Under the pieces are notes generated by a model that searched no databases, was not told where the DNA came from, and saw only the letters and a list, made by a program, of their open reading frames with translations. Of a stretch of 64,000 bases of DNA, positions 1-64,000 are shown piece after piece. How positions within the stretch are numbered: the first letter of the stretch is position 1; each line of letters starts with the position of its first letter. The stretch comes from Saururus chinensis (Eukaryota > Streptophyta > Magnoliopsida > Piperales > Saururaceae), in contig CP141145.1 of assembly GCA_035235625.1 (NCBI GenBank), positions 24,368,563-24,432,562 on the forward strand, given 5' to 3'. A program made the translations under genes and the position numbers.

Positions 1-622
1 AATATAAAGCCAGACTTGTTATCAAAGGATACAAGCAAAAAGAAGGTCTAGATTATTTTGATACTTATTCACCTGTCACAAGGATAACTTCCATTAGGAT
101 GTTAATTGCTATTGCTGCTTTGTATAATCTTAAAATACATCAAATGGATGTGAAAACCGCATTCTTGAATGGTGACTTGAATGAGGAAATTTATATGCAA
201 CAACCTGAAGGGTTTGTTGTACCGGGTCAAGAAAACAAAGTGTGTAGACTTGTTAAATCTCTTTATGGACTTAAACAAGCACCTAAGCAATGACATGAAA
301 AATTTGACAAAATGATGATGTCAAATGGATTCAAAATCAATGAATGTGACAAATGTGTTTATGTGAAAGATAGACCTGATGGCTATGTCATTGTATGTCT
401 TTATGTAGATGATATGCTAATTATTGGTAGCAATGATGATATCATTAAAGCTACCAAGAAGATGTTGAACAAACAGTTTGACATGAAGGATATGGGTGTT
501 GCAGATGTCATACTAGGGATGAAAATCTCTAAAATATCTTATGGATATGTATTATCTCAATCTCATTACATTGAGAAAATATTAAAAAAATTTAATCAGA
601 ATGATAATCGTCCAGCAAGAAC
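1..622 (+). pseudogene. copia reverse transcriptase segment
   Basis: Translation shows Ty1/copia RT hallmarks: the block QMDVKTAFLNGDLNEEIY, the LYGLKQAPKQ block and the catalytic YVDDMLIIG box. In life this would be part of a Gag-Pol polyprotein copying element RNA in virus-like particles. The left edge is the window edge; the right edge is the insertion point of family A, marked by the AGAAC duplication at 618-622. Fossil, not an active gene. Confidence 0.9.
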
Positions 623-3600
623 TGTAACGTCCCGGATTTTATTACGATTTTTCTGCTATTTTTATCTGATCATTTTCAGCGATATATTGTGATGCTTCGG
701 CGTATGTGGCTTCGGTATTCGTAACCGTAGAGTCGGGTCTCGGGTCAGTCGTGGGCCACGGGCCTCGATGCGCGATTCTGGCATGAAAAATCGTTGAAGA
801 AAACGGAATTGCAGAAGGGATAAGTGGAGAAAAAGAAAAAAAAAAAGAAGAAAGAAGATCGGGCTCGGGCGAGCCCGATCCAGAAGTTCTGGAGTGAACA
901 GTGCGAGAACCACCCCCTTCCGGCCTTTCTCTGTCCTAGCCGCCGCCGGCCGCCGGTGGGCCGAAGGGCCACCACCACTGGCTCCGCCCCGGCCGTGCGA
1001 CGGCAGGGGGGCCACCGTCCCGGCCCCGACGGCCGCGCCGCCTCCTTCCCCGGTGAGCCCTCTCCCTCTGTATTTTGATCTACCGCCGCCGGTGATAGCC
1101 GGCAGTGGCCGGACGGCCGCCGTGGGTTCCGCCCCGGCCTGGCGACGGCCAGGGACGGCCATACCCGGCACGGCGCCACCTGGTTCGGCCTCCCCGTTCA
1201 TTTCCGTCCGCCCCTTTTTCCCGGTTTGTTCTGTGTTTGGCGACTTGAGCCGCCGCCGTGGGCCGCCAAGGCCCGACCGGCCGGCCACGGCTCCGTCCTG
1301 GGCCGGCGACGGCGGCAGGCCACCCCTCCCGGCCCCAGTGGTCCTCCTCCGCCGCCCCAGCCTCTGCTCCGCCTCTCCCCTGTTTTTGATTCCGCCAGTC
1401 CCTCTGTCTCGTGACTTGGCGGCGCCGGCGGTGGCCGGTGGGCTCCGCCCGGCCTCCGTCCGGCCAGCCACGAGCCGGCGACGGCAAGGCCGCCGTCCTG
1501 GCCAGTCCCGTTGGCTCCCCCACTCGGATTCCTCCGGTTAGCCCTACTCCGCTCTCTCTGTGTATCTTGATTTTGCATCGCCGCCACTGGCCGGCACGGA
1601 CGGACGCCGTGGGCTCCGCCCGGCCTCCGTCCGCCCAGTCACAGGCCGGCGACGCAGGGCCGCCACCCTGGCCAGCCCCATCAGCCCCCGACCAGCTTCC
1701 TCCTCCCCCGCGTATTTTCCCTCCGCCCTGTGCTGATATTTGTCTCGGGTGGCTGGCTGTGGCCAGTTGGACTTCGTCTGGCCAGCCTCGGCCCGGCGGC
1801 ACTGGTGTAGCCGCCTCCACCCAGCTCCGCCCGGTTACTAGGGCCCTGGCGTCACGGGCCAGAGCTGCCAGTAAACCCCTGTTCGCCGTTGTGCCCCTAA
1901 GGTTTTCCACCCGTTATGGGCCATCGAGCATCGTTGGATGTCGAACACCCTTGGACCACCTTAGTGTGGCGGGTCTCAGCCTGGGGATGGCTGGCCACCC
2001 TAGTGCAGCACCGCCCCTCTTCTTTCGGCATGGGCCAGGTTCCCCTCTGCCGATTGTGTCTGACCGCTCTATAGAGAGCGCCACGTGTTGCCCTTTGACC
2101 TTCTTACCCTCGCCGGACGCCGATTGGCCTCTAGTCGGCCTGCCTCGGCACGGCAACGGCAAAGGCCGTATTGTTGGTCACCGCCCTTGGGCATGGCCCT
2201 ACCGCCCTTCCGAGTCTTGGGCCGACACCGTCTAGCCCTCCCCTCTTCCCTTGGCCGCGTGTGCAAGTAGCCGCGCGTGCGGGTTAGGGTTTAGGTGCCA
2301 TTTTGACACCGCCTGACCGTCGGATGGCTCTGCCATCGTCTGTATTTGACCATAGGAGTCCACCTCTCCTACGTCCTTGAGTGTCGCCCTCCGCCCTTAT
2401 GTGGGCCCTGGTAAACGTGAAATCGACGCCGTTGGGTGCTGCCCACGGCCGATTTCGACATCTTGTGACCGGTTGTGTATTTTTCAACCGCCGATCGAAG
2501 TTTAGTGAGTACACCCTGCCTTTCGGTCGCACCTGCCACTCGTTGGCACGACCTTTCTCCCGGCCGCCCCTAGTGTGCCGCCGTGGATCGCGGATTTTGC
2601 CGCATTCATTTTGACACCCCTTTTGGCCGTGTGTAGTTCCGGCGCTTCCTAAACCTCGGGACAGCAGCTCTCTCAGCTAGGCAATGGTGTTGACCGCCGA
2701 CTCCGCCACCGACGCTACCACCGTCGTGTGCTCGCCATCAAACGTCATGAGTACTAGGTAGGGGAGCTTGACCTCGTAAATTCATGACAGCATGCTTTGA
2801 ATGAGTAGCAGCATGCTAGGTTTGCATGATTCCATGGTTTGGATATTAAATCATGACATGTATGCATGATGTAAGATAGTGAATTATGCCACTGTGAGAT
2901 ACATGTATGTATGTAAGTGAGTTGTAAGCATGTTGTATGTGTATGGTGTGTGATGTATGCGCTAGTAATGGCTAGCGAAGATGTTAGTGTGCTATGTATG
3001 CGTATGTGTATGTTGGACACGCTAGTGATGGCTAGCGATGTCGAGTAAGTTACGTATGTGGACTGTGTGGGCAGAGGTATGGGTGATGGACGGTAAGATT
3101 GGTAAGGGTTTGGTATGAAGTTGGATGTGGATTTGGACGTGTAAGCGCATGACGGAAGACAGAGAAAGTAAGTTTGAGGAGTGAGGATTTGAGATGGGTC
3201 AGATCGGTTTGGAGCGTATGTCAGGGGTTCGGTAAGTAAGAAGACTTAGGCTTGGAGCCTTATGAGGGTTATTAGACAGTAAGAGCGTGCATAATTGTAC
3301 AAGCATAACGTACAAATTATGAAGTGAAAAGTAAGTATAATAAGTGAGGAATTAAGTAAGAGGTTGATAACAGGGATCTGCTGTGAGGAGCTCAGTTTGA
3401 CGATGTAAGTAAGATATCTGATCGTAAGGTGGATGTCAGAGGATGTATGCGTGCATAAGGATTTGTGTACGGTGAGTTATGTGTGACCTAGACGGGTAAG
3501 TGAAGTCTGCTGCCCCGACGAACTAGGGTTCGGATCGGGCTCAGCTTCAGTTTGATCAGTCGAGGACTGAGTTTGTGTGGCATAATTGTACCACATAATA

Positions 3601-3761
3601 TAATTAAGTCAAACTTGAATTATGAGAACGTTAATAATAGCGTTGTGAGTTTGAGACCTGAGGGTTCGACGGATTAAGTTCCGTGTTTGAGCTAGCGGAT
3701 AATGAATCGGCTAAGCACTTCTGGTGTCTTGCCATGGTGGTTTCCTGCGGGATTTTGTCTG

Positions 3762-3947
3762 AGTGCTATATAGAGCACCGGACGTCTGATGCTCTGTTGA
3801 GAGCGATGTATGTTTGATTTGGTCTGTGTGCTGTATAAGCCCAGACATCTGATGCTCTGTTGAGAGCGAAGTATGTTTTGATTCGGTCTGTGTGCTGTAC
3901 AAGCCTAGACGTTTGATGCTTTGTTGAGAGCGTTATATGTTTTCTGC
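3762..3947 (+). repeat. about 65-bp tandem repeat, 3 units (family A)
   Basis: Units start GTGCTATATA (3762), GTGCTGTATAAGC (3828) and GTGCTGTACAAGC (3892); each holds a GATGCTCTGTTGAGAGCG-like core. Degenerate versions recur in copies at 15630-15750 and 57080-57190. Confidence 0.85.
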
Positions 3948-3961
3948 CCAAGAGTGGCAAT

Positions 3962-4102
3962 GGTACTATAAGACCCATTATGGTGGGCAATTTTCTGGCA
4001 CTATAAGACCCATTATGGTGGGCAATTCTATGGCACTATAAGACCCATTATGGTGGGCAGTTCTATGGCACTATAAGACCCCTTATGTGTGGGCAATTGT
4101 AT
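3962..4102 (+). repeat. 35-bp tandem repeat, 4 units (family A)
   Basis: Four head-to-tail units of 35-36 bp, each with CACTATAAGACCC (TACTATAAGACCC in the first) and a GGGCAATT-like end (3962, 3997, 4032, 4067). The middle units are almost identical, which suggests recent array expansion. Each unit carries a TATA-like CTATAAG. Confidence 0.9.
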
Positions 4103-4500
4103 GACCCTTGTGTGGGTGTATGGTTGCGCGCTCAGGTAAGTAGTATCATGGATCTACTCTTACCTGTTTGATCCAGTGCCCCATGAGCATTGGTGTACCT
4201 TACCTTCGGAAAAGTCCATGGCATCTAGTCACTCCCCGGAGGTTAAGGTGATGCCCCAGTGACATTCTTTTCCTTTTCGACATTGGAGCTTATTAGCTGT
4301 AATGAGCTTCAGTGGTCGATAGTATGTATACGACTGTACGACTGAGTTGTACGTTTTGAGTAAGTGTTTGATGATGAGTATGTGCACGACTGTAAGATTG
4401 AGAATATGCATGACTGTAAGAGTGAGAATATGCACGACTGTAAGAGAGTAAGTATGAGCAAGACTGTAAGAGTTTGAATATGAGTTTGACAGTAAGTGTA

Positions 4501-4602
4501 AGACCGTACGAGTAAGGTCGTACGAGTAAGTGTAAGACCGTACGAGTAAGGTCGTACGAGTAAGTGTAAGATTGTACGAGTAAGGTCGTACAAGTATGCG
4601 TA
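4501..4602 (+). repeat. 34-bp tandem repeat, 3 units (family A)
   Basis: Three 34-bp units starting AGACCGTACGAGTAAG; the first two are identical (4501-4534, 4535-4568) and the third diverged. The wider stretch 4370-4640 is rich in related GACTGTAAGAG and GTACGAGTAAG words. Confidence 0.9.
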
Positions 4603-5288
4603 AGGTTTGAGTATGCCTTTGATTGTACGAGTAAGTTTGTAAGACCCTGATTAAGGGTGTTTGTGCACGTCTGATATGATGGTGTGTTATACATGCTTAT
4701 ATGCTTATGTGCATAATTATGTTATACGTTGTTTGCCTCATGTTGAGTTGCATGACGCATGTTTTATGAACTTATTGAGTTCACCGTTTGGGATTTCCCC
4801 TACTGGGTATTTTCCTACTGAGTATGAAAATACTCACCCTACTTCTTTTAGCCCCGTTGTTCGGGAGGCTTTTGCAGGTTGTGTTGGAGAGTTCCTGGAG
4901 ATGGATGCTCGTCTCTGCGGTGGATTGTTTCCCCTCGATTCAAGTATAGTTGGTGCCACGATCTGATGTATTTGATGAGAGTTAAGTGTATGTATTCTGG
5001 ACTTTTAATTTGGATCAGATTAGACTATTTATGGGACTTGTACTCGGGGACACCTGGGAGTTATTTGTATTTAAAAATCCATGATCATGGTGATTTAATC
5101 GTACGTATGTTTTCGAGTAGCGCCTGAGGATATTTGATTTGACGGTACAATGTTTAACCGTATCATGTTTAAAATTATAAACTGTTTATACGGGTTTTGA
5201 TTTTGTCGTTTGACTCCGATTTATTGTATAAAAAAAAAAAATTTCTATGAGTTTTAAGAAAAAGGGATGAAAAATCTCGGGCGTTACA

Positions 5289-6023
5289 AGAACACCTGTG
5301 GATGTGACATTGCACTTAAGCAAAAACACGGGAGAGAGCATATCACAACTTCAATATTCCCAAATTATTGGAAGTCTCAATTACATTATGAATTGTACGA
5401 GACCAGACATTGCATACTCAGTGAGTAAACTAAGTAGATTTAATAGCAATCGAGGGGCAGACCACTGGAAGGCTGTAGTCAGGGTTTTTAGATATCTAAG
5501 ATATACCTTGAACTATGGGCTGCATTATACAAGGTATCCAGCAGTATTGGAAGGTTACTGTGATGCAAACTGGATATCTGATACAAAAGACTCAAAATCC
5601 ACAAGTGGATATGTCTTTACACTTGGAGGTGCAGCAGTGTCTTGGAAATCCTCAAAACAAACGTGCATAGCAAGATCCACCATGGAATCTGAATTCATTG
5701 CACTTGATAGAGCAGGTGAAGAGGCTGAGTGGCTTCGTCATTTTTTAGAGGATATTCCAATGTGGGGGAAACCTGTGCCACCTATTTGCATACATTGTGA
5801 TAGCCAATCGGCTATAGGAAGGGCACAGAGTAACTTGTATAATGGTAAGTCTCGACATATACGTCGGAGGCACAATACCATAAAATAATTGCTCTCTAGT
5901 AGAATAATTTCCATTGAGTATGTTAGGTTAAAAGAAAATATTGCGGATCCGCTTACTAAGGGTTTGACTAAAGAACAAGTGAGCAGTTCATCGAGGGGAA
6001 TGGGCTTGAAGCCTATACATTAA
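5289..6023 (+). pseudogene. copia RNase H segment
   Basis: Typical copia C-terminal RT/RNase H blocks are seen: [45 protein letters not shown], then ADPLTKGLTKEQ and a closing MGLKPIH before a stop. This is the same element as the RT segment at 1-622, resuming after the family A insertion; the segment starts with the second copy of the AGAAC target duplication. Fossil. Confidence 0.9.
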
Positions 6024-6599
6024 GAATCACCATAATGGCAACCCAACCTTGTTGACTGGAGATCCCAAGATCTAGGTTCAAAGGGACAACCGAATTGTGG
6101 GGGATTCAAGGGGAATCACTATTGAGATAAAATCTCGTCCCCATTCCTATGATGAGATAGTGATGCCTGCAGAGTAAATCAGGATAAGCTTTGCTTTTAA
6201 TGGTTCTTATAGCTTGAATTCGTTCGAGTGGGGTATTGCAGGATACTCCTAATGAGAATCACCTATATGAGTGTGAAGGGGCCGCTTCTATGAGGATTTT
6301 AAGGCTAAATCTTCTAGAGCACTCATGAAAACCAGGTTTGTTCAGGGCCGAAATGAACACAATCATGAGAACCACAGTGTGTCTGAGAAGTGATTATGTG
6401 AATTCTATTGTCTTGGTTTACACAAACGGCTGAACAGTTCAAGACATCACGTTCACTGATTAGCCAGTAGACCTGATAGTTTTCACAAAGGAAGGTTCAA
6501 AGCCAAAAGCTACCTCACCCCCATGCATGATCTTTTCAATATTGCTTTCACGGTTTATCTTCATAGTTTTGCATAGTTATCCAGCCAATTCTCATTCAT
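6024..6599 (+). other. copia 3' untranslated region
   Basis: Non-coding stretch between the end of the pol frame and the polypurine tract. An early PPT-like string (TTGTGGGGGATTC near 6095) precedes the real PPT. No gene seen. Confidence 0.5.
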
Positions 6600-6608
6600 G
6601 TGGGGGAT
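6600..6608 (+). other. polypurine tract of copia element
   Basis: GTGGGGGAT lies directly before the LTR start TGTTAGAAG. A G-rich tract next to TG is the expected plus-strand priming site. Confidence 0.75.
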
Positions 6609-7500
6609 TGTTAGAAGTGGGCATTATAAATAGGTTAAGCCCATATTATTTAGATAGGCATATTAATGGTTATGTGGGTCAAGCCCATATTACTCAAGTG
6701 GGTCAAGCCCATTTGGTAGAGAAAGCCCAAGCCCACTTCATATTGAATGAGAATATCACATGGGAATTGGTTGAAGGAGTGAATAGTCCCACATCGCCTA
6801 CGTGAAGGTGATGGTGTTGGTATATAAGGCTTTAGTTTGGCCTTTCATGTTAGGCCCTTGGGCCAACCCACTTTTGTGGGGGAGAGAGATGTTGGACCAA
6901 TGCACCTAGGTGGGCTAACCCACACGCGCGCGCCGCCGCCGTCCGTCCGGCCGGCTCGGGTTGGGTTGGGTTGGGTCAACAAGATAATATTTTGGGACAA
7001 ATTCATTTGGTTCGGTTTTCTATCTGGTTTGGTTTTCTATTAACCAAAATGGGTCCGGTTTGCTTTCACTAAAGGAAGTGTCCGTTAACGGATGGACGCA
7101 TCCGTTTGAATGGGTAAGATTAAAACCATGAAAAACTCTTTCTGCAAATAATCCGATTTGGGATTTTCCTGTCCGTTCCGTTCATCTGTGTTCTGTGTTA
7201 GCATACTCACTGTGGTTCGCTGCATATACTGTGTTGGAGGTGTTCCTACGGTATATGGTTGATCGTCTTATCCTGGGAGGCAGACGTCCACGAGTCCTAA
7301 ACACCAGTAGGGAGGGCGAATTCTGTCTTAAGGACAGAGCTGATTGCTTGATTCGATCATAAACATTCCAGTAACGTTTCTCATCACATATAAGGCAAAG
7401 GTACGGAAGTAAAACATTATAAACATAGTAAATGATCATGAAATATTTTTCTATACTAATTAGGCCTTCATATATTGATTTTTGTGGCATATATTTTGCC
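6609..7500 (+). repeat. 3' LTR of the copia element
   Basis: Starts with TGTTAGAAG right after the PPT. Contains GGGTCAAGCCCAT-type repeats (6665-6730), a TATA box at 6821-6828 and a GC-rich run with CGCGCG and GTTGG repeats (6905-6975). The right end was not resolved; about 7500 is a guess because no CA plus target duplication pair could be matched. Confidence 0.65.
6821..6828 (+). promoter_or_regulatory. LTR TATA box
   Basis: TATATAAGG, about 210 bp into the 3' LTR, in the element's own orientation. Likely core promoter of the LTR. Confidence 0.55.
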
Positions 7501-9050
7501 TCTGTTCAAAGATAAGCATAAAGATTTTATTTTATTGAAGAAAAAAATTAATAAAATAAGGGGTGAGAGACTTCTCCTCCTTTAGATAATTATGCAAAGT
7601 AAAGAAAAAAAATTTACACCTGTCAGCCTCAGCCCACATATCTTGAATCAAACTAATGCGCCTTAAGTTCTTAATTTGTCTTTAGTATGACAGAATAGGG
7701 TTTCAACGTAGACTTATACATTGAGTTTGGATTTCAATTTAGTAAAACTAATAATTGAATCAACCCATGTTGTCGTGCAATGTTTTAAATGCCGTACTTC
7801 TGTGATATTCGACCATCCCATATTCGAGGCAGTTTTAAGGGCTTTGTAGCATGCGTCCTACTCTGGAAAAATCCATATTCAGATTTTTGCCAAGCACGTG
7901 CTCCCTCAACATAATTAACGATAGGACGTTACTATTGGACCCCAACTTTTTCTCATTTCGCTGTATCTTAATTACCTCACCACAAACTCTTAAAATCTGA
8001 CACACCTACCCAATTCCTTTCTGAAACCAGTGTAGATGAGACCCAAACTGTCATTGCCCAAAGATTCTTCGGAAGCACAAGTTTTGCTGAATAAAAATGC
8101 TGAAGATGATGATAGCTCAAGCCCAATGCATACATTGTCTCAATATGTGCTCTATTAGAAACGAAAACAGAAAGAAAAACAAAAATAAAATGCAGGCTCG
8201 GCTTTCGAATGATTTGTATTCACTGTTCTTTTTTTTTAAGTACCTTCATGTGATTACAACCCATATGTTTATGTTCCACTTTTCCAGTGCTATTTTCTAC
8301 CAAAAAAAAGGGTGGACCATGTACATAGCATGACAGAACAAATGGTAACAACTGCATCAGGACGTTGTATATGTTTGATTTTGTGGCAAAGATGACTTGG
8401 AATGTGCTCGTGTTTGGCGTTTCAAGATGATGATATGTAGATGTTTTGAAGAAGATTGCGGCTATATATGCAAGAATGCAAGAATAATTGAAATGCCAAA
8501 AAATTTCTGGTCCAAGACTCTATCCTAATCTTCTTCCAGGCGTTTTTTCTTACCACATACAACGAGATCATGTCAAAATGGATATTCCATACCTGCATCC
8601 GAATGGGGATGAAAGAAATTCAATGCTTTCTTTGAGTAGTTCCCCCTTAACTATGTCCTCCATGAAGAGTACTCCCCTCACATCTACACTTTTCCAGTCT
8701 TAGCCAAAGCACACAATTTGGAGAGACCGCCAAACATATATAGGATAGCAGACCAAGCAAAGTGTGTGAATCCAGTTCATTGAAACAAATCATTGAATCG
8801 ACTTCCATTGTTGTGATAGTCTTTCTTATTGTTAAGAAGAATTTCTGTAATTTTAAAAGAAATTATGAAGATGATTGTTCTAGTCACCTAGCTTACTCAA
8901 CATAATTTGAAATGATGCTACATATTTCTATTTTTTCTGGTATACAATAATGCTACATATTAATATTGTATCTCTATTGCATTTTTGTTGGGAGGTAAAT
9001 GTGGCAATTTTAAGGGAATAACATGTTTTGTATTGGCTAATTTTATGACA
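7501..9050. other. unassigned AT-rich intergenic DNA
   Basis: No coding frame with recognisable similarity, no RNA gene and no clear repeat seen. Short frames at 8097-8333 and 8488-8703 have no domain features. Confidence 0.4.
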
Positions 9051-9453
9051 AAAGTACTAATTAAGAGTATTTTGGTGAATCTTGTCCAAGTGATCAAGAT
9101 CAACAATGCAGCTTGAAGAATGAAGATTCAGAGAAATTAAAGTCAAGCCAAGCACTTGAGAAGGTTTCACCTAAAGTGTTTAAAATTTAGGTTATATACA
9201 TTCTTTGATATCTTTATGAACTTTATTATGTTATTTTTATATCCCTATTGAAGCTATATATGAAGTCAGACAGAGCTAGAATTAAGTATCCAACACAAGT
9301 TAATTTTTAGTAATTCGATTGATTACCCTTAGTCTATGCATGTTCCTATAACTCTAACCCGATTTATGTCCCATTCTCGAACAAAATCTTTTCAGTCCGA
9401 TTTATTCCAATTTATTTCCTAATTGGATTAAATTCTTTATGAACCTTTTAATA

Positions 9454-9464
9454 CTATAAATATA
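9454..9464 (+). promoter_or_regulatory. TATA box in putative LTR
   Basis: CTATAAATATA, about 930 bp upstream of the gag start, in the same orientation. Plausible LTR promoter. Confidence 0.4.
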
Positions 9465-10385
9465 TGTGTTATGTGATAACCTAACAGAGAGAAGTCTTCC
9501 ACATTGCCTGGAAGCCTAGTTTCAAGTCTAGAGAGCTTCAACTTTTTAAAATCCTACAAGGTGATTCTCTCATTGATTCAAGTGAGTTTTTATTAATTTT
9601 TATTGTTCTTGATTCATTAATTCTCCTGAGAGATCATTCATAATTAGTTAAGGATTATTTGTGAGAGAGACTCTAAACCTAAAATCCTAAAGACTTGAAC
9701 TTTTTATATATTAATGGTTGGATCATTGGAGAAGTGATTCATTTCTCATCCTTAGTAGATATATAGTATGGGTAGTCAAGCACCGGTGGATGAATAGAAG
9801 ATTATGGCACTCCATGAGGATTGGTCTTACGTGAATTTGGAGTGTAGGTCATCAAGTAAAGTTATTAGATTGTGATTGTACACAGAAAGATGATTCTTGT
9901 ACTAAAAAATTCTATTTTGTAGTACATACTTTAAGCTGCTAAGAGAGGTCCCATGGTTTTTTACCCTAGTTTGGGTTTTCTACGCTAAATTTGTGTATTT
10001 GATGTGTTTGTGTTTGATTGTCTAATTGATTTGAATGTCATGATCATTGGTTAGGGTTTTATGAATGCTTAGTGTTGAAATATTAATTCATAGAAGATAC
10101 TAGTTCATTAAATTGGTTCCTTGGGCATTTGCAATTTAATGAATAAGATTTTATTGTAGCTAAACATGCTTGAAGTGATGTTTGGTGAGCAAGCTCAAAC
10201 CCTCAATTCGTGGTTGAGGACTAGTTATTGATTTCTTGCTTTAGTGCCTCTTGTTAATTTAAGTTAGTGCTTTATTTGGTTTAATTTAAGCCTCTAATTG
10301 TTTTTAAATTGCTTTTTGATGTTTGTGATGAGTACTCTAGGTTTTAACTAGGTTTGTTCTCTTAGTGATTGTGTAAGTAATCTAG

Positions 10386-11270
10386 ATGGAGAAACAAGCT
10401 AAAGGAAATTCCATAGCTAGACTACCACTCTTTGATGGGATGAACTTCTCATATTGGAAGGCTAGAATGAGAGTTTTTCTCTATTATTGATGATAGACTC
10501 TAAAACTTATATTGATTAGTGACGGTGAAAAAATAATTTATAAACCAAAATAGAAGTGGACACAAGAAGGAAAAGACACAACAAACTTTAATAATAAAGG
10601 ATTGAATGCTATATTCAATGCTATTACCTTAGATTAATTTAGACATATATCAGACTATGAAACTTCCACAAAGACTTGGTATGTCCTTGAGACAACTTCT
10701 CTTCCACAAAGACTTGGTATGTCCTTGAGACAACTTCTGAAGGAACTAGTACTGTTAAGATGTTAAAGCTTAAATTACTTCTCACTAGATTTGAAACAAT
10801 CAAAATGGAAGATTCAAAAACTTTTTTTTCCTATTTTATGCCAAAGTGAGAGACAATATGAACTCATCCCATACCCTAGGTGAGAGTATTTCGAGTCAAG
10901 GGTTGTGATGAAAATACCAAAGACTTTGTCAAAAACATTCATGCCTAAAGTAACTACAATTAAAGAGTCAAAAAATAGGAAAGAACTCCAATTAACATAG
11001 TTGGATCTCTATAAACTTTTGAATTAAATTTGGATCATAAAACACAAAGTGAATTTAAAGAAACTAAAGACCAAGGGAAAGGAACACCTTTGAGAATGTT
11101 TAAAGCCAAGAGTTTGATTCAAACAATGAAGAAGATTTTGCCATGTTGGCAAAACACTTTAAAATATATTTGAAGAATAAAATATCTGAAAACAAGAATT
11201 GGAAATACAAGAATAAGAAGAGAAACTATTCAAATAGACCAAATCATGTGACACCCATAAATGTAGAGGT
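10386..11270 (+). pseudogene. copia gag remnant
   Basis: Starts MEKQAKGNSIARLPLFDG followed by NFSYWKARMRVF, the typical N-terminal block of plant copia Gag (UBN2 type). The end holds a lysine/asparagine-rich tail (NEEDFAMLAKHFKIYLKN and onward) as found before the zinc knuckle. Broken by several changes; fossil. Confidence 0.75.
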
Positions 11271-14200
11271 AGATTTGCATATTAAAAATATAAGATTTAA
11301 AACAAATTTTCAATTTCTTTTAGTTAGGTCATCGATGCCTTCACCAACAGAATGGTGAGTGATAGTTTTACAGCCTATAAGTAACAATGCGTCGGTGAAA
11401 ACATTGATGAATTTCATGTATTTCTTAGTGACACGTTGGTGTGAGAGATGATTATGCCTATAGGAAGAAAAAACATATGAAATAAATGGTTGCATACCAT
11501 ATTCTAACATTTGCCCCCTCATATAAATACCCTTTAATGCCCTAAGACCCTATTCTCTTTGAAAACTGATTTCTAGTCAAGAAGTGAAACCTAGGATGTG
11601 TAAAAAACAAGAGAACAAGGGAGAAAAGGCTAAATTCATAGAACCTAAGCATGAGCCCCTAGAAGAGAAAAGTCGACTACTAATCTTGAATTAATTGTAT
11701 TCTTTAGTTTCAAAAGAAGCATGTTATAGGAATACAAGTTATTATTAGTGTTTGAACCATGATCTTGCATAGAAATGTCATATGGAATGGCATTATGTTA
11801 ATAATAGTATAAGGATGGATTATATCATGATTTATGTAATTATGTATTATGTGGGTTTCAAATGCCATTGAAATTATAGTTTTATACATATAGAGGTTGT
11901 GTTTGTATTTTTTTAAAAAGGGGAGTGAATTAAGCACCATAACAAAAACTTTCATTCTTTTTCTCTGATCACTAACGGTTCATTGACATGTCAATGAGGA
12001 TGTCGATAATTAGGGGAAGACAAACAGTTACTAACATCGACACATATAGGTGCGTTAGTGTTGAATAAAACATAAAAAATGAGACCAATACACCGGTGAT
12101 GTTATCAGCATTTATGAATTTTCTTAGTCTACTCACTGTAGAAAGGGGGTCAACATGTTAATGTGGTGTCGATGGCCATCTACACTGAACCAACTCGTCA
12201 ATGGGATGACCAATGGCACTTCCGTTCACATTTTTAAGGTGATGTTTTTATCAAAATTTTCACTACTAATAAGATGTATATTAGTGCAATTTACTTGCAT
12301 AATGAACATAAGCCAATATAGAAATACATGATGGAAATATATGTGTGAATAAGGGTAAGTAAACTCTAAGTTTGGGCACACCAAAGTGTAGATATCTAAA
12401 ACTATTGTGTATGACACTTGAGGACATATAGGCCTAGTGTTGACCTGGGCTCAAAAAATGAGTCCTTTAGCCACGTGGAGGAGATAAATGGTCATGAAAA
12501 AGGATCATGAGTTTCTAGCTCCCTCATGGCTTGAGAGTTTATTTTTTGTATATCCTCTCCCTGAGGCTTAGTAATTGGTTAGTTGGAGGTTATAACTTTA
12601 ATAAAAACATTACTCCATTGCAGCACAACAAAGGAAGTCTCGATAATCTTGACCACTTAGTTCTATGGGCCCTTGTGGGCCTTAGCTTCATAACATGGAT
12701 GAAGTGGGCTATAGTACTTAGCAAGAGCTTGTAGTTGCTTCGTGGAGTGATACATTTCGAGGAGACATTTGTCATAGACTTAGTGAACATTTTTACTTTA
12801 TGTTTAAGGTTGAACTTAAGATGTGCTTATTTATTGTTTATTTCCTTGTTAAATTATTGTGGTTCTTGTGTTAAAACATATAGGTATATGTCTTATAATT
12901 GACTTGATTACAATGAACAAACTATGTCCAATGACTGTATGTTTGTCTTAGGAATCTTATATGATTAGTAATGTGATTGAGTTAGATTTGTAACTGATAG
13001 ACTTAAAAAGGAGGAGCTAACAAGTTCTTATTTTCAAGGAAGACTTAACAGAGTGATAGCCTCAAAGGTAAGTTATTCACTCACTCACATGCACAAACAC
13101 TTAGAATTATCATAGAAAACATTTATTGTGTTTTGGAGAAATTTGGACATCAATGACAAAATTCCATTTAATGTTCAAAAGTGATCAAACGTCCTTGAAC
13201 ATCAATTGATCGATCTTGAAGGCTTTTTGAGGTTTTTGACCATTGCATATCTTCAGTTAAGAAAATAAGGAACAATCGATCGCTCTATGATGAAGTTACC
13301 TATTTTAAGTTAAAAATTACGAATAGTTTCTTTTCCAATGGAATACTGAAACCCTAGCCAACTTAGGTGACTATTTAATGGTTTTTTATGACGATTTGAA
13401 CACAAGGGAAGGATAAATTTTTAGAAAAAAATTGATCTTTTTTGCCTAAGTTCTTCCCAAACCACCTTCATTATTTGAAAGAAAATCAATGAAATATGAG
13501 AGCTTTATTTTATAAAACTTTATGAATTAAAGAAAGAGACCTATGACACATATCAAAACACAACAAGAGTTTCTTGAGGCTTATTCATAATGACACCTTG
13601 AAGGAACTTCATCAACACAATCAAAGAGGGTTTGGTTGGTGAAGTACTATTGAAGAAGAAGGAAATCAAACTCAAAGGAAAAATCATCAAGGAGGTGTCT
13701 TGGTGGTCAATAAACAGTTGGAGAAGGGATTTCTAGTATGTTTAGATGTTATTAATTTGTTTGTCTTGTAAGATCTTAACTTCATAGTGAATTTATCCAG
13801 CCAATAGGACAAGCTGATCATGGTTTTTTTCCCAATTTGAGTTTGCATGTATAATTCCTTGTGTTCTTTGTGTGCTCGCTTGCTTGATAGATTTGTGCTA
13901 TTAGTATTTTATTTTGCTGTGTATTGCTATGCAACTAGTCCACATCTTTTAATTTTCTGCTTTGGCTAGTAATTTGGACTAGAGGCACTAGTGACCCTTT
14001 ACATAGAGAAGAGTATTAAACTCTCATCTTGTTTAGCCATCCCACTATGTATACAATATAATCAGCATCCTTGTGATGCACATTCTCCGGAGGAATAAGC
14101 TTATAGATGGTTGGTGTGCATTGCGAGGATGTCCATTCTAGGCCACATAGTATGTAATATTTATTTTGTTTCTATGTTGACACATAAAATTAATATGAAT

Positions 14201-14289
14201 GATTGTAGGCACATAAGTGCTAATTTATTTATGTTAGTGTATATTATGGTTTCTAGACATGTACTTGCAGGAGACTTGTTTCTTTTTAT
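11271..14289. other. unassigned DNA with possible LTR remnant near 13100-13900
   Basis: No gene recognised. A segment at 13150-13290 is rich in ATCGATCG words and resembles, in reverse, the GATC-rich stretch at 26990-27170, so part of it is probably a decayed copia LTR or leader. The stretch 11960-12220 has repeated short GTCGAT words but no structure I can name. Confidence 0.35.
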
Positions 14290-14965
14290 GCTATGGTTTG
14301 GCCAAAGGCCAACCGGCAGTGGTTGGTGACCGGCGGCACTTCTGTGGATCGTAATGCACAAATAAAGAGAAAAAGAGGGCCATACAAAATTTTTCCGCAT
14401 GCCGGCAAAGAAGGGACGGGGAGGCCAGGACGATGCTGCTTGGACATCATCGTGGCAAGGGTAAAGCCATGGCGATAGGCTGGAGGTCAACTGACCGGCC
14501 GCAACAGCGGATTGGCAAAAATATGAGTGTCGGGTTCACAAGAACAAAATGGGAAAAGAGGGAGGCAAAGGTGTGAACGGCCGGTGGGGTGGCGGCGGCA
14601 TTGCCAAGCTGAGGTATGTCAGGTAAAAGTTAGCTGCCAGCGGTGGCGTCACCTCTGGCCTCACAGAAGGAAGGGGCAGTTTCACCCCTTCCGTTTTGTT
14701 ATAGTCCCGATCCGATTTTGTTATTTTTTTTCTTTTTTCCCCTTCCTTTCTCTCCTTCATGTCTCTTTCTTTTCTCTCCCATTTTCACGCTAAAAGTTTC
14801 TATGGCATGTCGAGGCCCATGACGTGCGACTAAGTACCACCTCCGACTTTAGATTACAAATAACGAGGTCAATTACGAAAACATATACACCAAAGCATCA
14901 ATTTCCCTATCAAAAATATGAGCAAAAAAATATACAAAAAATTGCAGAAAAATGGAGGATGTTAC
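14290..14965 (-). mobile_element. Family A left arm, inverted (copy 2, part 1)
   Basis: Read on the minus strand it starts TGTAACATCCTCCATTTTT at 14965 and follows copy 1 from 623: the GATGCTTTGGTGTATAT region, a GCATGTCATGGGCCTCG-like block and then GC-rich DNA. It sits head-on against a plus-strand family A segment at 14966, so the copy has an inversion. Frames here are GC-rich artefacts. Confidence 0.7.
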
Positions 14966-16002
14966 AGTGATAGAGAGTTTGGTATGGATTTGTTGTGGAT
15001 GTGTAACCGTATAACAAAAGACAGAGGATGTAAGTTTGATCGGTGAGGATTTGAGTGAATTGGTTTGATTTGGTTTTAATTGGAGCGTATGTTGGGGTTT
15101 AGCAAATAAGTGGATTTAAGGTTTGATGTCATATAGTAAGAGTGCCCTACATAATTGTACAAGCATAACACACAAATTATGAAGCGGAAAGTAAGAACAA
15201 TAAGTAAGTATAAGTAAGAGGGTGATAACTTGGGTTGGCTCTAAGGAGCTTAGTTTGATGACGTCTGAGTAAGATGTTTTGGCCATAAGGAGGATGGTGG
15301 AGAATGTAAAAATATGTAGGGATATTATGGTGAATTATGATTATGAGTTGGACAGGTTAAGTAAAGTCTGCTTTCGAAATAGGCTCAGCTTCGAATTAAT
15401 AAGTGGAACACTGTAACATTAAAAGTTTTTATGGTATAATTATATATGTATAAATTACTTAATTCAAAATTGAATTGTAAGCAAAGCTAATATGTTAGCA
15501 TTGTAAGTTAGAGACCTGAAGGTTTCGATAGATTAATAAGTTTTGTGTTTGAGTTAGCTAATAATTAGTCGGTTGAGCATTTTTCATGTCTTGTCATGGT
15601 TTTTATCTTGCGGGATGTTGTTTGTGTGTTGTATCTAAACCTAGACATCTGACACTTTGTTAAGAGTGATGTATGTTTTTGATTTTGTCTGTGTTGTATT
15701 AAGCTTAGATGTTTGATGCTCTATTGAGAGCGCTATATGTTTCTGTCCGTAGTCAGCACTGTATCATTCTGCCTAAGAGTGACATTGTAAGATTTTAGCT
15801 CAAGAGTTGCATTATATGATTTTGCCCTTAGTTGGCACTGTATGGCCCCTAGAGTGTAGGCATTTGTGCACTCAGGTAGATAGTTTAATGAAACTACTCT
15901 TATTTGCTATGTTGGAGCTTATTAATTGTAATTAGTTTCAATGGTTAATAGTATGTGTACAACTATATGAGTATGTATGTTTTTGAGTAAGTTAAGGATA
16001 TT
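14966..16002 (+). mobile_element. Family A internal segment (copy 2, part 2)
   Basis: Follows copy 1 from about 3080 to 4380: TTTGGTATGGATTTG, GTGTAACCGTAT, TGAGGATTTGAG, the CATAATTGTACAAGCATAAC block, a decayed 65-bp array and AGTTTCAATGG. It ends where CACTA-like DNA starts. Confidence 0.75.
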
Positions 16003-17090
16003 ACAATAAAAATGACTATTAGCGACACTTTATTTAGTGACACAATGAAAAGCGTCATTAAAAACTAATATTTGCGACGCATACAAAAGTGTTGTAAAAT
16101 TTATAACTATTACCGACACTTTTATAAAAGCATCGCTAATAGTACAACTAGTTGCGATGCATTTTTAAAAGCATTGCTAATATTAAAATTATTAACAACA
16201 TTTTTTAAAAAAATGTTACTAATCGTTATAAATTATTTTAAAAAATAAAAAATTTAGAGCTATTAAGGACACTTTGATAAAAGCATCACAAATATTATTA
16301 ATAATAGTGATGCTTTTATCAAAGTGTCCTTAATAATTGGTCTATCAGTGATGCTTTTGAAAAAGCGTCACTAAAAGTTATAAATTAAATGAAAAATATT
16401 TATAACTATTTGCGATGCTTTTCTAAAAATATCACAAATAGTATTAATATAGCGATAATTTTATCAAAGCATCCCTAATAGTTGTACTATTAATGATGCT
16501 TTTAAACAAATGTTGTCAATAGTTATCAATTTTTTTAAAAAATAAAAATTTAAAACTACTTGTGCAAATAGTATTAATGATAATGATGCTTTTATCAAAG
16601 AATCTCTAATAGTTGTACTATTAGTGACGCTATTAAGAAACATTGCTAATAGTTATATTTTTTTTTAAATAAAATATTTAGAACTATTTTCGACACTTTT
16701 CTAAAAGCATTGCAAACAGTATTAATAATAGTGACACTTTGATCAAAGTGTCCCTAATAGTTGTATTATTATCGACGCTTTTAAAAAAGCATCCATAATA
16801 GTTATAATTTTTTTTTTAAAATAAAACAATTTAGAACTATTTGGACACTTTTCTAAAAGTGTCACAAATAGTATTAGTAATGCTTTTATCGAAGTGTCCC
16901 TAATAGTTGTACTATTGGTGAAGCTTTTGAAAAAATATTGCTAATAATATTAATAATGTCTTTAAAATATGTTATAAATAAAATAAATTTATTTTTGAAA
17001 AAGACTATTAACGACACTTTTTTCAAAGCATCTCTAATATAACTACTATTAGTGACACATTTAAAACGATGTCGCTAATAGTTTTTATTT
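16000..17090. mobile_element. CACTA-like (EnSpm) non-autonomous element or terminal region
   Basis: Opens with ATTACAATAAAAATGACTAT, close to the plant CACTA end consensus CACTACAAGAAAAATGAC. It then shows more than 15 direct and inverted copies of TATTAGYGACRCTTTT words, many paired as short inverted repeats, down to a final TGTCGCTAATAG near 17080. Arrays of this kind are the subterminal transposase-binding repeats of CACTA elements. No transposase is present and the right terminus is not clean. Confidence 0.65.
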
Positions 17091-17413
17091 TAATTTATTT
17101 AATATTTATTTTTTAAATGTATAAATTATAATAAATAAATATTAAATATTAAAAAAACTTTGTAAATATAAGGAAAAATATTTAAATAATATTAAAAAAA
17201 TATTTACTGAAATAAAACACTTTAGGAAATATTTTCTAAAGTGATGTTGTTTTTGTCTATGTAGGTGTCAGCCAAGCACTGACGCCTATGTGGTTTTTTA
17301 TAAAAAAATTATTGATTTCATCCTTTGGAAGGACAAAATCATCTTTAAGTTGTTTTCGTCCTTCCAAATGATGAAATCCCAACCCTTATCATACTCTAAC
17401 CTAGGCCCCAGTG

Positions 17414-17440
17414 GATTTCGTCCTTCTAAAGGACGAAATC
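17414..17440. repeat. perfect 12-bp-arm palindrome in MULE subterminal region
   Basis: Arms GATTTCGTCCTT / AAGGACGAAATC with a 3-nt CTA loop. Related half-sites (GATTTCGTCCTTCTAAA-like) recur at 17310-17370, 17450-17475, 42610-42735 and 45930-46090, that is, just inside the TIRs of both MULEs. Confidence 0.85.
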
Positions 17441-19589
17441 AACTTAAGCTGATTTCGTTCTTCTAAATGGCAAAATCCGCCCTACCTATCACACTCATCC
17501 GTTTTGTGTCACCCAGTTTTCCCCTTTTGTGTGCGTCGTTCTGCCATCTGCCGCAATCTCCTTCGCTAAAATGCCCAAATCTACCCACTACGATCTGTCG
17601 TTCGCCCAAATACAACTTCGAATAGATGTTGCACCACCCATTTCGCCCCTTTCATGTGCGCTATTCTGCCATCCACTGCAATCCCTTACACTAAAATGCC
17701 CAAATCCGCCTGTCGCAATCTGTCGTTTGCCCTGATCAAATAGGTGTTGCACTAGCTCTCTCAAGTGAGGAGTTTTTTTACTACAGAACTTTGAGTCTAA
17801 TTTATCTGGAAGATACGGTTTTTCTATTGGGAGGAAATATGGATGCTTGTAGTGCATTTTATTTAGATTACTATTTTTTCTTATTCATAAAGCCAATTCT
17901 GCAAGAGAAGTGAAATTGAAGATTTCCCGGATTTTCAACCGATGCATTTTACTGGAATTGGGATTTTGTTGAAGAATTTGGTTTTATAATTGTATGGAAT
18001 CTATTACTATAAAAGCCATTGATAAAAGGCCGTTGACACTTTCAAGTCCTGCATGAGTTGTAGCTTGTAAACTAAGTCTAATGTGGAAATAATTTTCTTC
18101 CTGGGAGTGGCTAATGAGAGGAACAAAAGGCAACAGTTCTTAAACAACAAATGGTTAATGACAGGATAAATGACTATAAGAAGGCAATGATACCCACCAC
18201 ATGATACCATTCTTTTTTTTTTCTTGTTTGATACAAGACCTAATATCATCAGCCACACATATGTTCTTAGTTCTTAGTTATTATAACTCATTAAAAAAAT
18301 TCTCACTTCTTGTAATTTTTTTTATAAAACTCTTGCATATTACATCTTCTTAACAGAAAAAGAATATTTATACTCAATTATTTTTGTACTACAGGCTTTA
18401 TGGAACCTCTGATTAGATTAGAAAGGTAGGTCCAATGACAATGTAAGCTTTATTTTTTCTTATTTAATTATAAGTGGTATAAGACCTATAAATATAAAAA
18501 ATAAATTTAAAAATATCAATATCTTTCGCAAAAGTGTAAGACTTAACAACCAATTTTATCATTGCATCCAAGTTAAAAAAAGTATAATATAGAAATTTCT
18601 TAACATAAATATGTGTATTTTGTGGTCTGCAATGTCTATTCTATTTAAAAATTGGTTTGACATGACTGCTAGATTTGTTGCTTTATTGCTTATATATTTG
18701 TATAGAATATTTTATGTTTCCTTATATGTGAGTAGTGGTTGTCATTCTTGAGATTTTTAAGTGATAGATTAATCTCATGTTTCGTTAAGTAAAGTAATTA
18801 TTTTGAAGTAATTGATTAATGTATTATTTCTGTAATTTATTGTTTATAAATTAAGTGAATAAAGATAGCAGAAGAAATAGTTAATTTTATGCTTCACTAT
18901 GAAAGATGCATAGATAGATTATTAATTAAGAAACTATATATTTATGATGACCTTGAGATGTAAGTAGCTAGTAAAGTTGGGTGGGATCGAAGGAGATGAA
19001 AAATTATTATAAAATATAATATTCTGACATTTGGATGGAGATCAGGACTAATATGTATAAATGATGATGCATCATTAAGTTTTATGTTTCACCATTCGTC
19101 TCATATAATTTGTTTCGAGCTATTTCTCAAAAAAGAGGCCTGAGTGCCTAGTAAAAGGCGCATTAGTTTACACAAGTGCTCTAAAAGAAATGTGAACAAT
19201 GGAAGGCATATACAAATGCTAGTGGATGATGAAGAAGAAGGAAATTTATCGATGACAATAGCTTAAAATGAACGTTATAAGTCGTCTACACCTATTGATG
19301 ATGGAAGTGGACCTAATTGGAGGTAAGATTTATTAAGATGTGAATCCTGTTTGAATTGTATAATTGTTGATGAAAATTATGATGTTTAATTATGAATTTT
19401 GTGCGTGATGTGGAAGGTACACATCACATGCACATGAGCCATTTAGCCTTCAAATGTCTCAAGGTGGTGCATGGTATGGAACTCAAAGCTCGATGGCCAT
19501 TCATTACCCCTACACAGGTATTGGACATACCAATGCTGGACCATCCAATACAACGTGAAATACATATTTATAAATAAATATAACATTTT

Positions 19590-21580
19590 TAGGTTTTAAA
19601 GAAGGGTTTAAGTCATATGGAATTGAATACATATGCGATGTTCATGATGAATATGTTGATGTAAATGATCAGGTCAATGAAGGTAAAGATAATATTAATG
19701 AAGCAAGTGAAGAAGAGTATGACATGAACGAAGAAGGTGTTAGAGGTGAAAAAAGCGCTCAACATATAGTTGACGACGAGGGAGATGATGCGGTAGGCAA
19801 TGCAATTGCCACAAATGACATGAATGTGGATAATGAAGAGTCGTCATACTATGATGAGGAGGGGCCACTCTATGCACATATCACAAATGAGGAGATAGAT
19901 GTGGCACTTAATTGTGTCATGGATATGGACCAACAAAATGAAGAAGAGTTATATGTTGGGCGCATCTTTGAGAATAAAGAGGCATTTGTCACAACCTTGA
20001 GGGAGTTTTCAATTAAGAATCATGTCCAGTACAAGGTTTTATACACAAATATGCCAGAGTATATAGTGAAGTGCATTGATAGTACTTGCCCTTAGAGAGT
20101 TCATGGATTAATGAAGAAAGGGTACTTTAAATTGAAGACATATGGAGGTGATCTCGGAATGCCCAGCTTAGCACTCATTATAGGCAGTGTAGTGCATCAT
20201 TTGTTTCAAATGTCATAATACTTGCCATAAAGGAATATGGCCATAAAGGTCATTTATTGGGATTGGGTTGAATCATACAATTTATTGCCAGTGTACCTCA
20301 GGGCAATATAAGATGTGAATCCCTACACCTTCTACAATTTGGAGTATGATGAAGTAATTGGTGAAGATGGTAGCTTGTATAGGAGATTTAAGCAAATGTT
20401 TTGGGCATTTGGGCCGTCTATAGTTGAGTTTTGACATCGCATCCCGTTGATTGGTGTAGGTGACACTCACTTGTATGGCTAGTATCCCGGAACTCTTATG
20501 GCTGCAACGGCTACAAACGAAAATAATAGGTTATTTCCTTTAGCATTTGGGATAGTAGCAAAGGAAGATTAGGAAAATTGAAAATGGTTCTTAAGTTAAC
20601 TGAGGGATAATGTACTTATGGGTATGACAAATGTCATAGTTATTTCAAATCGACATAAGTGGCTTCAGAAGGCCGTGCTAGAGATTCTTCTTGAGCCATA
20701 CTGCTACCATCACTACTGCATCCACCACATAAAGGCAAATTTTAAGGAGTTTAAAAATGATACACTTAAGGACTTGATTGGGGTAGCAACCTATGCATTA
20801 ATAGTAGAACAGTTTAATGTTAAAATGGACTTGATTGGCCAGGAGAGTCCCAAGGCAAAACATCTCCTCTTAGGAGAAAGATTGCATCCTGCACAGTGGT
20901 CTCTTGTTCATGATCATTTTAGAAGATTTTGCATAATGACTACAAATATAGATGGAACTTTAAATAGCGTCTTGAAGGGGGCACAAAGATTACCCATGCA
21001 GGCTTTAGTGTCAGCTACTTTTTATTGGGTAGTAAAATTCTTTGTGAAACGATCTTCTGCTTCAGATGCCATGGCCACCCCATATACTCCCAGAGTTGAA
21101 GGGTTAATTAGAAAACAAGTAAGAGGAATTGGGGAGTATATAATTAACAGGATCAACTACAACGAGTACGAAGTGATGTTAATGCGTGGCCGAAAGGTTG
21201 TGGTGAATATGGCTCTTCATACTTGTACATGCAATCTCCCTCAAGTCTATTTGTATCCTTGGTCGCACCTTATTGCCGTGTGGGGAAAGCGGTGGGAGCC
21301 TATACAAGCATAACTTTATTACACATCGATCGCTTATAGAAATGTGTACTCTGCATAATTCTATTCTCCTCATGGTCGGGAGTTTTGGGAGAGAGATATA
21401 CCTTATGTGTTATTCCTTCCAAGAGCAACAAGGCAACTTAGTCGCCTAGGATTTATTCGCAAGAATACAATGGACCGTGTGACCATGGAGAAAGATGGTA
21501 AAGTAGGGTATAAATGTGGGAAGTGCAAACAAATTGGGCATAATAGTAAATCCTGTAAAAATCCTCCTGTTAATTGGTAA
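19590..21580 (+). pseudogene. MURA (Mutator transposase) pseudogene
   Basis: Cut-and-paste transposase remnant. In order: an acidic N-terminal region (19650-19950); a MuDR DNA-binding domain (ELYVGRIFENKEAFV to EYIVKCIDSTCP, ~19950-20092); the MULE catalytic domain with first acidic box VGDTHLYG (~20455) and FPLAFGIVAKED (~20545); then ISNRHKW (~20645), where the second catalytic Asp of the usual SDRH box reads Asn. The third acidic residue region (VEQFNVKMDLI, ~20805) is kept. The SWIM finger (CTCNLPQ...PWSHLIAV, ~21225) has Trp where the third Cys should be. A C-terminal knuckle CGKCKQIGHNSKSCK (~21515) is intact. In-frame stops (for example TAG at ~20093 after CIDSTCP) make it inactive. 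Confidence 0.85.
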
Positions 21581-21657
21581 ACATACAATTAGTCTTTTTA
21601 TTTATTCTCTATTTTAGATATGATTATATGTTCCTAACGATCTTAATTCTCCGTAGA

Positions 21658-23757
21658 TCACATGGATCATATAGAGTCTTTTTATGGGCTAGGCTCTATT
21701 GATAAGACGGTACTTGTCTAGCAGGAGTCGCATAGGTTAACTTCTATTTAGCAATGAGAGGTATTCTAACTATTCATGAAATTTATTTAATTTTTTAGAC
21801 TATATTTAAATTTATAATATTTAAATTTATTATAGGACCCCAGATGCCTTGAGTACACTGAACATTTTCGATATCTCTAACAGTGGCCCATAGATGAGTG
21901 CATTCTATTGTTTATCGAATGAGAAGGATTTGGACATTTCATTCATATACATTCGTCTCGATAGACCTTTATTGACAAATCTTGTCAAGAGACAGAGGAG
22001 GGAGACACAAATATTTCACCTACCTTATGGGGAGATGCCCATCACTCCATGGATGTGACAATTCTTTTAGGACTTCGCATAAATGGAGAGGTTGTGACAG
22101 GCACGACGGGAGGAGGTCATTTGGATTTATTAGTCAAACTCCTTGGCAGAGCTCCTCCTACTATAACAATGCGTGGTAGCCGAATGAACCTCTGATGACT
22201 CTTAGATGAGTTTCATGAGATCCCAGTAGATGCCATAGAGATAGGAATCAAGTAGCATACACGAGCATATTTATTACATTTACTTGGGGCTACGATATTT
22301 GCAGATAACATGAGTAGCCATGTACATGTTGCATATCTCTCCCTTCTTACGGACTTCGACATGGAGGGCACATGCACAGGGCAGTGCCACTCTTGCATTT
22401 TTATACCGAGAGTTAGGGAAAGCATGATAGGCCATGACCTCGGGGATTGCAAGTTGTTTGACCCTTCTTCAGGTAAATGAATTCGTTAAAGTTAATATTT
22501 TTTACATGCATAATTACTTTATATTTTTTTAATAATTTTTATCATATTTTGTGACATAGCTATGATCATGGAAGTATTTACACATCGGCCGACCAAGTAT
22601 TAAGATGGGTCACGTAGTCGAGGGTGCTCCATTAGGAGCGAGGTAGGGTATTTTTATTTTTAACACTTAATTTTTTAGCACAGTTTTATTTGGATATGTT
22701 GAACTTATGTTTTGAATTTGGCTCCATAAGGTGGAATGTTCGGAGGAGAAAAATCAAAAATCCACATGGAATCCTCCGTTTGTATAGAGGAGAGTTAGAC
22801 CACCAGCGGCCTTATCAGGTAATTTCATTTCATTATCAAATTTCATAAAATGATTATAAGATATGTAAGGTCATTAAAACTTAATTATCTTTACAAAATG
22901 TGTAGGTAATTTGGTTGTCGTACTTGCCAGAGGTTTTGGCTGAGTTACCTCCTCTCAGTACCAAGGGTCTAGATGTGTGGCTCTCGCAAACACCACTCAT
23001 CTGTTTTGAGATTGTTGAGATGTACGTGCCAGATTGTGTGATGCTCTAGTTTAACTTAAGGCAAGAGGTCCCTCCTCATACCGTAGAGTTTGTCCATTAC
23101 ATTACTTGACAAGGCTTCCATATTACCGATTGGGCTCTATATCATGCAGCATATATCGCTCTATGGGATGATAGGAGAGCCACTATAATCCAAGGGGAGA
23201 TGGCTGCAACATCGCAAGATGTTCGTAGCCCGTATATGTAGTGATATTTACCCATTACGTGGCGATATATTTTACCGTGTGATGATGTAGAAGAGATAAC
23301 ATATTAGCCTAGGGGTGCGTCTAAGGCAGTTTTGGTAAGTATATCATAATTAATTTCCTAATAATATTTTCTTATTTCCCATTTGTTATTTATTTAACTT
23401 GCATTTTAATTTTTATATACCTTGGATTAGTGCGATAGACACTTGCCAATTTGACTAACGTCATTTACACACTTATACATTGAGTGAGGTTTTATTAGCA
23501 TCATGTCATTCGATGATTGGCAACATCATGATGTCCTTAGTAGCTTGCCCCTCCTTCAGTCGGTGATTACAGATGCTCATGGACATTATTATACTGACAA
23601 GGCAGCTCAGACACAACCGAGGCATAATCCATTCCTTAATATTCCATCTTCATCTATAGCACCTGGCTCTCCTCCATGTTCATCAATTCCAATTGCTCCA
23701 CATGTACCTTACCCCCAGTTAGATCTGATAGTATATTATAAATGACATTGAGCAACT
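21658..23757 (+). pseudogene. plant mobile domain (PMD) gene carried by MULE 1
   Basis: Second gene of the element, directly after MURA on the same strand. It starts MDHIESFYGLGSIDKTVL, followed by exons separated by GT-AG-like introns (donors near 21767, 22473, 22642, 22820, 23333). PMD signatures: WGDAHHSMDVTILLGLRING with EVVTGT (~22030-22110), TRAYLLHLLGATIFADN (~22260), YLSLLTDFDMEG (~22340), then RWNVRRRKIKNPH and LICFEIVEMYVPD-type blocks (~22735-23040). The PMD family (PF10536) includes host MAIN/MAIL1 proteins and transposon-borne forms; its biochemical activity is not settled. Several in-frame stops make this copy a pseudogene. The last segment (23503-23745) is the variable C-terminal tail. 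Confidence 0.8.
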
Positions 23758-23868
23758 CGTCTTGAAATCATTTGGTTCCTTCCCTTAGAACCGTACTTGA
23801 GAGTTTTCTACCTCATACGGCTCCGCAGTCTTTTGGCGTTCCACTCCTATTCCTAATCCTAAATGGAA
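23752..23868 (-). other. organelle-like group II intron domain V fragment
   Basis: On the minus strand, GAGCCGTATGAGG...AAGTACGGTTC (about 23789-23824) has the near-invariant shape of a group II intron domain V: an 8-bp GAGCCGTA/TACGGTTC lower stem and a short upper hairpin. It is followed by TAAGGGAAGGAACC. Such introns sit in plant mitochondrial and plastid genes, so this is probably a short nuclear insertion of organelle DNA (NUMT or NUPT), lodged where MULE 1 homology stops and directly before an LTR. Source gene not identified. Confidence 0.6.
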
Positions 23869-24844
23869 TGTGACGACGTAGGGATCCATATGTAAACATG
23901 TAATCGAATATACATAATAGAATTATAAACATACAATATGTAATTCATATCCTATCTCAATGATTAATCATTCAACAAATCAAATATATGTGCAGAAATA
24001 ATAAAACATAACTTGAATGTAACTCTAATGCATAGTATGCAAGAGTCATATAAATATTGACGTGGTAGACCACAAATTTGGACATCCACTTTATGGGATT
24101 TAGAGGTCTCCAACCAAAAAAATAGCCCCTTCATGACATCGGGCACTCTCGATTTAAGTAAAAACGCCTCTTAAACGACTCAAATCGAACTTCCAATGAC
24201 TTAGATCAAGAAAATAAAGTTTGAAAAGTGTACGAGAGAAAACTGGAAAAACTGAAACCCCTCATGATTATTTATAGGCTGTATGAGGCAGTTTGGACAC
24301 CATGCACCACACATACAATGCGTGATACAGGTCTAGGCCATGTGGTGCAAATGTGTAGGGTGGTAGCGTTGCATGTGCATGGGCCCCAACCTTGGCACAA
24401 CGCATGTTATGTGTGCATCGAGTGTCACATTGACGTGTTAGTTGGCATCAATGCTAATGCCAATCTGACACAATAAATCTTCTTTTTCTATATTTTTTAA
24501 AAATCTAAAATCTTTAAACGCGTGTAACTTTCTCTCCCGGACTCCGACCACATGTTCTTGGTACCATTGGGCTTGTATCGATGAGCCCTATAAAACTAGA
24601 CTCCGCATAAGTAGGGTATGTCATACTTTTCAAGTGGATCCTACCCATGTGACACGTTTCTCAAAGCTATAACTTTCAACCCCGGTGTCCGATTTGTGTG
24701 GTTTAAGACTCGTTTCTCCTAGCTCTAACACACCTATGCGAAAACTCTCCAAATATTTGCCTCTAAATAATTAAAAATAGCTACAAAACCAAAAATAACT
24801 TTATTAGAAGCATAAAATCATGTAAAAAATTCACGGTCGTTACA
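23869..24844 (-). repeat. solo LTR-like repeat (976 bp)
   Basis: Ends TGTGACGACG (left) and GGTCGTTACA (right). On the minus strand it resembles the 1.7-kb LTR at 50813-52515: TGTAACGACC start, a shared middle with a GATACAAGCCC-like block, and a TATA box CCTATAAATAA at 24268-24277. No target duplication was found, so one flank may be lost. No coding sequence. Confidence 0.6.
24268..24277 (-). promoter_or_regulatory. LTR TATA box (minus strand)
   Basis: CCTATAAATAA on the minus strand, in the same relative place as in the related LTR at 50813-52515. Confidence 0.45.
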
Positions 24845-24884
24845 CTATAATCAAATAATGTTGCCTAGAGTACTTTCCCTTTTT

Positions 24885-25960
24885 CTTTCTATCTTACTCC
24901 CTAAACCTTTTAGGTTTATCATAAAAAAAAATGTTAGAAACATTATTAGGACAATTATCGGCAAAATGACCTAAAATTTTGTATTCAAAACATTTCATGT
25001 TCTTTTTATCATGTTTGTTATGTTTTCCATCTCTAGTCTCCTCATATTTCTTGCCTGTAGTTTCTCCTTTTTCGTTAACCCAAAAATTCTGAGTTTTCAC
25101 TAACTTCTTAAAAAATTTAGTCAATAGAACCATTTGTACATCTTCACTTTTACTTTTTTCATATTCCTCTAGGATTTTTAAGTCTTTAGGCTTATTGTTC
25201 TGTTTCTTAGTTGTTTTTAACTTATATTTTTCCTTTGATTTTTCAAAAAACTCTTTCTTGTTTTTATCATACTCCTTGTATTTCAAACATTTTTAAGTTC
25301 CCTGTGAGTTCCTCAATGTCTAAGGTAAATTTTCTTTGATTTATTAATCACAACAACTTTAATCTTGAATTTTGATGATGAGGACCTTAAAATATTTTTA
25401 ACCAAAGGTAATCTAGGATTGACTCTCTTAGTTGATCACAAGTATTGACTATGTTAGAAATTTTTGCATAGTACTTAGAAATTGATTCCTTATCACTCAT
25501 CAATATGTTGTCAAACTCTAAGGTGAATGTTTGTAACCTAGACACCTTTACAGCTCCGATTCCCTCAATGTGTTTTACAAGTTTTTACCATACAACCTTT
25601 ATGGATGTACAATTTAAAATTAACCTATGTTGAGATTTTCGTATAACATTAAACAATGCACTTAGGACTTTACTATTGTAGTTAGTAAGTTTTGTATCAT
25701 TTTCATACTATTCACTCTCATCCTTTATAATCATATTCCCCTATTTGTCTTAAGTTATGGGTAGATTCTAACCTTTAATCACCGCTTTTCAAGCACTGTC
25801 ATTAAAGCCTTCATCTATTTCTTTCAATAGAAGAAATTTTGACCATCAAATAAATGTGGTCAATTCATGAGATTTCTCAAGTTCCTATATTCAATCATAT
25901 TGTTGTTTGAACCACCATTAAGATTAAAACCAAGAAAAACAAGCATATAACTAAATTTAA
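24885..25960 (-). pseudogene. copia gag remnant (minus strand)
   Basis: Best part (24894-25286) gives a lysine-rich stretch and a zinc-knuckle-like block MKCFEYKILGHFADNCPNN typical of copia Gag C-termini. Upstream on the minus strand to about 25960 the frame is decayed but still gag-like in order. Fossil with several breaks; no pol follows on its 3' side because the LTR at 23869-24844 cuts it off. Confidence 0.7.
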
Positions 25961-27470
25961 TCGAGCAATACAATAGATTTATCTACTCTAAAGTAAGACA
26001 AGCACAACTTAGGGCAAAATCAACAAGACCACAAACAATTCTAACCAAAAAAATAAGTAAATCTTGCACAAATAAAAAAGAAAATCTGAAGCAAACTAGG
26101 AAATTAAGCAAAGTGACACAGCTTACTTGAGATAGGCATGCAAATCTACATAAATATCATGAAAAACTCAAAATATTAAATTAAAATCCTCAATTACTAA
26201 TTGAGAATTTAATATCCATCTAAATGACTTAGCCAATCAACAAATAGTTCCTAAAACTAGTACTTCGAATAAAGAAGAATTAAGAGTTTTGGCCTCTATG
26301 CGAAGGAAGTCGTTTACTTAGTGAAAATAAGAAAAACTTAAAATCTAAGTGCATTCATGGTCAATCCATCAAATCAAAAAATTTCAAGCATGTAAAAGAC
26401 ATAAGGATTTTCACTTGGAAAATGACCTAAATTATAGTAAAAAACTGCGATGACTTTTCTTTGTACTAATTCAATGCATTAGTAAGCAAGACCTCTTATA
26501 AGATTAAAAAAAAGCTACCTCCTCTTTTGAGGCTCTAACATAAAGTTCTTTTGTTTAGAATTTCTCTTTATTTGTTGTTGGCCTTCAAGTCTTCTCCTCT
26601 AAGTCTTATTATTTCATCTCTCTCTGTTTCTAGTTCCTCGTTCAAACTTCATTTTAATTGTTGATTTATATTGAGACTCTTTAATCACTCATTGATAAAG
26701 ATTTAGTTGCTCCTCCTCAAACTTGTGTGTGTTTGTTGTGCTCTTGTTCTCTCTCTCTCTGTCTCATGTCTCCCTCTCCATGAAGAATTTTCATATATAA
26801 ATCAATAATGGATCAAGGAAAATTTAGGCAAAAAGTTTTTCCTTTTTCCTTAACTTTAATAATAACTTCTTTCTCTTCAATTTCATTCATACCTAGCATT
26901 ATAATGTTTTAAGTCGGTTAGGGTAAAAAAATATAAAGTAGGAAATGATATCTTTCCAGAATTCTTAAGCTAAGTAACTTAAGGTTCAAGCGATCTATCA
27001 TTTCAACTAGAGATCGATCAATCACTGTCTCTGTCTATACAAAATTGCCAATCGATCGATCTATTGAGTAGGCGATCAATTGATGTTCACCTCGGTTTAA
27101 ATATGAAAAATAATCATTAAATGATCAATCTATGCAAATCCTGTGTTCAAAAGTGATCGATCATTTATAAACAATTTTCTAGATTTTGACCTAGAATATC
27201 CTAAAACTTCCAAAATTATTCTAGTAAATTATTTAGACTTAATTCTAAGTGATTTGTGTATATCATGCCTTCAATTCTTCAACACTCAATGTAGTCTTCA
27301 TCCTTAAACTTTTAGTGTCTACTCTTATTTTTCAAGTTTTTCAATTCTAAACCTGACTTGACTACAACTAAATATACTTAAAGATTAAAATTATACATGA
27401 AGCTTCAACATTGTTTGATCATCGAAATCAGGTAATTACATTACATATGACCTCATATATTCTTATATGT
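25961..27470 (-). mobile_element. probable leader and LTR of the minus-strand copia fragment
   Basis: Lies directly 5' of the gag remnant. AT-rich; contains a CT-rich tract (26745-26780) and a cluster of GATC/ATCGATCG words (26990-27170). A resembling GATC-rich segment occurs in opposite orientation at 13150-13290. LTR limits were not resolved. Confidence 0.4.
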
Positions 27471-27479
27471 AGAACCTTT

Positions 27480-28690
27480 CTAACAAGTATTGTGGAGATA
27501 AAAAAAGAAGAAGCTGGAATTAGAAGAAAGAGAAATAATTAATGAATTTCCCAATGTTTTTCCAAGGGGACTACTGCGTTCACCATCAAGGAGGGAAGTA
27601 AATTTTGCAATAGATTTGACCACTCCAAGAGCCTCATCAATTTCCAAGGCACTTAATAGGATGACCACGATTGAACTAAAGGAGTTGAAAATGCAACTAC
27701 ATGACTTATTGGATAAGGGATTCATTAGGCCCCATGTTTCTCCTTAGGGTGTACCTACTTTGTTTATGAAGAAAGGCAAGTCAATGAGACTATGTATTAA
27801 TTACAAAATGATCAATCAAGTCACTATAAAAAATAAGTGCACTCCCTAAAATAGATGACTTATTTGACCTTTTACAATTAACAAAAGTGTTTTCTAGAAT
27901 TCTTAAGATATGGATACATCAACTAAGGATAAAGGAGGAAGACATCTCAAAAACCTTCTTTCCTACTAGGTATGAACGTTAAAAGTATATAGTAATGCCT
28001 TTTGTGTTTGCTAATGTCATGGACATTATGGACAAGATTTATAAACTTCACTTGGACCAATTTGTCATTGTGTTTGTAGATGATATTTTGATATACTCAC
28101 CCATAGTAAAGGAATATCATAATCATCTTAGAGAAGAACTCAATATTTTATAGATGATATTTTTATATACTCACCCATAGTAAAGAAACATCAAAATCAT
28201 CTTAGGGAAGTATTCAATATTCTAAGCTAAGTAAATGTGATTTTTAGATGAAGAGAATTAACTTTTTGGGTCATGTAATTTTAAAAAAAGGAGTATGGAT
28301 ACTCTTTGAAAGTTAAGGTTGTCATAAATTGGGAGAGACCAAAGAATCTACTAGAGGTAAGAAGTTTTTTTAGGGTTGACAGGTTATTAACGAAGGTTCA
28401 TTAAAAGTTTCTCTTAAATTACATTGCTCATGACAAAGGCGACAAGAAAGAATGTCAAATTTGCATAAAACTAAGAGTGAACATAGTTTATAAAAATTGA
28501 AAGAAAAACTTATGAGTGCTCTAATATTAACATTACCCAGAGGAGATGAATGCTATATACTTTTTAGTGGTGCTTTAAGAAAAAGATTGAGTTGTATGTT
28601 GGTGCAAAATGGGAAAATGGTTGCTTATGCTTCAAAATAATTACAAACCCATGAGCAGAATTTGGAAGTCCGTTAACATTGCTTAAAATT
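27480..28690 (+). pseudogene. Ty3/gypsy pol remnant (RT to RNase H)
   Basis: Plus-strand translation gives gypsy RT blocks: LKMQLHDLLDKGFIRPHVS, then CINYKMINQVTIKNK, the FVIVFVDDILIYS catalytic box region (~28065-28095) and an RNase H-like stretch ending in KMVAYASK (~28620-28640). No LTRs recognised. Old, heavily broken fossil. Confidence 0.75.
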
Positions 28691-29630
28691 TTAAATTTTA
28701 CTTAAGAATTTTTTATTTCAAAATTAAGCAAAGGAAAGTTAATCTACAAGTATACTTCATTTTAAAGCATACACAAGTATAATATATAAAAAGTTAACAA
28801 ACTCATTGTATGATAAGGAAGTGATTTTAACTTATGTGGTCTAATGGGGATTAAGTATGATAAATGAATAATCAAGAGCAAACACAATGCACAAGAGAGA
28901 TTTATACTGCGCTTTGAATGCTGAGAATCAAACGACACCTACATCCACACTCTCAAAGTACTAAATCCAAGGCACCTCAATTTTTTATTAAGTAAGGGTT
29001 TCATACTTACAATCAGCATCTATAGCATATAGTTTTCTTTGGCTCACCATTAACTGTTATACAACCTTGAGTAAATCTACACTCACCTAGAGTTACTCCT
29101 AACTCTCCACAGGTTTCTTACTAAGTATTTACTCCACTTTCTAAAAAGTAACAAAGGGTTTAGATCACTTTCACTCTTTATAAGGATTAAATATCTTACA
29201 CCTTTGCTAAAGTCGTGCTTTAAGCATTCAGTCTTCCATTGTCCATCCTTGAATTTAAATCGGTGCTTAAAATTGTTGAAGCTATTTGGACAGATGAACA
29301 TGGCTTTCTAAAAGATATACCTATTTGATCTAAGAAACTATTATCGAGTAGTCTTGAATTTCTTCCTAGTATTTATTAAAGAAATCTTATGGACCCTTTC
29401 TAAGAGAGGAAAATTAACAAAGACATACTAAGGTTTCAAACGATTTTTTTATGGAATATAAAACCAAGTCTAAGAGGTCTCTAATTCTTTCCTAAGATCT
29501 CGATTGAAAGTCTTTTAAACTTTGATATTTTAAGGGAAAGATAGCTCGGGATACTCTTGTGATCTTATCTTCATGATTTAACTATAATAACCCAAGTCAA
29601 GAGCATGATTTCAACTTCACCCAAGAGAGG

Positions 29631-29640
29631 CTATTTATAG
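29631..29640 (-). promoter_or_regulatory. LTR TATA box (minus strand)
   Basis: CTATAAATAG on the minus strand, about 500 bp into the LTR, with the 24-bp tandem array starting about 20 bp upstream of it. Confidence 0.6.
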
Positions 29641-29660
29641 ATGAATAATTCCATGTCAAG

Positions 29661-29756
29661 TTTATGTTTGGGTCTTAATTTGAGTTTATATTTGGGTACT
29701 AGTTTAAGTCTATGTTTGGGTCTTAGTTTGAGTCTATGTTTGGGTTTTAGTTTAGG
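29661..29756 (-). repeat. 24-bp tandem repeat, 4 units, upstream of LTR TATA box
   Basis: Units (plus-strand reading) TTTATGTTTGGGTCTTAATT..., with words TATGTTTGGGTCTTAGTTTG repeated at exact 24-bp steps (29661, 29685, 29709, 29733). Confidence 0.9.
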
Positions 29757-30140
29757 TATATGCATATTTTTCTTACATAAGCTGGATGAGTTTTTTTTCT
29801 AACCAGCCTATGAGCCCAATTACTTGTCTTTTAGGCCAAACATACTAGATTAAGGCGACCTTGATCAATTCTTAGTCTTTTTGTCTTGATGCTTGTCCCT
29901 TGTCCACCTTGGGTTTGAATTTTTGTCTCTTATTTTCTTCATAAGCTTCTTGAAGTTTGTTCCTTAACTACTTTGGGCTTGAGCCTTTGTCACTTGTTTT
30001 CATCATGAGCTTCTTCAAGAATGCTTGAGCCTTTGTGTTAGAGTGTATCTCTTGAAGTCTTCATATTAATCTTACACTAACTCAATAACCCTTATATAAT
30101 TTGTCACAAAATTGGACAATAACTACGATAACACTAGCAA

Positions 30141-30151
30141 TCTCCCCCTTT
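30141..30151 (-). other. polypurine tract of minus-strand copia
   Basis: AAAGGGGGAGA on the minus strand, directly before the LTR. A second similar G-rich string (TAGGGGGAGTTTTGG) lies at about 30226-30242. Confidence 0.65.
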
Positions 30152-30584
30152 GTCATTTTTGTGACAAAACACAATTAAAATTCACAAACCCATTACATAT
30201 ATGAGCCTAAGCATATTAAACATTGACCAAAACTCCCCCTATCCACTTGACTTTAATCTCCCTCTTTGTGTATGCCAAGAACTTTATGTTTACCTGTAAA
30301 GCTTGAAAAGACACACATATGGTGGTATATATTTCTACTCCCCTTTTTTAAGAAAAAATGACCAATAGAGTCACAAAAACATAGTGACATATGGGATATT
30401 TTAGAACTTGAAGCAGGGCATAAAAAACATGCTTTAAATTTATTCAAATGGCATAAGGAAGCATGAGATTATTAACCTTTTACCCTAGTACAAAAGTTAG
30501 TAGTAAAGATGCATGATACAAATCCAAAATATCATGCAAACAATTAAGCACAAATTAACTAAGTATCCACATGACTATCTTTTC
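30152..30584 (-). other. internal 3' region of minus-strand copia, non-coding
   Basis: AT-rich DNA with PPT-like strings; no recognisable protein domain. The element's coding part is not seen further right. Confidence 0.4.
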
Positions 30585-30765
30585 TTAAATTTTTATGTGC
30601 GAGTCCTACACACATAACACACTTTTTAATAAATAATATTTTACATTTTTTCCTATATTAAACAACTCTAGTTTCTTGTATTTTTTACGCTATTGAAAAA
30701 TTCCCAACAAGCTATATCAAACCAGACTCACCACTAAACTAGTCATAAAAATGAATAACATGTTC
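30585..30765. repeat. fragment of the long-inverted-repeat family
   Basis: Words GTCCTACACACATAACACAC, a TTTTTCCTATATTA stretch and CCACTAAACTAGTCATAAA match, in order, the right arm of the inverted-repeat element at 46419-47500 (47315-47420). Confidence 0.55.
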
Positions 30766-33700
30766 CACGACACAAAGTCCCAAAGCACTATTATCTGCAC
30801 TAGCCTAGTTTATGATATTTGGATTAGTAGATAACTTGTAATTATATGCACATAGAGAAGGGATTAGTAAAGTTTATTAAAAGACTAAGAGAGGGAAGAA
30901 GGAAATTTATAGGATAAAATCTAATAAATGAAGGACTTCTATGTAGGAATAACCTACGGCCCAATATTTTGCCAGTGAGATTTAGACTCACAATTACCTA
31001 CTTTAAGTATATTTTTATTACTATTGGCACTTTATATATTAGTATAATTATTTTTTATTTTTCTTAAATTTTATATACATATACAATGTATGCGCATTCT
31101 AACTAATACTACTAATTGCATTACACTGCATTGTCAAAGCTATCTATCAAGAAACTCCTAAGCCTTCATCACCATTTGACAGTCAACAAACAAAGGCTTA
31201 CATTAGAACAATGTTTCTTGCCTTTTCTCTATTCTTATTGTGCTGATCGTATGAAGGAGAACTTGAAGCTCACATACTTGTATGCAGCAGATCCTAGAGT
31301 TGTATTTGCGAATGACAATATTTACTCGTTAAAAACGATTGGTGAATTTGCAAATATTTATCAATATTCTAGACTGGTCAGTCCATTCACCAACCATTTG
31401 GGCTGCAATGGCATGCCAAACCAGGTCACTTGGCTGGGTTGATTGGATTTACCTAGTATGACAACATGACAAACCTTCTTCAATGCTCTTGCTTGTTTCC
31501 TCCTCCCTCTCCATTCCTCTTCTCGCTACTTATGTCTGCAACTTCTATCATCCACCACCTCTTTCTTCGAAAGGGTTTATGTGAAGCACAGTATGATTTA
31601 CGGCAGAGCCTTCTACAATTGCACTTTTCCATGTTTAACTATTATCATCATATATAAAGAGCTACATTTAAAAAATATTAATTTTTATTAAATAATAAAA
31701 CTCACATTTAAAAGAAGAAAAAATAAGCTTATGACATTCTTATTTAAGTACCCAATCACTTCAATTGAACCAAATGAAACTATTAATATAAAATAAACTT
31801 TTTTGCCATGAACTATTAATTTAGGATAGGGGAGTATTATTTATTTTAAAATTCTAATAAAAAGCCTTTAAAGTGGTTCAAAAATCGCCTTGAGTTCAAG
31901 AACACAACATCCAAACGTACCCTTGGCCGCAAGAGTGAAGCAAACCTTACCAGCCAGTTGGATTTCCCACTTCAATAAAGTTCGGCCTCGAGAACCTTTT
32001 TCAACAACTAAGTCCTTGCAAAAACATTACAAAAGACAGCTACATGGATGACGCAATGTTCAGACATTGGAAGACACCCTTAGGAATTTCATTAGGATAG
32101 TTTCCTAGGATTGTGATCAAAGCTCTTTACCCTATGTTACACCCAATAGACAAATAGACAAGTTGAAGGAAAACATCCACTCCTCCATGCTCCAGATAGA
32201 GCGCTGTTAATTAGCAACCCTTGTCATTGATTTCGACCAGACTGCAAACCATCCAAGCATAAGAATATATTTCCCACTATAAATCAAATTGCATATTTCA
32301 CCAACCCCACCTTCGTGTCTCTCTCTGGTTTGGTAACCCTCTGCACGCCTCTGGTCCAGCACTGCCCCCCTATGGTTCCCCCTCCCCTTCTTTAGCAACC
32401 ATCTCTCATTATAGTCTCTCCAAAACTAACACAAATAAGTTGAACGTCAAAACTTTAAGCCTGTATTAGCGCACTACTCAAAACTAATAAAATTGAGTAC
32501 AACCAAATGCTGATGAGCATCATTTCTTGGAACAAATCAATATATGAGACATTGAACCTTCTCTTTGGCTCCTTTAATTGTACAAAATTCCAAATGTATC
32601 GTCTCGCCCAAAAGGAAAAGATTTAAAAAAAAGAGCTGCCATAGTGACCTGTATTTTTAACATACAACCCCTGCAAAACAAACGGAATAACATGGAAACA
32701 GGAAACTGAACGGTTAGGCATCCATAAATATTATAGAGCTTTAGCAGAATTGTGTCATTTTCAAATCATAGAGAAATCCTCCTAAGTTTCTCAAGTAATA
32801 AGTAAAACAAAATGTAAAAATGATAGTCACCAGCTCAAAAACGCTCCCAAGGATTTATGTCCTAAAACAAATATTAGAACAAATATATAGATGGATCACA
32901 GGTTATTAAAAGAAGCAGAACGGCACAAGGAATACATGCATAAAAAGAGTTGACTCTGCAGAACCAAGACTAACGCAGGATACAAACAGCTATCAGCTTC
33001 AGAGACTGCCTTCTCCCCATACCTAGCCAATGCCTCCAGTTTATGAGCCTCTGTGATAATTAAATTTCACAAACACACACATGAGAGAGAGAGAGAGGGT
33101 GGCATATACACTAGAGAAGAATATGCCCTTGTAAAGCAGCTATAATGGCATTTTGTAAAAGAGGGAAAAAATAAATGTTGCATATGAAATTTGTTAACAG
33201 ATACATAAACGGTCATGCATATTTACTACAACTCGGCAAATGCGCTGGCCATGAATTCCTGTGGATCTCCCAGGAGATTTGTCAACTAATTGAAATTCAT
33301 GTCTTTTCACTTTTCATATCGCTTATTCCAGAATCAATTCATTGAAGAATTATCTTTTGTCAAAGATTTGTGTTGCCAAACAATAACAATTCATGCCCAT
33401 TCTTAGCGACTTTCATCTTTGCATGACTTAGTGCATCAAAACAAAAAAATGACAATCTCTGGGAATCAGCCCATAAATCAGCCACAAATCAATTGCCAAA
33501 CAGCCCTAACATGCTTGTATCAATGGCTTGTACTCAGAAAGTACTCATAAGAATGTTTGTTAATGTGAATGGAGATGCAGATTTGAGAAAAACGAATTAC
33601 TTAAACTCTAGTCATCAGAAACATGGATGCCAGCTTTAAGAAGGGAAAATAGAAATGAAACTGGACATAAGGTACTCCAACTTCGAAGAACAATATCAAT

Positions 33701-34258
33701 CAAATGACACAAATAAGAAGATCTAAACAACAATATTAGACAATGAGGATACCGAGGAGGATACGGACACAGAATTTTCCGGACACCCTTAATGATTCCA
33801 TACTGCACAGGTATGTAAACAAACATGAGGGAAGAAAATGGTTACATCACCTTCTAGTTGCACATTACAAAAAACAAAGTTCCAAACTCTCACAAATACG
33901 GGGTAAGCTTACAACTTATAATTAAGTCTTTCTTGTTTCCTGATACAAGCGCAGAAAATAGTCCAGAAGGCTGCTTGATTTTCTTGCTGCACAGACATGC
34001 AAACTGGCATAAGCAGAGAAATGTAAAAGAATCGGTTTCCAATATAAAAGCTTCTCAGAGAAGAAAACAAGCAACATGCTTACAAGTATTGGATATTCAT
34101 GCTTCTCGTGGTTTCTTTTTGGATTTTTAGGTTCATATTTAAATCCTCGTGGCTTTTCTTCTGGAAATACATAATTTCCATCAATACCACCATTGTTGTC
34201 CATGTATCCATCACATGGGCTAAGAAAAATCATATTCCCCTTTGGCAGAGCAGACCGA
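30766..34258. other. intergenic DNA downstream of SNRNP48
   Basis: No coding frame recognised: the 108-codon frame at 31116-31442 shows no domain. A (GA)n microsatellite lies at 33083-33097. The part nearest 34258 should hold the SNRNP48 3' UTR; its polyadenylation site was not identified. Confidence 0.4.
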
Positions 34259-34888
34259 TCATTGTGATTCTTTTTCTTGCATCTTGCGATTGGAAGAAAT
34301 AAAAGTGTCCTTAGACATATCACATGCCCCAGCTGGATCATATCTGTCCTCAAATGCATTATATCTGCGGTATCCTGACTTTTCTCTATGTGTTCTGCCA
34401 CTATATCTTTCTCCACTTGTTTGGCTATGTTCAAGTCTATCCCTATCTATATCATTTCTAAGATGTTTAGATCTGTCAGATGATACTGAATCTTCCCTTT
34501 CATATCTATTCTTTAATCCCAAATTACCCAAGTCACTTTTAGGTATATGCCTTCCCCCTGCATAGCGATGACGTTCATAACTGTGAGGGCTCCTCGACCT
34601 AATTCGTCTGTCTTTACCAATATTTGTCCCACTTGTGTGGTGATTTAGAATATTATTCTCATCTGGAAAGGACATACTATTTTTATAAGATGGATATGAG
34701 TGCTTTCCAATTGCTTCAGAAGGGTCATGTGAAGTGCATTTCAACTTATCCATATCTGGGGACACATCACCAGAACTAATAGGCGCAAGTAGCAAGTTTT
34801 CAGACCCAACGGCTCCCTTAATAAAGCATCCAATTCCTCCTGCCTCCTTAATTTCTTCCATGTGCTCATCAATAATATCACGAATTAC
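34259..34888 (-). CDS. SNRNP48: SNRNP48 exon 4 (C-terminal, RS/RD-rich)
   Basis: Residues 505-713, VIRDIIDEHMEEIKEAGGIG and an Arg/Ser/Asp-rich tail (IRSRSPHSYERHRY, SSDRSKHLRNDIDRDRLEHS), ending KMQEKESQ then TGA. Acceptor TTTTTATCTCAG. Another reading frame continues open past this stop to a GTAAGC donor-like site at 34083, so an alternative C-terminus is possible but unproven. Confidence 0.8.
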   Translation of the reverse strand, partial: VIRDIIDEHMEEIKEAGGIGCFIKGAVGSENLLLAPISSGDVSPDMDKLKCTSHDPSEAIGKHSYPSYKNSMSFPDENNILNHHTSGTNIGKDRRIRSRSPHSYERHRYAGGRHIPKSDLGNLGLKNRYEREDSVSSDRSKHLRNDIDRDRLEHSQTSGERYSGRTHREKSGYRRYNAFEDRYDPAGACDMSKDTFISSNRKMQEKESQ

Positions 34889-37800
34889 CTGAGATAAAAA
34901 AAAGGGTTGAGTCAGTTAACTAGTTACAAAAAAATGTCCATCCTTGATCCTCATACATGGATGATAACCAATCAGCGGACCACAGCTTTATGGTGATCCA
35001 TGTGCACCAACCCTGGCCTTACACTTACATGCATTTTACAAAACTGCATCAACCAATAAATTTAATTTGTCTTTTATTTCTAATTAGAGTATCAAAAAAA
35101 TATTAACGAGTTAACAATTTTCACTCAAACATTTTTCTTTTAAAAAAAAAGGAGGCATCAAAGTTGGGGTGAAGCAAACATGTTCAGATCTATCAAAAAA
35201 AAAATTTCAAGCTAAATTAAGCAAGGAAATGAATCAAATGATATTTAATTTTTTTCTCTTTTTCAAGAGAAGGGATTTCTTAGTTGGTCCTTCAAGGTTG
35301 TAGGATACCAGAATGAAATAGCATGTTCAATATATTAATAGACCTGTATTGTTGTTCGCTTTCCCTTCTTGCCACGATACGACATTCTTCGGCGCTTGTA
35401 ATCTCTTTCTTCAGCCAACAACTCCTCTCTTGTCTTGTTCTTGATTGAATCCTAAGCATAATGTACAACATGTCAACACATGCATATAACAATTATTAAT
35501 TTTGGTTAGTTAGGAATAAGTTACTCCATACACAAAAGGATGAGAAAGAAAGTAATTTCACATACACAGTGACAATACATATTAACATATAAACTCATAT
35601 TGAATCTATAAGGGAAATAAGATGAAAATTAGAGTCACGTGGATAATTTAAGACAATATCTTGTTTTCAGTTCCAAAATTTAAACAAATAAAATTTGTCT
35701 TTTTTCTTTTTTAAAAGAATACCCAAAACCTCTCCAAAAAGCAACCATTTTGAATTCCAACAATGTGATTATATCTAGACATATAGCTTACATGCTAATA
35801 TTATATTTATATCATTAACTAACTACAATAGGAGTTAAAATTAATTCCTGATTGCAGGTACAAAAGATTCCATGCATTCTACATGTGCTTGTACCAATGT
35901 TTTAAAAACCAGCCCGGCCATTGACCCGGATTGGTCGCCAGGCCGGTCAATCGGGTCCCACTGCAGGTCAATCCGGGTTAACCCAATTCACGTCATTAAA
36001 AGAAGTGAAACCCCCATGAGTTAAATTACATATATTAGCTAGGTATAAGATATACCACAAAAACATGGTGTCTCAGTTGGGTAAGTGTGCAGTTCAAAGC
36101 TTCCCAGGAATACACTTCCAATCCCACACCTTGCACACAAGTTTTTTGTGTGGAGATGCCTTGCACACAATTTCTTTGTGTGGAGATGCCTCATGCAAGA
36201 GACGAACTGGACCTGCCCTGTTAGGGAGGTCAACGATTTAACCGGTTGGATTAGTGAACCGGCTGGGTCAACCTGGCCTAGCAGCCAGGATGGACAGACC
36301 TAGTTTGCCTACCAGGTCCAGTTGAATCTGGTCCAACAGGATGGAGAGACCCAGTTTGCCTACCAGATCCGGTTGAACCCGGTCTGACCAGCCAGGCCGA
36401 GGCCGGGTATTAAAACATTGGTTTGTACACTCAAAGGTCATGTGTCTTTGTCATTTTTGCTAATATTACATTGTGCATAATCTTTCCAACAGAATTCTTG
36501 AAGTTAGTTAATTTGTGGTATATGTTCCTGCAATATGATCATGCAAAGTAAAAACATAAAGAGTTGTCAGGTTCTTCATGTTTTACTACCCAGCAACCAT
36601 AAAAATAACACCACATTCTACCGTCTTCAAGCTGCACCACTGAGCTTTCCCAGCTAGTTTAAGAAACCTTGAAATATTAGTCAGAATCTGACCACCACTC
36701 ACCATGAAATGTAGCATCGTGTTTCACATCTTCATTTTCAACCTCTATTTTACATTAATTGGTTTCTATATTGATATGTATTTGTGTATGAACATATAAA
36801 TCAACACGCACAACCATACAAAATGTCAAAAACCAAGTTGCCTCACAAGCTCAAGCTGATACAAGAGGCCAATTTGGTATAAGAAAACATAATTATAATC
36901 AAGTAGCGCCTTTTCCCAACAATTTGGGGTCGGTGGCATAGATCTTACGCCTCCATTCTAGCCTATTTTGTGCAACGCTTTCATAAGAGATAGCATAGTC
37001 ATATCCCTCCTTATCCATAGAGATTGACAAGAGTTTTTATAGCTAGCTATCAACCTGACTTAACCCTCCTCCTTTATCCAGGTTTGGGACCCACATTGCA
37101 CGACACAACGGGGGAGTTTTGTATAAAAAAACATATCATACTATTTTAAAAAGTGCCAACATGTTTAGAGAGGAGATAGAAATTTCAGTTTGTGACTATA
37201 TCACCCATAAAATATTATTAATATACCTAACTTACCCTAATAAAACTGATGTATTTAGATTTAGATGACTTTTTGTTAAGTTATATGGTCAAGGGTAAAT
37301 TATGTAATTTGAAAAGTTTTTATGCAAGAGCCAAAGAGGAATCCGAAATCAATTTGGAATTCAAGATGAATAGGGCATTGTGCTACAATCTGAACTAGGA
37401 TTGGCTTAAAGCTATGTGAGGAGTCCTACAAATCATCTAATTGGCTCAAGCTGAAGAGGAAATTGTGCAGTAATCAAAACTAGGAGTCTTTAAAATTGGT
37501 GGAAAGCTATGTGAGAAATATGCTTATTGGACTACAGTAAGAGTCTTTACAAACAACGCAACTTCAAATGGACTGCTCATGCATGCTTGGAGAAGTTCGT
37601 GTTCTAAAACAAGTATTCAAACACAAATCGTTATGTGTATGATTTTAAAAAATTTCTTTTACATGTCAAATCTCCCTACTATTTCTTTACATACACAACA
37701 TCAGTCTCTCTACTCTGCATGTTCTACTATTTACCTTGAATGCATTCTCCACCTATGAATACTACCATCTTCTGATCTTCAACCTCCTTCATCAAATGGC

Positions 37801-40800
37801 GATCTCCTATTAAAACTTTCTATGCCTTCTTTTCTCCCCAATAATTTTCTCTTCCTGTCTATCCATGCATGTGAGGCTGTCAACTCGGAGTTGAACCACT
37901 GGATTTTGTCAAGATTGATGCATTGTTGCTGCCACCATTTCTATCGCTTGAGTTTATTATGCCAATTTTTTAGAGCTAAAGCCATAATTTATTCATTGAA
38001 ATGGTGCAAGATATGAGGAAGATGAAAGTGAAGTCCAAGTGTTGGCAACTGATGTAGGCTAGTTGAGTTCGGTAACTACTGCTATACTCTGTGTTTAGTC
38101 AGTAGAAGAGTTAGTGTAAGAAAGGAAAATTCTGTCATTGTAATAACTGCTGCTATACTCTGTGTTTAGTCAGTAGAAGAGTTAGTGTAAGGGAGGGTAT
38201 TTCTGTCATTTTCTTTTATATGTCAGAGTTAGTTACACACAGGAGTGGATGGCTATAAATAGGTGGCGGAGGGAAGAGTTAGGCAGTTGATTTTGAAATT
38301 TGAATTTTCCCAGAAAATTGCTGTTTGAAGGCTGCTCATGGATTTGAGCTCGAGCTGTGGATTCAGCTCCATTTTCCCGTAAATTCCATCGTGGATTTGA
38401 AGGCCAGCTTGTGGATTCAACCTTGTAATTCTTCTCTTGTTACAGTAATCAAAGTTTTTACATTATTTTCATACTGAGTTCCATTAGCAACACTGGTGTA
38501 ACCAAACTCTAGAGAAGTCCCATTGAAGAATGAACAGTTAGCAAGAGGAGTTGGTCCAAGTTTGGATAGTGCAAATGTTTATGAAGCAAAGCATTTGGAA
38601 GCTGACAAAACGGAGCTCAAAGGAGTCCTTGGAAGAATTTCAGGTTTTAATCAGATCAAGTCTCTTGTCACAGTTTCATGGAGAATATCCTGAAGCAAAC
38701 ATGGAGATCATTCTGTATTTAACTCACATTACCCCCCACCGAAGACACATCCTCCACCCCACAACTGATTTGCTCCTACATCTCTCTTTAATTATATGTT
38801 TTGGATGGAAATTCAAGATATGCTCTCGACTTACACCCTAACCTACTTGGAGACACAAGAATTGAACTAATGAAGTGGAACTTGGATATTTATTGCAAGA
38901 GTATCTTGTATAGCAGCATCTGCCGACATAAATTAGAAGGATGTTGCACCTGTATGTACGATTCTGGCTACTCTTTCTTATAATGAGAACTGCTGCCAAC
39001 TTTGACAATCATTTGAGCATGTTACCAATCATGATCCATGTCACATAGAATGCTCATTCTCAAAGCTACACCCTCAAATAGTATTCATCATATTGTTGCT
39101 TACTCCACATTAGAAGTCACACTGATTAAAATTATCAAATTCATCTCTCCCAATAAACAACCGATACAATCCAATTTGTCTTTGCTATTATTTACTGGCT
39201 AACTTTGCACTCATTTGTCGTGATCATGTCACATTTGTACACGTTGGTAGAACTCTCAAGAGCCCAAAACTTTTTTCTATTCAAATGCTTGTGATCACAC
39301 TCCTTGTATGGTTAGACACCAACCAGAGAGAGAAACCAAAAGCAAATTTAATTAGGTTCAACACGTTCAGATAGAAGGCATAGCGAAAGGGAGGGAGATA
39401 GTAAATCCTCTAGCATTAGTAGAGGGGTGCATAAAGAGAAATGTGTTTCTCACTGTGTAATTCAAGTCTTGCATTTTCAATTATTGTGCAGGTAGACCAT
39501 AGAAGAATACAATACACCATCTACCTACAAAAGGGAATACCAAACCGTAATAACAAAAACTGATGGAGATTTGTGTGAGAAAATGCTGCTATTGAGAAAA
39601 TTGTGAAAGCTCCAGTTAGAAAAACACTTATTTTGATCATTAAGAATGGTTATATATGCTGAGCATGTGCAAAATGCACGTGCACTTTAACTAGGATTAT
39701 ATAACTTCTACAGCAAAATTTCCCTTCAATATAATATAAATTTTTACCAATTATGACCAGAAACTCAACATTTCATTTGAAAACATCAAATGCATAATAG
39801 GCATAATAAGAAACACGTTCATAACAAAAAAAAACATTAAAAACAAAGTTAAACCTGATTCTGAAACCGTTGCCAAAGAAGGCCATCATGCTCAAGTATA
39901 GGCCTATAATCTGCACGATTTCCTCTCTCCTTACTAGCTACTGTTGATATTTGCGAATATTCAGCGAGCCTACATCAAGGCACAAAAGAAGTTCAAAGTA
40001 AAAAACACTATATAATTAGTATTCCTGTTATGCAAGAATCTATTACTATAATTATAAAGGAAAACACAACAACTAGCATATGTATCATCTACAAATAGCT
40101 AATAACGATTAAGTTGGAAAAGTAAAGGCATATGTAAATGCCTCACATCAACTATCATATGTATCATCTACGAATAGCTAATAATGTTTAAGTTAAAAAA
40201 GTAAAGGCATGTGCACATGCCTGTACACATGCCTTAAAATAGTCAATGGAAAAAAATCATAGTTCATTCTGAAAAGTAAAAGACCAAACGCCATTGAACT
40301 TCGTGAAACTATTTTTCTCAAAAAAAAAAGTATTGAAGCATGCTATTTAATCCCAACTTTTTTTCATTTTTAATAAATTTTAAGAAACAAATGCCACCAA
40401 CAAGTCTTGATATTAACTACACAAAAATGCAATACTAATAGAAGTACTCTTTCAAACTAAAGTAACACAAGAATGCAGCAATAGATTTAATTAAGTAACA
40501 AAAAGGTAAAGGTAGAAGAGAACATTTATGACAACCACAATAAAACAGCAGTCAATAAGAGAGAACCATACAACTGCATCTTTGGAAGTTGCCTGCCAAA
40601 ACGTAAGTCTTTGATCTTCTCCTCTAATAATGCCCTCTCGTGCAATGCGGCAATTGCTGCAGCCACGTGAGATACAGAAATCTGTTCAAAACTGCACTTT
40701 CCACTTCTTATTATGTTCTCACCTTCAGTGGAAGCAGTCTTCACAAGCTCTTCATGATCTCCATTTTGACCAACATTGAACTCCAGTGGCTCAGACCTTA

Positions 40801-41860
40801 GATCATTACTCACAGAAGTGACATCAGCTGATCCATTCTGAGTTTGCCTTGACGGAAACAACAGGGAATGTGACCCAGCCTCTAACAAACACTGCTTAAA
40901 CATGTTGATGACAAAAAGCTTCCCATTTGCCTCTCCGTATAAAATAGATATTTGTGAAGCTAACCACGTCAAAACTTGCATTATATGACTAAGATTCAAA
41001 AGATTTTTGGTTCCATTGATTGAATCCACTGACATAGAGGCTTCTAATGAAATTGCCTTCAGACAAAGCTTCAACAATGTAAATATATGATCCCTCATTG
41101 GACCATCTATAATAATCCCATAATGAGGTGAATTTAGGATAATCCAATTTCTAATGTCAGTTTTTTCCGCCATCCCTAAACACGACAATACTCTGAGAAC
41201 AATATAAGAATATGACAAGGGATAGTCACTCCAGGAATCAACTTCATCTTTCATGGCACACAGTTCTGAGGGAAGAATAGGAAAATACTTAATTTTTCGA
41301 TGACATTTATGCATAAAGTTCTCACATTCAGCAGCTAAAATGCCGGGAAGCAAGAATGTCTTCTCTTGACATGCAGAGCTCACAACACCAGGGCAATTCC
41401 TGTAATAAAAATTTGAACCGAAAGCTCCAAATTCATCAAGAGAAAAGCAGAGTTCAACATCCAAATCTTGCAGTGGCTTCACAAATCTTTTCTCAGATAC
41501 AGCCTTGAGGGAATTTGGATAACGAAGGCCGTCGAGAATAGAGAGCTCCACAGTGGCTGGAGAGGATGAACAAACAAGAGAATGGCGGAAGAGGGACTCG
41601 GGAGGCATCCTGTGACGGGAATCAAAAGGGCAAAAGGCGCAATCAGTGTGAGAATCCAGATTTTCTGTCAAGTGCAGAAACTCACAGACTGATTTGAAAG
41701 ATTTCTCGGCAAGATTAATAGATTCTTCAACAACCGAAATTGTGGCCTGGAGATTAAGACTGGGTGGGGTTGGAAAAGAGCGGCTAGAATTTAAATTTGC
41801 CTCTGAATTTGGGATATTGGCATTGAAAGAGGGGTGACCAAATTGGTAAGGAGGATCCAT
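34259..41860 (-). CDS. SNRNP48: U11/U12 small nuclear ribonucleoprotein 48-kDa protein
   Basis: Four coding exons joined at GT-AG sites: 41860-40572, 39969-39855, 35451-35344 and 34888-34259, giving about 713 aa, near the length I recall for plant orthologues. Residues 77-97 form the family-defining CHHC zinc finger (C77, H83, H93, C97; CPFDSRHRMPPESLFRHSLVC) with exact C-x5-H-x9-H-x3-C spacing. In the known protein this finger reads the 5' splice site of U12-type introns within the U11/U12 di-snRNP of the minor spliceosome in the nucleus. Conserved plant blocks follow: EYSQISTVASKERGNRADYR (exon 2), EERDYKRRRMSYRGKK (exon 3) and RDIIDEHMEEIKEAGGIGC (exon 4), then an Arg/Ser/Asp-rich tail. 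The start is ATG at 41860; an in-frame TGA lies four codons upstream. No break in the frame. Confidence 0.9.
35344..35451 (-). CDS. SNRNP48: SNRNP48 exon 3
   Basis: 108 bp, residues 469-504, DSIKNKTREELLAEERDYKR then RRMSYRGKKGKRTTIQ, strongly basic. Acceptor ATGCTTAG, donor CAG/GTCTAT. Separated from exon 2 by a 4.4-kb intron. Confidence 0.85.
35893..36422. mobile_element. 530-bp MITE in SNRNP48 intron 2
   Basis: Terminal inverted repeats ACCAATGTTTTAAAAACC (left) and the reverse of ACCAATGTTTTAATACCC (right), each followed by a GCCCGGCC/CGGCCTCGGCC GC-rich block. Flanked by TTGT(A) on both sides. Contains two tandem repeats of a CAGTTTGCCTACCAG block (36300-36365) and a repeated TTTGTGTGGAGATGCC word (36145-36190). 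No coding capacity. Confidence 0.75.
36903..37112. mobile_element. LINE (RTE-like) or SINE 3' fragment in SNRNP48 intron 2
   Basis: Contains CCCAACAATTTGGGGTCGG, the CCATTCTAGCCTATTTTGTG block, ATCCATAGAGAT and TCCAGGTTTGGGACCC, a combination I associate with 3' ends of plant RTE-type LINEs. Family call from memory of the consensus only. Confidence 0.4.
38040..38492 (+). repeat. LTR with remnant primer-binding site in SNRNP48 intron 2
   Basis: Begins TGTTGGCAACTG and ends TTAGCAACA, giving TGTTG...CAACA tips. A TATA box CTATAAATAGG lies at 38253-38263. Directly after the end comes TGGTGTAACCAAACTC, a degenerate match to an initiator-Met primer-binding site. A 66-bp direct repeat (38075-38139, 38145-38210) lies in its U3 part. 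No internal coding region is recognised, so it is a truncated element. Confidence 0.55.
38253..38263 (+). promoter_or_regulatory. LTR TATA box in intron 2
   Basis: CTATAAATAGG, antisense to the host gene SNRNP48. Confidence 0.5.
39855..39969 (-). CDS. SNRNP48: SNRNP48 exon 2
   Basis: 115 bp, residues 430-468, LAEYSQISTVASKERGNRAD then YRPILEHDGLLWQRFQNQ. Acceptor TTGATGTAG, donor CAG/GTTTAA. Intron 1 is about 600 bp. Confidence 0.85.
40071..40221. repeat. 72-bp direct repeat in SNRNP48 intron 1
   Basis: Two copies (40071-40142 and 40150-40221) sharing ATATGTATCATCTAC, AATAGCTAATAA and AAGTAAAGGCAT. Confidence 0.85.
40572..41860 (-). CDS. SNRNP48: SNRNP48 exon 1
   Basis: Residues 1-430, from MDPPYQFGHPSF to FGRQLPKMQL, including the CHHC finger. 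The donor is GTATGG at 40571 downward; phase 2. The frame reads on into the intron for some 45 bases before a stop, so the donor is chosen because it joins in frame to exon 2 at a conserved LPKMQL-LAEYSQ junction. Confidence 0.85.
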
Positions 41861-42478
41861 TTCATGCAATCACCTGTCAGACCAAAGCATGAAACATTCA
41901 GCGCAAGCAAATTACGCGGTCCACTCAACCAACTATGCAGAATCAAATCTTACGAATATAAACCCACAAAACTAATCAGCCATAGAACTACCAAAAAAAG
42001 TCGCAGAAAAGGCGTAGGAACAATAATCAGCAGACACAAGTCCTAAAATTCAGTCTGTTGGCAGGTTTATCCATCAAATGAAATGAAACCCATTTCTCTT
42101 CATGTGAAGATAACGGGGGAAAGTTGGAGAAATCTTGGTTACCCTCAAACTACTACATGGGCGGCAAATGGAGCTCACCCCAGTTCTAGTTCAAGCAAAC
42201 CGGTGCATGCTTTGATGGCCGGAGATTCAATTGACACCGCGAAGTCGACGCGAGCGCGCGGGTCGAGCATGCAGGGCGGCCTTGCAGCACAGCGGCAGGT
42301 AGGGCTTAGCTAGGATTCCTCGGGCTGCCGGGCGACAGAGATCGGAGTGAATTCGGCAGCGACGGGGACGACGCACTTGGGCCTGCGGTAGGGGTGTAAA
42401 TGGGCCGGGCCTGGTTGTCCAGGCCGCCCATGGGCCAGCAGCCCCGGGCCCGCCCGCGGCTCCTTAGGTTATAAATTA
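41861..42478 (-). promoter_or_regulatory. SNRNP48 5' UTR and promoter region
   Basis: About 620 bp between the start codon and the edge of MULE 2. The far part (42225-42470) is GC-rich with CpG-dense stretches (GACGCGAGCGCGCGGG). A TCTGACAG/GTGATT acceptor-like site just upstream of the ATG could mark a 5' UTR intron. No clear TATA box found. Confidence 0.4.
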
Positions 42479-43688
42479 GGAAAAATGAATTAAATAATAA
42501 TTTTAAAAAATATATTTACCAAACTAACTTATTTTTAAAAATATTTCTTCTCAAAGCAGTGTTGGTACATGGCTTTTTTTAAAAAAATTATGACATACAA
42601 AATCAAGTTTAAGTTGATTTCGTTCTTCTAAAGAACAAAATCGGGTTAACACAAATAAGTTGAAGGACAAAATCAGCTTGGGGCGCATGCAAGTTTTAGA
42701 AGGTAGTTGATTTTGTCATTCTAAAGGACGAAATCCACCTTTTATACCTGCAGCCATCTCAACCCTTTGCCATTTCGCCCAAAGACGTTGTCGTTGTGCC
42801 CTTGTTCCGAATCCACAACTGTCGTTGTCCCTTTGAAGCCCAAATCCTCCGCTCTCTCCTTTTCTCTCCCTGGGCTCTGCTCCTAAACTCCAAGACCCAA
42901 CGCTGATCGGAAAACTCCCCAGGCTCTTCTCCTAAACTCTAGGTAATCATTCTTGTGTTTTCATATTTGTATGATGTTGTGATACAAGAGTGGGTTGCTA
43001 TTTGTGCTTCTTATTTGGTGTTGGGCATGCGGTGTGTTTGAGATTGGGATATTTCTTTAATTTGTATGAAAATATTTGTTGTCTTCCTTAGATAAGAGAA
43101 TAAATATGAGGAGAAGTACTATTTTTTATTATTACTCGTTGATATATGTGGCAACGTCTAGCAAATAAGGAATTTAGCATCTTTATTGATTGTGAATTTG
43201 TTTGATTTCCTCTTTGGTGAAAGAGAATCTTAGAATTAATAATTTATTGTTTATGAATTAAGTGAATAGGTATGGTAGAAGAAATGCTTAGTTTTTTACT
43301 GCACTATGACGGACAAATAGAAGGATTATTAATTAAAAAACTGTCTATATATGATGAATTTGAGATACAAGTAGCCAACAAAGTTTGGTGGGATTGAAGA
43401 AGATGGAAAATCATTATAAAATGTGTTATTCATACATATGGATCGAATTCAAGACAAATATGTATAAATGATGATGCTTCAATGAGTTTTATGCTTCACC
43501 AGTTGAGGCACATATTATATTTCAACTTATTTCTTGAAAAAGAGACCTGAGTGCCTAGTGAAAGACGAAATAGTTCACACAGGAGCTCTGAAAGAAATGT
43601 GAATAATAAAAAGCATATGTAGATGCCAATGGATGATGAAGAAGAAAGAAATTTATCCATAACAATAGCTTCAAATGAACGTAATAGG

Positions 43689-44005
43689 TGTTGTGCCCGA
43701 TGTGGGCACAAACAGTACCTTGAACTCTCACGCAGGGAAAAGGAAGAGAGGAAGAAGAAAGGGGAGAAGTTTTGAATTTCAATTGCATAAACCAACACAA
43801 GGGAGGGAACGACTCTCTTATGGGGAGTCACGCCCTCTCACCTCGGGAAATATGCCGCTAATGGGCCAGCTACTCCATGGTCCGCTAGCGCTTCTAACAC
43901 AATTACTAGTCCAATACATATGCAAATACTAATCAAAGACAAAGGAAAATAACCTAATGTACTCAAATAAAAGGTAAATGAAGAGTCTGATGAACATGCA
44001 CAACA
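43689..44005. repeat. 317-bp solo LTR inserted in MULE 2
   Basis: Ends TGTTGTGCCC and TGCACAACA (inverted tips TGTTGTGC/GCACAACA), flanked by a perfect 5-bp duplication ATAGG (43684-43688, 44006-44010). The uninterrupted paralogous site is present in MULE 1 near 19285, which confirms the insertion. A TRIM-type element is an alternative. Confidence 0.8.
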
Positions 44006-44267
44006 ATAGGTCGCTTGCCCCTATTGATGATGGAAGTGGACCTAATTGGAGGTAAGGTTTATTAAGTTGTGAATCTTGTTTGAATCTTATAATTATCAAT
44101 AAAATATAGGACGTTAAATTTTGAATTTTATGTGTAATATGGAAGGTAGAAAAGTTTGATGCTAAAATAGACTTGATCAGTCAAGATAATTTACATGTAT
44201 AATTTTTTGTAGGTAAATGAATTCGTAACTTCAAATATTTTTTTGCACGTATAATTCCTTAGTTTGC

Positions 44268-45590
44268 TCATGGGAGCATTTACACGTCGCTCGACTAAGT
44301 ATTGAGATGGGTCACTTAGTCGAGGGTGCTCCATTAGGAGCGAGGTAGGGTATATTTATTATTAACACTTAAATTTTTGTAACAAGGTTTTATTTGCATA
44401 TGCTGAACTCATTTTTTAAATTTAACTCCTTAAGGTGGAATGTTCGGAAAAGGAAAACTAAAAATCCACAAGGAGTTAGACCACCAACGGCCATATCAGG
44501 TAATTTTATTTTATAATAAAAAAATTTACAATGATTATAAGATATGTAAGGTTATTTAAACTTAATTATCTTTATATATTGTATAGGTTATTTGGTAGTT
44601 GTACTCATCGGAAGTATTGGTTGTGTTACCTCCTGTATGCACCCACGGTCGAGATGTGTGGCTATCGCGAATGCCACTAATATGTTACGAGATTATAGAG
44701 ATGTATGTGCCGGATCGTGTGATGCTCTAGTTTAACCTGGAGCAAGTGGTCCCACCTTTTACCGTCGAGTTTGTCCATCGCATCACTCGACAGGGCCGCC
44801 ATATTACTGACCGGGCTATACATCATGCAACATATATCGCTCGATGGGATGATATGAGAGCCACTGTTATCGGAGGGGAGATGGCTACAACATCGCAAGA
44901 TGTTCGTAGTGCATATATGTAGTGGTATTTATTGATTACATGATAATATATTGTATCGCGCGATGATGTAGAGGAGATGACATATTAGCCTAGGGGTGCG
45001 TTTGAGGTTGGTAAGTATAACTCTGTTAATTATATAATATTATTTTCTTATTTCTTAATTCTTATTTATTTGATTATTAATTTATTTTTTTATAGCTTCA
45101 TTTAATGCGACATACGCATGTGCATTTGACTGACACAATTAACATTTGTACTTCGGGTGAGGACTTTTTAGCATCATGTCAGTCGATGCTTAGGGAGCAT
45201 GATGATATCCTTCGTAGCTTGCCACTGCTTCAGTCGGTGATTACGGATATTCATAAACATTATCCTGTCGACGAGGCCGCTTAGACACAGCCAATGCACG
45301 ATTTATTCCCTAATATTCCATCTTCATCAGCAGCACATAGCTCTCCTCCCCATTCATCATTTCAAGTTACTTCACATGTAGCTTATCCTTAGCCAAATCC
45401 AATATGATATTATAGATGACATCGGCCATCTCGTGTTGAGCCATCTATCATTTATGCAGAGCAGGAGCCAGAGCCACATTCAGATCTGGAGCAAGTGGAT
45501 CATGAGGAGTAGGTAAACCATGAGGAGCAAGAAGAGCTCGTACAGCACCGTCGAGGTCAAGGCCAAGGTAGAGGATGTAGGAGATCATGA
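44268..45590 (+). pseudogene. plant mobile domain remnant in MULE 2 (C-terminal half)
   Basis: Aligns exon by exon with the PMD gene of MULE 1 from 22560 on: WEHLHVARLSIEMGHLVEG, a RWNVRKRKTKNPQG block, then ANATNML/VCAGSCD-type decayed blocks, and the tail HDDILRSLPLLQSVITDIHK (~45205). The last stretch is Gln/Glu-rich and ends in a basic RRGQGQGRGCRRS tail (~45550-45585) that MULE 1 has lost. Introns are kept at the same places. Several in-frame stops. Confidence 0.75.
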
Positions 45591-46380
45591 TATTAAGTGT
45601 ATTAGAGTTGTCATATGTTTCTTTTGAACCAAACATTTTATTAACATATTATGTAATATATTTTATAAACATTTATATCTTATGCTTGTTTTTATGTTGT
45701 GTACATGATAGTTGATGTCGATAACTTTAATGTTATAAGTTTGATGTTTTGTGGATGTTAATTTAAACATATGCGTGGAATGTGTGTGGAATGAATGAAT
45801 AGGGACTGGTGCTGTATAATGTGTATGAATTGAATGTATAATGTGTGGATTGATTGTATAATGTGTTGAATGAATGAACAAGGACAAGTGTTAAAGTTAG
45901 TTTAAAATTATTTTTTAAATTTTTTTGCATGATTTCATCCTTTAGAAGGACGATTAGTTCAAAGCTGATTTTGTCCTTTTAGAATCGGCTTAAGCTTGCA
46001 CCGACCATGCTAAATTTTGTGAAGTGTGGTGATTTCGTCATTCTCTGTCCTTTAGAAGGACGAAATTGCTTTAAACCGATTTCATCCTTCTAAATGACGA
46101 AATTATATAATTTTTTTTAAAAAAGCCACGCAATCGTCAGCGCTTGGCTGGTGCCTACGTGGCAAAAACCAACACCACTTTAGAAAATATTTTCCAAAGT
46201 AGGTTGGTTGGTAAATATTTTTTAAAATTATTATTTAAATAATTTTCCCTATAAACTATCAAGAATGCACATGTATTATGTATGCAAATATATATTGATA
46301 AAAAATATCTATCAATTAAATATCTCTTTTCATGTTATTGTTATAATATATATTTTTAAAATGATAATGCTTCTAAATTA

Positions 46381-46401
46381 TATATATATATATATATATA
46401 A
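46381..46401. repeat. (TA)n microsatellite
   Basis: About ten TA units, between MULE 2 and the long-inverted-repeat element. Confidence 0.9.
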
Positions 46402-46418
46402 GTATTATATTAATCTAT

Positions 46419-47500
46419 AAATTTTATAGGCTTAATATTAGGTCATAGGGAGAAAATAATATCTAAAGACTTCACACCATGGAGTGCATTATTCATATTC
46501 AAGATTAATTTGGTGGTGTCGTATTTGATAGAGCTTGTTGAGAGTTTTCCAATGACACAAAAATACCTAAATTTGAACATGTGTAATATTAATAAAAATA
46601 TAAAATTTTATTATTGTGAAGCATGTTGTGTGTAGGACCTACACAAAAGTTCAAGAAAACATGCTCATATATATCTCATTGAACAGAGTCTATCAAGAGT
46701 TGTCCAACTATATTAAGAATGTATAAATTAGAGTTAAAAATGGAAGACATAAAGTTGAAATCAACATAACCTTAAAAATATGGGTTATGTTATACGAGCA
46801 ACCAGTTGACATATAGTAGTCATATGAAAGAATCAAAGTAAATAATATACTAAAATATTCTCATATCACATACCAATTCAAATCATGTTATTATATAAAG
46901 CAAATTAAGTGAAGGTATTTTTTTGTCAAATTTCCTATATACCATCACAATTTACTACAATGTATTTTAATACAAGTTTGAATTGGTTGTGATATAAAGG
47001 TATTTTAGTAAAACTATTTTATTTGCTCTTACATTTTACTATAATGTCTTTTAATGCAAGTTTGAATTGGTATGTGAATGAGGGTATTTTAGTAAATTAG
47101 ATGGTTGCCACACGTTAACCTAAAACTAGCTTTTAGATATGACATGCTCACATGGGCTCTACCTTTTATGTTATATTGATTTTAACTTTGTAAGGTTATA
47201 TCTTGCACTCCCAAACTCAAATTCGCTTATTCGTAATATCTTTGGCAAGCTCTCTTAAGCTCTATTAAATAAGATCCCAACATGAGTATATTTTCTCAAA
47301 TTGTTTTGTAGGTCCTACACATACAACACACTTTACGTAATATATTTTTGCATTTTTACTTATATTACACATGTAAAAAAATATTTTTCATATTCATGAC
47401 CAGTTTAGTGGCAGGTTCATTTAATACAGTTCATAAGGAGTTTTCCAATGATAATATTGCCTTTGTTAACTTATGACCTAATATGAAGCTTGTAAAATTT
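46419..47500. mobile_element. 1.08-kb element with long terminal inverted repeats
   Basis: Left AAATTTTATAGGCTTAATAT..., right (minus strand) AAATTTTACAAGCTTCATAT...; both run on through ATTAGGTCATA, GAGTTTTCCAATGA (reverse order on the right), GTGTAATATTA and TGTAGGACCTAC for about 400 bp per arm, with gaps. The centre (46850-47100) holds duplicated AAGTTTGAATTGG and GGTATTTTAGTAAA words. No coding frame. Likely a foldback, TIR-MULE or other non-autonomous DNA transposon; the superfamily is not assignable by eye. Confidence 0.65.
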
Positions 47501-47978
47501 GGCCTCGTAGTTTCCTACTATGAGTGTATACATACATGTATATGCTTAAGAAAAGGGTCAAGAAGTCATCGACAAAATCAATCCTAAAATGCCATTTTGG
47601 AACCTTCATAATGCAATATTATCCCGACTAGGTATGCTTCTACATAGTGTCTACCAAATGGATACGTTTCTAAGATATTCTAAGTGAGTTTGATTCTCTT
47701 GCTTATGTTATTGACATAGAAGAATTTTCCAAGTGAGAAGATGGAAGACTTAGGCAAAGTTGAAGTGTGGTCAGACATTTTCTTCGTTTCGATGTGTGAT
47801 AATGACCACTTCTGTCATATCCTAGAATTTTCCAAAAAAAATTATTTTCAAAAACTCCTTTTTGTCAATCAATGTCAAAAAATATCATGTAGGTGACCCA
47901 CTTGTTTTTAAACATAAGAATATTCAAATCATCATATTTATAATTAGGATAAGGTCAAATCATACATAAATTACATAT
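47501..47978. other. unassigned AT-rich DNA
   Basis: No gene, repeat or RNA recognised. Confidence 0.4.
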
Positions 47979-48186
47979 TGTGACACCCCATGTTCCGAAT
48001 TTGCCTAACCCCATGTTCTGCTCCCAACCTCCGTTTTGCGTGTCCTTCTATTCGTTACACTCATTACTTTGAGCTCTACCGATATATGGAGATTTCATCC
48101 TTTGAACCCTCTTAAAACTTATCTAAAAATTATATAATTACCCCTAACCCCTTGTGTTAGGCGAAATCAGAACACGGGGTGTTACA
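47979..48186 (-). repeat. short LTR-like fragment with matching ends
   Basis: Starts TGTGACACCCCATGTTC and ends, read on the minus strand, TGTAACACCCCGTGTTC. The interior (CCAACCTCCGTTTTGCGTGT, GAGCTCTACC) resembles the start of the minus-strand LTR at 50813-52515. No target duplication found. Confidence 0.5.
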
Positions 48187-48736
48187 GTTTTGCCTAAGTA
48201 CATATTAAGATTCATCACACACACACAATCATAAGTAATTAGCACTTAGTGCTTCTTAAACCCTCGGGACAATAACTTTTTCAACTCGGCAATGTTTTTG
48301 GCCACCAACTTCGTCGTCGACACTGCCACCATCATGTGCTTGCCATCAAATGTAATGGATTACGGGGTAAATGAGCTTTAAACTAGTAATTTCATGATAG
48401 CATGCTTTGAATGAGTAGCAGCATGCTAGCATTGCATGATTTAATACTTTGGATGCTAAATAATTATTTGTTTGCATGATGTAAATGGATAAATTATGTC
48501 ATGTTGAAATGTATATGATACACATGTGAGTTGTAAGTATGTTTGATGTATGTAGAATATGTATGTGCTAATGATGGCTAGCGAGTATGTTGGTAAGCTA
48601 TGTATGTGGACCATGTATATGCCAGTGATAACTAGTGAGTATGTTGGTAAGCTAGGTATGTGGAATATGTGTGTGCAAGAGATGACTAGCGAGTATATTG
48701 GTAAGCTAAGTATGTGGATTGTGTGTGCTAGTGATG

Positions 48737-49079
48737 TGTTGTGACTAGCAGGGCACAACCCAATTCCAGCAAGTGTGCCAGAAGTAGGGAAGAAGTAGAG
48801 AGGAAGAGGAAGAAGGATGAAAGGAAGAAACTGTTTATTATTGCTTACCTTGATCGTACAATTACATGTATTTATAGGCAGATACATGATCAATCAACTG
48901 TATTAGAAAGGTAAGTCCTCTAATTAAATCCTAAATCAAGCAATAGGATAAATCAGTGTAAATTATTCCATATAGAAAGCAATAGGATAAGTCAGTGTAA
49001 ATCATTCCATATAGAGATTGATACGGCTGATTCTAGTATGGGCTGGATGGATTCCACAAATAGATTTTGCATCATAACA
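48737..49079 (-). repeat. 3' LTR of chromovirus
   Basis: TGTTGTGACT...TCATAACA, 343 bp. A purine-rich GGTGGAA on the minus strand adjoins it internally as the probable polypurine tract. Confidence 0.9.
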
Positions 49080-49099
49080 TTCCACCACGCTCCGCTATG

Positions 49100-50812
49100 G
49101 CCTTGTCCTCAAGGCGCATAATCTGGAAATTGCTGCCAAAATTCATCCTCCAAGATCCAGGTGGCATCGTCAAGGGGTCGGTCACGCCATGCAACAAGAA
49201 ATTCGGTCGCAAGACGACCGACTCGGCGAATGCGATGACGATCGACAATAGCAGTTGGCACAAAAGGTGGTGGTGGAGGCAGAAGCAGCGGAGGAGGGGG
49301 CTCAGAAGATACGTGATTTGGATCGCCAACACACCAGCGTAGGCAGGAGACATGAAAAACCGGGTGAACCTGAGAGCCGGGAGGAAGCTGGAGTCTATAA
49401 GCCACCTTACCAATGCATTCCACGATGGAGTACGGGCCATGGAACCGATGGGCCAACTTAACGCTAGCTGGTTGGTAAAGGGTAGACTGCCGATGTGGGT
49501 TGAAGCTCACATAGATGAGATCACCCACTTGGAACTCCTTATCAGTGTGATGGCGATCATAGATCTGTTTCATGCGATTTTGGGCGGCCAATAAGTTTGC
49601 TTTGAGTTGTCGCAGGATTGCATCTCTATCCTGTAGCAAGTAGTCCACCTCGCTAACAGACGAACGGTGTGGCACATATCCCAAGAGAGTAGGCGGACGG
49701 CGACCATAAACAACCTCGAAAGGTGTAAACCCGGTAGATGTATGGAAGGCTGTGTTGTAAGACCATTCTGCCCATGGTAAGAATTGGAGCCAACGACGAG
49801 GGTTGTCGCCGACGAAGCAGCGCAAGTACTGTTCGAGGCAACGATTGACAACTTCCATCTGACCATCTGTCTGGGGGTGATATGGTGTGCTCATGGTGAG
49901 TGTCGTACCCTGTAGTTTGGTGAATTCTTTCCAGAAAGCAGAGATGAAGACGCGGTCACGATCAGAGACAATAGTGCGAGGCATGCCGTGAAGTTTGGCA
50001 ACATTGCGGAGGAAGATATGGGCAACATCTTTGGCTGAATAAGGGTGTCCCAATGGGCTGAAATGAGCATACTTAGAGAGTCGGTCAACTACCACCAGGA
50101 TGACCGTCTTGCCTTGGGCCAACGGTAGCCCAACAATGAAGTCCATAGAGATGTCTTCCCATATAAGCTCAGGAATGGGTAGGGGTTGAAGAAGTCCGGC
50201 CGGAGTAGTGGTGGTTGCCTTGGCACGCTGGCATATGTCGCAAGAGGCAACAAAATCGTGAACATCCTTCCGTATTCCGCGCCATAGGAAGCTTTGGCTC
50301 ACCCGCTTGAACGTCCGGAATGTGCCCTCATGTCCCGCCATGGGTGTGTCGTGAAAATGTGAAAGAATGGTGCGATGAATAGCCGAATCACGAGGCACCC
50401 AAAGACGCTCCTTCCAATAAATGAAATTGCCCTGCAACATAAATAATGGTAAGCATAAGGGATCAGCCCGTAAGCGGGCCAAGATATCTTGGGCTTCAGC
50501 ATCCAAAGCATATGATTGGCGAAGCTCTTCAAAGAAGGGAAACGTCGGAACAGAGTGTCCAAGCGACTGTCCCTCATCAAATTGCCTACAGAGGGCATCG
50601 GCCACCGTGTTCTCGGACCCTTTTTTGTATACCAGCTCGTAATCATATCCGAGAAGTCGAGTCACCCACCACTATTGTGCGGGTGTGGAAATCCGCTGTC
50701 CATCATATACTTAAGTGGTTGGTGATCCGTGCGAATAATGAAGTGACGACCTAACAGATATGGACGCCACTTAGTGACCGAGTGAACAATGGCCAACATT
50801 TCACATTCATAA
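49100..50812 (-). pseudogene. chromovirus RNase H end, integrase and chromodomain
   Basis: Minus strand: RNase H end (RTDHQPLKYMMDSG), integrase HHCC finger (HEGTFRTFKRVSQSFLW, CDICQRAKA), catalytic core (ISMDFIVGLPLAQGKT, SDRDRVFISAFWKE, HPQTDGQMEVVNR) and a C-terminal EFLVAWRDRPLDDATWILED block typical of chromoviral chromodomains. Fossil. Confidence 0.9.
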
Positions 50813-51730
50813 TGTGGCGCCCCGACCCGAAAACCGACCCGGGCCGGGGGTCCGAAATCGATGAAAACCAATGAAAACCAAACCCAGAACCAAAAGCGGC
50901 GCACTCTGAGTGCGAGAGTCTTTTCATTCCTTTACGCGCTACAGAACTTTAGCGCTCTATTGCGCGTAGGCAAGAACTGGCCTAATTATATAACTAATTC
51001 GGACCGGGCCAACGTTGCCTTGCCGTTGGTTGCCTACGTACATATCGGATAACATCCACGATGTTACTCCGATACGATCGGATCCGGACGTAGTTCTGCC
51101 TATTGGCTACTACATACAACTGGCATACCAAAAATACATACGTAGAAAATACGTATCTCCGAATATTTAATCGGAGTTATACAAAAACCCGATAAAACAC
51201 CGGCAACACACATCTCGCTCTATCATAGAGACGAGCACCACACAACCACCACAACATGCCTCGCTCTATTCCAGAGCGGATGCATCACATTCACATGTCT
51301 CGCTCCATCACTGAGCCGAGAACGAACACACACCACACGTCTCGCTCTCCCGTAGAGCGAGACAACACACATCATGACATAAAAGCACACATCATATCAT
51401 ATAAGCATAGCAAACATATGGATCATATCATAACACGTCATAACTAGCACATGTCGTTAAATAATTAAAATAGGAGGTAAGAAACTCTTACTCCCCTGAT
51501 GTCTCACGAGGTAGCGGTATTTGGGATGCTCCTTTCTGGGCATCCTCCCCTTCCGGAGACAGCGGACATAGCCTCCTCTTGCCCCGGTTCGTTCCTCTCT
51601 TCTAGGAGTGCCAACTTGAGGGATGGACTATGCCATTGCGTAGATCACCCTCGAATTAGCTAGGAACGCCTCAAGAATGACTCGAATCGGACTTAAAATG
51701 AGTGAGAAACGAAGAATAGAAGTTTCTGAA

Positions 51731-51790
51731 CGTGGGAGAGAAATAGGAAAACGTGGGAGAGAAATAAGAAAACGTGGGAGAGAATTCTCC
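51731..51790. repeat. 21-bp tandem repeat, about 3 units
   Basis: CGTGGGAGAGAAATAGGAAA-type units at 51731, 51752 and 51773. Confidence 0.85.
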
Positions 51791-51819
51791 TTTTCTTCCT
51801 CTTCTGGATGTCAAGGATG

Positions 51820-51829
51820 CTATTTATAG
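51820..51829 (-). promoter_or_regulatory. LTR TATA box (minus strand)
   Basis: CTATAAATAG on the minus strand, flanked by the 37-bp array upstream and the 21-bp array downstream. Confidence 0.6.
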
Positions 51830-51867
51830 AAGAATTGGATAGATGTGAGGTTGACACATGTCAACCC

Positions 51868-52023
51868 TATCCGCTTTGTCAGCAATCCTATCCACTATCA
51901 ATCCTATCTGCTTTGTCAGCAAGCCTATCCACTATCGATCCTATCCGCTTTGTCAGCAATCCTATCCACTATCAATCCTATCTGCTTTGTCAGCAGTCCT
52001 ATCCACTGCGTCGTCGATCCTAT
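51868..52023 (-). repeat. 37-bp tandem repeat, about 4 units, upstream of LTR TATA box
   Basis: Units built of CCTATCCGCTTTGTCAGCAA and TCCTATCCACTATC words, at 37-38 bp steps. Confidence 0.85.
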
Positions 52024-52515
52024 CCATAAAGATATTATTTTATTTAAATAATATTTTAACCTCAAAACGCGATAACTTCCAACCTTGACGTTGGAATCGC
52101 ACGCTTTTGATACCGATGGACTCGTGTCAACGAGCCCTTCGAAATAAGACCAAAACATGGGTAGGTCATCCCGCACTTTCAAAGTGGGTCCCGCCCATAT
52201 GACATTTTTTCCCGAGGTCAGAATCGTGCGTTCTTAGTACCGATAGACTCGTATCGACGAGCCCTTTGAAACTAGACCACACATGGGTAGGTTATCCCGC
52301 ACTTTTCAAGCAGGCCCCGCCCATGTGGCACACTTCTCAAGGTCATAGCTTTAGCTCCCGACCTCCGTTTCGTGTGTTCTTCGATTCGTTATACTCGTTA
52401 CTCTGAGCTCTACCCGGATACGGGGATTTCACCTAATGAAACCCCCTAACACTAATTTTACTAAATTACCCTTAACCCACCCGGGTTAAGCATAATCGGA
52501 AAACGGGTCGTTACA

Positions 52516-54090
52516 CATAAGCTGAGAGTTTGAGAGAATGGCCTGAGAGGGCCTTCCTGAGGAAGGCAATAGGCCGGTTGGCTTGCAACAGAATGGCCCC
52601 CAAACCTGTATTTGATGCATAGGTTTCCACCACAAAAGGTTGGGTGAAATCTGGAAGTGCTAAGACCGGAGCAGCAGACATGGCAGTCTTAAGGGCATCG
52701 AAGGCGCCTTGGGCAGCAGTGCACCACTGAAAGGCCCCCTTCCGAAGGAGAGCAGTGAGGGGGGCAGCAATGGTGCCATAGTGAGAGATAAAGCAACGGT
52801 AATAACCTGTAAGACCAAGGAAACCACGAAGAGCTTTAAGATTTTTTGGAACGGGCCACTCCTGCATAGCAGCGACTTTGTCTGGGTCGGTAGATACCCC
52901 ATGCGCATCAATAATGTGGCCCAAATAATCTACCTGTCGTTGGCCGAAGGAGCACTTGGAGTGCTTTAGATAGAAAGAATGTTTAGCCAACAGGGTAAAG
53001 ACGCACCGAATATGCTCCAAATGAGATGCCCAAGAAGGGCTATAAACCAAGATATCATCGAAGAATACTAGGACAAATCGGCGGAGGAAGGGTCGAAAGA
53101 CATCATTCATCAGGCTCTGGAATGTAGAGGGGGCATTAGTTAGCCCAAATGGCATAACTAGGAATTCGAAGTGCCCATCATGTGTGTGAAATGCCGTCTT
53201 ATGGACATCCGCTGGATGCATGAGAATTTGATGATAACCTGCACGCAAATCCAATTTAGAGAAGTACTGCACTCCTGCGAGTTCATCTAGAAGCTCTTCA
53301 ATGATAGGAATAGGAAACTTGTCCTTGGCGGTGATGGTATTGAGAGCGCGGTAGTCAACACAAAATCGCCAGGTGCCATCCTTTTTTCGAACCAGGAGAA
53401 TTGGAGATGAATACGAACTGGTGCTGGGTCGTATAATACCTGAGTTGAGCATATCGGCCACCAAGTGCTCAATTTCTGTCTTTTGGATGACCGGGTACTG
53501 ATATGGGCGGACATTTGCTGGAGAAGAGCCTGGCAGAATAGGGATCTGGTGGTCATGTGTGCGGGCAGGAGGGAGGCCACGAGGTTCTTGGAAAAGACCA
53601 CCAAAGTCATCCAGAATAGAGGACAAGTCAGCGGGCACAGGTGTGGCGGCTACTGCGGCGTTGTCCGGGAGGATGAGCTGGAGGAAAAATCCTTGTGCGT
53701 CCATCTGAAAGAGCGACCCGATGTCTTGAGCAGAGTGCAAAGTACTAGGGACGGAGCCCTCTAGGCGCACTCGCACACCATCCATATCAAAATCCATAAC
53801 CATTTGCCGAAAATTCCAAGTCACATCCCCAAGCTCTTGGAGCCATTGGACGCCTAAGACGATGTCAGCTCCTTTTGTGGGTAAGAGATACAAATCCATA
53901 GTAAAGAGATGACCTTGGATGAGCAACTCCGCCCGAGGGCACATGCCCGTGCTGCGCAAATGTTTTCCATCCCCAATAAGGACATCAAAGGGGGTAGATT
54001 GGGTGATGTGGCACCCTAACTTGTGGGCCACCTTGTCATTGATGAAATTGTGGGTACTCCCACTATCAATCAATAGTGCAACCTACTGAT
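52516..54090 (-). pseudogene. chromovirus protease, RT and start of RNase H
   Basis: Minus strand: protease MIDSGSTHNFI (~54040-54073), RT blocks KDGTWRFCVDYRALNTIT, DLRAGYHQI and FVLVFFDDILVYS, then RNase H opening QPFVVETYASNTGLGAILLQ. The segment ends at the CATAA duplication of the nested LTR. Fossil. Confidence 0.9.
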
Positions 54091-54099
54091 GTTTGAGGA

Positions 54100-55960
54100 G
54101 GCTTGCAACACGCATTGTGCGAGGCATGTAGGCCTCATAATAAGCATGGAGTGATATCTCTGGAATCACATCATCTTGGAGCACGCCTTCCTCTCCCATC
54201 TGGTCCTCAGCCCATCATCAGCAGCCTCCTCGAGGATGAAGGCAGTAGGGCGTGTACGACAGCGATGTCCAGGAAAATACCTTTCATCGCAATTGAAGCA
54301 CAATCCCTTGGTGCATTTCTCCTCAATTTGAGCTTGAGAAAGACGGTGGATGGGCAAGGAATTCGGGGGGCGGTTCGAGGGAGGTGGGCGCATGGCAGCC
54401 CCACCCTCGGTCACTGTGTGGGGAGGTGGAGCACCCAACGGTCGGGCCGGCGGAGGATGCTGTGGAACACGCCGTTGGCGTGTGAGCCGCTCGTCGGCAA
54501 TGCGGGCATGGCGCACAACTTCTCGCATGGACTCGCACATAAAGTGGCGGATCTCATCAGCAATGTCTGGGCGCAAGCCATTCATAAAGATACCCACCAA
54601 TGCCGCTTGATCCCAATTCGGGAGACGGTTGGCAATACGCATGAACTCTTGGTGGTAAGCGCGGATGGTGGATGTTTGTTTGAGGGCCCCAAGGAGTTCA
54701 TTGAAGTTGGCATATTCATTGGGACCAAATTGAATGCATAATTCCTGAATAAAATCCTGCCAAGAAGCATTAGGAAGCTCACGCTCAAATTATTGAAACC
54801 ATACCAGTGCGTCACCCGTCAAATGGAAAGAGGCGACACGGAGTTTCTCTGCATCAAGAGGAGTGGTCTGATAAGAAAAATATTTGGTTGCTTGGTATAT
54901 CCAGTCAATCGGATTTTCATCGCCATTATACTTAGGGAATTGGAATCTCGCAAGACGAGGCTCGGCTGCATTAGTGCGCGGAGCAAAAGCAACTGTCGCA
55001 GGATCAGCCGAAAGCCCGAACTCATTGGAGGGAAGAAAGGGCTCTGCAAATGGGCTTGGTCCCTGAACATAAGGGGTAGTGCGGGGACCAGCATCATGTC
55101 CAAGAGGATAATGGGAAGTGCGGTGATCCATCTGGGCTGAATGATAAGGGCGGCCATGGTGCATAGGTCCGAAATCACGACCTGGGCCGAAGTGCATTGG
55201 AATGTGCATGGGCTGGATGTGGCTGGGACCTGACCCATTGAATAATGTAGAGGCACTGTCTTGTGGAGGAAGGCAGATCGACTGTGGCTTGCAGGGATGC
55301 CGGGCAGGTGACTGGCTACAATGTGGTGGCTGTGGAAAGGACCCGAGGGCATCAACGGTGCCTTGGGCAGCAGGGGCGGTGATTGCGGTCCTCCAGAGTT
55401 CCAATGCGATCCGATAGAGGTTCCAGCCGAAACAGCAGTAAAAAGGTGAGAAGGGCGGTCTGGTAAATCTGTAGAAATGAGTGAACTTTGGGGAGGTGGA
55501 CTAGAGGTGGGAGCGGAAGGAGCGGCCGTGAGCGGTATGCTGGTGGCGCTTCCGGGCTGAATGGCTGGCGGACAGTGGTGGGGCGGTAGGGAGCCAAAGA
55601 TGGGTGTAGAGCTGGTCTCCAATCTGCTAGGGGTGGAGGAGTCATGGTGGCCAGACGAGAGGTGTGGGTCCAACGGCGGAGACCCAGAAGGTTTGAGGCT
55701 GCCCAAGGTGAAGGAAGGGCCCTCTAAGCGGCGAAGAACCTCCATCTGTGTTTGCTGGACAGATTGTAAGGTCTAGTTGAGGCTAGCCAGTATTTGCAGG
55801 AGCACCGGATCGGTGGGCGGGGCCGGTCAGTGTGGCAGTAGGTGCTGGATCAGTTGGAGGTGTGGGTGTTGATGGAGTGAGATTGGCATGGAGACTAGGC
55901 TCGTCGACTGCAACACCGTCGGTGGGTAGAGAAAGGGCCATGCGTTGCACTGTCTTCCCC
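54100..55960 (-). pseudogene. chromovirus gag
   Basis: Gag capsid-type block RLARFQFPKYNGDENPIDWI (~54925-54960), then a downstream segment with NRLPNWDQAALVGIFMNGLR and a zinc knuckle CFNCDERYFPGHRC (~54270-54310). The N-terminal part is Pro/Ser/His-rich. Fossil. Confidence 0.8.
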
Positions 55961-55973
55961 ATTAGATCCCGAG

Positions 55974-55984
55974 TCTGATACCAA
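55974..55984 (-). other. primer-binding site, initiator tRNA-Met
   Basis: Minus strand reads TTGGTATCAGA next to the 5' LTR; TGGTATCAGA is complementary to the 3' end of plant initiator tRNA-Met (UCUGAUACCA). Confidence 0.85.
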
Positions 55985-56327
55985 TGTTGTGACCAGCAGG
56001 GCACAACCCAATTCCAGCAAGTGTGCCAGAAGTAGGAAAGAAGTAGAGAGGAAGAGGAAGAAGGATGAAAGGAAGAAACTGTTTATTATTGCTTACCTTG
56101 ATCGTACAATTACATGTATTTATAGGCAGATACATGATCAATCAACTGTATTAGAAAGGTAAGTCCTCTAATTAAATCCTAAATCAAGCAATAGGATAAA
56201 TCAGTGTAAATTATTCCATATAAAAAGCAATAGGATAAGTTAGTGTAAATCATTCCATATAGAGATTGATACGGCTGATTCTGGTATGGGCTGGATGGAT
56301 TCCACAAATAGATTTTGCACCATAACA
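55985..56327 (-). repeat. 5' LTR of chromovirus
   Basis: TGTTGTGACC...CCATAACA, 343 bp, 98% identical to the other LTR. Contains ATTTATAGGC (56112-56130 region). Confidence 0.9.
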
Positions 56328-58238
56328 TGATGGCTAGCGAGTATGTTGGTAAGCTATGTATAAAATTGTGTATATGATAGTATGTGTTATGGACATACAT
56401 ATGTGTGATGGCTATATGCCTATGCGATGAATATGTGTATGTGTGCATAGGTATGGGCGATGGACGGTAAGAAATGACAAAGGGTTTGGTGTGGATTTGG
56501 ATGTATATGTGTAACCGTATGATGGAAGATGACAGATGTAAGTTTGACAGGTGAGGATTTGTGTGGTTTGGATTGGAGCGTATGTGTTGCATACTTTTAT
56601 AAGCATAACGTACATATTATAAAGTGAAAATTAAGTATAATAAGGTATAAGTAAGAGGGTGATAACTAGGGTTGGCTCTGAGGAACTTAGTTTGATGAGG
56701 TTTGTGTAAGATGTGTTGGCCATAAGGTGGATGGTGGAGTATGTAAGACCATAAAGATTTGTGGTACGGTGAGTTTTAATTATGAGTTGGATGGGTTAAG
56801 TGAAGTCTGCTACCATGGTGAAAAAAGGTTTCGAAATGGGCTCAGCTTCTGTTTAATCAGTGGATGACTGTAAGATTAAAGTTTGGTGGCATAATTATAT
56901 CACATGACTTACTTAATTCAAGCTTGAATTATAAGCAAAGCTAATATGATAACGTTGTGAGTTTGAGACTTGAGGGTTCAACGGATTAAGTTCCGTATTT
57001 GAGCTAACCGATAATGAGTCAGTTGAGCATTTCTCATGTCTTGCCATGGTGTTTGTCCTACGGGATATTATATGTGTGTTGTATTTGAGCCTCAAACATT
57101 TGATGCTCTATTGAGAGCGATGTATGTTTCAATTTTGTCTGTGTGCTGTATTAAGCCCAGAATTTGATGTTCTTTTGAGAGCATTGTATGATTTTGCCAG
57201 AGTGGCACTGTATGATTCTGCCTAAGAGTGACACTATATGATTTATGCCCAAGAGTGTCACTGCCACTATAGGACCCCTAAAGTGTGGGCAATTGTATGG
57301 CCCCTAATGTGTGGGTGTTTATGTTTGCGCACTCAGGAATGAAACTGCTCTTACCTGTTTGATCCTATGCCCCATGAGCATTTGTGTGCCTTGCTTTTGG
57401 AAAAGTCCATAACATCTAGTCACTCCCCGAAGGTTAAGGTGATGCCTTAGTGGCATTCTTTTCTATTTTGACACTGGAGCTTATTAATTTTAATGAGCTT
57501 CAGTGGCCAATTGTATGTATATGACTATACGAGTAAGGTCGTACGAGTAAGATTATACAAGGTCATACGAGTATCTGTAAGATTGGTTTGATGGTATGTA
57601 TTTGTCATAATTCTATTATACATCTGCATGCTTCATGTTTGAGTTGCATGAATGCATCTATGTATGAACTTGCTAAGTTCACAGTTTAGAACTCCCCTAC
57701 TGGGTATTTTCCTACTCAGTATGAAATTACTCATTTATCCTATTTTTAGTCCCGATAGTGGGGAGGCTTTTGCAGGTTTATGGCAAAGTGCTCGTGAAGA
57801 TGAATGTTCGTTCCCTTGACTGGATTGATTCCCTATGACTCAGGTATATCCTTGACTCACTACGAGTATTATTTTGTGCTACAATATGATGTATTAAGTG
57901 AGATGCTCTGAACTTCTAATTTAGATTAGATTGTGGATTGTTATAGGACTTGCACTCAGGGATGCCTAAGAGAGATTTGTATTTAAATTCTATGATTATA
58001 GCAATTTATTTCGTACGTTTATTTTCTAGTAGTGCTCAAGGATGTTTGGTTTGGCAATATGATATTTGATTAAATTAGTAAAAATTTGTATGGGAAAAAT
58101 TGATGTGTGATGTTTTAAATTATAAAACTGCTTTCACAGGTTTCATATTTATTATTTTTCCCGATTTATAGCCGTTATGTTGCAAAAAATATTCTATAAA
58201 TTTTTAAGAAAATATGATGAAAAATCCTGGGAGTTACA

Positions 58239-59811
58239 AGATCCATTTATAACCTATGGGCTTGCGCCCTTCAGGTGGATCCACTATATCCCATACCTTG
58301 TTCTTTAGAATTGAATTCATTTTCTCTTGAATAACATTTTGCCATTCTTGAGAGTTGAAAGACTTACAACTTCCTCAAGGGTAATTGGGTCATCTAAAAC
58401 AAGTTCATCTGTCTACCTCTAGCATTGTATAGAAGTCTCTCAACTAGGTTGAAGCTCTTCTTTCCCTCACTGCCCTTCATTCCTAAGAGTTTTGATTTTG
58501 ACCCAATCCACTTCTTCCTCAAGGGTTGTAGGGTTGATCTTTTTTACTATTTTGAATAAATCAACTCTTTTATTAGATATTTTGGGATTTAATTCTTCTT
58601 CTAAGAAATAAGTGTCTCTAGACTTATAACCCCCACTGTCCCATCTATGTGGTGAACCACAAATTTGTACCCCTTAAAGTGGTCACAGTAACTAATAATG
58701 TTACACTTTATAGTCTTAGGGTCTAACTTAGACCTATGTTGGTTAGGCACCTTTACATGTGCCCTAGACCCCTACACTATTAGGTGTCATAAGCTTGGAC
58801 ATCAATGTTTCCATAACTCTTAAGGTGTTTGTTGACTACCTTTGTTGTTATACGATTAAGGATATACATAGCGGTGTCTAAAGCCTCACCCAAAAAATTA
58901 GTTCCTAATTTAGAGTAATTTAACATGGATCTAACCATGTCTATATGCATCCTATTATGCTTTTCTACCACTCCATTTTGTTGTGGAGTGTAGGGGAGTG
59001 TGTATTGATGAATTATTCCTTAATTGGTACAATAATCTTTAAATAAACTAGAGGAATACTCGCCACCCCTATCAGTCCTTAAGACTTTGACTTCCTGCCT
59101 AACTGGGCCTTTGACTCGGTTTTAAATTCCTTGAATTTATCTAAGACATCAGATTTTCTGCTTATTAGATATAGGTATCCATATCTTGAATAGTCAATAA
59201 AGGTTATGAAATAGGCCATGCCTCTATGGGTTTGAATATTTGAGGGCCCCCACAGATGTCTGAGTGATCTACCCCTTATAGTTCAATTGCCCTTTGTCCT
59301 TTTTAAAAGGATTGCCTGCTTGTCTTAGGTAATAACCCAGCATTCGACACATGTAGGTCTTTGGATATCTTGGGTAATAACACAACATTCAACACATGTA
59401 GGTCTTTAGATGTCTTGGGTAATAACTCGACAGACATTCTATGTAGCAACATTCTATTAGCTTATCTACATTGACATAATACAAATGCATATGCCAAAGT
59501 AATACATCATCTACAGACAAGACAAATACTCAGAAGATGCTAATTTATTAGAAATAAATGAGTCAAAAACATTAAGACATAATAATCCATCAACTAAAGT
59601 AGTTACAAATAAAATAGAGCGGTCCTTACCCACTGCAGCGTTGTTTCCTTTGAATATGACCTCAAATCTCTTCTTAGTGAGAACAGGAATAAACATTAAA
59701 TTTCTCCTGATGGAGGGAGCAAATAGTACTTCAGCCAGAATTAGGGTTGACCCTTCCATCAAAGGGAGGAGATTCATCATGTAGATCTTGTTCTATCTAA
59801 GAAGGAGATTG
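58239..59811 (-). pseudogene. Ty1/copia pol fragment (minus strand)
   Basis: Minus strand: gag-pre-integrase-type block MEGSTLILAEVLFAPSIRRN (~59690-59760), integrase-like VEKHNRMHIDMVRSMLNYSK with LNRITTKVV (~58840-58970), and the RT opening EGRKPIGYKWIL (~58245-58280). Bounded on both sides by family A copies (3 and 4). Old, broken fossil with several breaks. Confidence 0.8.
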
Positions 59812-62210
59812 TGTAATGCCCCTGATTAATTCTACGATTTTTTGTGATTTTTCTACTATTTTTTTTATCATTTTCGGTGAGAAAATGTGATGCTTTGATG
59901 TATTTAGCCTCAGTATTCGTACCCATAAAGTCAGCTGTAGGGTTCAGTCGTAGACCACAGGCCTGGACGTGTGTTTATGGTTCAAAAATTGAGAGAGAAT
60001 GAAAGAGCAAAGGATAAGGGAGAGAAAAGAAAAAAAATAGAAATCGTCGGGCTCAGGCGAGTCCGTTTTGGAATGGCCCAGAACTGCCCAAAGTTGTCTC
60101 TCATTCTGGATGAGTTGGAGAGGCGCCACCGGCTGGATGCCAGTCGGCCTTAGCCAGGCCACGGCAAGGCCTCCTCCCCAACACCGCCCCATCCTGATTA
60201 GACCCCTATGACCTCCTCCCCAGTTTGCCCTCTCCCCTCTCTATTTTGATGTTGCCGCTGCCGCCGTGAGCCAGCAAGGACCGGCTGGCCGTCCACAACT
60301 CTACCTTGGGCCGGCGACGGCTGGAGACCATGCCTCCTGACCTCCTAGGCCTCTTCTCCGCCACCACATCCCTTTTCTCCCCTTTGCCCCTATTTTTCTA
60401 CCTCCTTTGGTCGAGCTCGCTGGCTGCCTTTGGCCATCATTGGTCAGCCCAAACAGGCTCAATCTGGACCTCCTTGGTTAGGTGAAGGTTGTGGGCCACC
60501 CCTCCCTACCCGGTTCTACCTTTGCCCAACCCCGCACTGCTCCAACCTCTCCTTCCCTCCCCTCTGTCCTGGGCTCTATTTCTCTTCTCTCTGATTCCCT
60601 CTTTCTATCGCAGTCGTGGGTTGACAAGGGCTGACCAGACCTCCTTTTGGATCCACCCCAGCCCTATGATGGAGGCAGTCAACCGCTCTTGGTCCGACAC
60701 CACCTCCTCCACCCCGGCTGAGCTCCATCGTCCACTAGCTATTGTGCCTTTGTTTTAAAAATGGTGTTTTCCCACTGTTAATGGTTTGCTCAAGCGAGCC
60801 ACAGTTGGCTAATGGCCTACAGCCTCTGGTAGGCCTCTGGCCGGCTAGTCTCAGTTCGACATAGCTGGTGTAGCCGCCCTGGCCTATCCCGGATCCCTTT
60901 TTCCCCAGTCATCCCTTCGTCCCTCTCTGTTTTGGCTTTTGATGCCACAAACATTGGCCAATAGTGGACAAATGACCACTATGGGTTTCGCCCTTGCCTA
61001 GCGATGGCCAGGAATGGCCCCACCTAGGCCAGTTCAACCTCGTCTAACCTCATCTCCTCCCTATGGCCACAACCCCAATTAGTTCTGCCCCACTGTCATG
61101 TTTGCTCGTTGACCCCTCTTGCCCATTTTACGCAGTCGGTACCGGATGGCCTTTGGAAAGATTATGCATGGCCTAACTTGACCAAAGGTGGACAAGTTCA
61201 CCTACATAGGCCTTGGCCAATGATGGCCTAGCGGCCTTTGCTCGACACCAAACCTTCTCCCTTCCCTATGTCGTGCGAGATGCACAACCACCCATACCAT
61301 TAGTTTTATTTGTGGGTGGTGATCGGCGATGTCGCCATTTCGATTAGCCACCACAAGGGCCTTAGCCCTATCGACCCCTTATGAGCCTTGGACTGCCTCT
61401 ATCTAGCCTCTCCCCCTCCCCTTTGGCCCCATGTGCATCTAGCCACTAGTGCGGTTTAGGGTTTAGGTGCCGCTTGACCGCTGGATGGCTCCGCCATCAT
61501 CTGTATTTGACCACTTGAGTCTTCCACCTCTCCTCCATCTTTGAGCGTCACCCCACGCCCTCTGCCCTTATTTGGCCCTTGTAAATGTGAAATCGATGTC
61601 GTTGGGTGCTGTCCAAGACCAATTTCTACATCTTGCAACTACTTGAGTATTTCTCAGTTGCTGGCCAACCTTCTTTTAGTACACCCTCGAATTCTGGTCG
61701 CACATGCCACTTGTTGGCATGACCTTTCTCCCGACCGCCCATCATGGGTTGCCGTGGATTGCAAATTTTGCCGCATTAACTTCTGAAACCCAGTTGGGCC
61801 ATGAGTATTCCAGTGTTACCTAAAACCATGGGACAACAATTCTCTTAGCTAGGCAATGCTTTTAGCCACCAACTCCACCACCGACGCCACCACCGTTGTG
61901 TGCTCACTATCAAACATCATGATTATGAGGTAGGAAAGCTTTGAACTCGTAATTTCATGATAGCATACTTGAAATGTGTAGTAGCATGCTATGATTGTAT
62001 GATTCAATGCTTTGGATGTTAAATCCTGATCCATTTGCATGATATAAGAGAATGAATTATGCCACATTGAAATGCATATGATATGTATGTGAGTTGTAAG
62101 CATGTTTTATGTATGTAGAATGTGTATGCGCTAGTGATGGCTAGCAAATATGTTAGTATGCTACGTATGTGTACATGCTAGTGATAGCTAGTGAATATGT
62201 TGGTAAGTTA
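59812..62210 (+). mobile_element. Family A copy 4 (left half)
   Basis: Starts TGTAATGCCCCTGATTAATT and follows copy 1 from 623 to about 3060: GTGATGCTTTGATGTATTTA, GGGCTCAGGCGAGTCC, the GC-rich half, GTTTAGGGTTTAGGTGCC, a CACCGACGCCACCACCGTTG block and the GCTAGTGATGGCTAGC words. It is cut at 62210 by another LTR element. Many CG-to-TG/CA differences from copy 1 suggest an older, methylation-decayed copy. Pro-rich frames here are not genes. Confidence 0.8.
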
Positions 62211-62633
62211 TGTAAGGACCCTTATCTTTAAACCGGTATTGGTTTTCTTTAATTATTGGTTATCGTGAGATTAACGTGTTTTCTGATCTTATTCGGTGAT
62301 TTCATAAATAAATAGTGTTTGTGATAGTTTTAACCAAAATCAACTTCAATATTAGTGGTTTTAAGTGATTTTAAACCAAATGTGAATTTTTGGGATTTTT
62401 TGGAATTTTCACTATTTTCCCAAAAATTAGGGTTTTGGCGGGACCCCTGTAGGCCCCACCGTCAAAAATTTTATTTTTTTAGTTAAATGAACCTAGACAT
62501 CTACCTAAGGTTATACAAAAATTTTTAGAATTTTTATTAGGCTTAATTAGTGCTTAAATTTGCAAAATACCCACTTTTAGCCTACTTTTCATATTTACAC
62601 CCCAAAACTTACCCATGCATACCCCAACCCTTA

Positions 62634-62643
62634 CTATAAAAGG
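62634..62643 (+). promoter_or_regulatory. LTR TATA box
   Basis: CTATAAAAGG about 420 bp into the element. Confidence 0.5.
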
Positions 62644-63315
62644 GCAGACCTGAGCCATTTTCATTTTTGGGAATAGGCTAAGGAGGGAGGGCTGGCCTAA
62701 TCCCCACTTAGGCTCGAATTAGAAGCCGATTAAGGTAATCTTACTCTAATTAAGCACTAATCCATGACTTTCTTCTTAATCTCTTCCAAATCTACTATTT
62801 CTCCCTTGATTCAATTCATTTTTGGGCATCAAAAGCTACTGATTTGTGTTTTACTATAAACCCTAATATTCAAAAATCAATTTTTACTACCAACAAGCCC
62901 TAGATCTAAGATTTGATTAAGGATTTCTTGAGTAAATCGATTGCTATTAGAGTTTAATTCAAACTCATTGTGTTTTCAAGGATTTCAAGAAGGGTGACTC
63001 TTCAATCTGAGATTAATCAAGTGCTGAGGTAATGAGTCTTCGAAATCCCTGTTTATCGATGGTAAAATTTTTCATTTTTGGCTTATTTCGAAATGAGTTG
63101 CTTGATTTGGTGTGTTAATGGTAAGATTAGAAAATGGAATTATTTAATCCCGATTTCTTAGGGTTTTGCATTATTATGATTTGGCTTGATGTTCTGGAGG
63201 TCAAGGAGGACTTTTGATGATGATTAGGGTGTTAGATGTGGATTTGAAGTGTTATCAATAGTGTTTCGGTTTGAATTTGCGAAAGGAAGAAGATGGACTG
63301 TTCTGCCTTGTTGGC

Positions 63316-63477
63316 ATTCAAATGGCCCTTCTGGGCGTTCGAACGGCAACATTGCCGGAACGGCACTTTTCCAGTTCAGCCGATCGAATGGCCCGCTAGG
63401 CGTTCGAACGACAAAACTGTGAAATTTAAATTTTTGCGTTTAACCGATTGAACGGCCTAAAGGGCGTTCGAACGGCT
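63316..63477 (+). repeat. three spaced quasi-palindromic units
   Basis: Each has TTCAAATGGCCC- or TTGAACGGCC-like left arms, a 5-7 nt gap and a GGCGTTCGAACG right arm, at 63316-63351, 63383-63411 and 63446-63477 (about 65-bp spacing). Confidence 0.75.
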
Positions 63478-64000
63478 ACACAGTAAATTGTATGTTGTGC
63501 ATATGATGTCTATTTTTAATGATTCAACTTTAGTTTGCCAATTTTATATGAATGTGGAGTGTTTTGAGCCATATTATGCTACTAAAAATGCATGCTATTG
63601 AGGTTGTGAAGTTGGGATATATGCTTAGAGATTTATAGAATGGCTTAGGTTTTATGGCATGATGTTGGAATCGTCATCTTGAAATTGTGAATGGTTGATT
63701 TCCTATGGTTGAGCATATTTTCAGTAGGACTACAACCTATTATTGGATTGATTTGTCATGATAGAGTGTGGTTAGTTGGTGTGTGGATGTTGGTGAATGC
63801 TATGACTCAATGATGAAATGGGTGATTTTATATGTTTAGCCTTTATGGTTGAGATTTGAATTGGGATACTATTTCAACGATTCTTTTCTATGATTTCCGC
63901 AGGAATTTATGTTTAGATGGAAATTCACATGTGTAGTATGGTAGTGAGTCTAATTTCAAGCATGTTGGCATGCATTATGTGAAATACTTCTACTAGTTAC

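Follow-up and report, generated by a model that had tools for sequence, protein, structure and literature searches.

The locus described here raises the question of why a gene matching the plant mobile domain (PMD) should lie inside a transposon, and whether it belonged to that transposon's own gene content. Within the 64,000 nucleotides of Saururus chinensis DNA that we analyzed (the window), two copies of a Mutator-like element (MULE) lie on either side of a host gene, an open frame on the minus strand (40526-41869) that matches the U11-48K CHHC zinc finger (PF05253, E=2e-6) and is, as judged from its sequence, a splicing-factor gene. We consider it very probable that both elements are dead members of a single MuDR-type MULE family of a flowering plant, a host type to which PMD and the plastid fragment described below point, and that their ancestor carried the transposase gene MURA and, in tandem with it, a separate intron-bearing PMD gene. 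Further along the window, long open frames occupy 49109-55500 on the minus strand; by eye, they look like a retrotransposon polyprotein.

Copy 2 (42479-46249, plus strand) is internally deleted and has kept its two ends. Its TIR arms, the right of which lies at 46150-46249 on the minus strand (inner limit approximate), are 82% identical over 90 aligned columns, and it is flanked by a target-site duplication (TSD), TATAAATTA at 42470-42478 and TATAAACTA at 46250-46258 (both plus strand), that is 9 bp long, with eight of nine positions identical and one mismatch, a length within the 8-11 bp range of MULEs. Relative to copy 1, two deletions (about 19420-20803 and 20836-22472 in the coordinates of copy 1, with a 32-bp island in between) removed most of MURA, including the MULE transposase domain region, and the first half of PMD. 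The earlier note had described copy 2 as having lost almost all of MURA, and we infer that copy 2 is an internal-deletion derivative. A 317-bp insert resembling a solo LTR (TGTTG...CAACA; 43689-44005, no strand assigned) lies within this copy and is bordered by ATAGG on each side.

Copy 1 (17172-23760, plus strand), in which MURA and PMD are each broken, aligns to copy 2 through its left TIR and body. When aligned with the right end of copy 2, the left TIR region (17172-17300, plus strand, its inner limit being approximate) shows 77% identity over 208 columns. The TIRs reported in the earlier note as shared are present at the left end of copy 1 and at both ends of copy 2, but the right TIR of copy 1 is missing: the best score for it in 23000-33200 was 34, compared to 111 for the copy's own left TIR and 198 for self-alignment, and a blastn search of the whole window with copy 2 yielded no further right end. 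The full structure of copy 1 was therefore inferred from copy 2. Homology between the copies stops at about 23760, and the final 0.8 kb and right TIR were found nowhere else in the window. At this break is a fragment resembling a plastid group II intron of the ndhA/ndhB type (23766-23880, minus strand, outer limits by eye), whose domain V (RF04357, 23785-23826, minus strand, E=1.5e-6) lies 25 bases past the end of the copy 1 homology; its score of 37.9 bits falls short of the 53 that Rfam sets as gathering score, and at the gathering threshold Rfam returned no matches in the whole window. The fragment is probably plastid DNA in the nucleus, and the right end of copy 1 was probably lost in a rearrangement by which plastid DNA was incorporated.

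The 5′ MURA exon region of copy 1 (18833-19322, plus strand, limits approximate) has no Pfam match of its own; copy 2 retains it in two stretches (43240-43688 and about 44006-44050), with 80-83% identity. Upstream of it, the leader regions that run from the subterminal array to the MURA exon (17480-18833 in copy 1, 42740-43240 in copy 2) align weakly, with a score of 52 compared to a maximum of 46 among 50 shuffles, and because of this weak alignment of the 5′ parts we regard the leaders as different between the copies. The MURA body of copy 1 (19574-21580, plus strand, with in-frame stops) comprises DBD_Tnp_Mut, the MULE domain and a CCHC-like end. Read through with the stops masked, MURA matched PF10551 above the cut-off (E=3e-11). 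A match to PF03108 was below that family's cut-off (E=2.5e-4). The CCHC-like stretch was seen in the translation, Pfam at E up to 0.1 having given no match to a zinc-finger family. After the CCHC-like end, MURA of copy 1 terminates with a stop.

Following MURA, and in the same direction, copy 1 has a six-exon PMD gene with its own ATG. Its exon borders, set from the reading frame and from GT and AG, give exons A (21662-21760, with the ATG start), B (21836-22472; PF10536, E=3.1e-11), C (22560-22642), D (22731-22818), E (22906-23334; PF10536, E=1.2e-14) and F (23421-23760, truncated, acceptor AG lost), all on the plus strand, as are the counterparts in copy 2: exons C (44265-44344, start approximate), D (44435-44499), E (44587-45010; PF10536, E=8.9e-15) and F (45096-45590, up to the likely gene end). 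When joined, with stops masked as X, exons A-E of copy 1 matched PF10536 at E=2.6e-35 and exons C-E of copy 2 at E=4.7e-21, and PMD was the only Pfam match to this second gene at E up to 0.1. The introns, five in copy 1 and three in copy 2, are 75-90 nt long, and three of them are common to the copies, at matching sites and with lengths of 85-90 nt; GT..AG is present in five of the six shared-intron instances, the exception being the E/F intron of copy 1, in which the acceptor AG is lost. These observations agree with the earlier description of copy 1 as carrying MURA and then a multi-exon PMD gene in the same direction, and of copy 2 as keeping both TIRs and the C-terminal half of PMD with introns at matching sites. 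In-frame stops break PMD in each copy and MURA in copy 1. The stop-bearing codons number 8 in frame for PMD exons C-E, compared to 15 and 14 in the shifted frames, and 6 for the MURA 5′ exon, compared to 14 and 14, as expected of former genes. One 111-residue query against viral contigs found no PMD relatives, and the single hit of a PDB search (E=0.23) was not meaningful.

The ends of the elements also share subterminal repeats, as had been claimed. The 10-bp core GGACGAAATC, around which a 27-bp near-palindrome containing CpG sites is formed, has 16 matches in the window at up to one mismatch, compared to 2.51 expected (none of 100 shuffles reached 16), and 14 of the 16 are inside the elements, in the three existing element ends. 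The 27-bp dyad itself, at up to 8 mismatches, was found at nine loci in the window, every one of them in an element end, and at a single locus in ten random 64-kb sequences. Four units form the array of copy 1 (17314-17477), and copy 2 has two units on the left (42616-42735) and three, with up to 8 mismatches, on the right (45931-46104), no strand being assigned to any of the arrays. These arrays may bind the transposase. A literature search by motif letters turned up, among the matches listed and as judged by title, no paper on the 27-bp dyad. The DOWN motif, which is linked to MAIN/MAIL1 targets, had three matches in the window at up to one mismatch, compared to 6.6 expected, and none were in the elements.

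Was PMD, then, part of the family before the two copies separated? The copies are identical at 1411 of 1753 aligned columns and differ at 342 (19.5%; Jukes-Cantor distance 0.226), and neither the 278 bases to the left of copy 2 nor the 451 to its right have a match at copy 1. Since copy 2 has its own TSD and near flanks unrelated to those of copy 1, the two would be independent insertions, with PMD aboard before the split, and the occurrence of PMD at the same place in two separately inserted copies points to a resident gene. A Pack-MULE was ruled out, as copy 1 keeps MURA and the two copies carry the same PMD at the same place. The earlier proposal of PMD as a regular second gene is supported for this kind of MULE by the same place and direction of PMD in two independent copies and by the published survey, in its available text (PMC6446971), but the family itself is represented by two copies only.

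The explanation that we favor is that the ancestral element would have carried MURA and then, in tandem, a separate PMD gene with introns and its own start codon; that MURA would have bound the element ends and mobilized the element, leaving a 9-bp duplication; that copy 2 would have arisen through internal deletion; and that each copy would then have decayed, partly via loss of methylated C. As to what PMD did in such an element, we tentatively judge the most likely role to be that of a retained copy of a host gene of the MAIN/MAIL type that counteracted the silencing of the element by the host, although our confidence in this falls short of even. An anti-silencing role for PMD was published in 2017 as a speculation (PMC5418596) and is repeated in PMC8616336, as far as the available parts of both papers extend.

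A somewhat unlikely alternative is that PMD was an unused passenger, as MULEs readily capture genes. Such a passenger would be expected to leave no mark of constraint, and the comparison between the copies is consistent with this. Divergence amounts to 95 of 563 sites in exons C-E and to 53 of 266 in the intervening introns (p=0.29). With codons that have a gap or stop in either copy left out, dN/dS for exons C-E was 0.43 in frame (bootstrap 0.27-0.67), 0.37 in frame +1 (0.21-0.61) and 0.96 in frame +2; for exon E alone it was 0.35 in frame, and 0.42 and 1.02 in the shifted frames, the intervals of the first two overlapping, and the in-frame values for exon F and for the MURA 5′ exon were 0.80 and 0.64, respectively. 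No codon-position test gave p below 0.11. Because frame +1 is equally low for exons C-E, we rejected dN/dS as evidence of selection, and there is no clear sign in these sequences of selection on PMD between copy 1 and copy 2. The suggestion in the earlier note that PMD aids transposition or counters silencing accordingly drew no support from this comparison, in which exons show no greater conservation than introns and dN/dS in frame is not below that of frame +1. That the copies share stops also suits an unused passenger, and so does the tendency of captured genes to decay, described in the accessible part of PMC13317346. Against it, several MULE groups have PMD in most of their members according to the survey text available to us (PMC6446971), which is more recurrence than a neutral passenger should show, and the stop-masked read-through here still scores 122.7 bits against Pfam.

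It is unlikely, in our estimation, that PMD instead helped transposition in a way comparable to mudrB in maize MuDR, with a part in integration or the assembly of the complex rather than in silencing. MuDR has the same two-gene layout, and mudrB is apparently required for integration according to the available portion of the survey (PMC6446971); however, MAIN and MAIL1, the host relatives of PMD, have roles in silencing and in gene expression, as described in the parts of PMC5418596 and PMC8616336 at hand. The likeness to maize MuDR (mudrA, mudrB) consists in both being two-gene MULEs, the second gene here matching PMD.

The stops themselves bring up a further reading, that the PMD of the ancestor was already broken and that the element spread with transposase supplied in trans. 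Among the 298 aligned codons of PMD exons C-F, 14 are stop-bearing in one or both copies, four of them (44728, 44920, 44986, and 45417) in both, so that PMD may have been broken already in the common ancestor. Three of these four are TAG, and they could have arisen in parallel, from CAG to TAG at methylated CHG sites. Discordant sites make up 36 of 88 in the CG context and 33 of 68 in CHG, compared to 137 of 521 in CHH, and with this excess of CG and CHG discordance a fair explanation is that CAG codons lost methylated C in each copy in parallel. Presumably the shared stops were formerly CAG (glutamine), an assumption that draws in part on the PMD consensus. A per-copy CHG loss of about 0.32 gives 0.10 for loss in both copies; some sharing is thus expected, yet three is above the expectation from few codons. 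Taking these points together we hold it improbable that the ancestor's PMD was already broken.

There is next to no likelihood that a Ty3/Gypsy element nested in the MULE was the source of PMD, which would then not be the MULE's own gene, for although PMD is frequent in Gypsy elements (the available text of PMC9289625 and PMC5418596), it has the same place and shares its introns in the two copies, and the alignment over exons C-F consists of PMD exons and short introns only.

With the favored reading of an ancestral MURA-PMD tandem retained, the family can be set beside known systems. The finding of PMD in a MULE is not new, as the survey (PMC6446971) and PMC5418596 are already in print. The accessible text of the latter has PMD first described with a rice MULE, and PMD-C captured twice by MULEs, in grasses and in Amborella. 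In the survey text at hand, four groups of flowering-plant MULEs (MULE-Monocots, MDR, MUDRAVI2, and MUDR) have PMD (an abbreviation that we take there as plant mobile domain) in most of their members, and it is also listed for MuDR-9_OS and for half of the VANDAL members; the "PMD" of PMC3946583 is, in the portion available, a cloning vector and irrelevant. The copies described here resemble the surveyed groups in being flowering-plant MULEs with TIRs, a TSD of 9 bp (or 9-10 bp, where given) and PMD, but PMD is in sense here and is sometimes or often antisense there, and a separate sense-strand PMD gene is a variant within the published range as that text gives it (PMC6446971). The MULEs with captured PMD-C likewise have PMD beside the MULE transposase; however, as described in the available part of PMC5418596, theirs are fusion proteins, whereas here, as far as the broken copies allow, MURA has a stop and PMD its own ATG and introns. 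According to the excerpts of those papers, PF10536 is also the domain of MAIN and MAIL1, which are host genes.

The anti-silencing protein VANC of VANDAL21/Hiun provides another point of comparison, as it too is encoded by a second gene in a MULE that has arrays of short motifs, the targets of VANC, in its non-coding parts (PMC5735166, in the text available); the dyads at the element ends are somewhat similar to these in placement. The VANC21 sites are 9 bp long and in one orientation, whereas the motif here is a 27-bp near-palindrome, and for VANC both binding and hypomethylation were demonstrated (same text). The PMD protein (or MURA) might have recognized the CpG-containing dyad array and lifted the silencing of its own family, a sequence-specific arrangement convergent with VANC and derived from a captured host silencing protein, but we consider this highly unlikely.

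Two dead copies add no functional evidence on these roles. What the locus offers is a clean layout, namely a PMD gene that is separate, lies on the sense strand and has introns, together with element ends whose motif array can be defined. Given intact relatives, this layout would make a test of the target sequence possible.
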